From Hyphomicrobiales bacterium (lineage in GTDB: Bacteria > Pseudomonadota > Alphaproteobacteria > Rhizobiales > Rhizobiaceae): a DNA stretch of 64,000 bases. The notes under the pieces were generated by a model. The model saw only the letters and a list, made by a program, of their open reading frames with translations, was not told the DNA's origin and did not search any database. The stretch is taken from the NCBI GenBank assembly GCA_900469965.1, contig UBZP01000017.1:1-64000 (forward strand), written 5' to 3'. Made by a program: the position numbers and the translations under genes. Positions 1-64,000 of the stretch are shown in pieces; the first letter of the stretch is position 1, and each line of letters opens with the position of its first letter.

Positions 1-333
1 CAGGCCGCGATCGCGCTCGGCACGCTGTTCGGCGGCTGGCGCATCGTCCACACGATGGGTTCGAAGATTACCCGGCTCAACCCGATGCAGGGCTTCTGCG
101 CGGAGACCGGCGGCGCGATCACGCTGTTTGCCGCCACCTGGCTCGGCATCCCGGTCTCGACCACGCACACCATCACCGGGGCGATCATCGGCGTCGGCGC
201 GGCGCGGCGCCTCTCGGCGGTGCGCTGGGGGCTTGCCGGCAACATCGTCATTGCCTGGTTCATAACCCTGCCGGCGGCGGCACTCGTCTCCGCCCTCACC
301 TACTGGATCGTCGGCCTTTTCGGCGGCCACTGA
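1..333 (+). CDS. pit: PiT-family inorganic phosphate permease, C-terminal part
   Basis: Open from the first base of the window, so the start lies upstream; about 110 residues are visible. The fragment carries the second PiT signature: GWRIVHTMGSKITRLNP, then GF..E and GIPVSTTH followed by TGAIIGVGAARR, which forms the ion-binding re-entrant region of sodium- or proton-coupled phosphate transporters. Two hydrophobic stretches follow, ending in a normal stop. The protein would sit in the inner membrane and take up phosphate. A PhoU-like partner usually precedes such genes but would be outside the window. Confidence 0.9.
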   Translation, partial: QAAIALGTLFGGWRIVHTMGSKITRLNPMQGFCAETGGAITLFAATWLGIPVSTTHTITGAIIGVGAARRLSAVRWGLAGNIVIAWFITLPAAALVSALTYWIVGLFGGH

Positions 334-426
334 ACCGGGCACACCTTCTCGGTGCGCGGAAGCTCCGCACGGGCAAACGGCCCGTAGCGGACATACGCGC
401 GTGGTTACATGTAGCTCCCTTGATCG

Positions 427-459
427 CACTATCTTTGCCTCCGCAGTTGGAGGATAGTG
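427..459. other. Imperfect hairpin in the 334-580 intergenic region
   Basis: CACTATC (427-433) and GATAGTG (453-459) pair, with an inner CCTCC/GGAGG pair around a short loop. There is no T-run after it, so it may be an mRNA structure or operator rather than an intrinsic terminator. Nothing else is apparent between the permease stop and the next start. Confidence 0.3.
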
Positions 460-580
460 ATGATCCGACGATCGACCATGCCGTGTCCGGGAGGGTTTCC
501 CTGAAAGCGGCCGCGCGGCGATGGCGGGGCATCCGGGACTGAAGCAATGTTCGGCGCAAGCCGCGGGAGGGCTGAAGGTC

Positions 581-2023
581 ATGGGATTCGACGGGTTTTC
601 ACGTTCGTTGCGCTGGTCTCTTGTCATCGCCTTGCCGCTGGCCTTCGTCGGCGGGCTGGCGCCGGTTTCCCGGGTAATGGCGCAGCAGCAGACGGCGGCT
701 GCGTCCGGCGCCGCTGGCGAAGCGGCAGACGAGCAGCCGGATCTCCTGACAGCGGACGAGCTGGAAGTGCTGGTGGCGCGCATCGCGCTCTACCCGGACG
801 AACTGGTCGCCCTCGTCAGTTCCGCCTCGCTCTATCCGCTGCAGATCGTCGAGGCGGAGCGTTTCCTGGGCCAGAAGGAGAAGGACAAGGACCTGCAGCC
901 GAAGGACAGCTGGGACGACAGCGTCATTTCGCTGCTCAACTATCCCGACATCGTCAAGATGATGAGCGAGGATCTCGAGTGGACGCAGGCGCTGGGCAGC
1001 GCGCTCGCCTATCAGCAGAAGGACGTGCTGATGGCGATCCAGACGCTGCGCGACAAGGCTGTCGCGGACGGTGTCATCAAGACCGACGACAAGGTCAAGA
1101 TCGTCAACGAGGGCGACAACGTCGTCATCCAGCCGGCCGATCCGGAGAAGGTCTACGTGCCGCGCTACGAGCCGGAAATGCTCTACGAGCCCGGCTATGC
1201 GCCGGCGCCGATCAGATACTACGAGGACCCCTACCCCAACTACTACTATCCGTCCGCGCCCTATTTCGCCGCCGCGGTCACCGGGGCTGCGATCTGGGCC
1301 GCGACCGTCGACTGGGACGATTGGGGCGTCTGGGGCGGCCGCTGGGACGGTGATGTCGACATCGATTGCGACAAGTGCTTCAACGACATCGATATCGATC
1401 GCGACAAGTTCAAGATGAACGACGTCGACTGGAAGAACGTCGACCGGTCGAAGATCAAGTTCGACAAGAACCAGTTGGCGAATGTCGACCGCGACAGGAT
1501 GAAGAACGAGTTCAAGGCCAACCGCGACAACAACATTTCCAAGCGCGCGAAGGACGTCCGCAAATCCGGCGGCGACATCGCTGCCAAGCGGAGCGGGAAA
1601 GTCTCGGTCGACGATATTCGCAAGAGCAAGGTGGATGCGGATCGCGCCCGTCAGCGCGCGGGCTCGGCCGACAGGGCGCGCAGCGGCGGCCAGGCTGCGG
1701 CCGCCCGCCGGGATGGCGGAGGTGCGGTCAACCGCGCAGGCGGTTCCGCCGCGAGCAAGAAGGTGGCAAGCGCCAAGCCGAAGAACGTCAACCGGCAGGC
1801 CAACAAGCCGCGCCCCGGCGGACAGGTGCAGAAGCGCTCCGGCGGCAAGCCGTCGGCGCTCGGCAAGGTGAACAACCGCAAGCAGACCCAGTTCGCCTCG
1901 CAGCGCGGACGGCAGTCGATGAGCGGCGGCGGGCATCGCCGGTCGCATGCCTCCGGCGGCGGCCGCCGTGGCGGCGGCGGTGGCGTCAGGCCGCGTGGTG
2001 GCGGTGGCGGTCGCAGGCGTTGA
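581..2023 (+). CDS. Exported DUF3300 protein with basic low-complexity tail
   Basis: The start at 581 was chosen because GGGAGG lies 10 bases upstream and the product then begins with a clear signal peptide (RSLRWSLVIALPLAFVGG, cleavage likely near VMA-QQQ). An in-frame ATG at 521 would bury this signal. Residues about 65-240 form the DUF3300 domain (LTADELEVLVARIALYPDELVALV and a YVPRYEPE motif). The middle is rich in D/K repeats (VDRDRMKNEF, NNISKRAKDV). The last 150 residues are low complexity, rich in R, K, G and S, and end in a run of glycines and arginines. DUF3300 has no established biochemical function. It is followed 22 bases later by a DUF2950 gene, a common pairing, so the two probably act together in the envelope. 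Confidence 0.85.
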   Translation: MGFDGFSRSLRWSLVIALPLAFVGGLAPVSRVMAQQQTAAASGAAGEAADEQPDLLTADELEVLVARIALYPDELVALVSSASLYPLQIVEAERFLGQKEKDKDLQPKDSWDDSVISLLNYPDIVKMMSEDLEWTQALGSALAYQQKDVLMAIQTLRDKAVADGVIKTDDKVKIVNEGDNVVIQPADPEKVYVPRYEPEMLYEPGYAPAPIRYYEDPYPNYYYPSAPYFAAAVTGAAIWAATVDWDDWGVWGGRWDGDVDIDCDKCFNDIDIDRDKFKMNDVDWKNVDRSKIKFDKNQLANVDRDRMKNEFKANRDNNISKRAKDVRKSGGDIAAKRSGKVSVDDIRKSKVDADRARQRAGSADRARSGGQAAAARRDGGGAVNRAGGSAASKKVASAKPKNVNRQANKPRPGGQVQKRSGGKPSALGKVNNRKQTQFASQRGRQSMSGGGHRRSHASGGGRRGGGGGVRPRGGGGGRRR

Positions 2024-2045
2024 GGCAACCGGTCGGGAGGCGAGG

Positions 2046-3011
2046 ATGAGACGTACAGCTTTCGATAGGGTGGCGTTGCCGTTCGCTGCCGCGATCCTTC
2101 TGGGCACGGCCATCGTTCCGCTGCCGGCGGCCGGCGCCGAGACAGAGGAGGATGTCCCGCTCACCGAATACCTGTCGGAAAAGGATCCGCCCGAATTCGA
2201 CAACCCGGAGAAGGCGGTGGACGCGTTCAAGTCGGCGGTGACGAATGGCGGTTTCGATCAGCTGGCGGAACTGCTCGGCCTCGACGCCGCCAAGGCGAAG
2301 ACCAACGAAGACGCGATGGATACCTTCGCCGACATCCAGGCGGGCGTGCAGGAAAAGGTCGTCCTCGTCGATCAGGGTGCGGACAAGGTCCTCGAGATCG
2401 GCAACATCCTGTGGCCGCTCCCCTTCCCGCTCGTCCGCCACGACGATGGCAAATGGGCCTTCGATACGCTCGCAGGACTCGACGAGATCGCCGACCGGCA
2501 CGTCGGGGAAAACGAGCTGGAGACCATCGAGACGCTGAAGGCCTATGTCGATGCCCAGGAGGACTATGCGTCCGAGGATCGCGACGGCGACGGCGTTCTC
2601 GAATACGCCCAGCGGCTGATCAGCAGCGAAGGCGCCCATGACGGGCTCTACTGGCCCGCCGAGCAGGGCGACGCCGACCAGAGCCCGGCCGGCCCGGCGC
2701 TCGCCGACGGTGACGCATTCGAAAAGGCGAAGGCCGGGGAAGGCTATCACGGCTACCGCTACCGCATCCTCGGCGGCCAGGGCGACAACATCGCCGGCGG
2801 CAAGTACGACTATGTCATCAACGGCAACATGATCGCCGGCCACGGGGTCGTCGCCTGGCCGGTCAGATACGGCATCTCGGGCGTGAAGACCTTCCTCGTC
2901 AACAAGAACGGCATCATCTACGAGGCCGACCTCGGCGAGAACACGCCGGAAATCGCCTCGAGGATCCGCACCTTCAACCCGAACGACGAATGGGACATCG
3001 TCGCCGAGTGA
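2046..3011 (+). CDS. Exported DUF2950 protein
   Basis: 321 residues. The start at 2046 follows GGGAGGCGAGG directly and gives a signal peptide (FDRVALPFAAAILLGTAIVPLPAAGA). The mature part matches DUF2950: a helical first half (NPEKAVDAFKSAVTNGGFDQLAELL), then GYRYRILGGQG, then a C-terminal part with HGVVAWPVRYGISGVKTFLVN and GIIYEADLGE. Family function is unknown and the protein is expected in the periplasm. It forms a two-gene unit with the DUF3300 gene. Confidence 0.85.
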   Translation: MRRTAFDRVALPFAAAILLGTAIVPLPAAGAETEEDVPLTEYLSEKDPPEFDNPEKAVDAFKSAVTNGGFDQLAELLGLDAAKAKTNEDAMDTFADIQAGVQEKVVLVDQGADKVLEIGNILWPLPFPLVRHDDGKWAFDTLAGLDEIADRHVGENELETIETLKAYVDAQEDYASEDRDGDGVLEYAQRLISSEGAHDGLYWPAEQGDADQSPAGPALADGDAFEKAKAGEGYHGYRYRILGGQGDNIAGGKYDYVINGNMIAGHGVVAWPVRYGISGVKTFLVNKNGIIYEADLGENTPEIASRIRTFNPNDEWDIVAE

Positions 3012-3027
3012 TGGCGGCGGGAGCGAG

Positions 3028-3044
3028 GGCCCTGCCTCAGGGCC
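3028..3044. terminator. Small hairpin between convergent genes
   Basis: GGCCCTG (3028-3034), a CCT loop and CAGGGCC (3038-3044) form a perfect 7-bp stem between the convergent DUF2950 and nitrilase genes. No T-run follows on either strand, so termination is only a suggestion from position. Confidence 0.3.
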
Positions 3045-3070
3045 GATCGCCCGAGGCGGCGCTGCTTGTC

Positions 3071-3850
3071 TCAGACCTGGCGGGCCAGGTCGGCGAGATA
3101 GGTGTTCTCCGCGCGCGAACCCGCATAGGCAGCCGGATCGATCTCTGCAAAAATCAGCGCCTCCCCTTCCGCCGGTGCCTGCGCCAGCAGGTTGCCGTCC
3201 GGGGCGGCGATGCGCGACAGGCCGGCATAGCCGAAGGAGGGGTCGGCGCCGCAATGATTGACGTAGGCGACGAAGACCTGGTTTTCGAAGGCGCGGACCT
3301 GGATCATCTTCTCGGCGACGAAGGTCCCGGACGCGCCCATGGGCAACGCCGTCGGCACGACGACGAGGTCGACGCCGGCGAGCGCCAGCCGGCGGACGTT
3401 CTCCGGAAACTCGACGTCGTAGCAGATCAGCATGCCGAGATTGAGCCCGCACAGCTTGACCTGGACCGAGGAGGGAACGTCGGGACGGAACCACTGCCGT
3501 TCGTAGTCGCCATAGAGATGGGACTTGCGATAGACGGCATTCGTCCCGATGCCGTCGGTGAAAAGGGCACTGTTGTAGACGTCGTCGCCGTCGCGCTCGG
3601 CAAAGCCCGCGATGATGGCAAGGCCGCTCTCGCGCGCGATGGCGGAGAGCCTCTCCGCGACCGCGCCGTCGGCCGGCGAGGCGATGTCGGGAAAGGCGGC
3701 ACCGGCGCCGTAGCCCGTCACCGCGAGCTCCGGCGCGACGAGCAGCTTCGCCCCGCCCGCGGCCGCCCTCTTCGCAGCGTCGGCGATCCGCGCGATGTTG
3801 GCATCGACGTCGCCGGGAACGGCCTGCATCTGCACGGCTGCGATTTTCAT
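3071..3850 (-). CDS. Carbon-nitrogen hydrolase (nitrilase superfamily)
   Basis: 259 residues, normal for a single-domain cytosolic amidase or omega-amidase. The catalytic triad is visible: Glu41 in LLVAPELAVTGYG, Lys109 in NAVYRKSHLYGDYE and Cys143 in GMLICYDVEFPENVRRLAL. GGGAGGAC lies just before the start. Members hydrolyse linear amides, carbamoyl amines or nitriles, and the exact substrate cannot be read from the sequence. It is the last gene of the leftward run that starts near 13.5 kb, 90 bases after the kinase-like gene, so it probably removes an amide nitrogen from an intermediate of that pathway. Confidence 0.85.
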   Translation of the reverse strand: MKIAAVQMQAVPGDVDANIARIADAAKRAAAGGAKLLVAPELAVTGYGAGAAFPDIASPADGAVAERLSAIARESGLAIIAGFAERDGDDVYNSALFTDGIGTNAVYRKSHLYGDYERQWFRPDVPSSVQVKLCGLNLGMLICYDVEFPENVRRLALAGVDLVVVPTALPMGASGTFVAEKMIQVRAFENQVFVAYVNHCGADPSFGYAGLSRIAAPDGNLLAQAPAEGEALIFAEIDPAAYAGSRAENTYLADLARQV

Positions 3851-3940
3851 GCATTGTCCTCCCGCTTGTTGGCGCCCTGGAATATGGGGGTTTCCTGACC
3901 GTTTGCAATCATGTCCGGCGCGGCCTGGCGCCGCATGCCG

Positions 3941-5233
3941 TCATGCCCGCGCGGGATCGATCGCATCGAGGAAGCGCGACACGACGTCGTTGCCCGTCAC
4001 CGGCTCGCTGCCCGCCATGACGGCGACGGAAAAGCCGATCAGCGAGGAGACCGGATTGTGGGTCGTCGCACCCGCCCTGAGGTTCATGACCAGCGTCGGG
4101 CAGAGGAACAGGCCGAGCCGGAGCACCGTCCGCCAGTCGGCCGGAAGCATGCAGCGCGCCGCGAGTTCGGTGAGCAGCGGCCGCCACAGCCGTTCCGCCT
4201 TCACCTGCAGCAGCCCGAGCCGCACTTCGCTCGGCGCCCAGTCGGTGGTGACGTCGAGCACGCCGTCGGCATAGGTGGCCGTCGCCGCGTAGCGCTCTGC
4301 TGCCATTGCCGGATCGTAGAGCCACAGCGGGTGGGCGAGGATGTTGTGGAAGGTCGTCTTGATCTCGGCAAGCAGCGTCGGCACATGCTCGCCGGCAAAG
4401 GCCGGATCGAAGAAGGCGAGCGATGCCCGGCCGTCCTTCTCCTGGTACCAGACATTGGCATTGTGGGCGTCGCCATGGGCGGTGACGCCGCCGGCGTCGG
4501 CAAGGGCTTCCGGCTTCAGCCGTTGTACGGCGGCGTCGAAGAGCGCGCCGACCGTACGTGCGTAGAGGATGCCGTTGACGCGGAAGCGTGCCTTCGCGAA
4601 GGCCTCCCAGCCGAGGCTGACGCCGGGAAAGGCGAATTCCTGGCCGACATAGAAGCCTGCGAGCCGCCCGCCGGGATAGCGGCCGTCCGGATGCTCGACG
4701 AGCCGGTCGTAGAAGAGCCGATGGACGGGCTCGGCCGCAGCCTGTTGCGGCGTCACGGCATGCAGCGTCCGGCGATAGACGGCGAGGACGGCGTCCGAGA
4801 GGCCCGTCTCGGCAGCGATGGCAAGCCTGGTTCCCTCGGCATCCGGCTCAAGATCGAGCGCGCGCAGCACGTCGGAGAAGCGCGGGTCGGTCCGGCGCCG
4901 GTAGACGAGGATTTGCTCTCCCGGCAGGACGGACATCAGCACCGGCTGGTCGACCGGCAGTCCGGCGCGGGCGAGGATGTCGGCGCGGTAGTATTCGCCG
5001 CTCATTGCCTCCTCGCCGTCCTCCTGGTGGAACTTGAAGAAGAAGCCGCCCTCCGGCGTCTCGAAGAAGCCGTTCAGCGAATTGAGGCTGTACTGGTCGC
5101 GATTGATCGTCAGGCCGGTGGCCTCGACGGCGAACAGATCGCGCAGAAGCGCGACGAGCATGGCTTCCGCCGCACCGTCTCCAGCGCCGGCGAGCCTGCG
5201 GATTTCCGCGGTTCTGCTGGTGGCAATGGTCAT
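3941..5233 (-). CDS. APH/choline-kinase-fold phosphotransferase
   Basis: 430 residues from the start at 5233, which has AGGAG 10 bases upstream; a longer in-frame start at 5332 has no comparable site. The kinase landmarks are visible: a lysine in GGFFFKF (about 67), a conserved glutamate in SGEYYRADIL (about 80), the catalytic loop TAHGDAHNAN (His253-Asp255...Asn260) and the metal-binding Asp in LAFFDPAF (about 276). This is the aminoglycoside phosphotransferase fold, which also covers choline, ethanolamine, homoserine and methylthioribose kinases. In a catabolic operon a small-molecule hydroxyl is more likely the target than an antibiotic. It follows the HutC-type regulator by 46 bases. Confidence 0.75.
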   Translation of the reverse strand: MTIATSRTAEIRRLAGAGDGAAEAMLVALLRDLFAVEATGLTINRDQYSLNSLNGFFETPEGGFFFKFHQEDGEEAMSGEYYRADILARAGLPVDQPVLMSVLPGEQILVYRRRTDPRFSDVLRALDLEPDAEGTRLAIAAETGLSDAVLAVYRRTLHAVTPQQAAAEPVHRLFYDRLVEHPDGRYPGGRLAGFYVGQEFAFPGVSLGWEAFAKARFRVNGILYARTVGALFDAAVQRLKPEALADAGGVTAHGDAHNANVWYQEKDGRASLAFFDPAFAGEHVPTLLAEIKTTFHNILAHPLWLYDPAMAAERYAATATYADGVLDVTTDWAPSEVRLGLLQVKAERLWRPLLTELAARCMLPADWRTVLRLGLFLCPTLVMNLRAGATTHNPVSSLIGFSVAVMAGSEPVTGNDVVSRFLDAIDPARA

Positions 5234-5279
5234 GGATGTGGGCTCCTGTGGGCCATGGCCGGCACGTGGCCGCCATGCT

Positions 5280-6011
5280 TCATCGGCTGTTCGGGCGATA
5301 GCGGCTGCCGAGCGTGTAGCGGCTGCCGACATAGGTGAAGATGTTGACCGTTGCGACGAGCGGGCCGCTCCAGGTCTTCCGGTCGAGCACCAGGCAACTG
5401 TCGCCCGGCTGGATATGGAGCAGGCGCGCCTCCTGCGCCCCGGCGGGGCGTGCGCTGATCAAATGCTCCACTTCGGTCAGGGGCGTGGCGTTCTGCAGAT
5501 ATTCGTAGGTGGCCGTCGTCCTGAAATCCTGGTCGACATAGCCGGCAACCAGAGCGGGGTTGACGTAGCGCTCCTCGAGCTGCACCGGCAGGTCGTTCTC
5601 GAAGTGGATGATGACGGAGTGGTCCACCGGCCGGGCGGAGGCGAACTCGAAGGCGAGCAGCAACTGCGGCGTTGGCCGTTCGATCCGTTCCAGCACCACG
5701 ACCTCGGCGCGATGGCGGCTGCCGCGCCCGCGGATCTCGGTGGCGATGTTGCTGATCTCGATCAGCGTCGACTGCGGCTTCGGCGGGGCGACGAAGGTGC
5801 CGACGCCCTGGATGCGGCGCAGATGCCCCTCGGACGTCAGCTCGCGCAGGGCCCGGTGCACGGTCATGCGGGAGACGCCGAGCGCGGAGACGAGCTCGTT
5901 TTCGGACGGCAGGCGGGTGTTTCTCGCCCACCTGCCGCTGCCGATATTGCCGAGCACGAAATCCTTGACCTTCTCGTAGAGGGGGGATGCGGAATCGGAA
6001 AGCACGTCCAT
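5280..6011 (-). CDS. GntR/HutC-subfamily transcriptional repressor
   Basis: 243 residues. The start at 6011 has GGGAG 10 bases upstream; an upstream alternative at 6047 lacks this. The N-terminal winged helix (residues about 8-75) reads LYEKVKDFVLGNIGSGRW, LPSENELVSALGVSRMTVHRALREL, then the wing GVGTFVAPPK. The remainder is a UTRA effector-binding domain (HSVIIHFENDLPVQLEERYVNP) ending in VNIFTYVGSRYTLGSRY, typical of the HutC group that senses urocanate-like or other small acids. It lies inside the operon it probably controls. The shared TGTATAGACA half-sites at 12663 and 13607 are its likely targets. Confidence 0.85.
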   Translation of the reverse strand: MDVLSDSASPLYEKVKDFVLGNIGSGRWARNTRLPSENELVSALGVSRMTVHRALRELTSEGHLRRIQGVGTFVAPPKPQSTLIEISNIATEIRGRGSRHRAEVVVLERIERPTPQLLLAFEFASARPVDHSVIIHFENDLPVQLEERYVNPALVAGYVDQDFRTTATYEYLQNATPLTEVEHLISARPAGAQEARLLHIQPGDSCLVLDRKTWSGPLVATVNIFTYVGSRYTLGSRYRPNSR

Positions 6012-6070
6012 GGTCTTTGTCTCCCGCAGGTTGTCGGCCTGTTGCATGGGTCGGCGGTCGCAGCCGCCCG

Positions 6071-7084
6071 TCAGTCGGCGATCGCCACGATGGTCTTGAG
6101 CGCGGCCGCCTCACCCCTCAAGAGCCGGATATAGGCATCGGGCACCGCGTCCAGCGACGGCAGCACCTCGCACAGGCGGTCCAGTCGATCGGCAAGCCGC
6201 GGCAGGAGCGCCACGGCCTCCGGCAGTTCCTCGGCGAAGGCATGGCAGCCGACGAGCGCGATCTCGCGTTCCACCAGGATGTTCGGATCGAAATCCAGCC
6301 GGCCATGGCTGATGCCGACGAGCGCCAGGGTGCCGCCGCCATGCAGAAGATGAAGCGCCTGGGCGATCGCGGCCGTGCTTCCCGTCGCATCGATCGCATA
6401 GCGCAACCGTGCGCCGCCCAAGGCCGACGCGATGGCTCCGGCATCGAGCGCGACGGGACGGCCGCCGGTCAGCCGTGCGACAACCTCCGTCCGGGCGGCA
6501 TTGCGGTCGGCCAAGACGAGCGGGCCGTCGTGCAGGTCCGAAAGCAGGAGCGCGGCCAGGCCGCCGATGGTGCCGCAGCCGACGACGAGCACCGGTTCGC
6601 CGGCACGCGGGGCCAGGCGGCGCACGGCGTGCAGCGCCACGGCAAGCGGTTCCGCCATCGCCGCGACCTTCGCCGGCACCGAGGCCGCGTGCCGCACGAG
6701 GAGCCGCGCCGGCAGCTGGACCGCTTCGGCAAAGCCGCCGTCGCAGACCTCGCCGACGAAGCCGAGCGCCTCGCAGACATTGGGACGGCCGCTCTTGCAA
6801 GATGCGCACTCGCCGCACCAGAAGCGCGAATCCGCCACGACGAGATCACCGACGGAGAGGTCGCCCACCCCTTCGCCCACCGCCGTCACCCGGCCGCAGA
6901 ACTCATGGCCGGCCGTCGACGGTCGGCGGCTGATCCATTGACCGGTGCGATAGTTGTGCAGGTCGGAGCCGCAGATGCCGGCGGCACGAACGTCGAGGGT
7001 GACAAAACCGGCCGGCGGGGCGCCGGGCCTTTCGACCTCCTCGACCCGCAGATCCATGGCGTCGTGCAGCCGGACCGCCTTCAT
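6071..7084 (-). CDS. Zinc-dependent medium-chain alcohol dehydrogenase
   Basis: 337 residues. The catalytic zinc site is seen in GICGSDLHNY and STAGHEFCGRV, and the structural zinc site has all four cysteines in CGECASCKSGRPNVC. The NAD-binding fold follows (VLVVGCGTIGGLAALLL). It resembles the sorbitol/threonine/idonate dehydrogenase group and would oxidise a secondary alcohol to a ketone with NAD(P). The gene starts 3 bases after the HisD-family stop, so the two are translated together, and a pathway with several alcohol oxidations is implied. Confidence 0.85.
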   Translation of the reverse strand: MKAVRLHDAMDLRVEEVERPGAPPAGFVTLDVRAAGICGSDLHNYRTGQWISRRPSTAGHEFCGRVTAVGEGVGDLSVGDLVVADSRFWCGECASCKSGRPNVCEALGFVGEVCDGGFAEAVQLPARLLVRHAASVPAKVAAMAEPLAVALHAVRRLAPRAGEPVLVVGCGTIGGLAALLLSDLHDGPLVLADRNAARTEVVARLTGGRPVALDAGAIASALGGARLRYAIDATGSTAAIAQALHLLHGGGTLALVGISHGRLDFDPNILVEREIALVGCHAFAEELPEAVALLPRLADRLDRLCEVLPSLDAVPDAYIRLLRGEAAALKTIVAIAD

Positions 7085-7087
7085 CGC

Positions 7088-8416
7088 TCAGGCATCCTTC
7101 TTCAGGTACGCCTCGCGCAGCGGCGAGACGGCGAGCGCATGCGAGGAGAAGCCCTCGTAGAGCGCGAGGTTGTGGGAGTGCTTGGCAAATTCCGGATAGG
7201 CCGGCGCGGTCACATAGCCGATCGAGCTGCGCTTGACGAAGTCGGTGACCGACAGCGGCCCAAAGGTGCGCGCCCAGCGGCTGGTCGGCAGGACCGCGTT
7301 CGGCCCCAGCGAGAAATTGGCGATGCTCACCGGCGTGTGCGTGCCCATCAGGATCTCGGAGGCCTCGGTGATGTGGCCGAGATGGATGAAGGGTTCGGTG
7401 GAGAGAAGCTCCAGGTGCTCCGGAGCATAGGCGTTGACGAAGGCGTAGCTCTCCTCGATCGAGGACGTCAGCACGACGCCGCCGGTCTTGCCGGTCAGCA
7501 CGGCCCTGGAGAAGGCGACGCGCTGTTCGGTCATCCTGCTCCAGTGCTCCGGGAGCGCGGCCAGCGCCTGCTCGGCGACGCGGCGGCTGTGGGTGACGAG
7601 GTAGGCCGAGGAATCCGGGCCGTGCTCGGCCTCGATCAGGAGGTCGAGGGCGGCGAGGCCGCCGTGGACGGTGTCGTCGGCGAGGATCATCACTTCCGAG
7701 GGGCCGGCCGGCAGGCCGGTGTCGATGACGCCGGAGAGCGCCCGCTTGGCGGCGACGACCCAGGGGCTGCCCGGGCCGACGATCTTCAGCGCCGGCTTCA
7801 CCGTTTCGGTGCCATAGGCGACGGCGGCGACGGCCTGGGCGCCGCCGACCTTGTAGACGGTCTCGACGCCGGCGAGGCGGGCGGCGACGAGCGTTGCCGC
7901 ATCGACGCTGCCATCGGGCGCCGGTGGGGTGACGATCGCGAGATCCGGAACGCCGGCGACGACCGCCGGCACCGACGTCATCATGGTGACGGAGGGAAAC
8001 GAGCCCTTGCCGCGCGGGACGTAGAGTGCCACGGACCGGATCGGCGTGAAGCGGTCGCCGGCAAAGGCGCCGGGCCGGATCTCCTTCAGCCACATGGCCT
8101 CCGGCTTCTGCTCCTCGTGGAAATGGCGGATGTTGTCGATGCCGAACTTGATCGACTCCAGGACGCTGCCTTCCACCAGCTTGAAGGCGGCGTCGAATTC
8201 GGCTTCGGTCACCTTCAGGTTCGCCTCGGTGACGGCAGCCTTGTCGAGGTCGCGGCCGAAGCGGGCCAGTGCGGCGTCGCCCTCGGTGCGCACGGCCTCG
8301 AGGATCGGCGCGACCTTTTCGATGAAGCCGGAAATATCGGTCTCCGAGCGACGCAGCAGCGCGGCCTTCGCGTCGGCGGAGAGCTTCGCATATTCGTAGA
8401 ATGACACGTCAGTCAT
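7088..8416 (-). CDS. HisD-family dehydrogenase, probably catabolic
   Basis: 442 residues from the start at 8416, preceded by AAGGAC. The fold is histidinol dehydrogenase: RSVALYVPRGKGSFPS, KVGGAQAVAAVAYGTETV, GPSEVMILAD, the catalytic pair in APEHLELLS (Glu333-His334) and GPNAVLPTS. Two of the four metal-ligand positions differ from biosynthetic HisD as I know it: the usual Gln is Glu262 (IEAEHGPD) and the usual Asp before GPN is Asn367 (IANFSLGPN). His265 and His426 are kept. No other histidine biosynthesis enzyme lies beside it apart from the HisC-like aminotransferase, and an importer precedes it, so oxidation of an imported alcohol or amino alcohol is more likely than histidine synthesis. 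The substrate is unknown. Confidence 0.8.
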   Translation of the reverse strand: MTDVSFYEYAKLSADAKAALLRRSETDISGFIEKVAPILEAVRTEGDAALARFGRDLDKAAVTEANLKVTEAEFDAAFKLVEGSVLESIKFGIDNIRHFHEEQKPEAMWLKEIRPGAFAGDRFTPIRSVALYVPRGKGSFPSVTMMTSVPAVVAGVPDLAIVTPPAPDGSVDAATLVAARLAGVETVYKVGGAQAVAAVAYGTETVKPALKIVGPGSPWVVAAKRALSGVIDTGLPAGPSEVMILADDTVHGGLAALDLLIEAEHGPDSSAYLVTHSRRVAEQALAALPEHWSRMTEQRVAFSRAVLTGKTGGVVLTSSIEESYAFVNAYAPEHLELLSTEPFIHLGHITEASEILMGTHTPVSIANFSLGPNAVLPTSRWARTFGPLSVTDFVKRSSIGYVTAPAYPEFAKHSHNLALYEGFSSHALAVSPLREAYLKKDA

Positions 8417-8453
8417 GGCTTTGTCCTTCATGCCGGCCCGTTCGGCCGCTCCG

Positions 8454-9254
8454 TCATTTCGATTTGAGAAAGATGTCGAGGCCGACCAGCCGGTCGAGCA
8501 CCGCGATCGCGATCGCCGCGCTTGCGATGAACACCACCGATATGGCGGCGAGATCGGGCGTGATGATCGAGCGGATCGAATTGTAGATCTGGACCGGCAG
8601 GGTGACGCTGCGCGCATCGACCAGAAGCAGGCTGACCAGGAACTCGTTGAGCGCCAGGATGAACATCAGGAGCGAGCCGGTGATGACGCCCGGCAGCACG
8701 GCGGGAAGCGTGATGTAGAGGAAGCGCTGCAGCGGCGGCGCGCCGCAATTGGCGGCGGCGAGTTCCAGGTCGGGCGACAGGTTGCTGGCGCTCGCCGTCA
8801 CCGCCCAGATCATGAACGGCAGGTTGATGACGCAGCAGGCGATGCCGACCGGCCAGAGGCTGCCGAGCACGCCCATGTTGCCGAACACCAGCATCATGCC
8901 GATCCCCGAGCCGATCAGCGGGATGGTGAAGGGCAGCAGCAAGTAGATCTGGATCGAGCGGGCGAAGCGGACGCGATACTTGGCGAGCGCGATGCCGGCG
9001 AGCGTTCCGACCGGGATCGAGACGATCGTGCAGATGCTGGCGACGATCAGCGAGCGGACGAAGGCCTGGCGCAGGTCGCTCGCCTGGGCGATCGCGCCGT
9101 ACCACTTCAGCGACAGCCCTTCCGGCGGGAAGGTGATGATGTTGCCGGCGGTGAACGAGGCGCCGAGCACCACGATCGTCGGCGCCGACAGCATGACGAG
9201 GGCCGTGATCACGAAGGTCCAGATGACGATGGACTTGCTGCGGCTGCCGGTCAT
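8454..9254 (-). CDS. ABC transporter permease, PotC/YdcV type
   Basis: 266 residues with about six membrane segments: an N-terminal anchor (IWTFVITALVMLSAPTIVVL), a loop with WYGAIA, then SLIVASICTIVSIPVGTLAGIAL. The cytoplasmic coupling motif is in ELAAANCGAPPLQRFLYITLPAVLPGVITG. The first loop GNIITFPPEGLSLKWYGAI is typical of spermidine/putrescine-type PotC permeases. It pairs with the permease starting 14 bases upstream and forms the inner-membrane channel of the importer encoded by 8454-12587. Confidence 0.9.
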   Translation of the reverse strand: MTGSRSKSIVIWTFVITALVMLSAPTIVVLGASFTAGNIITFPPEGLSLKWYGAIAQASDLRQAFVRSLIVASICTIVSIPVGTLAGIALAKYRVRFARSIQIYLLLPFTIPLIGSGIGMMLVFGNMGVLGSLWPVGIACCVINLPFMIWAVTASASNLSPDLELAAANCGAPPLQRFLYITLPAVLPGVITGSLLMFILALNEFLVSLLLVDARSVTLPVQIYNSIRSIITPDLAAISVVFIASAAIAIAVLDRLVGLDIFLKSK

Positions 9255-9267
9255 TTGCCCACTCCCG

Positions 9268-10212
9268 TCATTTGCGCTCTCCCGTCATGGCGAGCGTGCC
9301 GGCGCCGAACAGCATGAAGACGAGCCCGACCAGAAGCGAGCCGACGGCGACTAGCAGCAGCGACAGCGTGGCGCCCATGCCCTGGTCGGAGGTGCGGAAG
9401 AACTGGTCGTAGATGGCGTTGGCGATGAAATCCTGCGAGCCGCCGCCGAGGATGGCCGGAATGGCGAAGTCCGTCAGCGACAGCGTGACGACGACGAGGC
9501 CGGCGCCGACCAGGCCGGGGCGGGCGAGCGGCAGCACCACATGGCGGAAGGTGCCAAGCCAGTTGGCGCCGAGCGAGCTCGCGGCCGCCTCCAGCTCGGC
9601 CGGGATCGCCGTCAGCGCCGGCGCCAGCATCAAGACGGCAAAGGGCAGCATGTACTGGATGAGCCCGAACAGGACGGCGGGGTAATTGTAGAGAAGCCGC
9701 ATCGGCGGCACGCCAACGAGCCCCAGCGCCTCGTTCACCATGCCCTGGTTGCCGAGGATGATCAGCCAGCCATAGGCGCGCACCACCTGGCCGATGAAGA
9801 AGGGCAGGAACAGCGCCACCAGCAGGACATTGCGCAACGCCGAGGACGGCGTGCGCACCATCAGGTAGGCGTAGGGAAAGGCGAGGATCAGGGTGATCAC
9901 GGTGACGATCACCGAGCCGAGCAGGCTGCGCCCGGCGACGGTGGCGAAGAAGCTTTCGGTCAGGGCCCGCTGGTAGTTGGCGAGCGTGTAGTCCTCCGAC
10001 ATCAGGAAGGTCGAGGTATCGAGGACGCGCAGGCTGGAATCGCCGATCTGGACCAGGCCGAGCACGAGAATGCCGACGAGCAGGACGGCCGGCGCCAGCA
10101 TCAGATAGGGCAAGGCCCTCGCGAAGCGGGCCGGCCAGAGGCGGGCGGCGATGGCTTCGAGCATGTCCATGACGCGCCACGTCAGGGGATAGGCGGCACG
10201 GGATTTGCGCAT
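9268..10212 (-). CDS. ABC transporter permease, PotB/YdcU type
   Basis: 314 residues with a cytoplasmic N-terminus, a first membrane span (LPYLMLAPAVLLVGILVLGL), a long periplasmic loop and further spans including VLLVALFLPFFIGQVVRAYGWLIIL. The EAA-type coupling loop reads ELEAAASSLGANWLGTFRHVVLPLARPGLVGAGL. It is the partner of the PotC-type permease downstream, and the two genes are 13 bases apart. Substrate class by family: polyamines and other small organic cations, opines or amino-acid-like compounds. Confidence 0.9.
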   Translation of the reverse strand: MRKSRAAYPLTWRVMDMLEAIAARLWPARFARALPYLMLAPAVLLVGILVLGLVQIGDSSLRVLDTSTFLMSEDYTLANYQRALTESFFATVAGRSLLGSVIVTVITLILAFPYAYLMVRTPSSALRNVLLVALFLPFFIGQVVRAYGWLIILGNQGMVNEALGLVGVPPMRLLYNYPAVLFGLIQYMLPFAVLMLAPALTAIPAELEAAASSLGANWLGTFRHVVLPLARPGLVGAGLVVVTLSLTDFAIPAILGGGSQDFIANAIYDQFFRTSDQGMGATLSLLLVAVGSLLVGLVFMLFGAGTLAMTGERK

Positions 10213-10283
10213 GGTTTCGGTCCTGCTGGCGATCTGTCGCTGTCTTGCGGGGCAGCTTTTGCGGGGCGGTGCCCGCAGGGTGT

Positions 10284-10308
10284 CCCGCCGCGCCGGTCGC
10301 GCGGCGGG
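10284..10308 (-). other. Strong stem-loop between binding protein and permease genes
   Basis: A perfect 10-bp GC stem (CCCGCCGCGC at 10284-10293 with GCGCGGCGGG at 10299-10308) closes a 5-base loop immediately after the binding-protein stop. No T-run follows. Stem-loops here commonly stabilise the binding-protein message or reduce downstream expression so that the binding protein is made in excess; that role is inferred. Confidence 0.55.
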
Positions 10309-10318
10309 AGCCTGGGCA

Positions 10319-11425
10319 TCAGCCCTGCATGATTTCCTTGAACTTTGCGAACCACTGGCTCTCGTTCTCGACCTGGACCTTCGAGGAGATGCGGATGAGA
10401 TGCTTGAAGTCCTCTTCGGTCGTCGGATAGGACGGGTCGCCGACGAGATCGGCCGGCGGCGTCAGGCCGGGCACCACGCCCGGAAGGCCGAGGCCGTCGA
10501 GCCAGACCTGCTGGGCTTCCTTGGTCAGCGCATGGTTGATGTACTGCTTGGCCCAGTAGAGCTCGTTCTCTGGCAGGCCCTTGGGGATCCACAGGCCGTC
10601 GGTGTCGAACTTGGCGCCCTCCTCCGGCACGACCCAGGCGAGTTCGATGCCGTTCTTCTTGGCTTCGCGGGCATTGGTGGAGATCGTGCAGGCCGCGTCG
10701 ATCTCGCCCTTCTGGAACCAGGTGGTGAAGTCCGGGTCCTCGCCGAGCAGCGGCTGCTGCTCCTTGATCTTGGCGATGAAATCCCAGGCCGGCTGCATGT
10801 TGGCGGGGATGTCCTCCAGCTTGCCGCCGCCTGCGACCTGGGCGGGGAAGTGGAAGCCGATGCCGTCGTTGTAGAGCGCGATGCGGCCCTTCAGCTTCGG
10901 ATCGAGCAGGTCCTTCCAGGACTTCGGCGCGCCGTTCGGGAAGGCCGAGGGGCGATAGGCCAGCACGTAGACATAGCCGTAGGTGTTGACGATCGGATAG
11001 CCGTCGAGGCCGACCGGCTTGGCAAGCTCGGTGGTGTTCTTCAGGTTCGGAAGGTCGGACAGGTCCTCGGTGACGCCGCGCAGCGCCGACTTGGTGGCGT
11101 TGGTCGTCGTGTCCCAGTTGATGTGGATCGGCGGCACGCGACCTTGCGCGACGGCGGCCCAGACCTTCGGCTGGATCTCGTTGTCTTCGGTCAGGTCATG
11201 GCGGACGGCGATGCCGGTCGCCTTGGTGAAGCTGTCGGAGACGCCGGCCTTCAGGCTGTCGACCCAGCTGCCGCCCCAGGCGCGGACGATGATCTCGGCC
11301 GGCTTCTCGGGCTCCTGGGCGAAGGCCTTGCCGGTGCCGAGCGTGGCCGATGCGCCGACGGCTGCCATCGAGGCGAGCAGCGTGCGGCGGCGGATTTCAG
11401 TGGTCAGGAATTTATCATGCGACAT
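10319..11425 (-). CDS. Periplasmic binding protein, spermidine/putrescine-type, Tat signal
   Basis: 368 residues from 11425, preceded by AGAGGAGAA. The N-terminus has a twin-arginine signal (EIRRRTLLASMAAVGASATLG, cleavage near AFA-QEP). The mature part is a PotD/PotF-like solute-binding protein (IIVRAWGGSWVDSLKAGV, TKATGIAVRHDL, GEIDAACTISTNAREA, YWAKQYINHALTKEAQQ). It captures the substrate for the importer. Export in folded form by Tat is unusual for this class generally but frequent in Rhizobiales. The ligand cannot be told; family members bind polyamines, amino alcohols or opine-like compounds. Confidence 0.88.
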   Translation of the reverse strand: MSHDKFLTTEIRRRTLLASMAAVGASATLGTGKAFAQEPEKPAEIIVRAWGGSWVDSLKAGVSDSFTKATGIAVRHDLTEDNEIQPKVWAAVAQGRVPPIHINWDTTTNATKSALRGVTEDLSDLPNLKNTTELAKPVGLDGYPIVNTYGYVYVLAYRPSAFPNGAPKSWKDLLDPKLKGRIALYNDGIGFHFPAQVAGGGKLEDIPANMQPAWDFIAKIKEQQPLLGEDPDFTTWFQKGEIDAACTISTNAREAKKNGIELAWVVPEEGAKFDTDGLWIPKGLPENELYWAKQYINHALTKEAQQVWLDGLGLPGVVPGLTPPADLVGDPSYPTTEEDFKHLIRISSKVQVENESQWFAKFKEIMQG

Positions 11426-11459
11426 CGTGCGTTCTCCTCTGGCCGAAACCTTCTCGGGT

Positions 11460-12587
11460 TTACTTCTTGAAGACATGCATGTCCCGCGCATTCCAGCCGA
11501 GGCAGACGCTGTCGCCCGGGCTGAACTGCAGGTGGTTGACGGGATCGTGGTCGAAGACGCGGACGAGCTGGTCGCCGAGATGCGGCACGCGCACCTCGTA
11601 GACGATGCGCTCGCCTTCGAAAATGGCATCGGCGACCGTGCCCGCGAGGACCGTGTCGAGGCGGTCCAGCGCGTCCGCGCGCGGGGCGATGCGGATCTGC
11701 TCGGCACGGACGGCACCCGCGCAGGCGCCGCCCGTGGCCGGCGCGTCGCCGACCGCGACGCCGGTCAGGGTTCGTCCATGGGCCGCTACGGAGACGAGCG
11801 CGCCGTCGCGCGCGGCCACGACGCCCTCGATGAAATTGGTGACGCCGATGAAGTTGGCGACGAAGGTGTTGGCCGGGCTGCGGTAGGCATGCACCGGTTC
11901 GGCCTTCTGCTGGATCCTGCCGCCTTCCATGACGATCACCTCGTCGGAGACGACGAGCGCCTCGCGCTGGTCATGGGTGACATTGATCGTGGTGACGCCG
12001 AGTTCCTTCTGGATGCGGCGGAACTCGAGCTGCATCTCCTCGCGCAGCTTGCGGTCGAGGGCGGCGAGCGGTTCGTCGAGCAGGAGCAGGTCCGGCTCGA
12101 ACACCAGGGCGCGCGCGATCGCCACGCGCTGCTGCTGGCCGCCGGAGAGTTCGTTGATGCGCCGGCCGCCATAGCCGCCGAGGCGGACGAGCTGCAGATA
12201 GCGCTCGACCTTCTCCGGGATTGCACGCGCATCATGGCGGCGCATCTTGAGCGGAAAGGCGACGTTTTCGGCCGCCGTCATGTGCGGAAACAGCGCCAGC
12301 TTCTGGAAGACCATGCCGATCGCCCGGCGATGCGGCGGAACGGCGCTGACGGGGCTGTTGTTGATGAAGATCTCGCCGCTCGTCGGCGCGTCGAAGCCGG
12401 CGATCATGCGCAGCAGCGTCGTCTTGCCCGAACCGGAGGGGCCGAGGATGGTCAGGAATTTGCCCTTGGGGAGGTCGAAGGAGGCGTTGCGGACGGCGTG
12501 CACGTCGCCGAAGGCCATGCCGACGTCCCGGACGGAGACGGCGATGGATTCGCGGGAAACGCGACGTTCGGCGGAAGCGGCTGGCAT
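11460..12587 (-). CDS. ABC transporter ATPase, PotA type
   Basis: 375 residues. Walker A GPSGSGKTT, Q-loop MVFQKLALFPH, signature LSGGQQQRVAIARAL, Walker B LLLLDEPLAALD and the switch histidine in NVTHDQREAL are all intact. A C-terminal TOBE domain follows (AVRAEQIRIAPRADALD, GERIVYEVRVPHLG). It energises the importer with the two permeases and is the first gene of the transporter block. The operator half-site at 12663 lies 76 bases upstream of its start, so it may have its own promoter in addition to read-through from the SDR gene. Confidence 0.9.
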   Translation of the reverse strand: MPAASAERRVSRESIAVSVRDVGMAFGDVHAVRNASFDLPKGKFLTILGPSGSGKTTLLRMIAGFDAPTSGEIFINNSPVSAVPPHRRAIGMVFQKLALFPHMTAAENVAFPLKMRRHDARAIPEKVERYLQLVRLGGYGGRRINELSGGQQQRVAIARALVFEPDLLLLDEPLAALDRKLREEMQLEFRRIQKELGVTTINVTHDQREALVVSDEVIVMEGGRIQQKAEPVHAYRSPANTFVANFIGVTNFIEGVVAARDGALVSVAAHGRTLTGVAVGDAPATGGACAGAVRAEQIRIAPRADALDRLDTVLAGTVADAIFEGERIVYEVRVPHLGDQLVRVFDHDPVNHLQFSPGDSVCLGWNARDMHVFKK

Positions 12588-12662
12588 GGCTGGTCCCCCT
12601 GCCCTTGCGGGCTCATGCGCGGCGTTGCAGTTTCTCGGAAGACTGCTCCTTTGCCGCCAAGT

Positions 12663-12684
12663 TGTCTATACAAATACATACAGA
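12663..12684 (-). promoter_or_regulatory. Putative HutC-type operator upstream of the importer ATPase
   Basis: On the minus strand the sequence TGTATAGACA (12663-12672) matches exactly the half-site found again at 13607-13616. The neighbouring bases (TGTATGTATT) give a looser second half. The site is in an AT-rich pocket of the 12588-12787 intergenic region, a natural promoter position. GntR-family operators have GT-N-TA-N-AC type cores, which fits. The HutC-type protein at 5280-6011 is the likely binder (inference). Confidence 0.5.
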
Positions 12685-12787
12685 GTGCGTCAACCGCATC
12701 TGCGTAAAAAACATGCTGCAGCGCGAAATGCCTTGAATATGGGCAGGATGGGCAAAGCCCGTGCAGGTCATGCGATGCCGTCGCTTC

Positions 12788-13555
12788 TCATATCGAAGCG
12801 AGGTAGCCACCGTCCACCGGAATGCAGTGACCCGTCACATAGGCGGCCGCATCGCTGCACAGAAAAATCACCACGCCGCCGATATCGCCCTCGCCGCCGA
12901 AGCGCCCCTGCGGGATCTTCGCCAGCATGCGCTGCTGCCAGGCGTCGTCGTCATAGAAGACTTCGGTCATGGCGGTGCGGAAATAGCCGGGCGCGATCGC
13001 GTTGACGCGGATGCCGTGCGGCGCCCACTCGGTCGCCAGGGCGCGCGTGATGCCGAGCAGGCCGGTCTTCGAGGCGCCGTAGGGGACGGCGGTCGGAATG
13101 CCGACGAAGGAGGTCAGCGAGCAGAGGTTGACGATGGCGCCGCCGCCGCGCTCCGCCATGATCTTCCCGGCGGCGCGGGCGCAGAAGAAGGCGCCCTTGA
13201 GATTGGTGTCGACGATGCTTTCCCACAGCGCCTCGTCGACCTCGAGCGAGGGGCGGACGCTCTCGAAGCCGGCATTGTTGATCAGGATATCGAGGCCGCC
13301 GAGCGCCTCTGCCGCCTGCTCGACTGTGGCCATGGATGCGCCGGTGTCGCGAACGTCCTGCGCCAGCGGCACGCACCGCACTCCCGCCTGCTCGACCAGC
13401 GCGACTGTCTCGGCCAGCGCCTCCTGCCTGCGGGCGGTCACTGCGACGTCGGCGCCGGCGCCGGCAAGGGCAAGCGCGATCGACTGGCCGATGCCGCGGC
13501 TGGCGCCCGTCACCAGCGCGCGCCGGCCGGCAAGGTCGAAGAGGGTGCGGGGCAT
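12788..13555 (-). CDS. Short-chain dehydrogenase/reductase
   Basis: 255 residues. The start at 13555 is set by AAAGGAG six bases upstream; upstream ATGs at 13570 and 13588 are less likely. Classical SDR motifs are present: TGASRGIGQS for NAD(P), INNAGFES, a serine in LCSLTSFVG, and the YGASK catalytic Tyr-Lys. The C-terminus (CIPVDGGYLAS) is also typical. It would interconvert an alcohol and a ketone in the same pathway as the downstream HisD-family and zinc dehydrogenases. It is the first gene of the leftward unit and lies behind the operator at 13607. Confidence 0.85.
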   Translation of the reverse strand: MPRTLFDLAGRRALVTGASRGIGQSIALALAGAGADVAVTARRQEALAETVALVEQAGVRCVPLAQDVRDTGASMATVEQAAEALGGLDILINNAGFESVRPSLEVDEALWESIVDTNLKGAFFCARAAGKIMAERGGGAIVNLCSLTSFVGIPTAVPYGASKTGLLGITRALATEWAPHGIRVNAIAPGYFRTAMTEVFYDDDAWQQRMLAKIPQGRFGGEGDIGGVVIFLCSDAAAYVTGHCIPVDGGYLASI

Positions 13556-13606
13556 GGCGGCTCCTTTCATGGCTTGTGGCCGGATCACAACATTAAACGC
13601 TTTACA

Positions 13607-13628
13607 TGTCTATACATATGTACAGACT
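13607..13628. promoter_or_regulatory. Operator dyad between SDR and aminotransferase genes
   Basis: GTCTATACAT (13608-13617) and ATGTACAGAC (13618-13627) form a 20-bp palindrome with one mismatched pair. Its left half repeats the TGTCTATACA seen at 12663. It lies about 50 bases from both divergent starts (13555 and 13677), so one bound repressor could control both units. Confidence 0.6.
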
Positions 13629-13676
13629 AGGCGGGCCATAGACGACCCTGGAACGACACTCATGGAGAATACCCAA

Positions 13677-14789
13677 ATGGCCGATCCTTCAAGCCCCATT
13701 CGCGCAGAGGTTCGCGCCATTGCTCCCTACAATGCCGGGCTCACCATCGACGAGGTCCGCAGGCGCCACGGGATCGAGGTCGTGGCCAAGCTCGGCTCCA
13801 ACGAGAACCCGAACGGCCCCTCGCCGTCTGTCGCGTCTTCTCTGTCGGCGATCCATGACCTGGCGCGGCTCTATCCCGACCCGAGCGGGCGGGCGCTTGC
13901 GGCCGAGATCGCCGAAAGGTTCGGCGTGGAGACCGGCCAGGTCGTCCTCGGCAACGGCTCCGAGGACCTGATTGCCGTCATCTGCCGCTCGGTGGTGCGT
14001 CCGGGCGATGTGGTTGCCACGCTCTTTCCGTCGTTCCCGCTGCATGAGGACTACACGACGCTGATGGGCGGGCGGATCGACCGCGTCGTCGTGAAGGCGG
14101 ACCTCACCGTCGACGTCGACGCGCTTGTCGAGGCGGCGCGCCGCAAGCCGCGCCTGCTTCTCTTTTCCAATCCGATGAACCCGGTCGGCGCCTGGCTGAC
14201 GCCAGCGGACCTTCAACGGGTGATCGCGGCGGTGGATCCGAAGACGCTCGTCGTCGTCGACGAGGCCTATGCGGAATATGCGGCGGGCGAGGACTATCCC
14301 TCGGCGGTCGATGCCCTTCGCGCCACGTCGCTGAACTGGGCCGTCCTTCGCACCTTCTCCAAGGCCTACGGGCTTGCCGGCCTGCGCATCGGCTACGGCA
14401 TCACGAGTTCCGCAACGCTGTGCGGTTTCTTCGACCGGGCGCGCACGCCGTTCAACACCAATGCCGTCGCCCAGTCGGCCGCGCTCTCCGCCCTCGCCGA
14501 CACGGCGCATCTCGATCATTCGGTCGCAATGGCGCTGGCGGAGCGGGATCGGATCGGCCAGGCGCTGTTCGCCCTCGGCTACAAGGTGGCGCCGTCGAAG
14601 TGCAACTTCCTGTTCTTCGATGCCGGCATGGACGCGACGGTGCTCGCCGAAGCGCTTCTCGCCCGCGGCGTCATCGTCAAGCCGTGGAAGCAGCCGGGTT
14701 TCGAGACCTTCGTCCGCGTGAGCATCGGCAGCCCGCAGGAGAACGATCACTTCCTGGCGGCGCTGAAGGTGGTGCGTGCGGACGGTTGA
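13677..14789 (+). CDS. HisC-like class II aminotransferase
   Basis: 370 residues from 13677, chosen because GGAGAA lies 8 bases upstream; an in-frame ATG at 13662 adds five residues. The fold and motifs are those of histidinol-phosphate aminotransferases: KLGSNENPNGPSP, LGNGSEDLIAVICRSV, VVVDEAYAEYA with the cofactor Asp and Tyr, the PLP lysine in RTFSKAYGLAGLRIGYG, and a C-terminal arginine in FVRVSIGSPQEND. It is divergent from the operon containing a HisD-family enzyme and shares its operator region. A HisC paralogue next to a HisD paralogue away from other his genes suggests a dedicated catabolic route for a related amino alcohol or amino acid (inference). Confidence 0.8.
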   Translation: MADPSSPIRAEVRAIAPYNAGLTIDEVRRRHGIEVVAKLGSNENPNGPSPSVASSLSAIHDLARLYPDPSGRALAAEIAERFGVETGQVVLGNGSEDLIAVICRSVVRPGDVVATLFPSFPLHEDYTTLMGGRIDRVVVKADLTVDVDALVEAARRKPRLLLFSNPMNPVGAWLTPADLQRVIAAVDPKTLVVVDEAYAEYAAGEDYPSAVDALRATSLNWAVLRTFSKAYGLAGLRIGYGITSSATLCGFFDRARTPFNTNAVAQSAALSALADTAHLDHSVAMALAERDRIGQALFALGYKVAPSKCNFLFFDAGMDATVLAEALLARGVIVKPWKQPGFETFVRVSIGSPQENDHFLAALKVVRADG

Positions 14790-14819
14790 AGGAGACCTTC
14801 GCCCGCGCGACCCTCGCGT

Positions 14820-15620
14820 CTACCTGTCGTTGTTCGCCATCGCTCCCAGCAGCTTCGGCAGGTCGCCGAAGCGGGCGACGAGGCCGAAGATGAGGGCTGC
14901 GATCGCCACGAACAGGATCGTCACCGAGGCCATGGTCGGGGTGTAGCCGTAGCGCAGCGCGTTGAAGATCTTGATCGGCAGCGTTTCCATGGTGAAGCCG
15001 ACGGTCATGTAGGCGACGATGTATTCGTTCAGCGACAGCACGAAGGCAAACGCATAGCCCGAGACGAGGTAGGGCAGGATCAGCGGCAGCACCACGGTGC
15101 GGAAGATCGTCCGGTCGTCGGCGCCCATGGTCGCGGCCGCCTCGACCAGTGAGCGGTCGATCGAGGAGAAGCCGAGCGACAGCGTCACCAGCGGCAGGGT
15201 GACGAAGAAGATCGCGTGGCTGATCGCCGCCGTCCAGGGCTGGCCGTAGAAGCCGGTCGTGGCCCAGAAGGTCAGAAGCCCGAGCGCGGTGATGACCGGC
15301 GGCAGGGTGAAGGGCGCAATGCCGAGAAGCTGGAAGATGTTGGCCCAGGGCGCGTGCCGGCGCCACAGGAACCAGGCGAGCGGCAGCGCGATCGCGAGCG
15401 CCAGCGCCGCCGAGACGGCGGCGAGCGTCACCGAGGCGAGAAGCGCGTTGCGCCATTCCGGATTGGTGAAGATCTCGCCGTACCAGGAGAGCGAGAAGCC
15501 CTGCGGCGGAAAGGCGAGCGTCTGCTTCTCGTTGACCGAGACGCCGGCGACGACGATCAGCGGCAGCGACAGGAACAGGCCGACGACGCCGAGGAAGAGG
15601 CGCTGCAGAAACGTGGTCAT
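14820..15620 (-). CDS. ABC transporter permease, PotC type (second importer)
   Basis: 266 residues with the PotC pattern: a first span (LGVVGLFLSLPLIVVAGVSV), the loop FPPQGFSLSWYGEIFTNPEW, and a coupling loop VEAAATMGADDRTIFRTVVLPLILPYLVSG. Its start overlaps the stop of the preceding permease by 4 bases, so translation is coupled. It belongs to the importer encoded by 14820-18822 and is the last gene of that leftward unit, convergent with the HisC-like gene. Confidence 0.9.
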   Translation of the reverse strand: MTTFLQRLFLGVVGLFLSLPLIVVAGVSVNEKQTLAFPPQGFSLSWYGEIFTNPEWRNALLASVTLAAVSAALALAIALPLAWFLWRRHAPWANIFQLLGIAPFTLPPVITALGLLTFWATTGFYGQPWTAAISHAIFFVTLPLVTLSLGFSSIDRSLVEAAATMGADDRTIFRTVVLPLILPYLVSGYAFAFVLSLNEYIVAYMTVGFTMETLPIKIFNALRYGYTPTMASVTILFVAIAALIFGLVARFGDLPKLLGAMANNDR

Positions 15621-16471
15621 GCGGCTTCTCCCTTGCGGCCGGCGATCAGCGTGAGCGCGACCAGACCGAGCGTGACGAGCACGAGGAACACGGCCATGGC
15701 GGCGGCGAACGGCATGTTCGACTGGTAGATCGCCTGGTCGGTGATCAGCACCGACAGCGTCCAGTGCTGCGGCCGGCCGAGGATCTGCGGCAAAAGGTAG
15801 GAGCCGAGCGCGAAGATGAAGACCATGATCAGCGTCGCCACGATGGTGTTGCGTAGCGCCGGCACGACCACGGTGAAGAAGGACTTGACCGGCGAGGCGC
15901 CGAGCGTGCGCGCGGCCTCCGTCAGCGTCGGGTCGAGCCGGACGAGCGCGGGATAGAGGACGAGCACGGTATAGGGCAGCGCCTGATAGACCATCGCCGT
16001 CAGCACCGCGCCGAAGCTCGGGTTCAGCGCCACCGGCTCGCCCATCAGGCCGATCGCGACGAGAAGATTGGTGATGCCGGCGGTGCGCGAGAACAGCGTC
16101 GACCAGGCAAAGCCGATGATGACTTCTGAGAGCGACAGCACCGACAGCAGCGCCACCAGCCAGACCACCTGCGTCCTGCGGCGCGCGCGCGACAGGAGAT
16201 AGGTGAAGGGCACGGCGATCACGACGCAGCAGATCGCCACCGTGATCGCGAGAAACAGGGAGAAGCCCAGCACCTTGCCGAAGAACAGGCTGAGGAAGCG
16301 GGCATAGTTGTCGAAGACGAAGGCGGTCGAATAGAAGCCGGCCGGGTCGCGCTTGAAGAACGACACCGCGATCATCGTCGCGAACGGAATGACGAAGAAG
16401 ACGATCAGCATGCCCGCCGGGAACAGCAGCGGGCCGTAGTCGGAAAGTTTCTGCGGCGCCTCCCGTCTCAT
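15617..16471 (-). CDS. ABC transporter permease, PotB type (second importer)
   Basis: 284 residues with about six spans (LLFPAGMLIVFFVIPFATMIAVSFF first) and the coupling loop LTEAARTLGASPVKSFFTVVVPALRNTIVATL. It overlaps the ATPase gene by 4 bases and the following permease by 4 bases, a tightly packed operon. It pairs with the PotC-type permease. Confidence 0.9.
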   Translation of the reverse strand: MRREAPQKLSDYGPLLFPAGMLIVFFVIPFATMIAVSFFKRDPAGFYSTAFVFDNYARFLSLFFGKVLGFSLFLAITVAICCVVIAVPFTYLLSRARRRTQVVWLVALLSVLSLSEVIIGFAWSTLFSRTAGITNLLVAIGLMGEPVALNPSFGAVLTAMVYQALPYTVLVLYPALVRLDPTLTEAARTLGASPVKSFFTVVVPALRNTIVATLIMVFIFALGSYLLPQILGRPQHWTLSVLITDQAIYQSNMPFAAAMAVFLVLVTLGLVALTLIAGRKGEAA

Positions 16472-17505
16472 GACTTCAGCACCACGCAGGCTTCGGGCGA
16501 CAGCCGGATGCCGACCTCCTGGCCGACGTGGACGTCCGGGCGGGCGTTCGGCATGGAGACGGCGACGATCTGCTTGTCGCCGGCCTCGACGAAGGTCTCG
16601 ATCGTGCCGCCGAGATCGCGGATGAAGGTGACCCTGGCTGCGATCGCGCCGGGACCGGGGGCCGTCAGGTGGACGTCCTCGGGGCGGACGGACAGGACGC
16701 CGCGGGCCAGCCCGCCGGGCGCGGCAAGGCCTTCCACGGCGGTGCCGAGGACCGTGACGCGGCCGGCGCTGTCGGTGGTGAAATCGATGAGGTTGGTCAT
16801 GCCGATGAAGTCGGCGACGAAGGTGTCGGCGGGGCGGCGGTAGATCTCCACCGGGGCGGCGGCCTGGCGGATCTCGCCGCCGTTCATGACGACGACGGTG
16901 TCGGCCATCGTCATCGCCTCGCGCTGGTCGTGGGTGACGACGATCGTCGTGATGCCGAGCCGCTGCTGCAACTGCCGCAGTTCGACCTGCATCGCCTCGC
17001 GCAGCTTGGCGTCCAGCGCCGACAGCGGCTCGTCGAGCAGGAAGAGTTTCGGCGAGATGGCGAGCGCGCGGGCGATCGCGACGCGCTGGCGCTGGCCGCC
17101 GGACAGTTTCGAGACCGGGCGGTCGGCATAGCCGGGCAGGTGGATCATCGACAGGAGTTCGTCGACACGCTTCTTCTGGTCTTCCTTGCCGGTGCCGCGG
17201 ATGCGCAGCGAATAGGCGATGTTCTCGCCGACGCTCAAGTGCGGAAACAGCGCCAGCGACTGGAACACCATGCCGAGCTCGCGCTTGTGCGTCGGCACCC
17301 GGGTGATGTCCGTGCCGTCCAGCTTGATCGCGCCGCCGGTGGGCAGGTCCAGCCCGGCGATCATGCGCATCAGCGTGGTCTTGCCGCAGCCGGACGGGCC
17401 GAGCAGGCAGACGAAGGTGCCGTGCGGAACGGTGAGGTCGACATTCTTCACCGCGGTGAAGCTGCCGAATTCCTTGGTGACGTTTTCAAGGGCCAGGCCG
17501 GACAT
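16468..17505 (-). CDS. ABC transporter ATPase, PotA type (second importer)
   Basis: 345 residues from 17505, where GGGAA lies about 9 bases upstream; starts at 17520 or 17565 lack a ribosome site. Walker A GPSGCGKTT, Q-loop MVFQSLALFPHLSV, signature LSGGQRQRVAIARAL, Walker B LFLLDEPLSALD and switch VVTHDQREAM are intact. A TOBE domain follows (VLSVRPEDVHLTAPG). It is closely similar in design to the ATPase at 11460-12587. It is separated from its binding-protein gene by a 228-base gap containing a palindromic repeat. Confidence 0.9.
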   Translation of the reverse strand: MSGLALENVTKEFGSFTAVKNVDLTVPHGTFVCLLGPSGCGKTTLMRMIAGLDLPTGGAIKLDGTDITRVPTHKRELGMVFQSLALFPHLSVGENIAYSLRIRGTGKEDQKKRVDELLSMIHLPGYADRPVSKLSGGQRQRVAIARALAISPKLFLLDEPLSALDAKLREAMQVELRQLQQRLGITTIVVTHDQREAMTMADTVVVMNGGEIRQAAAPVEIYRRPADTFVADFIGMTNLIDFTTDSAGRVTVLGTAVEGLAAPGGLARGVLSVRPEDVHLTAPGPGAIAARVTFIRDLGGTIETFVEAGDKQIVAVSMPNARPDVHVGQEVGIRLSPEACVVLKS

Positions 17506-17606
17506 GGTTTTCCCGTTCATTCGCGCCGCGCGCTTGAGTAGGTTCGCGCCATCCAATGAATACACTTGGACAGCCCTGCTGCACGGAGCATTTCGTTGCG
17601 CAGTCT

Positions 17607-17730
17607 ACACCTCCCCCTTGAGGGGGGAGGTCGCGCGGAACGCGCGGGTGGGGGTGATGCCGCTGCGGACGCCGCGTGTCACCCCACCCCGGCACTGCGT
17701 GCCGACCCTCCCCCTCGAGGGGAGGGTTGT
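17607..17730. repeat. Compound palindromic repeat (Rhizobiales-type)
   Basis: Between the binding-protein and ATPase genes lie nested inverted repeats: CTCCCCCTTGAGGGGGGAG (17611-17629) at one end and CCCTCCCCCTCGAGGGGAGG near 17706-17726 at the other. Inside are GGGTGGGGGTGA and TCACCCCACCCC facing each other, with GCGCGGAACGCGC between. It is an extragenic palindromic element of a type I recognise from many Rhizobiales genomes. It could fold into long RNA stems that protect the binding-protein message. Confidence 0.75.
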
Positions 17731-17733
17731 TGG

Positions 17734-18822
17734 TCAGCCGACGATCAGCTCGGTCCACTTCTGGTTCAGCCAGTCGGACTTCGTCTGGTACATGTCGTAG
17801 CGCGGGATGATCGGCTCGATGTCGGAGGAGACGGCCGCGAATTCCGCATCCGTCAGGTCGAGCATCTCGCGCTTGACCGTCGGTGCGGTGCCGACCTTGC
17901 GCGACAGCGTCGCCTGGATCGCCGGCTGGCTCATGTAGTCGATGAAGACATGCGCTTCCTCGACCTTCTGCGAGGCGCGCGACAGCGCCCAGCAGCCGGA
18001 GTCCTGGATGCCGCCTTCCTTCGGGAAGGTCGAGCGGACCGGATGGCCGTCGGCTGCCGCAAGGCCGGTGACGTCGTGATAGTACTGGCCCATCGGGATC
18101 TCGCCGGACTTCAGCGCCTGCTCGAACTGCGCCTCGTCGCGATACCAGAGCGCCACGTTCGGCTTGACTTCGGCAAGCTTCTCGAAGGCCTTCAGAATGC
18201 CTTCCTCGGTGTCGAGCACGCCGGTGCCGCCCATGAAGGTCTTGGCAGTGACTTCCAGCAGGAAGGAGTTGGAGACGAGGGCCAGCAGGCCGAGCTTGTC
18301 GGCGTTCGCCGGATCCCACAGCGCCGCCCAGGAGGTCGGCGCTTCCTTGAAGACGCCGGTGTTGGTGACGAGGGTGATGTACCAGGCGACCGCCCCGATG
18401 CCGGCGACGCGGCCGTCCGGATACTTGTTGACGAAGCGCTCGATCAGGTTGGCGCCGTTCTTGATCTTGCCCATGTCGAGCGGCGCCCAGAGCTCGGTCG
18501 CCTGGCCCTTCAGCATGGCGACCTGCGACATCATCGAGACGTCGGCGGGCGCCTGGCCGGCGCGGGCGGCCTGCTCGAGCTGGACCAGCCACGCCTCGCC
18601 GGTCGGCTCTGCGACGGATTCGACGGCGATGCCGGTCGCCTTGGTGAATTCGGGGAAGATGTTCTTGTCGAACGAATCCTTGAAGTAGCCGCCATAGACG
18701 CCGACCTTCAGGGACTTCTCCTGGGCGCGCAGGATCGACGGCATCGCCAGCAGCGATGCGCCTGCCATGCCGGCGCCGAGCACGCCGCGGCGGCTCAGGG
18801 TCACATTGAGGATGTCACGCAT
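17734..18822 (-). CDS. Periplasmic binding protein, PotD type, Tat signal (second importer)
   Basis: 362 residues from 18822, with GGAGAAAG just upstream. A twin-arginine signal is visible (LSRRGVLGAGMAGASLLAMPSILRAQ). The mature protein is a PotD-like solute-binding protein (LKVGVYGGYFKDSFDKNIFPEFTKATGI, YITLVTNTGVFKEAPTSWAALWDP, IPMGQYYHDVTGLAA). It lies 64 bases downstream of the ureohydrolase gene on the same strand, which suggests the transported molecule is a guanidino compound or a polyamine derived from one. Confidence 0.88.
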   Translation of the reverse strand: MRDILNVTLSRRGVLGAGMAGASLLAMPSILRAQEKSLKVGVYGGYFKDSFDKNIFPEFTKATGIAVESVAEPTGEAWLVQLEQAARAGQAPADVSMMSQVAMLKGQATELWAPLDMGKIKNGANLIERFVNKYPDGRVAGIGAVAWYITLVTNTGVFKEAPTSWAALWDPANADKLGLLALVSNSFLLEVTAKTFMGGTGVLDTEEGILKAFEKLAEVKPNVALWYRDEAQFEQALKSGEIPMGQYYHDVTGLAAADGHPVRSTFPKEGGIQDSGCWALSRASQKVEEAHVFIDYMSQPAIQATLSRKVGTAPTVKREMLDLTDAEFAAVSSDIEPIIPRYDMYQTKSDWLNQKWTELIVG

Positions 18823-18886
18823 TGTCTTTCTCCATTCTGCACCCGAGGGGTTCGGCCGCCGGGTTGTTCCCATATTATAGTGCAAG

Positions 18887-19945
18887 TCAAGCCTTTGCGC
18901 CGACCGAAGGGCTGAACACCATCAGGCTCAGGATCTCGAACAGGACCTGAGCGCCGGCATGCGCGGTGTTGGTGGTGGCGTCATACTGGGGCGCGACTTC
19001 GACGACGTCGCCGCCGACGAGATTGATGCCCTTCAGCCCGCGCAGCAGTTCCAGTACTTCGCGGGTGGTCAGCCCGCCGATTTCCGGCGTGCCCGTTCCG
19101 GGGGCGAAGCTCGGGTCGAGGCTGTCGATGTCGAAGGAGAGATAGGTCGGTCCGTCGCCGACGACCGCCTTCGCCTTTTCGATGATCGCGGCAATGCTCA
19201 TGTCGGTGATCTCCTCGGCATGGATGACGGTCATGCCGGATTCATAGGAGAATTCCCAAAGGTATTCCGACGAGCCGCGGATGCCGATCTGGATCGTGCG
19301 GGTCGGGTCGAGGACGCCGTCGAGCACGGCGTTGCGGAACGGGCCGCCGTGATGGAACTTGGTGCCGTCAAAGGAGCCGCTGGTGTCACAGTGGGCGTCG
19401 ATGTGGATCAGGCCGACCGGCTTGTTCTTGCCGACCGCCTTCATGATCGGGTGGGTGATCGAATGGTCGCCGCCGACCGCGAGCGGGATCACCCCGGCGT
19501 CGACGATCTGGTTGAAGCGCTTCTCGATGTCCTCGTGGCTCATCTCCAGCCGGTAGCGGCTACGGAAGGGGACGTCGCCGATGTCGGCGACGCGCAGGTC
19601 CTGTACCGGGGCGCAACCCAGAACGTGGTTGTAGGGGCCGATCCGCTCGATCGTGCGCATCGCGCGCGGTCCGAAGCGCGAACCCGGCCGGTTCGTCACG
19701 CCGAGGTCCATCGGCACGCCGGTGATGGCCACCTGGAGATCGCCGAAGTCGGGGTTCTCGGCCTCGACCGGCATGTGCGGGGCGGCGAGGAACGTCGGCA
19801 CGCCGGCATAGGGCGCCAGCCGCGTGCCGCTCTTGGAGAAGATCTTGTCGGCGACCTTGCGGAAGGCCGGATCGAAAATGTCTCCGCCGTGCCCGTCGCC
19901 GAATTTCTCGCGCAATGCCTGGAGCTTGCTGTCGTCGAATGCCAT
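18887..19945 (-). CDS. Agmatinase-family ureohydrolase
   Basis: 352 residues from 19945 (GAGGCGG upstream). The dimanganese site is complete: the His of GGDHSITHP, DAHCDTS, and the two Asp of SFDIDSLDPSFAPGTGTPE. The segment TNRPGSRFGPRAMRTIERIGPYN is typical of the agmatinase, guanidinobutyrase and guanidinopropionase group. The enzyme splits urea from a guanidino compound in the cytosol. With an adjoining polyamine-type importer and an aminotransferase nearby, agmatine or 4-guanidinobutyrate are reasonable candidates, but the sequence does not decide. It is divergent from the LysR regulator, which probably controls it. Confidence 0.85.
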   Translation of the reverse strand: MAFDDSKLQALREKFGDGHGGDIFDPAFRKVADKIFSKSGTRLAPYAGVPTFLAAPHMPVEAENPDFGDLQVAITGVPMDLGVTNRPGSRFGPRAMRTIERIGPYNHVLGCAPVQDLRVADIGDVPFRSRYRLEMSHEDIEKRFNQIVDAGVIPLAVGGDHSITHPIMKAVGKNKPVGLIHIDAHCDTSGSFDGTKFHHGGPFRNAVLDGVLDPTRTIQIGIRGSSEYLWEFSYESGMTVIHAEEITDMSIAAIIEKAKAVVGDGPTYLSFDIDSLDPSFAPGTGTPEIGGLTTREVLELLRGLKGINLVGGDVVEVAPQYDATTNTAHAGAQVLFEILSLMVFSPSVGAKA

Positions 19946-20130
19946 CGTCCGCCTCGCTTCTGGTCGCAATGGGGCAAGCGGGGGAGCCTGGTCTGGTCGC
20001 CGATGATGTCGTTCCCCCGGGCTTTTGCCCTTGTTTCCGTGATTACGTCGCAAAACGGCTGGAAAATCAATTGACAATGTTATAGGGTTTTACGTGAGAA
20101 AATTTCACATATGAATCCGCTTCCGCCACC
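19946..20130. promoter_or_regulatory. Divergent promoter region, ureohydrolase / LysR gene
   Basis: An AT-rich stretch with TTGACA (20071-20076) and an imperfect dyad GTGAGAAAATTTCAC (20094-20108) lies between the divergent starts. This fits a LysR-type binding site, where the regulator represses itself and activates the opposite gene. Exact promoter elements are not clear. Confidence 0.45.
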
Positions 20131-21153
20131 ATGTCGAGCCGACTGCCGCCCCTCAATCCGTTGCGCGCCTTCGAGGCGGCCGCCCGCCGCGGTTCGGTCA
20201 CGGCGGCGGCGCGCGAGCTCAACGTCACCCACGGCGCCATCAGCCACCAGATCCGGGCGCTCGAGGAGTCGCTCGGCGCCGTCCTGTTCGAGCGCGGCGG
20301 CAAGCGGTTGAAGCTGACATCGCAGGGGGCGCTGCTGCTGCCCGCCGTCACCGAGGCCTTCGGCGGCATTGCGGCGGCGACCGCGCTGATGAAGCGCCCG
20401 GCCACGAGCGGCTCGCTGACGATCACCTGCGTGCCGGCCCTTCTCTCGCTGTGGATCGTTCCGCGCCTCAACCGCTTCACCGAGCAGTATCCCGACGTGA
20501 AGCTCAGCCTCGTCGCCTCCAACGAGCCGGCGCAGGTCTTCTCGCGCGACGTCGACGTGTCGATCCTCTATGGCGACGGCAACTGGCCCGATTGCTGGAC
20601 CCGCCTCTGGAGCCATTTGCGGCTGTTTCCGATCGCGAGCCCGACGCTCCTCAACAGCAGGCCGCTGCGCTCGGTGCGCGATCTCTCCGACCACACGCTG
20701 TTGCACGGGGACCGGGACGGACGGGAGTGGAACACCTGGTTCGCCGCCGCCGATGCGGTCGACCTGCCGCGCGGGCAGCAGCTCTTCACAAGCGATGCGC
20801 GCCTGTCCACCGAGGCGGCCGTGCACGGGCAGGGTATCGCGCTCGGCGATACGATCACGGCCGCCAACCTGATCGCGCGCGGCGAACTGGTCGTGCCGTT
20901 CGACCTCTCCGTGCCGGCCAACGACGCCTTCTACGTCGCCTGCCGGCACGAGGTGCGCGCTGCGCCCATCGTCAAGGTGTTCATCGACTGGCTGTTCGCC
21001 TCGCTGCAGGAGGACGGCCTGCCCGGACCGCAGACCTCGGCGCGCATGCTGTTGCGCACGCGCGGCGGACGCGCCGGGGAGGGCTACCAGCCGGTTTCCT
21101 CGCCGCGCACGCGTCCGCACGACAATACAAGAAAAAGCAGGACACGCGCTTGA
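20131..21153 (+). CDS. LysR-family regulator, GcvA-like
   Basis: 340 residues. The N-terminal HTH is of the GcvA/AmpR group: PLNPLRAFEAAARRGSVTAAARELNVTHGAISHQIRALEE. The effector-binding domain follows (SGSLTITCVPALLSLWIVPRLNRFTEQYPDV, STEAAVHGQGIALGDTITAANLIARGELV). No strong ribosome site precedes the start. It is divergent from the ureohydrolase/importer operon and 29 bases upstream of the aminotransferase, so it probably controls both. The C-terminal 35 residues are poorly conserved and basic. Confidence 0.85.
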   Translation: MSSRLPPLNPLRAFEAAARRGSVTAAARELNVTHGAISHQIRALEESLGAVLFERGGKRLKLTSQGALLLPAVTEAFGGIAAATALMKRPATSGSLTITCVPALLSLWIVPRLNRFTEQYPDVKLSLVASNEPAQVFSRDVDVSILYGDGNWPDCWTRLWSHLRLFPIASPTLLNSRPLRSVRDLSDHTLLHGDRDGREWNTWFAAADAVDLPRGQQLFTSDARLSTEAAVHGQGIALGDTITAANLIARGELVVPFDLSVPANDAFYVACRHEVRAAPIVKVFIDWLFASLQEDGLPGPQTSARMLLRTRGGRAGEGYQPVSSPRTRPHDNTRKSRTRA

Positions 21154-21182
21154 CGCGCTCCCTCATCGCAAGGACCGATCCC

Positions 21183-22358
21183 ATGCCCAGATTCAATCCC
21201 CTCGTTGCGAACCTTGCCGCGCCGCCCATCCCCACCGTGTTTTCATGGGGCCGGAGCTATGACGGCCGCAGCGGGCCGCTGATCGACCTGTCGCAGGCGG
21301 TCCCCGGCTATCCCGCCCACCCGGAGATGCTGCGCCGGCTTGGCGACTATGCCGCCTCGAAAGCCTATACCGGCTACGGCCCGATCGAGGGCGAGAGCGT
21401 GCTGCGCCAGGCCTACGGTGCGCATGTCGCCTCGGTCTATGGTGCAGCACTCGGCGCGGAGAACATCCACATCACGGCCGGGTGCAACCAGGCCTTCATC
21501 TGTGCCGCCATGGCGGTCGCAGGTGCGGGCGATGCGATCCTGATGACCGATCCCTACTACTTCAACCAGGAGACCACCCTTGCGATGCTGGGCGTGAAGG
21601 TCCGGCTGGCGGCCTGCGATCCCGACAACGGCTTCCAGGTCGATCTCGCGGCGATCGAGGCGGCGATGGCGCCGGATGTGCGCGCGCTGGCGCTCGTCTC
21701 CCCCAACAATCCGACCGGTGCGGTCTATTCACCGGAGCTTCTGTCCGCCGTGTTCGATCTCTGCCGGAGCCGCGGCGTCTGGCTCATCCTGGACGAGACC
21801 TATCGCGACTTCCTGCCGGAGGCCGGTGTCCGCCCGCATGCCCTGTTCGAGAAGGCGGGATGGCAGGACACGCTGATCGGTCTCTACAGCTTCTCCAAGT
21901 CCTTCTGCATCCCGGGTCATCGGCTGGGCGCCATCACCGCCAGCCCGGCGGTCGTCGAACAGGTGGCCAAGGTGATGGACAACGTGCAGATCTGCCCGCC
22001 GCGCTCGGCGCAGGTGGCCGTCGCCGAGGCGCTGCCGCTTCTTTCCCAATGGCGCGAGGACAACGGCCTGGAGATCGCCCGCCGCGCCACGGCGCTGCGG
22101 GAGACGATGGAGGGGCTGAACGGATGGTCGATCGGCGCGGTCGGCGCCTACTTCTCCTTCATCCGCCATCCCTTTGCCGACAGGACCTCTGCGGAGGTTG
22201 CCGAGCGGCTGGCGAAGGAGGCGGGCATCCTTTGTCTGCCGGGCAGCTATTTCGGGCCGGGACAGGAACGCTATTTGCGCTTTGCGTTTGCCAACGCCGA
22301 TGCGCCGACGATCGGGCTCCTGCGGCAGCGTCTGCAGGAGTTCGGCGATCCTGCCTGA
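21183..22358 (+). CDS. Class I/II PLP-dependent aminotransferase
   Basis: 391 residues from 21183, with AAGGA 7 bases upstream. Motifs: ITAGCNQAFICAAMA, the cofactor Asn in LVSPNNPTGAVYS, ILDETYRDF, the PLP lysine in YSFSKSFCIPGHRLGAI, and a substrate arginine near YLRFAFANAD. It belongs to the aspartate/aromatic aminotransferase superfamily. It follows the LysR gene in the same direction, so it is likely part of the guanidino-compound regulon and may transaminate arginine-like or omega-amino substrates (inference). Confidence 0.8.
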   Translation: MPRFNPLVANLAAPPIPTVFSWGRSYDGRSGPLIDLSQAVPGYPAHPEMLRRLGDYAASKAYTGYGPIEGESVLRQAYGAHVASVYGAALGAENIHITAGCNQAFICAAMAVAGAGDAILMTDPYYFNQETTLAMLGVKVRLAACDPDNGFQVDLAAIEAAMAPDVRALALVSPNNPTGAVYSPELLSAVFDLCRSRGVWLILDETYRDFLPEAGVRPHALFEKAGWQDTLIGLYSFSKSFCIPGHRLGAITASPAVVEQVAKVMDNVQICPPRSAQVAVAEALPLLSQWREDNGLEIARRATALRETMEGLNGWSIGAVGAYFSFIRHPFADRTSAEVAERLAKEAGILCLPGSYFGPGQERYLRFAFANADAPTIGLLRQRLQEFGDPA

Positions 22359-22542
22359 GCCGGTCCGTGCCGGCCGCCGCTGTCTCGCATCGTAAAAGGC
22401 GGGGCGGCTGGCGGTAGGCCGGGAGGGCCACAGGAGCATTGTCGTTTATCCCCAAGCGGGTGCCCCCTACTCCGACTTAGGATATTGCCAACCGCCTCGA
22501 TTGAGAGGACCCTCACTTCCGGCAATGGCGAGGAGGCGCCTG

Positions 22543-23001
22543 ATGGACACCGCGGTGGCAGTCATCGGACAGGAGGAACTCGACAGTGCCTGGATCGAGC
22601 GAAGCGTCCTGTTCCAGATCAAGCGTTCCCAGTCGCTCCTGGCGCGACGTTTCCAGACGCGCTTTGCCCCCTTCGGCGTCACACCCAGCGAATACGGTGT
22701 CCTGCTTTTGATCGCCACCAACCCCGGCCGCAAGCAGACGGAGATCGCCGACGCGCTCGGCATCCAGCGCGCCAACTTCGTGCCTCTGATCAACGCGCTG
22801 GAGCGCCGGCTTCTGACCGAGCGCCGTCCCGCCCCGCAGGACAGGCGCTCGAACGCCTTGTATCTCACCCCCGCCGGCGAGGCGTTCGTCGAAAAGATCT
22901 GCCAAGCCGAGGCGCGATTCGAGGCCGAATGCACGGCCCAGCTCGGCGGGCGGGAAGCCCGCGAGGCCTTTCTCCTCCTGCTGTCGCGGCTTTCCATCTG
23001 A
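22543..23001 (+). CDS. MarR-family transcriptional regulator
   Basis: 152 residues from 22543, preceded by AGGAGG; a TTG-initiated extension to 22501 is unlikely. The winged-helix domain is clear: FGVTPSEYGVLLLIATNPGRKQTEIADALGIQRANFVPLINALERRLLTER, then the wing PAPQDRRSNALYLTPAGEAF. It would act as a dimeric repressor responding to a small ligand. No obvious target operon adjoins it, as neighbours on both sides are separate units. Confidence 0.85.
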   Translation: MDTAVAVIGQEELDSAWIERSVLFQIKRSQSLLARRFQTRFAPFGVTPSEYGVLLLIATNPGRKQTEIADALGIQRANFVPLINALERRLLTERRPAPQDRRSNALYLTPAGEAFVEKICQAEARFEAECTAQLGGREAREAFLLLLSRLSI

Positions 23002-23316
23002 TGACCGGGCTGGCGCCTCGACCCGGCCTTTCGCCCTAAGCCGAGGAAATGATTCCGTTTCCGGCCGCGCTCCGACTTGTGCTTCCGCCGAATAGACCTT
23101 GACGGCAACCGGGAATCGCCGCAACGTCCCTAACGGAAAACGATGTCCAATTCGGTTTTCCCCGTAACCTCGGTCTTCGCCTGTTACATTCGGCCCGTGA
23201 CGTATGCGTGGGGCGGCAACAGGGCGATGCCGAAAAGTCTCTCCTCCGGTCAGGGCGGCGGGGCGGCAAACGGGCGGGACGCAACCGGAATTGGGCCGGA
23301 TTTGGGAAGGACGCGC
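23002..23316. other. Intergenic region upstream of repA (315 bases)
   Basis: No gene is seen here. A frame reading into repA stays open back to 23143 but lacks a ribosome site. The stretch holds a TTGACG (-35-like, near 23099) and an inverted repeat GGAAAAC (23135-23141) / GTTTTCC (23155-23161) that could be part of the RepA autoregulatory site. This is a candidate rep promoter region only by position. Confidence 0.35.
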
Positions 23317-24564
23317 ATGGCCATGTCGCCGAACATGACGACGGGTGCGGAGCCGACCGCCGACGAGGCGATCGCTTCCGATGCGCGCATCCTGTCGGCC
23401 CAGCTCAAATCCATGCGCGAGCGCTTCTTTCCTCCGACCGCGCGCAAGGTGTTGCGGAGCTTCACCTCCGGCGAGGCTGCCCGGCTGATCGGTGTTTCCG
23501 ACGGCTATCTGCGCCAGCTGTCGCTGGCCGGCGAGGGACCGCAGCCTGAAACGGGTCCGGGCGGGCGCCGTTTCTATTCCCTGACTGACATCAATGCGCT
23601 GCGCGCGCACCTGGCCGACCAGGCGCTTGCCAAGGGCAACAGGACGAAGGCGCGCGCCTATCGCAAGTGGCGCGACGGCGCCAGCGGCGAGCACCTGCAG
23701 GTCGTCGCGGTGACGAACTTCAAGGGGGGCTCGGGAAAGACGACCTCGGCGGCGCATCTGGCACAGTATCTGGCCCTTGCGGGCTATCGCGTGCTTGCCG
23801 TCGACCTCGACCCGCAAGCCTCGCTTTCGGCCCTGTTCGGCTACCAGCCGGAAATCGATCTCGAGGGCAACGACACGCTCTACGGCGCGATCCGCTATGA
23901 CGACGAGGCGCGGCCGCTGAAAGAGATCATCCGCAAGACCTATTTCGACGGGCTCGATCTCGTTCCGGGAAACCTGGAACTGCAGGAATTCGAGCATGTG
24001 ACGCCGCGGGCGCTGGCCAGCCGCCAGACGATGGCGCCGGGGCAGCCGCTGTTCTTCGCGCGCGTGCACGCAGCGCTGCGGACGGTGGAGCAGGACTACG
24101 ACGTCGTCGTGCTCGATTGCCCGCCGCAGCTCGGCTATCTCACCCTGTCGGCGCTCTGCGCCTCGACGTCGGTGCTGGTCACCGTGCATCCGCAGATGCT
24201 CGACGTCGCCTCGATGAACCAGTTCCTGTTCATGACGTCCGATCTCCTCGGCGTGGTGCGCGAGGCCGGCGGCCGCCTGAACTTCGATTTCCTGCGCTAT
24301 CTCGTCACCCGCTTCGAGCCCAACGACGGGCCGCAGGCGCAGATCGTCGGCCTGATGCGCTCGCTCTTTGCAGACCGCGTGCTGACCTCGCCGATGGTGA
24401 AGTCGACCGCCGTATCGGATGCCGGCCTGACCAAGGAGACCCTCTACGAGGTGGGACGGGAGAACTTTACCCGCGCCACCTATGACCGGGCCATGGAAAG
24501 CATGAACGCCGTCAACGCCGAAATCGAAGGCCTGATCTTGCAGGCCTGGGGCCGCGGCACATAG
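23317..24564 (+). CDS. repA: RepA, repABC-type partition ATPase (copy 1, no repB beside it)
   Basis: 415 residues from 23317 (AAGGA upstream). The N-terminal half has the RepA-specific HTH region (FTSGEAARLIGVSDGYLRQLSL) and the C-terminal half is a ParA ATPase: deviant Walker A FKGGSGKTTSAAHLAQYLA, switch I VDLDPQASLSALFGYQPE and Walker B VVVLDCPPQLGYLTLSAL. In repABC plasmids RepA partitions the replicon with RepB and represses the rep operon. Here repB is missing: 336 bases after the stop comes repC. A second RepA gene lies at 47644, and the two proteins share long blocks such as MLDVASMNQFL. Confidence 0.93.
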   Translation: MAMSPNMTTGAEPTADEAIASDARILSAQLKSMRERFFPPTARKVLRSFTSGEAARLIGVSDGYLRQLSLAGEGPQPETGPGGRRFYSLTDINALRAHLADQALAKGNRTKARAYRKWRDGASGEHLQVVAVTNFKGGSGKTTSAAHLAQYLALAGYRVLAVDLDPQASLSALFGYQPEIDLEGNDTLYGAIRYDDEARPLKEIIRKTYFDGLDLVPGNLELQEFEHVTPRALASRQTMAPGQPLFFARVHAALRTVEQDYDVVVLDCPPQLGYLTLSALCASTSVLVTVHPQMLDVASMNQFLFMTSDLLGVVREAGGRLNFDFLRYLVTRFEPNDGPQAQIVGLMRSLFADRVLTSPMVKSTAVSDAGLTKETLYEVGRENFTRATYDRAMESMNAVNAEIEGLILQAWGRGT

Positions 24565-24633
24565 CAATTGCGTCCGGTCGCAGACGACCAGCGGCCGGGC
24601 ATGATGAAGCAGAAACAGGAAAGGATCAGAGCA

Positions 24634-24680
24634 AGAAAAAAGGCCTCCAAAACGTCGCCGCTCCGGAAGCCCTCTTCAAT
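24634..24680 (-). ncRNA. Counter-transcribed RNA (inc-alpha type) in the repA-repC gap
   Basis: The 336-base gap 24565-24900 holds a minus-strand transcription unit: -35 TTGACG (24709-24714), 17-base spacer, -10 TGAATT (24686-24691), start near 24679. It ends in GGCTTCC (24665-24671 reversed), loop, GGAGGCC (24642-24648) and six Ts (24636-24641). The stem has a G-U pair on this strand but would be a C-A mismatch on the other, which indicates the minus-strand RNA is the real product. About 46 nt, it matches the small antisense RNA that normally lies between repB and repC and limits RepC synthesis. Confidence 0.8.
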
Positions 24681-24685
24681 GTAGC

Positions 24686-24714
24686 AATTCAAGAGAATCA
24701 CTTCCGACCGTCAA
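24686..24714 (-). promoter_or_regulatory. Promoter of the counter-transcribed RNA
   Basis: On the minus strand TTGACG and TGAATT are separated by 17 bases, with a further TTGAC overlapping just upstream. The position gives a start a few bases before the predicted RNA. Confidence 0.65.
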
Positions 24715-24900
24715 AGTCAAGAGTCCGCACGGATTTCCCCCGGCGCGGAACCGATATCCTGTTGCCCGCCCGGTTGTGGTGGATCGACAGGAATGCTCCA
24801 ATTTCAATGGGTTGGAGCCATCGCGCACGCTCTTAATGAACGTGCGAACGCTTTGTTGCGCCGTCCGGTTCGGCCTCTTGCCTCCTTGAGAGGGATGACC

Positions 24901-26106
24901 ATGACGGAGAGACTGGCAACGACGCCTTTCGGCGGCGGCAGGATGACTGCGCGCGTCTTTGCGATGCAGAAGCATGTCGCGGATACCCAGGCGCGCCTTG
25001 CGGCGGACGGGGGCGGCAACGAGAACGGCACCAGCGAGAAGTGGCAGCTCTTGCGCGCCCTGACGGAGGCGCGCGTGCAGTACGGGCTGTCCGATCGGAC
25101 GCTGGCCGTGCTGGAGGCGCTCCTGAGCTTTCACCCGGACCGGATCCTCGACGGGCGCGCGCCGATCGTGGTCTTTCCCTCGAATGCCGAACTGTCGGTA
25201 CGCTCCAGGGGTATGGCGCCGGCGACGCTGCGGCGGCATCTGGCGATGCTGCAGCAGGCCGGCATGATCCTGCGTCGCGACAGTCCCAACGGCAAGCGCT
25301 ACTGCCGCCGCGACGACCGCGGTGTGGTGGAGGACGCGTTCGGCTTCGATCTCGCGCCGCTGGCGCTGATGGCCGCCGACATTCACGAACGCGCGGAACG
25401 GGCCCGTGCCGAGGCGAGGCGCGTTCATGCGCTGCGTGCGGAGGTGACGCTGCATCTGCGCGACATCGCCAAGATCGTCGAAGCAGCGCTTGCCGAAGGA
25501 CGCACGGGAAGCTGGGCCGAACACCAGTTGGCCCTTGCCGGCCTCTCGGGGCGGCTGGGTCGCGCCACGCCCACGGAAGCCCTCATCGAGCGGAAGACGG
25601 CCCTGCTGACGCTGAGGCGGGTCGTGGAGGACGACTACCTAAAATCGCTCACGGACGAAGAAATGAGCGCCAATGACGATCAAACTGAGCGGCATATTCA
25701 GAATTCAAACTCAGACCATCCACTTGAATTAAAAGGCCCTGACATAAATCAGCAGGCGCGGGCGGCAAACGAGACCAAGGCGGAAGCCGGCAAGGGCGTC
25801 GCCGTCAGCCTGAAACGCGTGCTGGCCGCCTGCCCTGAAATCGGATCCTACGCCAGGGAAGGCATTTCCAGCTGGGCGGACCTGATCAAGGCTGCGGCGC
25901 TGGTCCGTTCGATGCTCGGGATTTCGCCGGATGCGTTCGAGAAAGCGCGCGCCGCAATGGGTGAAAGTGCGGCTGCGGTCGTGATCGCCGCCATGCTCGA
26001 GCGGTCCGACCAGGTCCGCTCCCCGGGCGGGTACCTGCGGGAACTGACGCGCAAGGCCGAAGCCAAGCAGTTCTCCGTCCTGCCGATGATCAAGGCGCTC
26101 GAATGA
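24901..26106 (+). CDS. repC: RepC, replication initiator
   Basis: 401 residues. The start at 24901 has AGAGGG six bases upstream; the ATG at 24895 abuts that site. The N-terminal part is the RepC DNA-binding region (TERLATTPFGGGRMTARVFAMQ, FPSNAELSVRSRGMAPATLRRHLAMLQQAGMILRRDSPNGKRYCRRD). The C-terminal domain follows a low-GC hinge (ACPEIGSYAREGISSWADLIKAAALVRSMLGISPDAF, SPGGYLRELTRKAE). RepC is the only essential initiator of repABC replicons and acts on an origin inside its own gene. This is the only repC in the window. Confidence 0.93.
   Translation: MTERLATTPFGGGRMTARVFAMQKHVADTQARLAADGGGNENGTSEKWQLLRALTEARVQYGLSDRTLAVLEALLSFHPDRILDGRAPIVVFPSNAELSVRSRGMAPATLRRHLAMLQQAGMILRRDSPNGKRYCRRDDRGVVEDAFGFDLAPLALMAADIHERAERARAEARRVHALRAEVTLHLRDIAKIVEAALAEGRTGSWAEHQLALAGLSGRLGRATPTEALIERKTALLTLRRVVEDDYLKSLTDEEMSANDDQTERHIQNSNSDHPLELKGPDINQQARAANETKAEAGKGVAVSLKRVLAACPEIGSYAREGISSWADLIKAAALVRSMLGISPDAFEKARAAMGESAAAVVIAAMLERSDQVRSPGGYLRELTRKAEAKQFSVLPMIKALE
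25636..25755. other. Candidate origin of replication inside repC
   Basis: This part of repC is strikingly AT-rich compared with the rest of the window: bases 25681-25750 are about 40% GC by count. It codes for the poorly conserved hinge (DDQTERHIQNSNSDHPLELKG). In studied repABC plasmids the origin is an AT-rich segment within repC, so this is the probable duplex-opening site; the assignment rests on position and composition. Confidence 0.6.
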
Positions 26107-26134
26107 GGGAAATCCGCTGATGCCGCGGACCGCC

Positions 26135-27304
26135 CTATCCGGCGGGTAGGACCGGCCAGGTGGTGGTGATCCGTCCGTTTTCCATGATCTGGAGCGGTCC
26201 GAACTGCTGCAGCACCGCTTCGGACTGGGTGGGGCGGAAGAAGACGAGATCGTCCGGCGCAACCGGGTGGCTCGTCGAAAACGCCATCAGTTGCTGATTG
26301 GAAGAGTCGCCCCAGATCCGGTTTCGCTTCAGACCGGGCGGATAGACGGGCCGGGCCATGAACTTGCCGCCATAGAGGAAGCAGCCGTTGCGTGGAAAGA
26401 GGCCGAGCGCCTGAAGCAGGGCGGACATCGGCCGCGGCCCCGGCAGCCGGGTCTTCAGAACCTTCAGCACGGGCGTTGCGATGAAGATCGCCGGTGCCAG
26501 CGCCCCCAGTCCGGGCCGGTCGAAATCCGTCGGCTTGACGAGGGCTGAGCCGATCGAGACTTCGTTGGCCACCATATTGTCGCTATGCGAAAAGGCCGTC
26601 TGACTGCCGCCCGTGTTGAGGATCGCCCGCTGCCCCGGGGGAAGAACGGCGACGAATTCGGAGAAGCGGGCCCGCGCCTGGAAAAGCGCGGCCTTCGGCC
26701 CGCCGAACAGGGCGGGAATGGCCGGGACATGGGCCTCGTATCCCATCACGCCCTCGCATAGCAGCAGCGGTTCCGAAGATGCGGCGCGGACGGCGCTGGC
26801 GAGATCGGCCGGCGTCTCGAACCCGCCGCGCTGCATGCCGATGTTGATCTCGAAGGCGATGCGCAAAGGCGTGCCGAGCGAACGTGCGAAGGACGCATAT
26901 TGGCCGAGGCGGACTTCGCTGTCGATCAGCCATGTCACCCGCCCGGCGAGCGCGCCGGCCTGATCGCGATCGGCATGCGCGAAGGCTTGGGTGACGGCGG
27001 CGATCGGCATGGGCTTGCCGAACAGGGCGTGCACATCGGGAAATTCCGCGAGCACCGCCAGCGTCACCGGCAGGTGGAAGCTCATGATCTTCCGTGTTCC
27101 GAGGATGCGCATCGCATGGGCGAGAAGGGGGAGCGCGGGAAGGGACTTGTCGACGAGGCGGATCGCGGGCCCGCCGCGCATCGCTTCGCGGAGGATGGAG
27201 AGGTTGGCGTTCAGCCGCTCGAGATCGATCACGAGTGCGGGCCGGTGGATGCCTGCTTCCTCGAGCGCTGCCGACATCATGCCGAAATAGGCGGTTCTCT
27301 TCAT
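26135..27304 (-). CDS. Alanine racemase-fold PLP enzyme (D-amino acid aldolase/dehydratase-like)
   Basis: 389 residues from 27304; the start overlaps the preceding stop by 4 bases. The N-terminal fold III barrel is visible: RPALVIDLERLNANLSILREAM and the likely PLP lysine in IRLVDKSLPALP (about 53). Later come FEINIGMQRGGFETP and a C-terminal part with TSHPVAPDDLVFF, resembling D-threonine aldolase and D-serine dehydratase. It is the last of three tightly coupled genes after an MFS transporter and a lactone oxidase-like enzyme. The substrate is unknown. Confidence 0.7.
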   Translation of the reverse strand: MKRTAYFGMMSAALEEAGIHRPALVIDLERLNANLSILREAMRGGPAIRLVDKSLPALPLLAHAMRILGTRKIMSFHLPVTLAVLAEFPDVHALFGKPMPIAAVTQAFAHADRDQAGALAGRVTWLIDSEVRLGQYASFARSLGTPLRIAFEINIGMQRGGFETPADLASAVRAASSEPLLLCEGVMGYEAHVPAIPALFGGPKAALFQARARFSEFVAVLPPGQRAILNTGGSQTAFSHSDNMVANEVSIGSALVKPTDFDRPGLGALAPAIFIATPVLKVLKTRLPGPRPMSALLQALGLFPRNGCFLYGGKFMARPVYPPGLKRNRIWGDSSNQQLMAFSTSHPVAPDDLVFFRPTQSEAVLQQFGPLQIMENGRITTTWPVLPAG

Positions 27305-28593
27305 GCCGAAAGACCGAACAGGCGTGCGAGATAGGGCGAAACGAAACGCTGGTCCGGGTCGAAGCTGCGGCGGACCTCCATGGCGTCCTTCCATCGCGGA
27401 TAGAGAGCGGCAAGATCTGCGGCCACGAGGTTGTGCATCTTTCCCCAGTGCGGGCGCCCGCCGTAGCGCCGGAAGATCGTCTCCGCCGCGGCCATGAAGG
27501 CGCCCGGATCCTCGGCCGCGTCGTGATGGATGGCGATCGAACAGGTCTGCCGCCGATAGAACGGGCTGAGCCAGAAATTGTCTGCCGCCACCGAGCGCAC
27601 TTCCATCGGGAAATAGACTTCGGGAAAGCGCTTCTCCGTCAGGGCGATGATCTCGGCCAGCGCCTTCGGGCCTTCTTCGAACGGCAGGTGATACTCCATC
27701 TCGTTGAACTTGCGGCGCCGGTCGCTGGCATAGACGTGCAGCCAGTCCTGGACGTAGTCTTCCTCCGGCAGGCGGGCCAGTGCGGCGCCGATCAATGCCC
27801 GCCGCAGAGGCGGGAACCAGCCGAGCCAGCGCCGCAGGTTCTTCAGCGTCGACAGCCCCTCCTCGTCCTCCTCGGCCGGGCGCGGCGTCACCGCGGCGGT
27901 GGACGGGTCGCTCGAAATCAGCAAGGCATGCCCGGAAAAGGGAATGAAGTAGAACTCGGCCGATCGGTGGCCGTTCATGAAGCTCTCGAAGCCGGACAGG
28001 ATGTCGCCGATCGGGACCACCCAGCGGCGCCGGCGCAGGCGGTAGGTCGCGACGTTCTGCAGCGTCACCTCCGTCAGCGCCCCGAAGGCGCCGAGCGTGA
28101 CACCGGTGGCCTCGATCGTCTCGCGATCGTTCTCCAGCGTATAGCGCCGCACCTCTCCGCGACCATCCACGATCTCGATCCTGCGAAGCTGGGTGTGATA
28201 GGCGCCGAGCGCGGGGCCAGAGCCGTGCGTCGCCGTGCCGAGCGCACCGCCGATCGACTGCTTGTCGATATCGCCCATGTTGGGCAACCCCTGCCCTACT
28301 CCATGAAGCTGCTTGGTCAGATCGCCGAGGCGTGTCGCCGCTCCCACCGTTGCCTGCAGTTCGATCGGGTCATGCGACACGAGCCCCTGGAAGCGGTCGA
28401 GGTCGAGAATGGTCCCCTCGGTCTCGACCAGCGGCGTGAACGAATGGCCCGCACCGGCGATCCTGATCGGACCGCGCGCCGTTCGGATCGCATCGGCAAG
28501 CTCGGCAAGACCGCGCGGTCGCAGGATCGCTGCGTTTCTGGCAACGACGCTTCCGGACCAGTTGCTCCAGGCGAGGTTTACGGTCTGGTTCAT
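27301..28593 (-). CDS. FAD-linked oxidase, aldonolactone oxidase family
   Basis: 430 residues. The N-terminal FAD domain (ILRPRGLAELADAIRTARGPIRIAGAGHSFTPL) contains GHSF, the position where FAD is attached to histidine in aldonolactone oxidases. GQGLPNMGDIDKQSIGGALGTATHGSG completes the flavin site. The C-terminal ALO domain has the HWGKMHNL motif. Family members oxidise gulono- or arabinonolactones or sugar alcohols with oxygen or a dehydrogenase partner. Its start overlaps the MFS stop and its stop overlaps the PLP-enzyme start, so the three proteins are made together. Confidence 0.8.
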   Translation of the reverse strand: MNQTVNLAWSNWSGSVVARNAAILRPRGLAELADAIRTARGPIRIAGAGHSFTPLVETEGTILDLDRFQGLVSHDPIELQATVGAATRLGDLTKQLHGVGQGLPNMGDIDKQSIGGALGTATHGSGPALGAYHTQLRRIEIVDGRGEVRRYTLENDRETIEATGVTLGAFGALTEVTLQNVATYRLRRRRWVVPIGDILSGFESFMNGHRSAEFYFIPFSGHALLISSDPSTAAVTPRPAEEDEEGLSTLKNLRRWLGWFPPLRRALIGAALARLPEEDYVQDWLHVYASDRRRKFNEMEYHLPFEEGPKALAEIIALTEKRFPEVYFPMEVRSVAADNFWLSPFYRRQTCSIAIHHDAAEDPGAFMAAAETIFRRYGGRPHWGKMHNLVAADLAALYPRWKDAMEVRRSFDPDQRFVSPYLARLFGLSA

Positions 28594-29813
28594 GCGCTGC
28601 CCTTGCTCTCGCGAACGGCGGGGGCGCGCGATACCCGTCCGCGCGCGTCGAGGATGCAGAAGGCCGCGAGCAGGACGAGCGAGGCGAGCAGGCAGCCGAT
28701 GCCGAACAGCGGCACGGCTCCGACGCCCCGCGCCGATATCAGGAGCGTCGCGCCGACCGGTCCGATCGCCGCCCCGAGAAGCTGGCCCGCGGGCACGAGC
28801 AGCGCCGTGCGCCGGCTGGGATCGGCGACGATCGTCATCCGGATCTGGTAGGGCACGACAAAGAGCCAGACATAGCCGGTGAGAAGGGCTGCAAACCAGA
28901 AAAGGGCGGCGCCCGGCACAGCGGCGAAAAGGCAGGCCGCCAGAAGGGCGCCGGCGATCGACAGGGCGATGGCGAGCCTGTAGTCGAGCCGCCTTTCCAC
29001 GAGCGTGGCGGTGAAGGCGCCCGCCACCTGCACCGCAAGCGCTACGGCCGTGATCAGTCCGACCGTCTGCGCGGTGAGCGCAGATGCCTGACCGAGCGGC
29101 TCGAGGAAGGCCCAGAGGGCGCCGATGAACAGGTAGAACGTGAAGATGACGGCGAGTGACAGCATCGCCATCGGCCCGCCGATGCCGGCGCTCACCTGGA
29201 GGGTGTCGGGGATCGCCTCGTAGCGGCGGGGCAGGAACGGCACGGCGGCGATCGAGGCGACCGTCAGCAGGGCCAGGGCCTCAAAACCGCCGGCCGAGCC
29301 GGATGCGGGGATGACGGCGAGCGCGAGAACCGCCGCCAGGATGCACTGGGCGCCGGTCTGAAGGGTCAGGAAGGTCCCGCCGAGCCGCTCGGGCCGCGTG
29401 GAGCGGGCGACCAGTTCCGTGGCGATGGCGACCAGGCCGCCCTCCGCCAGGCCTGCCAGCCCACGCAGTCCGATCACGAGGTACGGGCTGGTGGCCGTCG
29501 CGGTCAGATGACAGAGGAGCGCCAGCACAAGCAGAAGCGTCGCAGCCTTCGGGCGCAGGCGGTCGGGGGCGAGCGCCAGCGCCATCACCGCCGAGCCTGC
29601 CGCGATCGCGACCATCTCGATGGTCGCGGCCAGCGCGAGCTCGTCGAACGTCATGCGGTTGTCGGCAAAGAGTGCGCCGAGCAGGACGGGTTGAAGACCG
29701 AGAATGAGCAGGCCCACGGAACCGGTCCAGAGGGCCGCGGCGACCTGGCCGGGACGTGGATCGCCGCAGAGCCACGCATTCGCCGAAAGCCCCTCTCCTG
29801 CGCGGTCCTCCAT
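28590..29813 (-). CDS. MFS transporter
   Basis: 407 residues with about twelve hydrophobic segments, including VAAALWTGSVGLLILGLQPVLLGALF, ATLLLVLALLCHLTATATSP and MLSLAVIFTFYLFIGALWAFLEP. AGGAGG lies just upstream of 29813. It is the first gene of the operon with the FAD oxidase and PLP enzyme, probably importing their substrate or exporting a product. It sits behind a 21-bp dyad and faces the TetR gene. Confidence 0.8.
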   Translation of the reverse strand: MEDRAGEGLSANAWLCGDPRPGQVAAALWTGSVGLLILGLQPVLLGALFADNRMTFDELALAATIEMVAIAAGSAVMALALAPDRLRPKAATLLLVLALLCHLTATATSPYLVIGLRGLAGLAEGGLVAIATELVARSTRPERLGGTFLTLQTGAQCILAAVLALAVIPASGSAGGFEALALLTVASIAAVPFLPRRYEAIPDTLQVSAGIGGPMAMLSLAVIFTFYLFIGALWAFLEPLGQASALTAQTVGLITAVALAVQVAGAFTATLVERRLDYRLAIALSIAGALLAACLFAAVPGAALFWFAALLTGYVWLFVVPYQIRMTIVADPSRRTALLVPAGQLLGAAIGPVGATLLISARGVGAVPLFGIGCLLASLVLLAAFCILDARGRVSRAPAVRESKGSA

Positions 29814-29843
29814 TCAGACGGCCTCCTGCCCCCATACCGCCGA

Positions 29844-29864
29844 AATATGATAGGGTATCATATT
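29844..29864. promoter_or_regulatory. Perfect operator dyad upstream of the MFS operon
   Basis: AATATGATA (29844-29852), GGG, TATCATATT (29856-29864): 9-bp perfect arms with a 3-base spacer, 31 bases before the MFS start. A degenerate copy (TAGTAGGCTATCA, 30008-30019) lies before the tetR start. This is a typical TetR operator arrangement. A second small palindrome, TTGTCAATGACAA (29893-29905), is also in the region. Confidence 0.7.
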
Positions 29865-30105
29865 CACGGAATCGTGATGGTTCCCCCTCGACTTGTCAAT
29901 GACAAAGTGTGCGCGCGCGAACGGCCGTCAGGAGAAGTGCGGCCGATGGCGCATTTTGGGACGTTCCAGGCGGAGGCGGGAAGAGTTCATTAAGTTTGAG
30001 TTGTTTTAGTAGGCTATCATGATGATGCCTCGGTGCCTCCGCGTCCAGCGCGGCGACGCAGCTTCGTTCACGGAAGCAGCCGAGAAGAAGCGAGGGTAGG
30101 CAGGT

Positions 30106-30771
30106 ATGACGGCAGAGGCCGATGATCTCGCGCAGCGCCTGCGGCGCAAGCCGAAGCAGGAGCGCAGCCGGGAACGCGTCGAGGAAATTCTGCGCGTTGC
30201 AAAGCAATTGATCGGTGAAAAGGGCATCGACGGAATGACGATGCGCGAGGTGGCGCTTCTGACCGGCGGGCCGATCGCATCGGTCTACCAGTATTTTCCG
30301 AACAAGTCGGCGATCATCGCGATGCTGTACGAGCAGTACAGCGCGGCGACGCGCGCCGGCATCGAGGCCAGCCTCTGGAAGCTCACCGACCTTGCAGACG
30401 TGCGCGACGCCGCCGACGGCATTTTGGACGGCTACTATCTCCGTGTGGCCGGCGACCCTGCCATCCAGGACCTGCTCAACGCGATCCAGGCCGACAAGGA
30501 ACTCCAGAACATGGACATCACCGAGACGCGGCGGCAGGCGGACCTGTTCTGCCAGCTGTCGTCGCATCTTGTGGCCGAGGGCGATCGCGAGCGGTTCGGC
30601 CGGCTGGTCTTCCTGCTGTTCCAGCTCGCCGGAAGCATGGTCCGCCTGGCGATCACGCTGCCGGCGGACGAGGCGGAGAACATGCTGGTCGACTTCAAGC
30701 AGATCATCCATGGCCAGCTTGCCGGCTTCTGTCCGGCGGGCAGCCAGCGCAACGCGCCGGAAAGCGCTTGA
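30106..30771 (+). CDS. TetR-family repressor
   Basis: 221 residues. HTH: RSRERVEEILRVAKQLIGEKGIDGMTMREVALLTGGPIASVYQYFPNKSAIIAMLYEQY, the classical TetR pattern. The rest is a helical ligand domain (ETRRQADLFCQLSSHL, FLLFQLAGSMVRLAI). It is divergent from the MFS/FAD oxidase/PLP operon, and the dyad at 29844 is its likely target. Its stop codon overlaps the -35 element of the next promoter. Confidence 0.88.
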   Translation: MTAEADDLAQRLRRKPKQERSRERVEEILRVAKQLIGEKGIDGMTMREVALLTGGPIASVYQYFPNKSAIIAMLYEQYSAATRAGIEASLWKLTDLADVRDAADGILDGYYLRVAGDPAIQDLLNAIQADKELQNMDITETRRQADLFCQLSSHLVAEGDRERFGRLVFLLFQLAGSMVRLAITLPADEAENMLVDFKQIIHGQLAGFCPAGSQRNAPESA

Positions 30772-30798
30772 CCTTCCCACGTGGGATGGCTCCAGGGT
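30768..30798 (+). promoter_or_regulatory. CueR/MerR-type promoter before the copper chaperone gene
   Basis: -35 TTGACC (30768-30773) and a weak -10 CAGGGT (30793-30798) are 19 bases apart. That overlong spacer is a hallmark of MerR-family promoters. Between them is a dyad CCTTCCCACGTGGGATGG (one mismatched pair) resembling CueR boxes. No cueR gene lies in the window, so the activator must be elsewhere. Confidence 0.65.
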
Positions 30799-30824
30799 GG
30801 CCGCCTGCAACAGGGAAAGATGAG

Positions 30825-31055
30825 ATGCCGAACGAACCTGCCATTGCCATGATCGTCGAGGACATGACCTGCGGCCACTGTGTCCGCACCATAACGTCCG
30901 CCGTGGAGGGTGCCTTTCCCGGCGCCAGGGTGTCGGCGGACCTGGCCACCCATCGCGTCACGATCTCCGGGGCTTCGGACGCGCGCGCCGTTGCGGACGT
31001 GGTGGCCGCCGAAGGCTACACGCCGGTGCTCGTGGATGCGGCCGGCGCCCGATAG
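30825..31055 (+). CDS. copZ: CopZ-like heavy-metal-associated (HMA) domain protein
   Basis: 76 residues, one HMA domain: AIAMIVEDMTCGHCVRTITSAVEGAFPGARVSADLATHRVTI. The MTCGHC metal motif with its two cysteines binds Cu(I). GGGAAAGA precedes the start. It is a cytosolic copper chaperone or buffer. Usually such a gene accompanies a CopA ATPase, but here it stands alone behind a CueR-type promoter, close to other copper genes (nos and copCD). Confidence 0.85.
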   Translation: MPNEPAIAMIVEDMTCGHCVRTITSAVEGAFPGARVSADLATHRVTISGASDARAVADVVAAEGYTPVLVDAAGAR

Positions 31056-31143
31056 CGGGCCGGGGCGACGCTGACGCCTGGAAGGGCCGGCAGGGTTACG
31101 TAAGTCTGAAAAGCGTATGGCGCCGGAATGGCGCCTGCATTGC

Positions 31144-31173
31144 AAAAACCCCGGAGACCAGAGGCCTCCGGGG
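31144..31173 (-). terminator. Intrinsic terminator of the aldehyde dehydrogenase gene
   Basis: On the minus strand a GC-rich hairpin (CCCCGGAGGCC / GTCTCCGGGG, 31149-31173) is followed by TTTTT (31148-31144), 45 bases after the stop. Confidence 0.8.
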
Positions 31174-31218
31174 AAGGTGGGGCTCGCCGTGCGGACCGGC
31201 GGGTCTGCCCGGGGAGGA

Positions 31219-32727
<1,509 letters not shown>

Positions 32728-33001
32728 GTGATCCTCCCTTGATCTGGCTCGCTGGAAGCGACGGGCGGGAGTGTGCGTGCGTTTTCTCTAATGGAATAGC
32801 GGGGTCGGACGCTTCGGGGGCGCACCCTGTCGCAGGATTGAAACAGATGGCGCCGGCAAATGGAGGTTGGCACGGATTGCGATTTCAAGGGGGGACGGGC
32901 GTGTTCGCGCCGCCGTCTGCGCGACCGCAGGGCGGGCGTTCACGTTCGATGGTCGAACAGGCGCCTTCCCGAAGCGGCCGACCATCGGAAGACGGCTGCG
33001 A

Positions 33002-33976
33002 TCAATGCAGCTCGAGCTTCTTGATCTTCCGGTGCAGCGTGGCGCGGCTCATGCCGAGCGCTGCGGCGGCACGGGAGATGTTGCCATTGGTGCGCGAGAG
33101 CGCGCGGCGAAGCGCTGCCCGTTCCGCCTCCACCAGTTCGCCGCTCGGCGCATCGCGGCCCTCCTGCAGCGCATCGGCGGCGGGCAGTCCGGCGGCGATC
33201 CGGCCGTCGTCGAGCCTGAGCGCCAGGCGCGCCGCCCGTGTCGCGCCGACCACGAGATCGTCCTTGTCGACGGCCAGCAGGGCGGATGCCGAGTTGGCGC
33301 CGGCCGGCAGCATGATGAAGCGGGCGTCGGTGAAGGCGCTGCGGAACAGATTGATCTCGATGCGCATGGCGGCATCGCGGACCGCCTGCGACAGGATCGA
33401 CAGCGTCATCTCGTCGACATCGCCGCGGCAGGTGGAGATGTCGAGGGCAGCCGCGAGCTGGCCGCGATGGTCGCGGATCGGGGCGGTGGTGCAGGAGAGG
33501 CCGATGTTGGAGCAGAGGAAATGCTGGTCGCGGAAGACGGTCACGCAGCGCTCGTCGGCGATCGCCGTGCCGATGCCGTTGGTGCCGACGCTCGCCTCGG
33601 TCCAGACGGAACCGGTCCAGAGACCGAGGTCGTGGAAGTCCTTGTCGTCACCGCGCGCGCCGCGCCGTTCGAGCGCGACGCCATGCCTGTCGGTCAACAG
33701 GATGCAGTAGCCGGCCCTGCCGAGCATGGTGAACAACCGGTCGAGTTCGTCGGTGGCGTTTGCCACGAGCTGGCCGGACATCTCCTGGGCAAGATGAAAC
33801 TCGCGCTCGGTGAGCCGCACCGGCGTGCGCGCCTCTTCTGGCGCGAGGCGGTGCAGCGTCATGCAGCGCTGCCATGAGGCGACGATCGGCGAACTCGCCG
33901 CGGCCGAGCCCCGCAGCGCGGTCGAATAGACCTGTTCCGCATGCGCAGTTTCCGCGGGCGCGGGTTGTCCCACCAT
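33002..33976 (-). CDS. AcoR-like GAF-Fis regulator lacking the AAA+ domain
   Basis: 324 residues from 33976 (GGGAGGAG upstream). Residues about 60-210 are a GAF-type sensor as in AcoR (GYCILLTDRHGVALERRG, GSVWTEASVGTNGIGTAIADERCVTVFRDQHFL, SCTTAPIRDHRGQLAAALDIS). The C-terminus is a Fis-type HTH (AERAALRRALSRTNGNISRAAAALGMSRATLHRKIKKLEL). The central sigma-54 ATPase domain of full AcoR is absent, with no Walker motifs between. It probably controls the aldehyde dehydrogenase downstream, by a mechanism that cannot involve its own ATPase. Confidence 0.82.
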   Translation of the reverse strand: MVGQPAPAETAHAEQVYSTALRGSAAASSPIVASWQRCMTLHRLAPEEARTPVRLTEREFHLAQEMSGQLVANATDELDRLFTMLGRAGYCILLTDRHGVALERRGARGDDKDFHDLGLWTGSVWTEASVGTNGIGTAIADERCVTVFRDQHFLCSNIGLSCTTAPIRDHRGQLAAALDISTCRGDVDEMTLSILSQAVRDAAMRIEINLFRSAFTDARFIMLPAGANSASALLAVDKDDLVVGATRAARLALRLDDGRIAAGLPAADALQEGRDAPSGELVEAERAALRRALSRTNGNISRAAAALGMSRATLHRKIKKLELH

Positions 33977-34175
33977 CGGCTCCTCCCTGAACCGCGGCGG
34001 ATTGTGGCGCAATCTGCGGTCCGGGGCAACCGCAGCCTGTCGGGAAGCGGGCGGGAGCGGTACGGAAAGTGTCTCAGTCTTGCGACACCTCCGGGCTCGC
34101 GTGCGTCGTCCGGCGCGATCTTGCCCCTGCGACGGGCTCGCCTTCCCTGAATACCGGCACAGGAAGGCCTTGATA

Positions 34176-34197
34176 TGTCGACAGTTTGTCTGCAAAC
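34176..34197. promoter_or_regulatory. GntR operator upstream of its own gene
   Basis: TGTCGACAGTTTGT (34176-34189) shares TGTCGACAG with the sites at 36436 and 37697, and an adjacent GTTTG/CAAAC dyad spans 34184-34197. It lies about 57 bases before the gntR start, consistent with autoregulation. Confidence 0.6.
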
Positions 34198-34253
34198 AAG
34201 GAAGGCAGAAGGCTGCCGGACGGGCGCCGGGACGAGGCAGGAGCAAGGGTTCG

Positions 34254-34946
34254 ATGGAGTCAAGCAGGGCACGGGGCTCCGGCACCCAGTCGGTCTACAA
34301 CGCCATCCGCCAGGAGATTCTCGCGATGGTGCTGGCGCCGGGCAGTCCGCTGGACGAGGTCCGCCTTTCGGAACGCTTCGGCATGTCGCGGACGCCCGTG
34401 CGCGAAGCGCTCCTGCGGCTGGCAGCGGACGGCCTGGTGACGACGCTGCCGAACCGCAACACGGTCGTCTCGGCGATCGATTTCGCGACGTTGCCCGCCT
34501 ATTTCGAGGCGCTGACCCTGATGTATCGCGCCACGACGCGCGCGGCCGCCATGCACAGGGCGCCGAAGCTGATGGAGAAGGTGCATGCCCGCCAGCGCGA
34601 CTTCCGCAAGGCGGTCGAGGATCGGGACGCCTTTGCCATGATCGAGGCCAACCGCGAATTCCACGTGGCGATCGCGGAGGTCGGCGGCAACGGCTACTAC
34701 ACGGGTTTCTTCGCGCGGCTCCTCGACGAGGGCCGGCGGATCCTGCGGCTCTACTACTCGACCTTCGAGGACCGCCTGCCGCGGCAGTATGTCGACGAGC
34801 ACGAGGCGATCATCGCCGCGATCGAGGCCGGCGACGTCGATCTCTGCGACCGGCTGGCGACGCAGCATGCCGCCCAGATCGTCCGCCAGATCCAGGACTA
34901 TATTGCCCGCGACCTGCGCCAGCCGATGGACCTCGCCGAACGGTAG
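34254..34946 (+). CDS. GntR-family regulator, FCD (FadR) subfamily
   Basis: 230 residues. The winged helix is VYNAIRQEILAMVLAPGSPLDEVRLSERFGMSRTPVREALLRLAADGLVTTLPNRNTVV. The helical FCD domain follows (LTLMYRATTRAAAMH, REFHVAIAEVGGNGYYTGFFARLLDEG, YVDEHEAIIAAIEAGDVDLCDRL), with the histidine and aspartate positions that bind a metal and carboxylate effector. AGGAG lies upstream. Its likely regulon is the neighbouring peptidases and DapA-like lyase, marked by TTTGTCGACAG sites. Confidence 0.88.
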   Translation: MESSRARGSGTQSVYNAIRQEILAMVLAPGSPLDEVRLSERFGMSRTPVREALLRLAADGLVTTLPNRNTVVSAIDFATLPAYFEALTLMYRATTRAAAMHRAPKLMEKVHARQRDFRKAVEDRDAFAMIEANREFHVAIAEVGGNGYYTGFFARLLDEGRRILRLYYSTFEDRLPRQYVDEHEAIIAAIEAGDVDLCDRLATQHAAQIVRQIQDYIARDLRQPMDLAER

Positions 34947-34992
34947 GGCGGGATCGGGTCCGGCTTCGGCCCCTCCCCCTCCCTTGCACCGG

Positions 34993-36291
34993 TCAGAGGC
35001 GCGGTCCGCCACGCTCCTTCGTCATCTTCACCAGCCGGGCGAAGACCGCCCCGGACTGGCGCACGCCGTCATGTTCGTATTCGTTGGTCACCCAGGTCTC
35101 GAGGTTGCCGACGCGCCGTGCGGTTTCCAGCGACAGCCCGGCATCGACATACATGTCGTCGAAGTAGACGGCGGCGGTGACCGGGACCTCGTTGTCGGCA
35201 AGCCTCTGCGGATCGTAGAGCCGCCCATGGCGCGGGCGCGCCGCAAGCGCCTCGACGGCCGCCCGGAAGGGCCGCAGCGAGCGTATCTCCTCGAACATCC
35301 ACGGATACATCATCTCGCCGGTCATCTGCAGCGGCCGGTGCGTATCGGAGAATTCCGGATGCTCGGCGCGGATGCGGTCGGCCGCCCAGGCGGTCGCCCC
35401 GTCTCCCTGCGCGTAGATGCTCTCCTGCAGCACGGCAAAGAGCGGATTGGCGTCATAGGAGGTGAGATCCATCACGGAGGCGAGGAAGTGGTCGGACAGC
35501 CGATCCTCGGCGGCTCCGGAGAAGGCCTCGTCCATCAGCCAATGGATGTTTTCGAAGCCCGGCGCCATTCCGAGGTCGATGCCGATCGTCTGCAGCCTGC
35601 GCACGCTCAGCCGGTCGCCGTCCGGCAGGCGCACGTCGTTGGCGGCGATGAAATCGGCGATGCGGCCGATCCGCTTCCGATCATGGGGATAGCGGCGATA
35701 GTAGCGGGCGTTCTTCTCGGCCACGCGCGGATAGGTGCGGCGGTAGATATCGTCCGCGGTTGCCTCCAGCCCGGCGAGGCCGCCGGTGACATAGCAGGCG
35801 GCGAGGCCTTCGGGTGCGGCCGAGAGGTAGGTCAGCGTCAGGAAGCCGCCATAGCTCTGGCCGAGCGTTTCCCACTTCACCCCGCCGAACAGCGTCTTTC
35901 GCAGGTGCTCGCAATCGGCCACGATGCTGTCGGCGCGGAAATGGCAGAGATAGTCGGCGGCCGCCTCCCCGCTTGCGAAGGCCGCCATGGTGGCGCTTTC
36001 GATGCGGGAGCTCCGGCCCGTCCCGCGCTGGTCGACGAGAACGACGCGGTGCGTCTTCAGCGCCTCCGCCAGCCAGCTCGGTCCGCCGCCCGTCGGGCGC
36101 GGCGCCTTGCCGCCCGGTCCGCCCTGCAGGAAGACCAAGAGCGGCAGGGTCTCGCGGGCACGGGCGGCATCGCAGACTTCGCGGGCGAAAAGGTCGATCG
36201 TCGCGCCGTCCGGCTTCGACCAGTCCAGCGGGACGGGAACGAAGTGGTCGCGGACGAACATTCCGGGGATCGTATATTCGCGAATGGGCAC
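34993..36291 (-). CDS. Alpha/beta hydrolase, prolyl iminopeptidase-like (S33)
   Basis: 432 residues. The oxyanion-hole motif FLQGGPGGKAPRP, the DQRGTGRSS segment and the nucleophile elbow LGQSYGGFLTL are those of family S33 proline iminopeptidases. The C-terminal part (VTAAVYFDDMYVDAGLSLETA, WVTNEYEHDGVR) supplies the acid and histidine. No signal peptide is seen, so it acts in the cytosol. It would remove N-terminal proline-type residues from peptides. It is divergent from the M24 peptidase with a shared operator between. Confidence 0.83.
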   Translation of the reverse strand: MPIREYTIPGMFVRDHFVPVPLDWSKPDGATIDLFAREVCDAARARETLPLLVFLQGGPGGKAPRPTGGGPSWLAEALKTHRVVLVDQRGTGRSSRIESATMAAFASGEAAADYLCHFRADSIVADCEHLRKTLFGGVKWETLGQSYGGFLTLTYLSAAPEGLAACYVTGGLAGLEATADDIYRRTYPRVAEKNARYYRRYPHDRKRIGRIADFIAANDVRLPDGDRLSVRRLQTIGIDLGMAPGFENIHWLMDEAFSGAAEDRLSDHFLASVMDLTSYDANPLFAVLQESIYAQGDGATAWAADRIRAEHPEFSDTHRPLQMTGEMMYPWMFEEIRSLRPFRAAVEALAARPRHGRLYDPQRLADNEVPVTAAVYFDDMYVDAGLSLETARRVGNLETWVTNEYEHDGVRQSGAVFARLVKMTKERGGPRL

Positions 36292-36435
36292 GGATGGCTC
36301 CTTGCTTGCTGGACCGCCCGGCTGCGGGGCGCGCGACGGGCTGGCGAATGTGGAACAGCACTAGCGCGAGGCGCGCTCGCCTGCACGCGAAAAGCGGAAG
36401 GCGGGGCATTCCGGACATGGTTCGGTACGAACTGG

Positions 36436-36449
36436 CTGTCGACAAACTG
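36436..36449. promoter_or_regulatory. GntR operator between the two peptidase genes
   Basis: On the minus strand CAGTTTGTCGACAG runs 36449 to 36436, sharing TTTGTCGACAG with the site before the DapA-like gene. It sits between the divergent S33 and M24 genes. Confidence 0.6.
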
Positions 36450-36520
36450 CGCACAATACTCCTATGCTGCACCTTCCGCCGGTGCGCAACACCCGAATGA
36501 ACCCGAAACCGGAATATCCC

Positions 36521-37657
36521 ATGACCCCTTCCCCTCCTCCCATCTCGGACACCGAACGGCAGACCCGGCTGCAGGCGCTGCGCCGGAACATGGACGCAAC
36601 CGGCCTTGCGGGCACCCTGCTCGGCTCGACGGAGAGCCTGCGCTATTTCACCGGCCTCGTCTGGCACCAGAGCGAGCGGCTGCTCGGGGCGCTCGTCACG
36701 CCGACCGGGTTGACCTACATCGTCCCGGCCTTTGAGAAGAGCCGGGTCGAGACGCTGCCGCATCTGGAGGGCGAGATCGCCGTCTGGCAGGAGGAGGAAA
36801 GCCCTGCCGCCCTGGTGGCGTCGCTGCTGGGGCCGCACGGCCGGCTGGCGCTCGACGATGCGCTGCCGCTGTTTGCCTATCATTTGCTTGCCGGCGTGCT
36901 CGGGGCGGACCGTCTCGTCGACGGCGGCCGGCTGATCCGGGCGTTGCGACTGGCAAAGTCGCCGGCCGAGATCGCGCTGATCGCCTATGCGATGGGCCTG
37001 ACGCTGGAGGTGCAACGGCGCGCGCACGCGATCATGCGGCCGGGGATCCGGGCCTCGGAGGTGGTGCGCTACATCGACGAGCAGCACCGGGAACTGGGGG
37101 CTGCGGGCGGCTCCACCTTCTGCATCGTCTCGTTCGGCACAGCGACCGCCCTCCCCCATGGCGCCGATGGCGACCAGACGCTTGCTGCCGGCGACGTGAT
37201 CCTCGTCGATACCGGGACGCGGATCGACGGCTATCATTCGGACCTGACGCGGACCTATGTCCTGGAGGAGCCGGATGCCGCGTTCGCCCGTGCCTGGTCG
37301 ATCGAGCGGGAGGCGCAGCAGGCGGTGTTCGACGCCGCCCGGCTGGGCGCGCCCTGCGAAAGCCTCGACGATGCCGCACGCGCGGTGATGGCACGCCACG
37401 GGCTCGGCCCCGACTACTGCCTGCCGGGGCTGCCGCACCGAGCGGGCCACGGACTGGGGCTGGAGATCCATGAGGAGCCCTATCTCGTCCGGGGCAACGG
37501 CACGAAGCTGGCCGAAGGCATGTGCTTCTCCAACGAGCCGATGATCGTCTTTCCGGGCCGGTTCGGGATCCGGCTCGAGGACCACATCCACATGACCGCG
37601 TCCGGGCCGGCCTGGTTCACGACGCCCGCCAAAGGACCGGCGGAACCGTTCGGCTGA
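36521..37657 (+). CDS. M24-family aminopeptidase (Xaa-Pro type)
   Basis: 378 residues from 36521; in-frame ATGs at 36464 and 36497 are possible but have no ribosome site and crowd the operator. An N-terminal creatinase-like domain (SLRYFTGLVWHQSERLLGALV) precedes the pita-bread domain. All five metal ligands are seen: Asp in LVDTGTRIDG, Asp in YHSDLTRTYV, His in RAGHGLGLEIHEEP, Glu in FSNEPMIVFPG and Glu in GIRLEDHIH. It cleaves the bond before proline in dipeptides or peptides, in the cytosol. Confidence 0.87.
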   Translation: MTPSPPPISDTERQTRLQALRRNMDATGLAGTLLGSTESLRYFTGLVWHQSERLLGALVTPTGLTYIVPAFEKSRVETLPHLEGEIAVWQEEESPAALVASLLGPHGRLALDDALPLFAYHLLAGVLGADRLVDGGRLIRALRLAKSPAEIALIAYAMGLTLEVQRRAHAIMRPGIRASEVVRYIDEQHRELGAAGGSTFCIVSFGTATALPHGADGDQTLAAGDVILVDTGTRIDGYHSDLTRTYVLEEPDAAFARAWSIEREAQQAVFDAARLGAPCESLDDAARAVMARHGLGPDYCLPGLPHRAGHGLGLEIHEEPYLVRGNGTKLAEGMCFSNEPMIVFPGRFGIRLEDHIHMTASGPAWFTTPAKGPAEPFG

Positions 37658-37696
37658 GGCAGTACGCCGACAGCCGGAATCGAAACAGGCTTGCTT

Positions 37697-37709
37697 TTGT
37701 CGACAGTTT
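37697..37709 (+). promoter_or_regulatory. GntR operator before the DapA-like gene
   Basis: TTTTGTCGACAG, followed by TTTGTATAC, lies 40-50 bases before the start at 37748 and probably overlaps the promoter, which suggests repression. It shares TTTGTCGACAG with the site at 36436. Confidence 0.6.
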
Positions 37710-37747
37710 GTATACTGATACAGCCATCGAGAAAAAGGAGGCTTCCC

Positions 37748-38647
37748 ATGACCACCGGCTGGCACGGCGTATTCCCTGCGGTCACGACGCAGTTCAAGCA
37801 GGACCTTTCGGTCGACTATGAAGACACGCAGCGCGTGCAGGACGCGCTCGTCAAGGACGGCGTCAACGGCCTGATCGTGATGGGCACCTGCGGCGAGAAC
37901 AATTCGCTGGATCCGGAAGAAAAGCGCCGGATCCTGAAGGGCGCCGTCGAGGTCGTGAAGGGCCGCGTGCCGGTGATCACCGGCGTTTCCGAGTTCGATA
38001 CCCGTCGCGCCGTTGCCTATGCGAAGGACGCCGAAAAGCTCGGCGCCGACGGTCTGATGGTGCTGCCGGCGATGGTCTATGTGCCGAAGCCCGACGAACT
38101 CGTCGCCCATTTCAAGGCGGTCGCCGAGGCGACCTCGCTGCCGATCATGCTCTACAACAATCCGCCGGCCTACCGCGTCAACATCGGCGCCGACGTGCTG
38201 CGGCAGCTCGAGGGCGTCAAGAACATCAAGGCGGTGAAGGAGAGCGCTCCGGATCCGCGCCGGTTCACCGACCTGATCAACGAATTCGGCGACCGCTTCG
38301 ACATCTTCGCCGGCCTCGACGACGTGGCGCTCGAGGGCCTGTTGCTCGGCGCCAAGGGCTGGGTCTCCGGCCTCACCAGCGCCTTCCCGCAGGAATCGGT
38401 GCAGCTGGTCGCCGCCGCCGATCGCGGCGACTGGGAGGAAGCCCGGCGCATCTACCGCTGGTTCATGCCGCTGCTGCACCTGGATGCCGAACACGACCTC
38501 GTCCAGTCGATCAAGCTCGCCGAGCAGATCATGGGCCGCGGCTCGGAGCGCGTGCGCATGCCGCGCCTGCCGCTCACCGGCGCCCGCCGGGCCGAAGTGA
38601 CGGCGATGGTCGAGAAGGCCGCGGCAACCCGGCCGTCGGTATCGTAG
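37748..38647 (+). CDS. DapA-family lyase/deaminase
   Basis: 299 residues, start preceded by AAGGAGG. The Schiff-base lysine is in IKAVKESAPDPRR and the catalytic tyrosine in PIMLYNNPPAYRVNI; the substrate loop reads GTCGENNSL instead of the GTTGE of true DapA. It belongs to the N-acetylneuraminate lyase/dihydrodipicolinate synthase superfamily but is unlikely to make lysine. With proline-type peptidases in the same regulon, a role like the 1-pyrroline-4-hydroxy-2-carboxylate deaminase of hydroxyproline breakdown is possible (inference). Confidence 0.8.
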   Translation: MTTGWHGVFPAVTTQFKQDLSVDYEDTQRVQDALVKDGVNGLIVMGTCGENNSLDPEEKRRILKGAVEVVKGRVPVITGVSEFDTRRAVAYAKDAEKLGADGLMVLPAMVYVPKPDELVAHFKAVAEATSLPIMLYNNPPAYRVNIGADVLRQLEGVKNIKAVKESAPDPRRFTDLINEFGDRFDIFAGLDDVALEGLLLGAKGWVSGLTSAFPQESVQLVAAADRGDWEEARRIYRWFMPLLHLDAEHDLVQSIKLAEQIMGRGSERVRMPRLPLTGARRAEVTAMVEKAAATRPSVS

Positions 38648-38659
38648 CCGAAAGACAAG

Positions 38660-38683
38660 GGCCGGCGCACGATCGCGCCGGCC
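38660..38683. terminator. Hairpin between convergent DapA-like and nosX genes
   Basis: GGCCGGCGC (38660-38668) and GCGCCGGCC (38675-38683) form a perfect 9-bp stem around a 6-base loop between two convergent stops. The tract after it is only CT-rich, so efficiency is uncertain. Confidence 0.55.
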
Positions 38684-38723
38684 GCATCTCTTCTTCAGCC
38701 TCGGGCGGTCTTCGCCCGCAGGC

Positions 38724-39665
38724 TCATCCTTGCGCCACGCCCGCTTCCAGCTTGGCGCCGTCGAATTCCTTGATCATCGCGAGGATCGATCCGGTGTCCG
38801 GCATCAGGCAGGCCGCCGTTGCCAGCGCATCGGCGATGGCGGCCGATGGCGCCGAGATCGAGATCGCGCGCCACTGCGCCGGCGCCGGCATTCCGGTGGC
38901 GGGGTCGAGGATATGGCCGTCCCGTCCCGTCTGGTCGAAGGTCGTGCCGAGCGGGGCCGAGGTCGCGAGCGCCCGTTGGCGTAGCGCCAGGCGATCGCCC
39001 GTCTCCAGCCGTACCGGCCAGGCGTCGCCCTCCGGCCGGCCGCCGAGGGCGCGGAGCTCCCCGGTGTCGATCAGGATCTCGGTCAGGCCTTCGGCCTCCA
39101 GCAGCGCGGCGACCCGGTCGGCGACATAGCCCTGGCCGATGCCGTTCAGCGTCAGTGCCATGCCGGGCCGAAGCGTGATCGCCGCCGCGTCGAGCTCCAC
39201 TTGGCCCCAGCCGGTCCGGCGCCGCACCGCCGCGATGGCCCGCGGATCGGGCCGTCCGCCGCCGGCGGCGGCCTCGGCCCACAGTGCCCAGAGCGGCTGC
39301 ACGGTCGGATCGAACCGCCCGCCGCTCGCCCGATGCACGGCGCCGGCGAGCGACAGGCATTCCAGAAGCTCGAAGGGCGGAGCGGCGAGATGCCCGTCCC
39401 GGTTCAGGAGCGACAGCGCGCTTTGCGGGCGATAGAGGCTGAGAACATCCTCCAGCCGGTCGATCTCGGCCATGACGCGGGCGGCGATGGCCTCTGCGTC
39501 GGGATGGTCGAGCCGGATCGAGGCGCGCGCGCCGAGCGCCTGCCCCGTCCACTGGCGAGTGGTTCGCGTCGTGGCGTGCGCTATGGCCGGCAGGCCGGCC
39601 AGGGGGGCGGCCAAGGGGACGGCCAGGGCGGTAATCGCGATCAGGCGGCGGCGGGTCATCAGCAT
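38724..39665 (-). CDS. nosX: NosX, ApbE-family FMN transferase
   Basis: 313 residues with a twin-arginine start (MTRRRLIAITALAVPLAAPLAG). The ApbE domain shows LNGIGQGYVADRV, ILIDTGELRALG and ATSAPLGTTFDQTGRDGHILDPATG. NosX transfers FMN to a threonine of NosR in the periplasm, which keeps NosR able to support N2O reduction. It is the last gene of the nos operon, 3 bases after nosL. Confidence 0.9.
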   Translation of the reverse strand: MLMTRRRLIAITALAVPLAAPLAGLPAIAHATTRTTRQWTGQALGARASIRLDHPDAEAIAARVMAEIDRLEDVLSLYRPQSALSLLNRDGHLAAPPFELLECLSLAGAVHRASGGRFDPTVQPLWALWAEAAAGGGRPDPRAIAAVRRRTGWGQVELDAAAITLRPGMALTLNGIGQGYVADRVAALLEAEGLTEILIDTGELRALGGRPEGDAWPVRLETGDRLALRQRALATSAPLGTTFDQTGRDGHILDPATGMPAPAQWRAISISAPSAAIADALATAACLMPDTGSILAMIKEFDGAKLEAGVAQG

Positions 39666-39668
39666 GGT

Positions 39669-40250
39669 TCAACCTCCGGCTTTGTTGGGCAGGGCGCGCA
39701 GGCGGCCGCGAAAATCCTCGTCGTCGACGCCTTGGTCCGCGCCGGCCTCGACCGGTGCGAGCACCATGTCGTCGGGAATGTCGGCAAGCGTCAGCACGCG
39801 GCCGCCTTCGGCGCGGATGAAGGCCTCGGCGCGCTCGCGGCTGGCAAAGGGCACCGTCTCCGGCGCGCCCATGCCGCCCTGGCGGGCGGAGCCGACGACG
39901 TAGAAGGCCTTGTCGGCGGCAATCCAGTTGCCGTCGCCGGGCCGATCCCAGGTCGCGCCGGCATTGCCCATGTCATTGACGTAGACGGCGAGGATCGGCG
40001 CGACCTGCTCCGGCCCGCGGACATAGGCGATCGCATCGCGCACCTGGCTGAAAAACAGCGGCGCGGGGCTGCCGTCCAGGAAGACCTGGGCCTTGGGGCC
40101 GGGATGCTCGAGAAGGTTCATCTGGCAGTAGTAGCCGAGGGTCTCGGGTGTCATGTCCTGCGGAACGGTGCTTTGGGCCACCTCCTCCTTGCAGGCGGAG
40201 AGCAGCGCGAGTGCGGCGAGAAGAAGTGCGGGGCGAAGGTGGCGTCTCAT
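39669..40250 (-). CDS. nosL: NosL, copper-binding lipoprotein
   Basis: 193 residues with a lipoprotein signal (ALLLAALALLSACKE). The NosL domain has YYCQMNLLEHPGPKAQVFL, where the conserved Cys and Met bind Cu(I), then FFSQVRDAIAYV and VYVNDMG. NosL hands copper to NosDFY and on to NosZ during cluster assembly. Its start overlaps nosY by 4 bases. The tail after IPDDMVL is acidic and variable. Confidence 0.92.
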   Translation of the reverse strand: MRRHLRPALLLAALALLSACKEEVAQSTVPQDMTPETLGYYCQMNLLEHPGPKAQVFLDGSPAPLFFSQVRDAIAYVRGPEQVAPILAVYVNDMGNAGATWDRPGDGNWIAADKAFYVVGSARQGGMGAPETVPFASRERAEAFIRAEGGRVLTLADIPDDMVLAPVEAGADQGVDDEDFRGRLRALPNKAGG

Positions 40251-41068
40251 GGCGTCACCTTCCGGAAGGCTGCAACCGCGAGCGCGATCGCGGCAAGCGG
40301 CCAGACAAGCAGCGAGGCGGCCGATTGCCAGAGCGGGATCGCGCCCGCCGCCCCGCCGATGCCGCCGGCGGCCGCAACGGCCTGCGCCGCCGACAGGTTG
40401 AAGACGCGGAAGGCGTCGGCCGGATTGGCGAGCAGCGCCAGGGGCAATGCGTGCGTGGTAAACGCCCCTCCCCCGTCCGTGACGATCAGCGCCAGGAGCG
40501 CGAGATCGTAGAGCACCACCGCCACCAGCCAGAGCGCGATGGCCAGCCCGGCCGCACCCGAGGGACGCCGGGCCAGCACGGACAGCGCATAGCCCGCGCC
40601 GAGGAAGGTCGCGCCGAGGAGCACCGAGGTCCAGACCAGCCGCCACAGCGAGCCGAGCCCGTTGATCGCCTCCGGATCGGACCAGACGGCCACGAGCGCT
40701 GCCGCGCCATAGCCGAGCGCCACCGCAAGGGCGAGGATCGCCAGGTGCGCGATCAGCTTGCCGAGCAGGATCTGCAGGCGCGAGACGGGATAGGTGAGCA
40801 GGAGCGGCAACGTGCCGCGCTCCACCTCGCCGGCCACCGCGTCGAAGCTCATCAGGAGCGCCAGGAGCGGTACCAGATAGACGGCGAGCGAGGTGAGCGA
40901 GGCGACCGTCACCGAGAGCCGGTCGACGCCGACGTCGCCCGTCGGCGCCGATCCGGCGGCCGAAAGGACCAGCGCGAACAGCACCATCATGCCGGTGGCG
41001 ATCGTGACCCAGCGATTGCGGAAGGCGATGCGGAATTCGCACATCGCTGTGGCGAGGATGCGGCTCAT
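40247..41068 (-). CDS. nosY: NosY, ABC permease for NosZ maturation
   Basis: 273 residues with six membrane segments (WVTIATGMMVLFALVLSAAGS, VASLTSLAVYLVPLLALLMSFDAVAGE and later spans) and the ABC-2 pattern ERGTLPLLLTYPVSRLQILLGK. NosY pairs with the NosF ATPase and the periplasmic NosD. The start overlaps the nosF stop by 4 bases. Confidence 0.92.
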   Translation of the reverse strand: MSRILATAMCEFRIAFRNRWVTIATGMMVLFALVLSAAGSAPTGDVGVDRLSVTVASLTSLAVYLVPLLALLMSFDAVAGEVERGTLPLLLTYPVSRLQILLGKLIAHLAILALAVALGYGAAALVAVWSDPEAINGLGSLWRLVWTSVLLGATFLGAGYALSVLARRPSGAAGLAIALWLVAVVLYDLALLALIVTDGGGAFTTHALPLALLANPADAFRVFNLSAAQAVAAAGGIGGAAGAIPLWQSAASLLVWPLAAIALAVAAFRKVTP

Positions 41069-41964
41069 TGCCCGTCCCTCCGGCTGAAATGGCTGTAGAT
41101 GTCCTCGAGGCTCGGCGGGATCACGTCGAGATCGGCGACCTCGCCCCCAAGGGCGGCGATACGCGCGAGAAGCGGCAGCTTTTCCGCCTGCGCGCAGGAA
41201 AGGCGCAGGAGACCGTCGCCGCCGGCGACCGCCTCGGGAAAGGCTGCCGTGAGCGACGCTGCGCGCCCGGGCGCCGGGCGAACCAGGAGGGCGATGGGGA
41301 GCGCCGCGCGGGCGCGCAGGTCGGCAAGCGTGCCCTCCGCCACCAGTGCCCCGCCCGACAGGATGAGGATGCGGTCGGTGCGGGCCTCCACCTCTGTCAG
41401 GACGTGGGAGGAGAGCAGGATCGCGGTTCCCTCGGCGGAAAGGCCGTCGAGCAGGTCGTAGAAGTCCCGCCGCGAAACCGGGTCGAGGCCCGAGGTCGGC
41501 TCGTCCAGCACGAGGAGGCGCGGGCGGCCGATCAGCGTCTGGGCGAGGCCGACACGCTGGCGCATGCCCTTGGAATAGGTGCCGATCCGCCGCCGCGCGG
41601 CATGGGCAAGCCCGACGCGCGCCAGAAGCTCCATCGCCTGGCGCGGATTTTCGCCGCGCAGCGCCAGATAGTGCCGAAGCTGCTCCTCCCCGGTCAGCGC
41701 CGGGTGAAAGGCGACGTTCTCCGGCAGATAGGCCAGCTGCGACCGCGCCGCCGCCGAACCGGGCGCCGCGCCGCACACCGAAACCTCGCCGCCGTCGAAG
41801 GGGATCAGCCCGAGGATGATCTTCATCATCGTCGATTTGCCCGCTCCGTTGTGGCCGAGCAAGGCCGCCCGCCGTCCCGCCTCCAGCGTCAGCGAGACCG
41901 CCTTCAGCGCCTCGACGGACTGGAAGCGCTTAGTGAGCCGAGAGATCGTCAGTGTCCGTGTCAT
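41065..41964 (-). CDS. nosF: NosF, ABC ATPase for NosZ maturation
   Basis: 299 residues from the ATG at 41964 (AAGGAAACC upstream; a TTG codon lies directly before it). Walker A LLGHNGAGKSTMM, signature YSKGMRQRVGLAQ, Walker B LLVLDEPTSGLD and the switch His in LLSSHVLTE are intact. It drives the NosDFY complex that delivers copper and possibly sulfur for the CuZ site. It starts 35 bases inside the end of nosD. Confidence 0.92.
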   Translation of the reverse strand: MTRTLTISRLTKRFQSVEALKAVSLTLEAGRRAALLGHNGAGKSTMMKIILGLIPFDGGEVSVCGAAPGSAAARSQLAYLPENVAFHPALTGEEQLRHYLALRGENPRQAMELLARVGLAHAARRRIGTYSKGMRQRVGLAQTLIGRPRLLVLDEPTSGLDPVSRRDFYDLLDGLSAEGTAILLSSHVLTEVEARTDRILILSGGALVAEGTLADLRARAALPIALLVRPAPGRAASLTAAFPEAVAGGDGLLRLSCAQAEKLPLLARIAALGGEVADLDVIPPSLEDIYSHFSRRDGQ

Positions 41965-43258
41965 CAAGGTTTCCTTCGGCCCAGCGGCCGGCGGCCTCGG
42001 CTTCGTAACCGAGGATTTCGGGCGGGACGGATATGGTGAGGGGCTGCATCAGGGGGGCGCTGTCGCGCACCCCACCGGGCAGCGTGGCGGGAAAGTCCCG
42101 CTGGCTCCAGCGCACGAGCTGCACGGCGGGCGAGCCGATCAGCAGGCTCGCCGCCGGCTGCGACCACAGGATCTGGTCCATCAGGTCGTTGGGCCGGTAG
42201 AAGCTGTCGGCGATGCCGTCGCCGTTGAGGTCGAAGGCCGGATGGTCGGACCAGAAATTGCCCCTGCCCCCGTGGCTCCATTCCATGTTGCGGGTGCCGA
42301 CATATTTCACCTGCTCGCGGTTTGCGACGAAGGCGTTGTCGGTCAGCACGTTCTTCTCCGAGCCGGCGGTGAAATGGATGCCGATGCCGCAGCCCTCGAA
42401 ACGATTGTTCCAGATGAGGTTCTTGTGGGCGTTGTAGATGAAGAGGCATTTCTTCGCGCCGCCGCGCACCAGGTTGCCGGTGACGTCGGCGTTGTTGGCG
42501 TAGTTCAGCATCAGCCCGTGCTCGCGGTCGCCGAGGCTGAGATTGTCGCGGATCTTCGTCCGTTCGGAGAACATGATGGCAAAGCCGAGGTGGTTGCCGA
42601 TCGAAAGATTGCCGGAAACCTCGGTGTTGCGGGTGTACATGAAATGCACGGCAAAGCGCAGGTCGCGCATGAGATTGCCGCGATAGACGCTGTCGGCGCT
42701 GGCGTTGGAAAAGATGCCGTCGCGGCCGTAGCGGATGACATTGCCCTCCAGCAGCGTGCCGGGGCTGTTCCAGACATAGATGCCGTTGCCGCGTTCGTTC
42801 ATGCGCGGGCTGTTCGTGCCGATGATCTCGTTGCCGGTGACGGCGGCGTTGCGTCCGCCATGCACGTCGATCCCGTGCATGTTTCCGGTGACGAGCAGCT
42901 TTTCGATGCGGGCGCGATCGGCCCCTTGCAGGATCTTCACCCCGGCGTCGAGATCCTGGTTGACGCGGCCGGAGCCGGTGACGGTGAAGCCCGTCAGGGT
43001 GACGTCCGGGGCGGATATCGTCACCACGCTGCCCCTTCCCTGCCCGTCCACCACCGCCCCGCGCGGGCCGCGGATGGTGAGCGGACGGTCGATGGTGACG
43101 GGGCCGGCATAGGCCCCGTCTGTGAGCATCAGCACGTCGCCGGGTGCTGCCCCGGCGACGGCGGCTGCGAGGCTGCCCGTACCCGGCGCGACCGTGCGCT
43201 CCGCCGCAGCGAGCGGCGAGGCGAGAAGAAGGCCGATCAGCAGGGCGAGCCGGCGCAT
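41930..43258 (-). CDS. nosD: NosD, periplasmic NosZ-assembly protein
   Basis: 442 residues with a signal peptide (LALLIGLLLASPLAAA). The body is a right-handed beta-helix of CASH/parallel repeats (GNGIYVWNSPGTLLEGNVI, TEVSGNLSIGNHLGFAIM, NADVTGNLVRGGAKKCLFIYNAHKN). NosD receives copper from NosL and delivers it to NosZ with the NosFY pump. It follows nosZ by 3 bases. Confidence 0.93.
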   Translation of the reverse strand: MRRLALLIGLLLASPLAAAERTVAPGTGSLAAAVAGAAPGDVLMLTDGAYAGPVTIDRPLTIRGPRGAVVDGQGRGSVVTISAPDVTLTGFTVTGSGRVNQDLDAGVKILQGADRARIEKLLVTGNMHGIDVHGGRNAAVTGNEIIGTNSPRMNERGNGIYVWNSPGTLLEGNVIRYGRDGIFSNASADSVYRGNLMRDLRFAVHFMYTRNTEVSGNLSIGNHLGFAIMFSERTKIRDNLSLGDREHGLMLNYANNADVTGNLVRGGAKKCLFIYNAHKNLIWNNRFEGCGIGIHFTAGSEKNVLTDNAFVANREQVKYVGTRNMEWSHGGRGNFWSDHPAFDLNGDGIADSFYRPNDLMDQILWSQPAASLLIGSPAVQLVRWSQRDFPATLPGGVRDSAPLMQPLTISVPPEILGYEAEAAGRWAEGNLDDTDTDDLSAH

Positions 43259-43261
43259 GGA

Positions 43262-45193
43262 TCAGGCTTCCTTCGGTTCCACGAACATGCGCCCGCGCAT
43301 TTCCATGTGCAGGGCATGGCAGAACCACTGGCAATAGTACCAGTAGACGCCCGGATTGGCGGCGATGAAGGTGACCGAGCTCGTCTGCTGCGGCCCGATC
43401 TCCATCGCCACGCCATGGTTGCCCAGGGTGAAGCCGTGCGTCAGGTCGTCGATCTCGTCGAGGTTGGTGACGATCACCGTGACCTCGTCGCCCTCCTTCA
43501 CCGTGAAGCTCTCCTGGCTGAAGCTCGGCGCGACCGAGGTCATGTAGACGCGCACCTTGTTGCCGTCGCGGATCACGGCATCGGTCCATTCGTCCAAGTT
43601 GACGCCGTCGGCCTCGGCCTGCTTGCGCGTCTCGGCCCACATCGGGTCCTTGCGGTCCCAGGTCGAGCGGATGTTCGGCAGGATGGACGGCGCCACGGCG
43701 ATGGCGTCATGCGGCTCGGCGAAGGTCGGGCCGTCGTGCACCAGCACCATCTTGTCGCCGGAGATGTCGATCAGCTGGTCGTTCTCCGGCTTCAGCGGGC
43801 CGACGTTCAGGAAGCGGTCCTTGGAGAACTTGCACAGGCACACCAGCCAGTCGTTGGTCGCATCCAGCGTCTCGCCCATCACCGACTTCAGGTGGCCCGG
43901 CTGGTACTGGACGTCCAGCTTGTCCTTGATCGGGTTGATCTTTTCGCCGGCATAGGCGCGGATGGCCTCCTCGATGTTCCACTTCACCACCTGGCTGTCG
44001 AGGAAGAGCGAGGTATAGGCGTTGCCGCGCCCGTCGAAGGCGGTGTGCAGCGGGCCGAGGCCCAGTTCCGGCTCGGCCACCACGGCGCTGCGCGGCTCGG
44101 CGTTTTCGTAGAACAGCGCGTCGAACTTCGTCACGTCGAGCACGGTGACGGTCGGCGAGAGCTTGCCGGCAATGCACAGGTGCTTCTTGTCCGGCGCCAT
44201 GTTGCAGCCGTGCGGGTTGTTGGCGATCGGGATGTAGCGGGTGAAGAGGGACTTGGCCTCCTTGCGACCGTCCACGACCTTGACGCCGTTGATCTCCTCG
44301 TACTGGCCGGCGGCGATCGCCTTTTCGATCTCGGCGAGGTTGAAGATGACGACGTGGTCCATTTCGGACTTGGTCATCTCCTCCAGCGTCGTGCCCATCT
44401 CGGAGTTGTAGCTGGTCGAGAACGCCCACTTGCCCTCGTAGTCGGCGTCGCAGTTGTCGAGGTTGCCGGACACCTTCACCTGCCAGGCGACTTCCCACTT
44501 GTCGGCGTCGACCGCGGTGAAGATGTTCACATAGGACGATACGTCCTTCATGTTCGAGCCGTCATTGACGAGCGGGGCTTCGTCCTCGCCGTTGCAGAAC
44601 ACGTAGTTTGAGCGCGGCCATTTCTGCGGACGCAGGCCGTGGATCCCCTTGGCGTTGGGAATTTCCAGGATGGCGTCGGTCTTCATCACGTCGCAGCGCA
44701 CCCGCGCCACGCGGGTGTTGGCCTTGTCGTTCATGAACAGGTAGCGACCGTCGTACCTGCCCTCGGTGAAGGACATGTGGACATGGTGCAGGTCGCCGTT
44801 GTCGTGGATCTTCTTGCCGTTGGCGGCAAGCTGCTTCTTCGTCTTCTCCGACATCGTCCGCTGGTGGATGCGGATCGATTCATTGGTCTGCCCCCAGCCG
44901 GTGGCCGAGCACCGGTTGAACACCGGCACGCGCATCAGCTCGCGCATCGAGGGAATGCCGAGAATGCGCATCTCGCCGGTCTGGCCGGAGGACCAGAAGC
45001 CGTAGTAGTCGTCCAGCTTGCCGGGCGCGACGGCACCGTCCGCCCCGGCGGCGGCGGCGCGGGCCGGGGTCGCCAGCCCCGCCGACCCGAGGCCGAGCGC
45101 GGCCGGCCCCATCGTGCCGGCCAGAACGGCGGTGCCTGCCGTGGCGCTGAACAGCGCGCGACGGCTCATTCCCTTGTTTTCCTTGGATTCCAT
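43262..45193 (-). CDS. nosZ: NosZ, nitrous oxide reductase (clade I, Tat-exported)
   Basis: 643 residues. A twin-arginine signal ([18 protein letters not shown], cleavage near ARA-AAAG) marks the Tat-exported clade I type. CuZ histidines are visible in [29 protein letters not shown] and EPHDA. The C-terminal cupredoxin domain has the CuA motif [12 protein letters not shown]. The enzyme reduces N2O to N2 in the periplasm, the final step of denitrification. It is second in the operon, 16 bases after nosR. Confidence 0.97.
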
Positions 45194-45209
45194 GATCGGC
45201 TCCTTGTGG

Positions 45210-47360
45210 TTAGACGGTTGGTTGGTGGATCGGGGCGCCGCCGGGGCTCGCCGCGAGCTTCGCCCGCGACTTCATCTTCTTGATCACCACGGGGCAGACG
45301 GATTCAGACTGGTAGAGCACCTGGCAGTGCAGGCAGTTGATGCACTCGTTCGGGTTGATCTCGCCGGTGCGGTGGATCGCCTGCACCGGACACTGGTTGG
45401 AGCAGGTCTGGCAGGGGTTTCCGCATTCGTGGTAGCGCTTCAGCCAGTCGAACATGCGGATGCGCGCCGGGATCGCGAGTGCCGCACCCAGCGGGCAGAG
45501 GTAGCGGCAGTAGAACCGCTCGACGAAGAGCCCGGCGACGAGGAGTGCGGCCGCATAGGCCACGAACGGCCAGGCGCGGATGAACTTCAGGATGATCGCG
45601 GTCTTGAACGGCTCGATCTCGGCCAGATGCTCCGCCTGCTCGACGCTCATTAGCGAGACGCCGAAAAGACCGAGGAAGATCATGTACTTGATCGGCCAGA
45701 GCCGCTCATGCAGGCCCCAGGGCAGCGTCCATTGCGGCACGTGCAGCTTGCGCGCGATCTGGTTGGTCAGCTCCTGCAGGGCGCCGAAGGGGCAGAGCCA
45801 GCCGCAATAGGCGCCCCGCCCCCAGAAGAGCAGCGCGGCGGCGACGGCGAACCACAGGATGAAGGTGAGCGGATCGAGCAGGAACGCCTGCCAGCTGAAG
45901 CCGGACACCAGGCTGCCGAACAGCGCCATAAGATTGACAACCGAAAGTTGTGCATTGGCGTACCAGCCGAGGAAGACCAGCGTCACCGTCAGGAAGGCCA
46001 TGCGGAAGATGAAGAAGCCCTTGGCGTTCCTGACCGCATAGGTCTGGAAGAAGAACACCCCCGTCAGCACGACCAGCATGGAACCGAGGACCGCGATCTT
46101 CAGCTTGGAGTCCCGCCAGATGCGCCTCCACAGGTCCGCCTGCGCGGTCCCCTCCCCGCGGTCGGCGACGGCGACGACGTCCTTTGCCGGCGGCGTGACG
46201 GCGCGCAGGTATTTCTGCGGCAGCTGGTAGCCGAGATCGAAGGTGTGGAAGACCTTCTCGATCGGCCCGACCTCGCGCTGCGCCAGAAGCTGGATGCGGA
46301 AGGGCCTGGTCGGATCGAAGCCGAGGCCGGCGGGAATTCGGAACAGGTCCATCTCGGTGAATTCCGGCGCACCGGCCAGGGCGACGCCGCCGAGGCGGCG
46401 ATGGTCGCGGTCGCGAAAGCGCACCGAGACATCGTCCTGGATCAGCACGATACGGTCGAAGATGCCGCCGCGCACATAGCCCGAGCCCTTGAACGAATAG
46501 AGCCCGCGCGCCATCACCGCGATGGCGTTTTCCCCCTCGCCCAGCCAGCCCTCGAGATTGGCCTCCTCGGCCGGACCCAGCAGCGCCTTGCCGACCGGGG
46601 GAACGGAGACGAGCGCCGCCTGCATGTCGATGAAGGTGGTTTGCGGCGGTTCGGCGAGCGCGCGTTCCCGGGCGCGCTCGTCGGGATGCTCGGCGAAGGC
46701 GGCATTGACCTGGGCCACGTCCAGCGACAGCCGGCGCAGGGTGCCATCGCCCTCGGCTTCGGCCCAGTCCGCCGGCGGGGCGGCGGCGGGATCGATCTCG
46801 AAACGGGGGCCGGCATTGGCCGTTTCCGGGGCCAGGCCGCCGAGGCCGAGGGCGCGCGCCACCTTCAGGCCGGAACGGACGATCGAATCGTCGATCACCA
46901 TCACCGTCACGGTCGCGCCGGAGATGATGTCCACCTCATGCGCGGTGCCGCCGGATTTCGCCTCGGCGACGAGGTCGAGCCCGGCATAGCCGGCAACCAG
47001 CGCCTTCACCTTCGCCTCGGGAATTCCGATGAGCACGATCGGCTCGGAATGCTTCACCAGCCTGACGCCGACGATCTTCGCATCCGTGCCGATCGCCACC
47101 AGCGTGTGGATCGGCTTGCCCGAGTAGCCGGTCGTTCCGACGAAATCGGAGGTGACGAACGCCCAGGCCACCGTCTGGCCGCCCTTCAGCACCGGCGCCA
47201 CCGCGAGATCGTCGCGCACGGGGCCGAAACCGTCGGCGCCCGGCACGAGCTCCGAGGCCACCGTGTCCGGCAGATACTCCTGCAAGACCGTCGCTGCGCG
47301 GGCGGAGACCGCAAGGCACAGACTGGCGCAAAGCAGAACGACAAGACGGAAGAGTTTCAT
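45210..47360 (-). CDS. nosR: NosR, flavin and iron-sulfur membrane protein
   Basis: 716 residues from 47360. A signal peptide is followed by a periplasmic FMN-binding domain with the flavinylation motif DIISGATVT (Thr about 150). Then come several membrane spans with [10 protein letters not shown] and [11 protein letters not shown], and a C-terminal pair of 4Fe-4S motifs ([13 protein letters not shown] and [18 protein letters not shown]). NosR is needed for nosZ expression and for electron delivery to NosZ from the quinol pool. It is first in the operon, behind an FNR-type box. Confidence 0.95.
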
Positions 47361-47418
47361 TCCAGGGCATTCCAGCAAATTGTTGCCGGAGCATTGGAAT
47401 GTTCACGCCATCAGGTCT

Positions 47419-47432
47419 TTGCGCTGAATCAA
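47419..47432 (-). promoter_or_regulatory. FNR/FixK/NnrR-type box upstream of nosR
   Basis: On the minus strand TTGATTCAGCGCAA fits TTG-N8-CAA with a full TTGAT left half. Its centre is about 65 bases upstream of the nosR start, which would put transcription roughly 24 bases before the gene if the site works from -41.5. The regulator is not in the window. Confidence 0.65.
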
Positions 47433-47643
47433 CCGGCTTATGAATACACGGCGATGCCGGGGCCGGTGCGTAATTCGGACGCAGTGCCACGCGCTTAATT
47501 GTGCGTCCTGGCGCGTTGCATTCGCATGACTGTGCATCTTAACCCTTCGTTAACGATAAACCGTTTGACCGGCCGGGCAAATCAGTTGAAAAACAGTCGC
47601 GACGGAATTTTTCCGACTTTCTCCAATTAACCGTCGGGCTCTC

Positions 47644-48861
47644 ATGGAAAACGCACTCAGACGACCCCAGGACCTCCTGTCCTCCGCCGACCGGATCATG
47701 CGCCATTCGCAGTTGCTGTCGGCGCAACTGCAAAATCTCCGGCAGCAGATGTACCCGCCCGAGGCGATGAAATCGCTGCGGACGTTCTCGTCGAAGGATG
47801 CGGCCGCCCTTCTCGGCGTCGCCGAATCGACGCTGCGCCAGATGTCGCTGGATGGTGAGGCGGTGATCCCCGACCGGCAGGACAACGGCCGGCGCGTCTA
47901 CACGCTGCCGCAGGTTAACGAGATACGCGCCTACCTGGCCAACCGGCGCCCGACCGAGGCGCTGGAGTTTCTGCCGCGCCGGCGCGCCGGCGACAAGCTG
48001 CAGGTGCTCGCGATCGCCAACTTCAAGGGCGGCTCGGCGAAGACGACGACGACCGTGCACCTGGCCCACTATCTCGCCCTGCAGGGACTGCGCGTCCTTG
48101 CGATCGACCTCGATCCGCAGGCATCGCTCTCCACCATGTTCGGCTACCAGCCGGAATTCGACGTGGACGCGAACCAGACGCTCTATGCGGCGATCCGCTA
48201 CGACGAGAACGAGCGGGTCCCCCTCTCCGCAGTCATTCGGCGCACCTATTTCGACGGCGTCGACATCGTGCCCGGCAACCTCGAACTGATGGAATACGAG
48301 CACGAGACGCCGCAGGCGATCGCCAAGGGCCTGTCGCGCGGGGACGGGATGTTCTTCCGCCGGCTGAAAACCGTTCTCGGTGAGGTCGAGGACCGGTACG
48401 ACGTCGTGCTGATCGACGCGCCGCCGCAGCTCGGCTATCTCACCCTCGGGGCGCTCTATGCGGCGACGGGGCTCTTGATCACCGTCCACCCGGCCATGCT
48501 CGACGTCGCCTCGATGAACCAGTTCCTGGCGATGACGAGCGACCTGCTCGGCGTGATCGAGGACGCCGGGGGCACGCTGGAGCACGACTTCATCCGCTAT
48601 GTCCTGACCCGGCACAATCCGCACGACGTGCCGCAGGTGAATGTCGTGGCGCTGCTGCGTTCGCTGTTCGGCGAGGACGTGCTCGCCGCGTCGGTCGTCG
48701 ACACGACCGCCATCGCCAGCGCGGGCCTTGAGAAGAAGAGCCTCTACGAGATGACGCGAGGCAGCGTCGGCCGTGATACGCTCAACCGCGCGCTCGAATC
48801 GGTCGACGCCGTGAACGCCGAGATCTTCCGCCACATCAAGACAGTCTGGGGACGCAAATGA
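47644..48861 (+). CDS. repA: RepA, repABC-type partition ATPase (copy 2)
   Basis: 405 residues. N-terminal region FSSKDAAALLGVAESTLRQMSLDGEAV, then the ATPase: FKGGSAKTTTTVHLAHYLA (Gly to Ala in the usual KGGSGKT, a known RepA variant), IDLDPQASLSTMFGYQPEF and VVLIDAPPQLGYLTLGAL. The stop overlaps the repB start by 4 bases. It is divergent from nosR, and 283 bases lie between, with a GTTAAC-centred dyad (CGTTAACG near 47549) that may be the autoregulatory site. Confidence 0.93.
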   Translation: MENALRRPQDLLSSADRIMRHSQLLSAQLQNLRQQMYPPEAMKSLRTFSSKDAAALLGVAESTLRQMSLDGEAVIPDRQDNGRRVYTLPQVNEIRAYLANRRPTEALEFLPRRRAGDKLQVLAIANFKGGSAKTTTTVHLAHYLALQGLRVLAIDLDPQASLSTMFGYQPEFDVDANQTLYAAIRYDENERVPLSAVIRRTYFDGVDIVPGNLELMEYEHETPQAIAKGLSRGDGMFFRRLKTVLGEVEDRYDVVLIDAPPQLGYLTLGALYAATGLLITVHPAMLDVASMNQFLAMTSDLLGVIEDAGGTLEHDFIRYVLTRHNPHDVPQVNVVALLRSLFGEDVLAASVVDTTAIASAGLEKKSLYEMTRGSVGRDTLNRALESVDAVNAEIFRHIKTVWGRK

Positions 48862-49889
48862 ACAGCGCCAGTGATCGATCCAAGCGAATGAAGGCCATGT
48901 TCGGCGGCATCAACGCCGACGAGCTGGCCGCGGCGGTCGCCCCCTCGCCGCTGTCCCAGGCCGGCCGGCGGGTATCCTCCGGTGCCGTGCGCTCGATGCA
49001 GGATTCCTTCTCCGCCATCGAGGACGAGAACGCCCGCCTGCGCGAGCAGATCGCGGGCTCCGAGGCCGTCGTCGAACTCGGCCCCGAGCAGGTGGTCGCC
49101 TCCTTCGTGCGCGACCGCATGGACGGCCAGGTCGATCCGGATCTCGCGGAGCTGGTGCGCAGCATCGGCGAGCACGGCCAGCAGGTGCCGATCCTCGTGC
49201 GCCCGCACCCGGACGGGAACGGGCTGTTCCAGATCGCCTACGGCCATCGCCGGTGGCAGGCGGCGCGCGAACTGGGCCGCCCGGTCAAGGCGATCGTGCG
49301 GGAGCTGTCCGACGACGCCCTCGTCATCGCGCAGGGCAAGGAGAACAGCGAGCGGAAGGACCTGTCCTTCATCGAGCAGGCGCTTTTCGCGCAGGAGCTG
49401 AAGGAGCGCGGCTTCGACAGGCAGACGATTGCCGCCGCACTCGGGCGCAGCGAAGACAAGGGCCTGGCCTATATCTCGATCCTGACCTCGCTCGCTGGCG
49501 CGTTGCCGCAGGAGATCGTCCGCAAGATCGGCCCGGCGCCGAAGACCGGCCGGCCGAAATGGGAGAAGCTGGCGGCGCATTTTTCGGACCGCAAGCTCCC
49601 GGCCGCCCGCTCCTCGGCGGCGAACGGGCTGATGTCGTCCGACCGATGGCTGCGCGCCGACAGCGACGGTCGTTTCGCCCTGCTGCTCGCGCTGCTGGAG
49701 GCCAAGGAAAAGCCGGCGCCGGCGAAGAGCGTCATCAAGGATACGGCCGGCCAGGATGCGGTTTCGATCGAGCGGGCAGGGACGGTGACGCGCTTTTCCG
49801 TCGACGAGCGGCAGGTTCCGGGCCTTGCGGAGTGGCTGGCGCGGCAGCTGCCGGAGCTGTTGCAGCGCTTCGAGCAGTCGCGAGGCTGA
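48858..49889 (+). CDS. repB: RepB, ParB-like partition protein
   Basis: 343 residues. The N-terminus (SKRMKAMFGGINADELAAAV) is the RepA-contact region. The ParB nuclease-like core includes VDPDLAELVRSIGEHGQQVPILVRPHPDGNGLFQIAYGHRRWQAARELGRPVKAIV and ENSERKDLSFIEQALFAQELKERGFDRQTIAAALGRSEDKGLAYIS (HTH). RepB binds parS and loads the partition complex. In standard operons repC follows; here a hairpin and 374 bases lead into a metabolic gene. Confidence 0.94.
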   Translation: MNSASDRSKRMKAMFGGINADELAAAVAPSPLSQAGRRVSSGAVRSMQDSFSAIEDENARLREQIAGSEAVVELGPEQVVASFVRDRMDGQVDPDLAELVRSIGEHGQQVPILVRPHPDGNGLFQIAYGHRRWQAARELGRPVKAIVRELSDDALVIAQGKENSERKDLSFIEQALFAQELKERGFDRQTIAAALGRSEDKGLAYISILTSLAGALPQEIVRKIGPAPKTGRPKWEKLAAHFSDRKLPAARSSAANGLMSSDRWLRADSDGRFALLLALLEAKEKPAPAKSVIKDTAGQDAVSIERAGTVTRFSVDERQVPGLAEWLARQLPELLQRFEQSRG

Positions 49890-49900
49890 ACCGACCTTTG

Positions 49901-49924
49901 GGGCCCGCCGGCGTCGGCGGGCCC
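49901..49924 (+). terminator. Hairpin after repB
   Basis: GGGCCCGCC (49901-49909) and GGCGGGCCC (49916-49924) form a perfect 9-bp stem, 12 bases after the repB stop, where repABC operons normally continue to repC. No T-run follows. Confidence 0.55.
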
Positions 49925-49998
49925 TGCAAGCGCTCCCGGGCGGGGGGCTGAGGGCCGTCGCCCCTCTTATTGCACTGAAATCAAAGCATAAATTTCAA

Positions 49999-50020
49999 GG
50001 GCGTTTCAGCTGTAACACCC
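49999..50020. promoter_or_regulatory. Candidate parS site downstream of repB
   Basis: The region 49890-50263 (374 bases) carries no gene. In it, GTTTCAGCTGTAAC (50003-50016) is a near-perfect palindrome, and flanking bases extend it to GGGCGTTTCAGCTG / CAGCTGTAACACCC, 12 of 14 matching. RepABC parS sites are GTT...GC...AAC palindromes; the spacing here is two bases shorter than the consensus I remember, so this is a candidate only. Confidence 0.45.
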
Positions 50021-50136
50021 CTGGTAAGCAAGCAGGGCAGCGCCGGATTGCGAATCGCGGGACGCGCCACCACCCGCCTGCCGATCCGCCCTGCCCGTCG
50101 TCAATCGCCCGATCCAAGGCCTTGAAATATCTTGCT

Positions 50137-50166
50137 AATCGATTTGATTTTCTTTCAATCGATTTG
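50137..50166 (+). repeat. Tandem AATCGATTTG direct repeats before the aldolase gene
   Basis: AATCGATTTG occurs at 50137-50146 and 50157-50166, exactly 20 bases (two helical turns) apart, in an AT-rich pocket about 100 bases before the aldolase start. Each contains the palindrome AATCGATT. Tandem operator sites, for example of a LacI-type regulator, are a reasonable reading. Confidence 0.5.
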
Positions 50167-50263
50167 GTTTAGGCTAGGCGCCGGTCGGCCTGTTGCAACG
50201 CCCGTTGCTTCTGTGATTAGTGCCAACCACCCAGGAATTTTTGTCAGAACAGGGAGATACGGA

Positions 50264-51307
50264 ATGGCGTTGATTACCATGCGGCAGTTGCTCGATCATG
50301 CTGCAGAGAACGACTACGCGCTGCCGGCGTTCAACGTGAACAACCTCGAATACATCCAGGCGGTCATGCGTGCCGCCGACGCGACCGATTCTCCGGTGAT
50401 CCTGCAAGCGAGCCGCGGCGCCCGGGCCTATGCCGGCGACGCCTTCCTGCGTCACCTCATCCTCGGTGCGGCCGAGGAATATCCGCATATCCCGGTCTGC
50501 CTGCATCTCGACCACGGCGACCAGCCCTCCACCTGCATTTCCGCGATCACCAACGGGTTCACCTCGGTGATGATGGACGGGTCGCTGCTGGCCGACGGCA
50601 AGACGGTCGCAAGCTACGAATACAATGTCGGCGTCACGGCGGAAGTGGTGAAGATCGCGCATGCGGCGGGCGTGTCGGTCGAGGGCGAACTCGGCTGTCT
50701 CGGCAACCTGGAAACGGGCGCAGGCGACAAGGAAGACGGCCACGGGTTCGAGGGCAAGCTGTCGCGCGAGGAGCTCCTGACCGATCCGGACCAGGCGCTG
50801 GATTTCGTCAGCAAGACGGGCGTCGACGCGCTCGCGGTCGCGATCGGCACCAGCCATGGCGCCTACAAGTTCACGCGCGAGCCGGACGGGGAGATCCTGT
50901 CGATCGAGACGATCGCGAAGATCAACCGGAAACTGCCGAACACGCATCTCGTCATGCATGGCTCGTCCTCCGTCCCGAAGGAACTGCAGGATCTGTTCAA
51001 CGCCTATGGCGGGCAGATGAAGCCGACCTGGGGCGTGCCGGTGGCGGAGATCCAGAAGGCGATCCCGCTCGGCGTCCGCAAGGTCAACATCGACACCGAT
51101 CTGCGCCTGGCGATGACCGGGACGATCCGCAAGCAGTTCACCGAGAACCCGGAGAACTTCGATCCGCGCAACTACCTGAAGCCGGCGACGGCCCTGATGG
51201 TCGAGGTCTGCAAGGAACGCTTCGAGGCGTTCCGCTCGGCCGGCAAGGCCTCGAAGATCCGCGTCAAGCGTCTGCCGGACATGGCCAAGGCCTACGCCGC
51301 AGCATGA
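50264..51307 (+). CDS. fba: Fructose-bisphosphate aldolase, class II
   Basis: 347 residues with GGGAG upstream. Zinc and substrate motifs are visible: [13 protein letters not shown] (Asp and His), [45 protein letters not shown] and [12 protein letters not shown]. The form with DHG and the long C-terminus is the CbbA/FbaA type of proteobacteria. It splits fructose-1,6-bisphosphate for glycolysis or runs in reverse in gluconeogenesis or the Calvin cycle. It stands alone behind the rep genes. Confidence 0.92.
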
Positions 51308-51360
51308 GCAAGGCGGTCCGGCGGGGAGGGGACTTCCCGTCCGGACCGGCCATCGGTCGC

Positions 51361-51392
51361 CGGCGCCGCGGAGAAATTCGCGGCGCCGTTTT
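51361..51392 (+). terminator. Intrinsic terminator of the aldolase gene
   Basis: GGCGCCGCG (51362-51370) and CGCGGCGCC (51379-51387) form a 9-bp stem with an 8-base AT-containing loop, followed by GTTTTC. It is 54 bases after the stop in the 364-base convergent region 51308-51671, which has no gene. Confidence 0.7.
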
Positions 51393-51491
51393 CGGTTCTT
51401 CGGGTCACGTCCGGCGGCGCATGGGTGGAGATCGATCCCGGATCGCGTGCCGGCCCACCAAACCGGATATTATGGTTAAGAACCAGTGAAT

Positions 51492-51514
51492 AAAGCAAAC
51501 TGCCAGTTTGCTTT
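51492..51514. other. Perfect 23-bp palindrome in the convergent region
   Basis: AAAGCAAACTG (51492-51502), one base, CAGTTTGCTTT (51504-51514): perfect 11-bp arms. It lies downstream of both flanking genes, so it is not an obvious promoter operator; it might be a bidirectional terminator or a relic operator of a lost gene. Nothing else recognisable is in 51393-51671. Confidence 0.55.
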
Positions 51515-51671
51515 CGTAGCGTGCCGGCAGCCCCGATAAATCAGACTGTTACCCCGGTCGCGGAATGACCCGGACGACCATGAAAAGCCGCCCGACAGGG
51601 CAGGGGAGGGGTTCGTCTTGGATCCCCGATGGACAGGGGCGGTTGCCTCCCCGGATCCGCGACGGCCCGTT

Positions 51672-52334
51672 TCATGGATACTGGTGCGGGATGATCCGCT
51701 GGGCGTCGACGGCGGCATAGGCGTGGCCGATCGTGTCCGGATCGCGAAGCGCGCGAGACGCCAGTTGTGCGACGTCGGCCCGGTGGATGAAGCCATGGAC
51801 GTCCGCGCCCTGCAGCAGAAGGCCGCGCCCCGTCGCCGGCTCGGACACGAGGCCGCCGGGACGCAGGATCGTCCAGTCCAGCGTGGTCGCCCTCAGCCGT
51901 TCCTCCGCCCGGGTCTTGGCGTCCACCGCTGCGCCGAAGGCTGCGATCGCACGGGCGGAGCGAAACGGCGCCATCTCGCCGCAGCCGATCGAGGTGACGA
52001 GCAGAAGGCGCCTGACCCGGCCGGTCGCCACCGCCGCGTCGATGACGTTGATGTTGCCCTCGTCGTCGGCCCGGCGCCCGTCGCGCGCCTGTCCGCCCAG
52101 CGTGGAGACGATCTCGAAGTCGCCGCTGATCCGGCTCATGACGCCCGCCACGTCGGTCGGGGACAGGGCATCGCAATGCTCGACGATCGCGCCGGTGTCG
52201 GCGAGCGCGGTGACGTCCGACTGCCGCCGGACGGGGGCGACGACATACCGGCCAGCGGCGCATTCCAGCCGGGCCAGCTCCAGCCCGACACCGCGACTGG
52301 CGCCGAAAATCAAAAGCGGCCGCATCTCAGGCAT
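51672..52334 (-). CDS. NAD(P)-binding protein, ChuY-like (anaerobilin reductase candidate)
   Basis: 220 residues. An atypical SDR/NmrA-like fold: LLIFGASRGVGLELARL for the cofactor, EIVSTLGGQARD, RLLLVTSIGCGE, then LDWTILRPGGLVSEP. There is no YxxxK pair. Its start overlaps the hutX stop by 8 bases (a start at 52325 is also possible). In enterobacteria a protein of this kind, ChuY, follows chuW and chuX and reduces the tetrapyrrole made by ChuW. The same order here supports that role, though the protein fold alone would not. Confidence 0.65.
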   Translation of the reverse strand: MPEMRPLLIFGASRGVGLELARLECAAGRYVVAPVRRQSDVTALADTGAIVEHCDALSPTDVAGVMSRISGDFEIVSTLGGQARDGRRADDEGNINVIDAAVATGRVRRLLLVTSIGCGEMAPFRSARAIAAFGAAVDAKTRAEERLRATTLDWTILRPGGLVSEPATGRGLLLQGADVHGFIHRADVAQLASRALRDPDTIGHAYAAVDAQRIIPHQYP

Positions 52335-52854
52335 CCGCCGTCTCGGAAAACAGCGTGGCCAGCCGGTCGAAGCGTTCGACCTGGTCGGCCTTCAGCTTCT
52401 TCTGCGCGTCCCGTCCGACGTAGATCTTGAAGATGGTCTCGCCATGGGCGTTGAAGAACTGCACCGACATCGTCTCCATGCCCATGAAGGGGCGGCGGAC
52501 CAGGAAGATGGCCTTGCAGTTTTCCGGGCGCAGGTGGCCGGAAAGGCCGGACCCGCCGCCCTGGAGGTTGTACATGCCGTGGCCCATTCTGCCCCGGGGC
52601 AGCGGCCCGGAAAACTCGACGATCGCATCGGGCGTGTGGACGATGAAGGTGATGTCGCCCCACTCGGCGATATCGCCGAGCACCTCGACGAACCGGCTGC
52701 CGTCGATGCGTGTCACGCCGCCCGGAAGGCATTCGACGACGCACTGGAGCGACACTCCGAATTGCTGCGCCAGGGCTTCGAGTATGCCGTCCGGCTTTTC
52801 GGCAATGGCCTGCCGTATCCGATCGCACGTTTCCGAGTGGCTGATGTTCTGCAT
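52327..52854 (-). CDS. hutX: HutX/ChuX haem-utilisation carrier protein
   Basis: 175 residues with AAGGAG upstream. The family pattern is clear: EKPDGILEALAQQFGVSLQCVVECLPGG, WGDITFIVHTPDAIVEFSGPLPRGRMGHGMYNLQGGGSGLSGHLRPENCKAIFLVRRPFMGMETMSVQFFNAHGETIFKIYVGRD. HutX binds haem in the cytosol and passes it to enzymes. It lies between the radical-SAM gene and the ChuY-like gene on one strand. Confidence 0.9.
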   Translation of the reverse strand: MQNISHSETCDRIRQAIAEKPDGILEALAQQFGVSLQCVVECLPGGVTRIDGSRFVEVLGDIAEWGDITFIVHTPDAIVEFSGPLPRGRMGHGMYNLQGGGSGLSGHLRPENCKAIFLVRRPFMGMETMSVQFFNAHGETIFKIYVGRDAQKKLKADQVERFDRLATLFSETADA

Positions 52855-52882
52855 GGGATGGCTCCTTCAAAGGTGATTTCAG

Positions 52883-54235
52883 TCAGGCGGCATCGATTGC
52901 GGATTGCAGCCTGTGTTCGAGGATGTCGTGGAAGGCGGAGATCAGGTTCGCGTACCAGAAGCGTCCCGCAACGGTGAGTTCGACCGTGTCGCCCACAAAG
53001 GAGAGCAGTCCGGTTTCCTGCCATTGGGAAAGAAGGGGGGCGAACGACGCTGCCACCTCGTCACCTGCGAGCGCGGCAAGGGCCGCCATGTCGAGCCGGC
53101 CGACCTCGAAGCTCGCCGTGACGAAGTTGCGCAAGGGCTGCAGGGCGTCGGATGTGGTGACCATGCCGAGCGGCTTGCGGCCGGCGGCGAGGTCCTGCCG
53201 GTACTGCACCAGGTCGCTGGCAAGCGCGTAGCTGATCTCACCGATCGAACCGCCCGCGCCGGAGCCGAAGGCGATGCAGTCCGCGCCCTCCTTGATGAGG
53301 AGGTTGTAGAGGTTTCTCTCGCGCGTCGTGCGGCCCCAGTGGTTGTTGCTGATCTGCCGCCAGTTCCGGCGCCGGAAGAATTTCGCGCCGGCGTCGTAGA
53401 AGCCGCCCAGTTCCGCAAGGCCGGGCGCGGCGGGGAACTTTCCCGCGGCAATCGCCGTCGAGAGCGGGGTGCCGGGAATGAGGTTCAGCCCGTAGAGGTC
53501 GATCCCGTCCGGGGCGAGCGCTGCGGCCGTTTCAAGGTCCTGCCGCCAGACCTCCGGCGTCTGGCCCGGCAGGCCGTAGATCAGATCGATCACCAGCGCC
53601 GCCCGGTCGCGGTCCCGCAGGTCTTCCAGGAAGCGGATGGCCTCCTCGCGGCTGGCGCGCCTTCCCTGCCTGCGGCGAACGGCCGTGTCGAAACTCTGGA
53701 CGCCGATCGAGAACCGGTTCGCGCCGGCTTCGAGGCAGGCGTCGATCTTCTCAGGGTCGAAATGAATGATGCGCCCTTCGACCGTGATCTCGCAGTCGGC
53801 GGCGAGCGGCAGCTCGGCCCGGACCGTCGCGATGATGCGGGACAGTTCCGTGGCGCCCAGCGCCGTCGGCGTGCCGCCGCCGAGATAGACCGCATGGACC
53901 GGACTGTTGCGGATCGCCGGCGATGCCGCCTCGCGGCGGATCTCTTCCACGACGAGGCCGGCGTAGTCCGCGCCCGCATCCGGCACATAGGCGTTGCGGT
54001 AGAAACCGCAGAACAGGCAGTGATTGGCGCAGAAGGGAACGTGGATATAGGCGAGACGCTTGCGCGGAGGGGAGGGGACAGACAGGATCTGCTGCCATGT
54101 CGCCTGAAACTCGCCCGGCGGGAGACGCTGCCGGCCCCGGAACGGCATGACGGCACTGCGGCGGGCAAACGCATCGCGCAACGGATCCGAGCCGTCGCCG
54201 CTTGCAAAATGTCGCGAGAACTCCCCACCCACCAT
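52883..54235 (-). CDS. hutW: HutW/ChuW radical-SAM haem-degrading enzyme
   Basis: 450 residues from 54235; an in-frame ATG at 54268 is possible, but it would lie right at the start of transcription expected from the FNR-type box. The radical-SAM cluster motif is FCANHCLFCGFY (CX3CX2C), with the HemN-type SAM segment YLGGGTPTAL and RFSIGVQSFD. The N-terminal SDPLRDAFARRSAVMPFRGR and the C-terminal NNHWGRTTRERNLYNLL mark the HutW/ChuW group rather than HemN. ChuW opens the haem ring without oxygen, releasing iron and forming anaerobilin. First gene of a three-gene operon. Confidence 0.87.
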   Translation of the reverse strand: MVGGEFSRHFASGDGSDPLRDAFARRSAVMPFRGRQRLPPGEFQATWQQILSVPSPPRKRLAYIHVPFCANHCLFCGFYRNAYVPDAGADYAGLVVEEIRREAASPAIRNSPVHAVYLGGGTPTALGATELSRIIATVRAELPLAADCEITVEGRIIHFDPEKIDACLEAGANRFSIGVQSFDTAVRRRQGRRASREEAIRFLEDLRDRDRAALVIDLIYGLPGQTPEVWRQDLETAAALAPDGIDLYGLNLIPGTPLSTAIAAGKFPAAPGLAELGGFYDAGAKFFRRRNWRQISNNHWGRTTRERNLYNLLIKEGADCIAFGSGAGGSIGEISYALASDLVQYRQDLAAGRKPLGMVTTSDALQPLRNFVTASFEVGRLDMAALAALAGDEVAASFAPLLSQWQETGLLSFVGDTVELTVAGRFWYANLISAFHDILEHRLQSAIDAA

Positions 54236-54303
54236 CGATCTGCCGGCCCCGCCCGATTTCCTGATCATCGCGGCGGACCCTATCGACGATAAACTTGAGT
54301 ACT

Positions 54304-54317
54304 TTGCTCCACATCAA
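54304..54317 (-). promoter_or_regulatory. FNR/FixK-type box upstream of hutW
   Basis: TTGCTCCACATCAA (plus strand) matches TTGAT-N4-ATCAA at 9 of 10 positions. The centre is 75 bases upstream of the 54235 start, giving a short leader if it acts from -41.5. This implies expression of haem breakdown under low oxygen, as for nosR. Confidence 0.65.
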
Positions 54318-54385
54318 ATACGGGATTGGTTTCGCATGTTTATTGCTACGACCGTCGCCTGCAGCGTGCGGGCTCGTTCCTTCCC

Positions 54386-54407
54386 GTGTTTGCCGCATCG
54401 CAAACAC
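54386..54407. promoter_or_regulatory. Perfect 22-bp dyad before the copper operon
   Basis: GTGTTTGC (54386-54393), six bases, GCAAACAC (54400-54407), 75 bases upstream of the DUF2946 gene and also in the leader-proximal region of hutW. The binding protein is unknown. Confidence 0.55.
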
Positions 54408-54481
54408 TGCGACAATAAGACGGGCCGGAAGACTGTTCAGGGTGAGGCGTGCTTGGTAAAGGCAGGGCACGAGAGGGTTCG

Positions 54482-54874
54482 ATGAAGAGACGGACGCAAC
54501 AGCGCAGGAACGGAATGGTGGCTCTGGCCGCCGCGATCCTGTTTGCGTTGCAGGCCCTCCTCGGCACGTTCGCGACCGCGGCGGCCGCCGCCACTCCGGC
54601 GATGGTCGATGCGTTCGGCGATCCGCTCTGCATCACCCATCTGGAACAGCAGCCGACACCCGAGCCCGGCAAGGACCACTCGGCTGCGCCGGACTGCTGC
54701 ACGCTTCTCTGCGGCGTGGCGACAGGCTTCGTGCCGACCGATCCCGGTGTCGCCACCCTGTTCAATCCGCTTGCCCAGCCATCGCAGCGGATGCCTGGCG
54801 GCCATGCGGCCCCGCTCGGGCCGGCGCATGACGACCTTCCCGGCCATCCGCGCGGTCCCCCACTGGCCGCCTGA
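54482..54874 (+). CDS. DUF2946-like small exported protein
   Basis: 130 residues, GAGAGGG upstream. A signal or anchor segment (GMVALAAAILFALQALLGTFATAAAAA) is followed by a short region with CITHLEQQ, HSAAPDCCTLLCGVATG and a His/Pro-rich tail. Paired cysteines and histidines suggest metal contact. Such DUF2946 proteins often stand before copper genes, as here, with YcnI and CopCD following. The biochemical role is not known. Confidence 0.6.
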   Translation: MKRRTQQRRNGMVALAAAILFALQALLGTFATAAAAATPAMVDAFGDPLCITHLEQQPTPEPGKDHSAAPDCCTLLCGVATGFVPTDPGVATLFNPLAQPSQRMPGGHAAPLGPAHDDLPGHPRGPPLAA

Positions 54875-55089
54875 TCGCACGCCGGCAACTCGTTCGACTG
54901 GACATGACGTTTCGACCGACCCCGCGTGACCGCGTCTGCGGGCGGGGAGGGCAGGGGTCTCGGGGCTATCGCGCCCCGGCCGTCACCTGACCTGTCGTCG
55001 ACCGAGCCAGCCGGCGCCCGCGATCCCCCGTCGCTTTTTCCCATTCCAAACCATGCCGGCAAGATGACCGGCTCCATTGGAGAACGACT

Positions 55090-55620
55090 ATGCTGAAGAA
55101 AACTCTCGTCACCGTCGCCGCCCTCGCGCTCGGCGCAGGAACCGCCTTTGCCCACGTCTCGCTGCAATTGAAGGAAGCGCCGGTGGGATCGACCTACCGC
55201 GCGATCTTCCAGGTGCCGCACGGGTGCGAAGGCAAGCCGACGAACACGGTTCGCGTGCAGATCCCCGAGGGCGTGATCGCCGTCAAGTCGCAGCCGAAGG
55301 CCGGCTGGAAGCTGGACAAGATCAAGGGCCCTTACGCGAAATCCTATGACTACTACGGCACGCCCACCAGCGAAGGGGTCAAGGAAGTGGTCTGGAGCGG
55401 CGGCGCGCTTGCCGACGACGAGTATGACGAGTTCGTGCTGCGGGTCTACCTGACGAAGGACCTGAAGGCCGGCGAGACGCTCTATTTCCCGGTCGTGCAG
55501 GAATGCCCGGACGGCATGGCGGAGCGCTGGATCGAGATTCCGGCAAAAGGCCAGTCGGCCGACGACCTCGAGCTGCCCGCACCGGGCGTGACGCTGATCG
55601 AGGCTGTGGCCGGTCATTGA
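55090..55620 (+). CDS. ycnI: YcnI-like DUF1775 copper protein
   Basis: 176 residues, GGAGAACG upstream. The signal peptide ends AFA-HVSLQLKEAP, so the mature N-terminal residue is histidine, as in the copper-binding YcnI family. GSTYRAIFQVPHGCEGKPTNTVRVQIPEGVI, VVWSGGALADDEYDEFVLRVYL and FPVVQEC follow the DUF1775 pattern, including a conserved tryptophan. It is an exported Cu(II)-binding protein, located next to the CopC-CopD fusion. The 215 bases before it contain GC-rich stems but no recognised riboswitch. Confidence 0.87.
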   Translation: MLKKTLVTVAALALGAGTAFAHVSLQLKEAPVGSTYRAIFQVPHGCEGKPTNTVRVQIPEGVIAVKSQPKAGWKLDKIKGPYAKSYDYYGTPTSEGVKEVVWSGGALADDEYDEFVLRVYLTKDLKAGETLYFPVVQECPDGMAERWIEIPAKGQSADDLELPAPGVTLIEAVAGH

Positions 55621-55677
55621 CACTGACGCGGCCGGCGCCATCGTGCGCCGGCCGTGCCTGTCGTTCGGAGTTTTCTC

Positions 55678-57282
55678 GTGCTCGCATGGAACCGCAGTCT
55701 TGGACGATCCGGCATCCTGGCCCTGCTGGCCGGCCTGCTGTGGTGCTGCCTCGCCGGCATGGCGATGGCGCATGCATCGCTGACGGGGGCGGTCCCGCCG
55801 GACGGCGCGGTCATGGGCGCACCACCGAAGACCCTGTCTCTGTCCTTCAGCGAGCCGGTGTCGCCGCTGGTGCTGAAGCTGATCCGGCCGGATGGCCAGG
55901 CGACGGCGCTCGATGATTTCATTCTTCGCGACACCACGCTGGATATCACCACCCCCGACGGCCTCGGGGCAGGGACCCATGTGCTGACCTGGCGCGTCGT
56001 CTCGGAGGACGGCCACCCCGTCGCGGGGTCCACGATCTTTTCGATCGGCGCGCCGAGCAAGGGGCCGCAGGCTGAGGGCGCGCCGATCGACTGGCCCCTG
56101 CGATCCGCACTCTGGCTTGCCCGGATCGCGATGTATGTCGGCCTCTTCTTCGGCATCGGCGGCGTCTTCGTGACGCGCTGGCTGACGCCCGGCGAGACCC
56201 CGCGGCTCGCCCGGGCGGCAACGCTGCTGGGCCTCGTCGCGACGGCGCTATCGCTTGGATTGCAGGGCCTCGATGCCCTTGGCGCGCCGCTGGCCGCGCT
56301 TTTCGATCCCGCCGTCTGGAAGGCCGGCTTCGCGACGAGCTTCGGCGCGACCGTCGTGGTCCTGTCGGCGGGTTTCTGCCTTGCCGTCGCTGCCGCCCGC
56401 TCCGGGTCGGCGGCCCTTGGCCGGGCGGCATCGCTTATGGCACTTCTTGCGGGAAGCGGCGCGCTGGCCCTGAGCGGCCATGCGAGCGCCGCCGCTCCGC
56501 AATGGCTGACGCGCCCGGCGGTCTTCGTTCATGCGATCACGATCGCGATCTGGATCGGCGCCCTCCTGCCGCTGGCCGCTGCCCTGCGCGGCGATCCCGA
56601 CGTCGGCCGGCAGGCGCTCGGCCGGTTCTTCCGGCTGATCCCGCTCTGCGTTGCGTTGCTCGTCCTGGCCGGCCTGCTTCTGGCTGCCATCCAGGTCCGC
56701 GACCCTGCCGCACTGCTATCGACCGCCTATGGCAAGGTGCTTCTGGCGAAGGGTGCATTGCTGGCGGTTCTGTTCGGCGTGGTCGCCCTAAACCGCTGGA
56801 TCCTCACCGGCCCGGCGGCCGAGGGCGACTGCAAGGCCGTACGCCGGCTAAGGAAATCCATCGCCGTCGAGATCCTGATCGTCGTGGCCGTCCTCGCGGC
56901 CGCTTCGGCGTGGCGGTTCACGCCGCCGCCGCGCGCGCTCGCCGTCACGGCGGCGCAGCCGGCTTCGGTTCATATCCATGCCGACAAGGCGATGGCGCAG
57001 GTCGCCATCACGCCGGGGCATGCCGGACCCGTCGCGATCTCGGCCGTCGTTCTTTCCCCCGACTTCAGCCCGCTCGCCGCCAAGGACGTCACCTTCGTGC
57101 TGTCGAACGCGCAGGCAGGCATCGAGCCGATGCGCAGGAAAGCCGCCCTGCAGGCGGACGGGACATGGCTCGCGTCCGACGTCGTCGTTCCGCTCGCCGG
57201 TCAATGGCAGCTGCGCATCGACATCCTCATCAGCGACTTCGAGCTCCTGCGCCTGCAGGACGCAATCACGTTGCGCCCCTGA
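55678..57282 (+). CDS. CopC-CopD fusion, copper uptake
   Basis: 534 residues starting at GTG 55678, with CGGAG 8 bases before. After the signal (AMA-HASLTGAVPPDG), the CopC domain begins with its copper-binding histidine and has SEDGHPVAGSTIF. Residues about 140-400 hold eight membrane spans of CopD (LWLARIAMYVGLFFGIGGVF, SGHASAAAPQWLTRPAVFVHAITIAIWIGALLPLA). A C-terminal periplasmic domain of about 120 residues (SVHIHADKAMAQVAIT) completes the YobA-type protein. It brings copper into the cytosol. Confidence 0.87.
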   Translation: MLAWNRSLGRSGILALLAGLLWCCLAGMAMAHASLTGAVPPDGAVMGAPPKTLSLSFSEPVSPLVLKLIRPDGQATALDDFILRDTTLDITTPDGLGAGTHVLTWRVVSEDGHPVAGSTIFSIGAPSKGPQAEGAPIDWPLRSALWLARIAMYVGLFFGIGGVFVTRWLTPGETPRLARAATLLGLVATALSLGLQGLDALGAPLAALFDPAVWKAGFATSFGATVVVLSAGFCLAVAAARSGSAALGRAASLMALLAGSGALALSGHASAAAPQWLTRPAVFVHAITIAIWIGALLPLAAALRGDPDVGRQALGRFFRLIPLCVALLVLAGLLLAAIQVRDPAALLSTAYGKVLLAKGALLAVLFGVVALNRWILTGPAAEGDCKAVRRLRKSIAVEILIVVAVLAAASAWRFTPPPRALAVTAAQPASVHIHADKAMAQVAITPGHAGPVAISAVVLSPDFSPLAAKDVTFVLSNAQAGIEPMRRKAALQADGTWLASDVVVPLAGQWQLRIDILISDFELLRLQDAITLRP

Positions 57283-57319
57283 GAGCAAAAGGTGTCGCAC
57301 CAAGGAGGTGCGGCACGCT

Positions 57320-58204
57320 TCAGTCCAGCGCGCGGGTCACGTCGTCGAAGAGTTCGTCGACCTCGAGCTGCCGGTCGATCAGCCCCTGCTGCCAGGAATA
57401 GCGGATGATCGTCTGAAGCGTCTTGCGGTTGGCCTCGACGCCGTAAGGCCGCGTGTCGAAACCCTTCAGCCCGGCCTTGGCCTTGCTTTCCTTCAGCATC
57501 CGGTAGAGTTCGCGCACGATGTCGGGCCGCTCCTCCGACAGGTCCTTGCGGACGACGAAGACGTGGTTCAGCGGGATCACGCCGGTCCGTTCGTACCAGG
57601 CCCTGGCGGCTTCCTGCGGGTCGGGGATGACGGTCTTCAGGCGCGGATCGTCCGGCATGTTGCTGCCCAGCATGGCGGCATCCAGCGAGCCGTCCAGAAG
57701 CATGTTGACCAGCTTCTGTCCCGGCGCGCCGCGCGTCACGTTCGACGGCTCGGCATAGTCCTCGACATGCGCGTCCTCGAAGCAGACCCAGGTGATCTTT
57801 TCCAGGTCCACGCCGTATTCGTTCTGCAGGATCCCGCGCACCCAGACGCCGGTGGTCTGCGTATAGGCGCGCACGCCCACGCGCTTGCCGGCGAGGTCGC
57901 CCGGCAGCAGGACCCGGTTTTCGGCGTTGTAGGCGATGCAGTGATGCTGGAAGCGGCCGGAAATGGGGGCCGGCATCAGCACCAGCGGGGCGCCGCGGGC
58001 CTTTGCCATCAGGAAGGTCACGATCGCCAGTTCGCCGGCCTGGAAAGCCGCCTCCCGGACGAAGGCCTTGAACCCGAGGTTCGAGGGATCGTAGTCGGCA
58101 TAGTCGAGCCGCAGGAGCGGGGATGTCACCTCGCCGTTGCGCAGCGCCCGGGTCACCCCGTATTCGGCCAGCAGCGTATGGATGGGGATCTGGGTTTCGG
58201 TCAT
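57320..58204 (-). CDS. 4,5-Dihydroxyphthalate decarboxylase-like protein (copy 1)
   Basis: 294 residues, GAGGAGAA upstream, no signal peptide. The fold is that of periplasmic binding proteins adapted to a cytosolic enzyme, as in Pht5. The core GVRAYTQTTGVWVRGILQNEYG is nearly identical to one in the gene at 61358. Other segments: FLMAKARGAPLVLMPAPISGRFQHHCIAYN and IPLNHVFVVRKDLSEERPDIV. Family members convert 4,5-dihydroxyphthalate to protocatechuate; many relatives are of unknown substrate. It ends the visible leftward aromatic cluster. Confidence 0.72.
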   Translation of the reverse strand: MTETQIPIHTLLAEYGVTRALRNGEVTSPLLRLDYADYDPSNLGFKAFVREAAFQAGELAIVTFLMAKARGAPLVLMPAPISGRFQHHCIAYNAENRVLLPGDLAGKRVGVRAYTQTTGVWVRGILQNEYGVDLEKITWVCFEDAHVEDYAEPSNVTRGAPGQKLVNMLLDGSLDAAMLGSNMPDDPRLKTVIPDPQEAARAWYERTGVIPLNHVFVVRKDLSEERPDIVRELYRMLKESKAKAGLKGFDTRPYGVEANRKTLQTIIRYSWQQGLIDRQLEVDELFDDVTRALD

Positions 58205-58239
58205 GGAGTTCTCCTCGGTTCTGTCGGGGAATTTCGATC

Positions 58240-58974
58240 TCAGAGTTCGTCGACGGTGCGCGGAAACACCGACTGGAAGCCTTCGGCGTATTGCGCATGG
58301 CGGCCGCCGGACTGGCCGCCGGAATTGCGCATGAAATGGTTGGCGCGGTTCTGCGCGAGCCGGGTGTAGTAGTCCCAGAGGTGTTCCTGGCCCTCCATGC
58401 ACTCGATGGCGGCGCGCTTCTTCTCCCAGACCGGCGTGACGTCGAGGAACACGTCCGGCTTCCAGCCCATCTGCTCGGTCTGGTGCGGCTCGAACAGATA
58501 GAGCTGCGGCGCTCCCAGCACCTTCTCGCCCGGATTGTGACCCCAGGCCTGGGCGATCATGCGCGTCTCCAGCGCCACCTGCGTGGCGTACATGTGGTCG
58601 GTGTTGTAGGGGTCGTACTGGGAGTGGCTCAGCATGAAGGCCGGCTGCACGGCGCGGATCACGTCGACGAGGCGATACTTGTCGTCGTCGGTCAGGCGCA
58701 GGGGATAGTCGCCGAGATCGAAGCTGATCAGGTCGTGCACGCCGAGCGCCTGTGCCGCCTTCTCGGCCTCCGCGCGGCGGGCGGCCTTGACCTTGCCGAG
58801 GCTCATGCCCGGCTCCTTCCAGAGCTTGGCCGATTCGCCGCGCTCGCCGAAGGACAGGCAGACGACCGTTACCGCATAACCCAGCGATGCGTGGAGCGCG
58901 ATCGCGCCGCCGCACCGCCAGACGAAGTCGGCGGCATGGGCGCTGATGACGAGGGCGGCTTTCTTCTGCGACAT
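58240..58974 (-). CDS. galB: PIG-L-family 4-oxalomesaconate hydratase (GalB type)
   Basis: 244 residues. The LmbE/PIG-L fold begins with VISAHAADFVWRCGGAIALHASLGY; the usual HPDD zinc motif is HAAD, as I know it in GalB. The segments VVCLSFGERGESAKLW, FDLGDYPLRL, LSHSQYDPYNTDHMYAT, YLFEPHQTEQMGWKPD and LWDYYTRLA fit GalB of gallate degradation rather than sugar deacetylases. It hydrates 4-oxalomesaconate to 4-carboxy-4-hydroxy-2-oxoadipate. Confidence 0.82.
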   Translation of the reverse strand: MSQKKAALVISAHAADFVWRCGGAIALHASLGYAVTVVCLSFGERGESAKLWKEPGMSLGKVKAARRAEAEKAAQALGVHDLISFDLGDYPLRLTDDDKYRLVDVIRAVQPAFMLSHSQYDPYNTDHMYATQVALETRMIAQAWGHNPGEKVLGAPQLYLFEPHQTEQMGWKPDVFLDVTPVWEKKRAAIECMEGQEHLWDYYTRLAQNRANHFMRNSGGQSGGRHAQYAEGFQSVFPRTVDEL

Positions 58975-58992
58975 GGACGGTCCTCCGATTGG

Positions 58993-60276
58993 CTATTTCG
59001 ATCCCGGCGCGTCGGCAGCCGGTACGGTTTCGGCCGGCTCCTCGCCGCCGTTCAGTTCGACGATCCGCCGCTCGCGCAGCAGGACGAGCGCTCCCATCGA
59101 AAGGATGATCAGCCCGTTGACCGCCATGGCCCAGCGCGCGCCGATCAGGCCGGCGGCGCCCGCGGTGGCGGCCGTGCCCAGCTGCACCAGCCCCCTGTTC
59201 AGCATCAGGATCGAGATGACCCGCCCCCGGATGTGATCCGGCACCCGCATCTGCAGGATCGTGTTGTTGGCGGCGTTGTATGCGATCTGGAATGCGCCGG
59301 CGGCCAGCAGCAGGACCGGCGCCACGACGAGAAACGGATTGGCGGCAAAGACGATGAGGACGGCCCCGAAGCCGATCAGGAAGACCGTCATCCATCGACC
59401 GGAGGCGGCCACCCGGGGCAGGCTTGCGAGCATGAGCGCGCCCGCGACCGATCCGCCGGCGGCAAACGCGGTGAGCAGGCCCAGGCCCTCCGGCCCGATG
59501 CGAAAGACGTCGTGGGCAAACAGCGTCAGGATGCTGAGATAGGGCTGACCGAAGAAGGTCGGCACCAGCGCGATCAGCACGAGCAGCAGCACCGTCCGCT
59601 CGCCGCGCACATAGGCCATGCCCTCGACGATGCTCTTGCGCAGTGACGGCGAGGGCGAACGCTGCGGATCGGGCGGAAACCGCATCGCCTGCAAGGAGCC
59701 GATCACCACCACGAAGCTCGCCGCGTTCAGCGCGAAGCAGAAGCCGGTGCCGAGCGTGCCGATGATCACCCCGGCGAGCGCCGGCCCGAGGATCTTGGTC
59801 AGGTTGACCGTCATCGAATGCAGCGCGATCGCGTTCGGAAGGTCGCTTCTCGGCACCAGCTCGGAGATCAGCGAATGGCGGGCCGGCATGTTGAAGGCGG
59901 TGAAGATCCCGCGTCCGGTCGCGACCGTGAGAATGGCCCAGATCGGGGCGCCGCCCCACAGAACCATGACGGCCAGGAAGGCCGCCATCGCCATCGCCGC
60001 CGACTGGGTCAGCATCATCAGTCGACGGCGGGGCAGGCGGTCGGCCATCGCCCCGCCGACAAGGACAAACAGAAGGATCGGCAGACCCCGGCACAGGTTG
60101 ACGAGCGCCAGGTGGAACGGCGAACCGGTGGTCGCGACCACGAGCCAGTTCAGCGCCACCTGGTCCATCCAGTCGCCCGTGTTCGAAACCATCGTGCCGA
60201 TCCACATCAGGCGATAGTTCCGATGGCGCAGCGCCGAGAAAGCCCGTCCTATCCTGCTCGCCGACCAGCGGATCAT
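58993..60276 (-). CDS. MFS transporter (EntS/MFS_3-like)
   Basis: 427 residues with twelve spans; the N-terminus ALRHRNYRLMWIGTMVSNTGDWMDQVALNWLV is typical of the MFS_3 group. The loop GGAMADRLPRRRLMMLTQS carries the usual MFS A-motif. It lies between the two oxalomesaconate hydratase genes, spaced 18 and 20 bases, so it is likely an uptake or efflux carrier for the aromatic substrate. Confidence 0.83.
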   Translation of the reverse strand: MIRWSASRIGRAFSALRHRNYRLMWIGTMVSNTGDWMDQVALNWLVVATTGSPFHLALVNLCRGLPILLFVLVGGAMADRLPRRRLMMLTQSAAMAMAAFLAVMVLWGGAPIWAILTVATGRGIFTAFNMPARHSLISELVPRSDLPNAIALHSMTVNLTKILGPALAGVIIGTLGTGFCFALNAASFVVVIGSLQAMRFPPDPQRSPSPSLRKSIVEGMAYVRGERTVLLLVLIALVPTFFGQPYLSILTLFAHDVFRIGPEGLGLLTAFAAGGSVAGALMLASLPRVAASGRWMTVFLIGFGAVLIVFAANPFLVVAPVLLLAAGAFQIAYNAANNTILQMRVPDHIRGRVISILMLNRGLVQLGTAATAGAAGLIGARWAMAVNGLIILSMGALVLLRERRIVELNGGEEPAETVPAADAPGSK

Positions 60277-60296
60277 GGTGTGTCCCGCCGTACCGA

Positions 60297-61325
60297 TCAG
60301 GCGTCCATGCGCGCGAGCGCGGCGCCGAGCCTCGGATAGACCTTCAGCACGTTCTCGTAATAGATCATGCGGCGGTCCTCCGCCGTCAGCCAGGGAACGT
60401 TGTCGATATAGCGCTTGGTGTCGTCGAAGCGGTGGCCGGTCTCGGGGTCGATCCCCTTGACCGCTCCGATCATCTCGGAGGCGAACAGCACGTTCTTCAC
60501 CGGGATCACCTTCGTCAGGAGCTGCACGCCGGGATCGTGATAGACGCAGGTGTCGAAGAAGACGTTGTCGAGCAGCAGTTCGGGTAAAGGCGGCCGTTTC
60601 AGGTCCTGGGCCAGCCCGCGGTAGCGGCCCCAGTGATAGGGCACGGCGCCGCCGCCATGGGGAATGACGAACTTGAGCGTCGGGAAATCCTTGAACAGGT
60701 CCGACAGCAGAAGCTGCATGAAGGCCGTCGTGTCGGCCGCGAGGTAGTGCGCGCCGGTGCCATGGAAGCAGGGATTGCAGGACGAAGCGACATGGACCAT
60801 GGCCGGCACGTCCAGTTCCACCAGCTTCTCGTAGAGCGGATACCAGTGGCGATCGGTCAGCGGCGGATCGGTCCAGTAGCCGCCGGAAGGATCGGGATTG
60901 AGGTTGCAGCCGACGAAGCCGAGTTCCGTCACGCAGCGCTCGAGCTCAGCGATGCAGTTTGCCGGCGCGACGCCCGGCGATTGCGGCAACTGGCAGACAC
61001 CGACGAAGCTCTTCGGAAAGAGCCGGGTGGCGCGGTAGATGAGGTCGTTGCAGACCTCGGCCCATTGCTGCGAGACCTTTGCGTCGCCCTCGTGATGGGC
61101 CATCTTGCCGGCGCCGGGCGAAAAGAGCGTCACATCCGTTCCGCGCTCCCGCTGCAGGCGCACCTGGTTGTCCTCCAGCGTCGAGCGGATCTCGTCGTCG
61201 GAGATGACCAGCTCGTCCTTGTGCGGTGCGGCCGCCTTTGCCTTGAAGGCCTCGAGCTGGCGGGCGCGGAAGGCCTGCAGCGCCTTGGGCGCGGTCGTGT
61301 AGTGTCCGTGGCAGTCGATGATCAT
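60297..61325 (-). CDS. ligJ: 4-Oxalomesaconate hydratase, amidohydrolase type (LigJ)
   Basis: 342 residues, AGGAGGAG upstream, the exact length of LigJ. The family start MIIDCHGHYTTAPKAL gives the metal His-x-His. Later come LFSPGAGKMAHHEGD, NLNPDPSGGYWTDPPLTDRHWYPLYEKLVEL, AMVHVASS, IPHGGGAVPYHWGRYRG and FASEMIGAVKGIDP. LigJ performs the same hydration as GalB in the protocatechuate 4,5-cleavage route. The two genes are only 1.3 kb apart. Confidence 0.88.
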   Translation of the reverse strand: MIIDCHGHYTTAPKALQAFRARQLEAFKAKAAAPHKDELVISDDEIRSTLEDNQVRLQRERGTDVTLFSPGAGKMAHHEGDAKVSQQWAEVCNDLIYRATRLFPKSFVGVCQLPQSPGVAPANCIAELERCVTELGFVGCNLNPDPSGGYWTDPPLTDRHWYPLYEKLVELDVPAMVHVASSCNPCFHGTGAHYLAADTTAFMQLLLSDLFKDFPTLKFVIPHGGGAVPYHWGRYRGLAQDLKRPPLPELLLDNVFFDTCVYHDPGVQLLTKVIPVKNVLFASEMIGAVKGIDPETGHRFDDTKRYIDNVPWLTAEDRRMIYYENVLKVYPRLGAALARMDA

Positions 61326-61357
61326 GTCTTTTCTCCTCCTGGGTCCGCGGCAGCCGT

Positions 61358-62341
61358 TCAGAAGCCGGCTTCGTCGATGAACAGCTCTTCGACGGAAACT
61401 TCGCGGGCCATGAGCTTCTGCTGTTCGGCGTAGAGCTTGAGGGCCTCGATCGACGGGCGGTTGGCGGCAAGGCCGTAGGGAAGGGGATCGGCCCCGACGA
61501 TCTTCATCAGCTTGCGGCGGCCTTCGTCCTGCTTGGAGGAGGCCTCGCCCGAGCGCAGTCTCTCCAGGTAGATCTGCTTGGCCTTGAGGAAGGCGTTGTA
61601 GACCTTGGGCGCCACATCCGGCCGCGCGGCCAGGATCTCGTCGCGGATCACGAGCGTCGAATGCATCGGCAGGATGCCGGTGCGGGCAAACCATTCCGCC
61701 TCGGCGGCCTTTCCGTCGGGCAGGAGCTCGGGGTAGCTGTCGACCGGGGCGGCCGAAGCCGCCCAACCCTCGGTCGGCGGACCGGCGCGCCCGATCCCGG
61801 CATTGGCGGTGAAGCCGGCCTGCAGGTCGCCTGCCGCCATCATGTCGGCCAGAGATCGTCCCTCGGGGGCGTGCACGACATTGGGCGGCAGCACCATCTG
61901 GGCCACGTGCTCCTCGTCGTCGACGACCCAGGTCACCTTCGAGCAGTCGAGCCCGTATTCGTTCTGCAGGATCCCGCGTGTCCACACGCCCGTCGTCACC
62001 GAATAGGCGCGCACCCCGACCTTCCTGCCCTCGAGATCCCTCGGGCGGGCGATCCCGGCATCGGGCCGGACCACGAGGCCGGTGTGATGAAACTTGCGCT
62101 CGAAGAAGATCGGCAGCGCGGTGTAGGGGGCGCCGTGCGAGCGGGCGATGTAGTAGGTGGTCGAGGCGAGTTCGCAGGCGTCGAATTCCAGATCGCGCAC
62201 CATGCGGCGATAGGCGGCGATCTGGGGTTCCACCTCGATGAACTCGAATGCGATGCCGTCGAGGGTGACGGTGCCGTCCTTCAGCGGCATGGTATGCCCC
62301 TGGCTGCGGACGGAGATGGTCAGGCGAAGCGTGTCGGCCAC
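61358..62341 (-). CDS. 4,5-Dihydroxyphthalate decarboxylase-like protein (copy 2)
   Basis: 327 residues from GTG 62341 (AAAGGA upstream). It has no signal peptide. It shares the binding-protein fold and the core GVRAYSVTTGVWTRGILQNEYG with the gene at 57320, but the N-terminal half (LRLTISVRSQGHTMPLKDGTVTLDGIAFEFIEVEPQ, CELASTTYYIARSHGAPYTALPIFFERKFHH) is fuller and closer to Pht5. Likely a cytosolic decarboxylase for a dihydroxy aromatic dicarboxylate. Confidence 0.75.
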   Translation of the reverse strand: MADTLRLTISVRSQGHTMPLKDGTVTLDGIAFEFIEVEPQIAAYRRMVRDLEFDACELASTTYYIARSHGAPYTALPIFFERKFHHTGLVVRPDAGIARPRDLEGRKVGVRAYSVTTGVWTRGILQNEYGLDCSKVTWVVDDEEHVAQMVLPPNVVHAPEGRSLADMMAAGDLQAGFTANAGIGRAGPPTEGWAASAAPVDSYPELLPDGKAAEAEWFARTGILPMHSTLVIRDEILAARPDVAPKVYNAFLKAKQIYLERLRSGEASSKQDEGRRKLMKIVGADPLPYGLAANRPSIEALKLYAEQQKLMAREVSVEELFIDEAGF

Positions 62342-62373
62342 CGGCGGGTTCCTTTCTTCAAGCGTGCGGGATG

Positions 62374-63222
62374 TCAGCTGCGGCCGGCCAGCCGGCGCCC
62401 GGTATCCAGGGCCGCGAACGAGCGCACCGGTGCCGCCAGCAGCAGGTCGAACCCGTCGGCCAGCACCTTTTCGACATTCTTGGAGCCGACGTGCGGGTGG
62501 CCGACCCGCATTCCGCGCGCCTTGCAGGTGCGCACGATCTCGGCCATGGCCGCGACCACTTCGGGATGGTCGTATTCGCGCGGGTGGCCGAGTTCCTGGC
62601 TGAGGTCGCCCTCGCCGATCATCACCGCGCCGATGCCCGGGACCTTGGTGAGCATCTCGTCGAGGTTGGCGATGCCGGCCAGATCCTCGATCATCAGGAT
62701 CACCAGGATCTCGCCTTCCGGCGCCAGCGGCCAGACGTCGGCCTTGCCGTAGTACTCTCCGGCTCCGATCCCCCAGAAGCGCGCCGCCGTCTTGGGGCTG
62801 TCGCCGCGGATCCCCTGCGGCTCGAAGAGCGGAGCCGTCTCGCGCCGCGGGTAGCGGCAGGCGGCGACGGCGTTGTAGGCCTGTTCGGCGGTGCTGACAT
62901 GCGGCCAGACGACGCCGAAGGCGCCCATGTCCAGCGCCTGCTTGGCCAGGAACTGGTTCATCTCGCCGCCGTTGGCCGGAATGCGCACGATCGGCGTCAC
63001 GGCGGGGGCGCCGGTGGCGGCGATCGACTTGCGGCTCACCATCCATTGCAGCGTGTCGCGCAGTTGCGCCGGATCCCAGGGACGATGCTCCATCTCGTAG
63101 ATGACGCCGTCATAGGGGGCCTCGGTCACCCATATGGCGGATTCCATGTCCGCCGGAGCGAAGGTGCCGAAGGCCTTGCGTCCCTGCTCGAAAGCCGCGA
63201 TCACCGAATTCAGTCTGGCCAT
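62374..63222 (-). CDS. HpcH/HpaI-family aldolase
   Basis: 282 residues, AAGGAGAC upstream. The barrel has the metal-binding glutamate and aspartate pattern: FGTFAPADMESAIWVTEAPYDGVIYEMEH, VIRIP-like PIVRIPANGGEMN, ALDMGAFGVVWPHVSTAEQA, and LVILMIEDLAGIANLDEML with GIGAVMIGEGDLSQELG. Such class II aldolases split 4-hydroxy-2-oxo acids to pyruvate. In this cluster it may take the place of LigK and cleave 4-carboxy-4-hydroxy-2-oxoadipate (inference). Confidence 0.8.
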   Translation of the reverse strand: MARLNSVIAAFEQGRKAFGTFAPADMESAIWVTEAPYDGVIYEMEHRPWDPAQLRDTLQWMVSRKSIAATGAPAVTPIVRIPANGGEMNQFLAKQALDMGAFGVVWPHVSTAEQAYNAVAACRYPRRETAPLFEPQGIRGDSPKTAARFWGIGAGEYYGKADVWPLAPEGEILVILMIEDLAGIANLDEMLTKVPGIGAVMIGEGDLSQELGHPREYDHPEVVAAMAEIVRTCKARGMRVGHPHVGSKNVEKVLADGFDLLLAAPVRSFAALDTGRRLAGRS

Positions 63223-63362
63223 GGCCGTCTCCTTCCTTTTCCTGCTTCAAACCCGCCCGCCGGTCAGGCGGGCAGGTCCGCCCGCGCTGACGGCAGGCGT
63301 GTCGTGTCGTCGAACGGTCCATCCACCGCGACCGGATGCGGAATGCGCTTCCCGCGCATCCG

Positions 63363-64000
63363 TCAGGCCAGGCGCGGGTAGAGGATTTCGGCGGTGCCGC
63401 CGAGGATCATGTCGCGGTCCGCCGCGGTGAGGGAGGCGAGGTTCTGCCTGGCGCGCGCCACGATCTCGGCAAGGCTGCCTTCCGATGCCGGGTAGTTCGA
63501 CCCGAAGGCGCAGCGATCGGCGCCGAAGGCTTCCACCAGCATCGGAAAGAAGGTTTCGGGCGAAGCCGCACCCGACGCCGCGAGATCGAAGGTGCGCGGG
63601 GTGACCTTCAGATAGATGTTGGCCTGGTCGGCCAGATCGAACAGCGGCCGGGCGTTCGCATAGGGCGGGCCGTCGGTGATGTCGGCGCGGGCCAGGTGAT
63701 CGATGACGATGCGGGTCTGCGGGAAACGCCGGGCCATCTCGACGACGGTCGGGAAAGCCGGCATCCGGCACTGGACGCAGATCGGCAGTCCCAGTTCGCC
63801 GGCCTTTTCCCAGACCGGGAAAGAGCGGGGATCGTTCAGCCAGGAAAAGTCGAACGTCAGCTTGCTGCCGCCGGTATAGAGGCGCAGCCCCGTGATGCCC
63901 TTGCCGATCCAGCCCTGCATCACGTTGACGGCATTGGCGGAGAGCACGTCGATCGTGCCGACGGCGGTGAAGCGGTCCGGATAGCGGGACACGGCCTCGG
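63363..64000 (-). CDS. TIM-barrel amidohydrolase, 2-pyrone-4,6-dicarboxylate hydrolase-like, partial
   Basis: The gene runs off the right end; about 212 C-terminal residues are visible. Motifs of the amidohydrolase-2 family: GWIGKGITGLRLYTGG, LPICVQCRMP, TRIVIDHLAR (metal His), YLKVTPRTFDL, and AFGADRCAFGSNYPASEG with the catalytic aspartate replaced at the usual GSD by GSN. The context of protocatechuate 4,5-pathway genes suggests a LigI-like lactonase or a related decarboxylase. Confidence 0.72.
   Translation of the reverse strand, partial: EAVSRYPDRFTAVGTIDVLSANAVNVMQGWIGKGITGLRLYTGGSKLTFDFSWLNDPRSFPVWEKAGELGLPICVQCRMPAFPTVVEMARRFPQTRIVIDHLARADITDGPPYANARPLFDLADQANIYLKVTPRTFDLAASGAASPETFFPMLVEAFGADRCAFGSNYPASEGSLAEIVARARQNLASLTAADRDMILGGTAEILYPRLA

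What the first reader, a model, noticed from the sequence alone, without database searches (positions are those of the whole stretch)
23317..49889. Split and partly duplicated repABC system
A standard repABC operon is repA-repB-antisense RNA-repC without interruption. Here one locus (23.3-26.1 kb) has repA, the antisense RNA and repC but no repB. A second (47.6-49.9 kb) has repA and repB, ends in a hairpin and has no repC. About 21.5 kb of catabolic and nos genes lie between, all rep genes in the same direction. One complete set therefore exists only by combining loci, with a spare RepA. A duplication or plasmid fusion with complementary losses would explain it. Two RepAs with one RepB raises the question of which RepA partners RepB and which represses repC.
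Basis: partly seen in the sequence, partly recalled or inferred. Interest (0 to 1): 0.82.

Follow-up and report, generated by a model that had tools for sequence, protein, structure and literature searches.

The report
Split plasmid replication and partition loci
In a group of soil bacteria a large plasmid keeps its copying gene and its sharing-out genes at two separate places inherited from two different ancestors, and DNA signposts thought to guide its sharing-out point away from the sharing-out genes rather than from the copying gene.

Summary
The window carries repA1-ctRNA-repC (23.3-26.1 kb) and, 21.5 kb downstream on the same strand, repA2-repB (47.6-49.9 kb). It is neither an assembly error nor a duplication. 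The same split, order and orientation occur in 7 of 7 genomes of the genus (Mycoplana group) and in the circular 1.14-Mb plasmid pEMPC1 of Sinorhizobium sp. BG8, in whose genome the searches find one RepC and one RepB, these two. RepA1/RepC belong to a Shinella-like repABC lineage; RepA2/RepB to another, whose own RepC is only 24-27% identical. A single RepA clade, as duplication needs, is rejected (p-AU 2.7e-72). RepA1 is under strong purifying selection.

New point: KOPS (GGGNAGGG) polarity diverges from repAB, not repC, in 8 of 8 split replicons. It also follows displaced parS sites rather than repC in Neorhizobium pNCHU2750a and Paracoccus pAMI4. The split thus appears to separate origin from centromere, with the segregation axis staying at the centromere. 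The parS here is only a candidate, and the active origin is inferred, not measured.

The parts
23097..23191 (+). repA1 promoter and operator-like block: TTGACG, inverted repeat CTAACGGAAA / CCGTAACC, CCTGTTA
   Evidence: Conserved, with some changes, in the alignment of 8 split replicons; coordinates. Operator role inferred.
23317..24564 (+). repA1 (ParA-type ATPase, 415 aa), solitary RepA ahead of repC
   Evidence: NCBIfam TIGR03453 1.9e-192; dN/dS 0.021-0.082 over 7 pairs; lineage of Shinella/Neorhizobium repABC.
24631..24675 (-). antisense RNA (ctRNA) against the repC leader; its conserved upstream block extends to 24728
   Evidence: RF00489, E 1.4e-8, below gathering score; 97-nt block found in 8 of 8, same predicted hairpin in 8 of 8.
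24901..26106 (+). repC (replication initiator, 401 aa)
   Evidence: NF040974 2.4e-123; PF03428.
25636..25755 (.). A+T-rich core inside repC, probable oriV
   Evidence: 57% AT against 34% for the gene; comparable peak in 8 of 8 split repC and 4 of 4 intact relatives examined. Origin function inferred from p42d and pTi papers.
26107..47643 (.). Variable spacer (21.5 kb here; 10.8-62.6 kb in the 8 replicons) holding catabolic and nos genes; of 17 window spacer genes tested only the TetR gene is in the spacer in all 8
47563..47639 (+). repA2 promoter and operator-like block: GTTTGACC, GCGACGGAA ... CCGTCG inverted repeat
   Evidence: Conserved in 8 of 8; shared with 9 intact relatives, one arm changed in 2 of them.
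47644..48861 (+). repA2 (405 aa), overlaps repB by ATGA
   Evidence: TIGR03453 1.4e-179; lineage.
48858..49889 (+). repB (ParB-type, 343 aa)
   Evidence: TIGR03454 1.7e-96.
49900..49924 (+). GC-rich hairpin after repB
   Evidence: Folds; coordinates; no ctRNA match there.
50003..50016 (.). Candidate parS, 14 bp GTTTCAGCTGTAAC (known repABC parS half sites, two bases closer)
   Evidence: At 117-248 bp after repB in 8 of 8; to GTTNCAGCTGNAAC exact in 4, 1 mismatch in 2, 2 mismatches in 2. Candidate only.
50089..51323 (.). Point where GGGNAGGG (KOPS) polarity diverges
   Evidence: Best switch 50089-51323, 2-log-unit support 46150-51603.

Best explanation
A chimeric, split repABC system. Two large plasmids of different repABC lineages fused, or one captured the other's partition genes. 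One module lost repB and its parS, the other lost repC and its ctRNA. Today repA1-ctRNA-repC is the replication half. RepC, probably acting on the A+T-rich origin inside its own gene, starts replication, and its dose is held by RepA1 autorepression and by the ctRNA. repA2-repB with a nearby centromere is the partition half, and RepA2 is RepB's partner. Because replication origin and centromere now lie 11-63 kb apart, they can be told apart, and the KOPS motifs that orient FtsK diverge from the centromere half. Shown: gene content, conservation, two lineages, selection on RepA1, ctRNA match, KOPS polarity. Inferred: RepA1 as dedicated repressor, RepA2-RepB pairing, origin in repC, position of parS, meaning of the polarity.
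For: Same split in 7 of 7 genus genomes, same contig, strand and order, and in pEMPC1, where the two-contig genome gives 1 RepC and 1 RepB match. Of 394 family genomes searched, 17 have a RepB at E<=1e-80: 8 are the split ones and in the other 9 a repC lies directly downstream. Lineages; single RepA clade rejected. dN/dS of RepA1 0.021-0.082 and RepA2 0.016-0.087, RepB 0.054-0.193 (7 pairs each), RepC 0.095-0.166 (5 of 7 pairs computed). repC keeps an A+T-rich core in 8 of 8. No exact canonical parS around either locus, while Shinella relatives have it upstream of repA. KOPS: 9 of 100 motifs on + in the spacer, 82 of 101 on + beyond repAB, best single switch at repAB in 8 of 8; same in genes of either strand; rank 1 of 7581 words on pEMPC1; gain 32.0 at repAB against 17.5 at repC, best of 100 permutations 14.0.
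Against: No experiment. RepB in Rhizobium leguminosarum strengthens RepA repression (PMC4492784, passages), and RepA1 has no cognate RepB, so how the repA1 operon is fully repressed is open. Canonical parS is missing, the candidate is degenerate in 4 of 8, and the intact repAB relatives show no clear match to it. The 8 replicons are related (about 4 groups). The support interval of the KOPS switch is wide in 2 of 8 (to about 29 kb beyond repAB), and reversed-motif controls show the same trend more weakly. KOPS polarity cannot by itself exclude an origin near repAB. Trees are quick ones with long-branch warnings. AU tests on RepB and RepC were uninformative (p 0.48 and 0.345). Genes of intact repABC operons are known to have separate histories (PMC2783167, abstract), so lineage mixing alone is not unusual.
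Confidence: 0.8

Rival explanations
1. The active origin is at repAB: RepC made at repAC acts in trans on an origin near repB, so the KOPS pole marks the origin as usual.
For: KOPS normally run from ori to dif (PMC13342612 passages); pole at repAB in 8 of 8; an AT-rich stretch (50-53%) lies at 50.1-50.3 kb.
Against: RepC acts only in cis and the origin lies inside repC in p42d and pTiR10 (PMC3155836, PMC6090056, passages). The A+T core of repC is kept 8 of 8. In pNCHU2750a and pAMI4 the pole is likewise at parS and not at repC.
Confidence: 0.2
2. Duplication of one repABC operon followed by complementary loss.
For: Two RepAs of one family, same orientation.
Against: RepA1 and RepA2 are only about 56% identical. 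A single clade is rejected, log-likelihood difference 323, p-AU 2.7e-72. Each half has its own intact relatives.
Confidence: 0.02
3. Assembly error in a draft genome.
For: The window genome is a 51-contig draft.
Against: Same order in 7 separate assemblies and in a plasmid recorded as complete and circular.
Confidence: 0.01
4. RepA1 is also used in partition: RepB works with both RepAs, or RepB co-represses the repA1 operon in trans.
For: RepB enhances RepA repression elsewhere (PMC4492784, passages); RepA1 is strongly constrained.
Against: RepAs did not bind operators of other plasmids (PMC4492784, passage); RepB comes from the other lineage. Not tested directly.
Confidence: 0.3

Closest known systems
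repABC operon (e.g. R. etli p42d, pTiR10, Shinella repABC)
   Same: Same three protein families, ctRNA before repC, operator-like repeats before repA, A+T-rich core in repC.
   Different: Not one operon: repC and repB are 22.8 kb apart, with two RepAs of different lineages and no canonical parS near either.
pRL7 of R. leguminosarum 3841 (PMC1557990, passage)
   Same: Has a rep set lacking repB.
   Different: There it is a third version beside complete repABC operons; here it is half of the only set.
Composite plasmid pMM259 of Martelella mediterranea (PMC5613091, abstract)
   Same: Fusion of two repABC replicons.
   Different: Both modules functional; here each has lost a complementary part.
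repABC replicons with displaced parS: pAMI4 3parS and Allorhizobium vitis chromosome 2 type (PMC9040568)
   Same: Centromere lies far downstream of repC; KOPS pole at the centromere in the two examined here.
   Different: There the operon is intact and parS is elsewhere; here the whole partition module is separate and of another lineage.

Membership tests
repABC operon | RepA, RepB and RepC of the repABC families | tested here: met
repABC operon | repA-repB-repC in one uninterrupted operon | tested here: not met
   split in 8 of 8.
repABC operon | ctRNA antisense to the repC leader | tested here: met
   RF00489 E 1.4e-8, below gathering score; block and hairpin in 8 of 8. Expression not tested.
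repABC operon | parS matching GTTNNCNGCNGNNAAC in or near the operon | tested here: not met
   One match in the window, 14 kb upstream, at chance level; none exact in the 8 regions read; only a 14-bp variant. 9 of 9 intact repAB relatives also lack an exact match within 1.5 kb of repB, as do 3 of 8 repAC relatives in the stretch read.
repABC operon | origin inside repC | tested here: inconclusive
   A+T-rich core kept 8 of 8; activity not testable here.
Composite plasmid with two repABC modules (pMM259 type) | two complete modules | tested here: not met
Replicons with a centromere displaced from repC (pAMI4 / A. vitis chromosome 2 type) | KOPS pole away from repC | tested here: met
   for the split replicons; for the comparison replicons.
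Replicons with a centromere displaced from repC (pAMI4 / A. vitis chromosome 2 type) | canonical parS cluster far downstream of repC | tested here: not met
   None in the 8 regions; on all of pEMPC1 one non-palindromic match at 574047.
Replicons with a centromere displaced from repC (pAMI4 / A. vitis chromosome 2 type) | unidirectional replication (reported for A. ampelinum Chr2 and pAMI4, PMC13342612 passages) | not testable with these tools
   Needs marker-frequency reads.

The most novel reading that the evidence does not exclude
KOPS polarity, and so the FtsK segregation axis, is set by the centromere (ParB/parS), not by the replication origin. Large repABC replicons have repeatedly pulled the two apart, in three ways: parS displaced in pAMI4, parS displaced in the A. 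vitis chromosome 2 type, and a whole foreign repAB module taken over here. In all three the centromere (here: repAB) lies about 11-88 kb downstream of repC in the direction of repC transcription. Since pAMI4 and A. ampelinum Chr2 were reported to replicate unidirectionally, the split replicon is predicted to do so too, with the fork leaving repC towards repAB, which would explain the fixed order and orientation.
Probability: 0.4. Interest if true: 0.87.

Novelty: new variant of a known kind. Interest (0 to 1): 0.74.

Why it matters
repABC is usually described as one operon in which replication and partition are co-regulated. Here a large replicon has lived, across at least two genera, with the halves apart, from different lineages and with two RepAs. 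It gives a natural dissection of RepA's two jobs (repressor, partition ATPase). And because origin and centromere normally lie together, it is a rare chance to ask which of them organises KOPS and segregation polarity; the sequence evidence points to the centromere.

Tried and rejected
Canonical parS search in the window and in 8 regions: nothing exact near the rep loci. Shared perfect 14-bp palindromes: none in more than 3 of 8 genomes. The 14-bp candidate parS is not enriched genome-wide: with one mismatch allowed, 8-18 hits per strand and genome against 30-52 for the reversed control (its list of places was cut). TTACAGCTGTAA: one copy on the rep contig in 5 of 8 genomes, but totals of the wider pattern do not clearly exceed the reversed control, so kept only as a lead. 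GGGNAGGG as mutational strand bias: 4-fold-site GC skew does not flip at either locus (crude gene calls) and cumulative GC skew of pEMPC1 has no turning point, so the motif signal is not simple mutation bias. Reversed-motif control GGGANGGG shows the same trend, weaker (20 of 70 on + in the spacer, 44 of 73 beyond), as does GGGGNAGG (15 of 56, 42 of 67). Spacer and upstream polarity do not differ in 7 of 8 (one of these has no upstream motif); G002 p 0.033. dif consensus recalled from memory: best hits on pEMPC1 have 6 mismatches. Neorhizobium petrolearium: 11 motifs, 10 on one strand, no switch at its repABC and no parS in the stretch read, uninformative. Rhizobium sp. CC-CFT758: 19 of 19 motifs keep one strand across repABC, so no pole there, but its distal parS pair was not found in the 200 kb read: half a test. 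AU tests of RepB/RepC grouping were badly posed (unrooted, three groups) and say nothing. dN/dS of repC failed for 2 of 7 pairs through wrong start picks. Search for the NCHU2750 parS region in other plasmids: only short partial matches besides itself among the 25 rows listed of 298 records.
Full report
1. What is there. The window lies at 1-64,000 of a 526-kb contig (C6) of a 5.34-Mb draft genome. At 23,317-26,106 it carries repA1, an antisense RNA and repC; at 47,644-49,889 repA2 and repB, which overlap by ATGA. All four proteins match curated RepA, RepC and RepB models far above cut-off. The antisense RNA matches Rfam ctRNA_p42d (E 1.4e-8, 43.3 bits, below the gathering score of 50); it lies inside a 97-nt block found in 8 of 8 relatives with few changes and folds into the same predicted hairpin in all of them. 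No ctRNA family matches near repAB at E<=1, and the 336 bp between repA1 and repC hold no repB.

2. It is conserved, not an assembly error. In 7 of 7 genomes of the genus (the window's own included) the same four genes occur as two pairs on one contig, on the same strand, repAC first. The circular 1.14-Mb plasmid pEMPC1 of Sinorhizobium sp. BG8, another genus in the genome set, has the same arrangement. Its genome (G062, two contigs) gives exactly one RepC match (PF03428) and one RepB match (PF07506), the split genes. In the family survey 17 of 394 genomes have a RepB at E <= 1e-80; 8 are the split ones, and in the other 9 a repC follows repB directly. The spacer measures 10.8-62.6 kb and its content varies: of 17 window spacer genes tested only a TetR gene is in the spacer in all 8. 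The nos cluster is in the spacer only in the window genome; in M. azooxidifex it lies beyond repAB, inverted, and it was not found in the stretches read of the other six. The outer neighbours (aminotransferase upstream, class II fructose-bisphosphate aldolase downstream) are found in 8 of 8.

3. Two lineages. RepA1 and RepC are closest to intact repABC operons of Shinella, Neorhizobium, Rhizobium and Nitratireductor (8 examined: RepA 70-83%, RepC 46-64%, a repB between them in 8 of 8, though in Rhizobium sp. CC-CFT758 the frames of repB and repC are broken). RepA2 and RepB are closest to another set of intact operons (12 examined: RepA 76-83%, RepB 46-53%) whose RepC is only 24-27% identical to ours. 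In quick trees drawn with a third repABC lineage, RepA2 and RepB group with the second set (SH-aLRT 100 and 99), RepA1 with the first set (92), and RepC with the first set and the third lineage (100); the program warns of long branches, mainly in the third lineage. Holding all RepA1 and RepA2 as one clade is rejected (log-likelihood difference 323, p-AU 2.7e-72). The matching AU tests for RepB and RepC were uninformative. Genes of intact repABC operons are known to have separate histories (PMC2783167, abstract). Fusion or capture with complementary loss is supported, duplication is not.

4. Which RepA does what. RepA2 overlaps repB and shares its lineage, so it is the likely partition ATPase. 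RepA1 has no cognate RepB, yet its dN/dS (0.021-0.082 over 7 pairs) is as low as RepA2's (0.016-0.087) and below RepB's (0.054-0.193) and RepC's (0.095-0.166, 5 of 7 pairs computed). Both repA upstream regions keep inverted repeats across the 8 replicons, and that of repA2 is shared with 9 intact relatives, one arm changed in 2. Published work (PMC4492784, passages) shows that RepA proteins bind only their own operators and repress, more strongly with RepB. I infer that RepA1 is kept as the dedicated repressor of repA1-repC; whether the foreign RepB helps is open.

5. Centromere and origin. Exact canonical parS is absent around both loci (one match in the window 14 kb upstream, at chance level). 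Shinella relatives have it upstream of repA; 3 of 8 repAC relatives have none in the stretch read. The only conserved candidate is a 14-bp GTTNCAGCTGNAAC element 117-248 bp after repB (8 of 8; exact in 4, one mismatch in 2, two in 2). The intact repAB relatives show no clear match to it and it is not enriched genome-wide. The origin of repABC plasmids lies in an A+T-rich part of repC and RepC acts in cis (PMC3155836 and PMC6090056, passages). That core is kept in 8 of 8 split repC genes (53-62% AT in 120 bp against 32-41% for the gene). So origin and centromere are probably 11-63 kb apart.

6. KOPS polarity follows repAB. GGGNAGGG orients FtsK and runs from ori to dif on large replicons (PMC13342612, passages); the related GGGCAGGG was used to place origins in R. 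leguminosarum (PMC1557990, section 10). On pEMPC1 the strand of this word flips between 274,791 and 278,133, beside repAB (gain 32.0; best of 100 permutations 14.0; 17.5 if the flip is put at repC). It ranks first of 7,581 comparable words, the next having 18.6. In all 8 split replicons the best single switch overlaps repAB or lies within 3.5 kb beyond it; the 2-log-unit support is narrow in six and reaches about 29 kb beyond repAB in two (G002, G004). Pooled, 9 of 100 motifs are on the + strand in the spacer, 82 of 101 beyond repAB and 24 of 101 upstream of repAC. Spacer against downstream differs in each of the 8 (Fisher p 2e-5 to 6e-3); spacer and upstream do not differ except in G002 (p 0.033; G003 has no upstream motif). 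The bias is the same in genes of either strand and between genes (crude gene calls). Three intact Shinella replicons flip at repABC as expected (one also shows a second, opposite switch about 4-8 kb upstream and a local cluster of motifs 5 bp apart). Limits: the 8 are related, about four groups; reversed-motif controls show the same trend more weakly; 2,500 bases of pEMPC1 read N.

7. Independent tests. Czarnecki et al. (PMC9040568; abstract, results part 1 of 2, sections 7 and 8) described replicons whose parS lies far downstream of repC. In Neorhizobium pNCHU2750a (parS at 91,064 and 92,006, repABC at 1-3,799; 249,964 bases read) the divergent KOPS switch falls between 90,899 and 91,477 and there is none at repABC; 2 of 15 motifs inside the arc against 23 of 27 outside are on +, and 0 of 300 permutations reach that gain. 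In pAMI4 (3parS 12.6-13.1 kb beyond repC; 100 kb read) the switch falls between -13,267 and -11,661, with 9 of 9 motifs between 3parS and repC on one strand (1 of 7 on + to the left, 20 of 22 to the right; no permutation run). In CC-CFT758 there is no switch at repABC, but its parS pair was not found in 200 kb. N. petrolearium was uninformative. PMC13342612 reports that pAMI4 and A. ampelinum (A. vitis) Chr2 replicate unidirectionally (passages); in the passages I read it discusses KOPS inversion at dif, not a pole at parS. pNCHU2750a itself was not measured there as far as I saw.

8. Reading. Most likely a split, chimeric repABC with a replication half and a partition half; the KOPS data suggest that the segregation axis is anchored at the centromere rather than the origin. 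The main rival is an origin at repAB. I found no report of this arrangement or of a KOPS pole at parS in the searches of the open-licence library, of which I saw listings and read passages of a few papers; subscription papers, figures and supplements were not seen.

Noticed in passing
window 38724-47378: The nos cluster with an ApbE gene lies in the spacer only in this genome; in M. azooxidifex the same cluster sits beyond repAB and inverted, so a block of fixed motif orientation would keep pointing away from repAB in both.
   Followed up: partly
G000 contig C13, 2448-5965: A second repABC, of a third lineage and ordinary layout, elsewhere in the window genome.
   Followed up: partly
window 50137-50166: Two AATCGATTTG repeats 20 bp apart between repB and the aldolase gene, in 7 of 7 Mycoplana-group replicons but not within 2.5 kb of repB in BG8; function unknown.
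   Followed up: no
G062:C2:283253; G002:C6:121022; G003:C4:223614; G004:C4:209166; G006:C59:198094: TTACAGCTGTAA occurs once, on the rep contig, in 5 of 8 genomes.
   Followed up: no
window 24695 and 24721: GANTC (CcrM) sites lie in the ctRNA promoter block; methylation-linked control of the antisense promoter is reported for Agrobacterium chromosome 2 (PMC11514494, passages).
   Followed up: no
L244, pNCHU2750a 15.5-21.7 kb: A convergent KOPS switch near a degenerate parS at 18,331, only about 15 kb from repC, so the dif-like pole would lie close to the origin there.
   Followed up: no
L126 (NZ_CP104990.1 195-199 kb): repB and repC of Rhizobium sp. CC-CFT758 are each broken into two frames and not in the gene table; other gaps in that table suggest sequencing errors in the record.
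   Followed up: no
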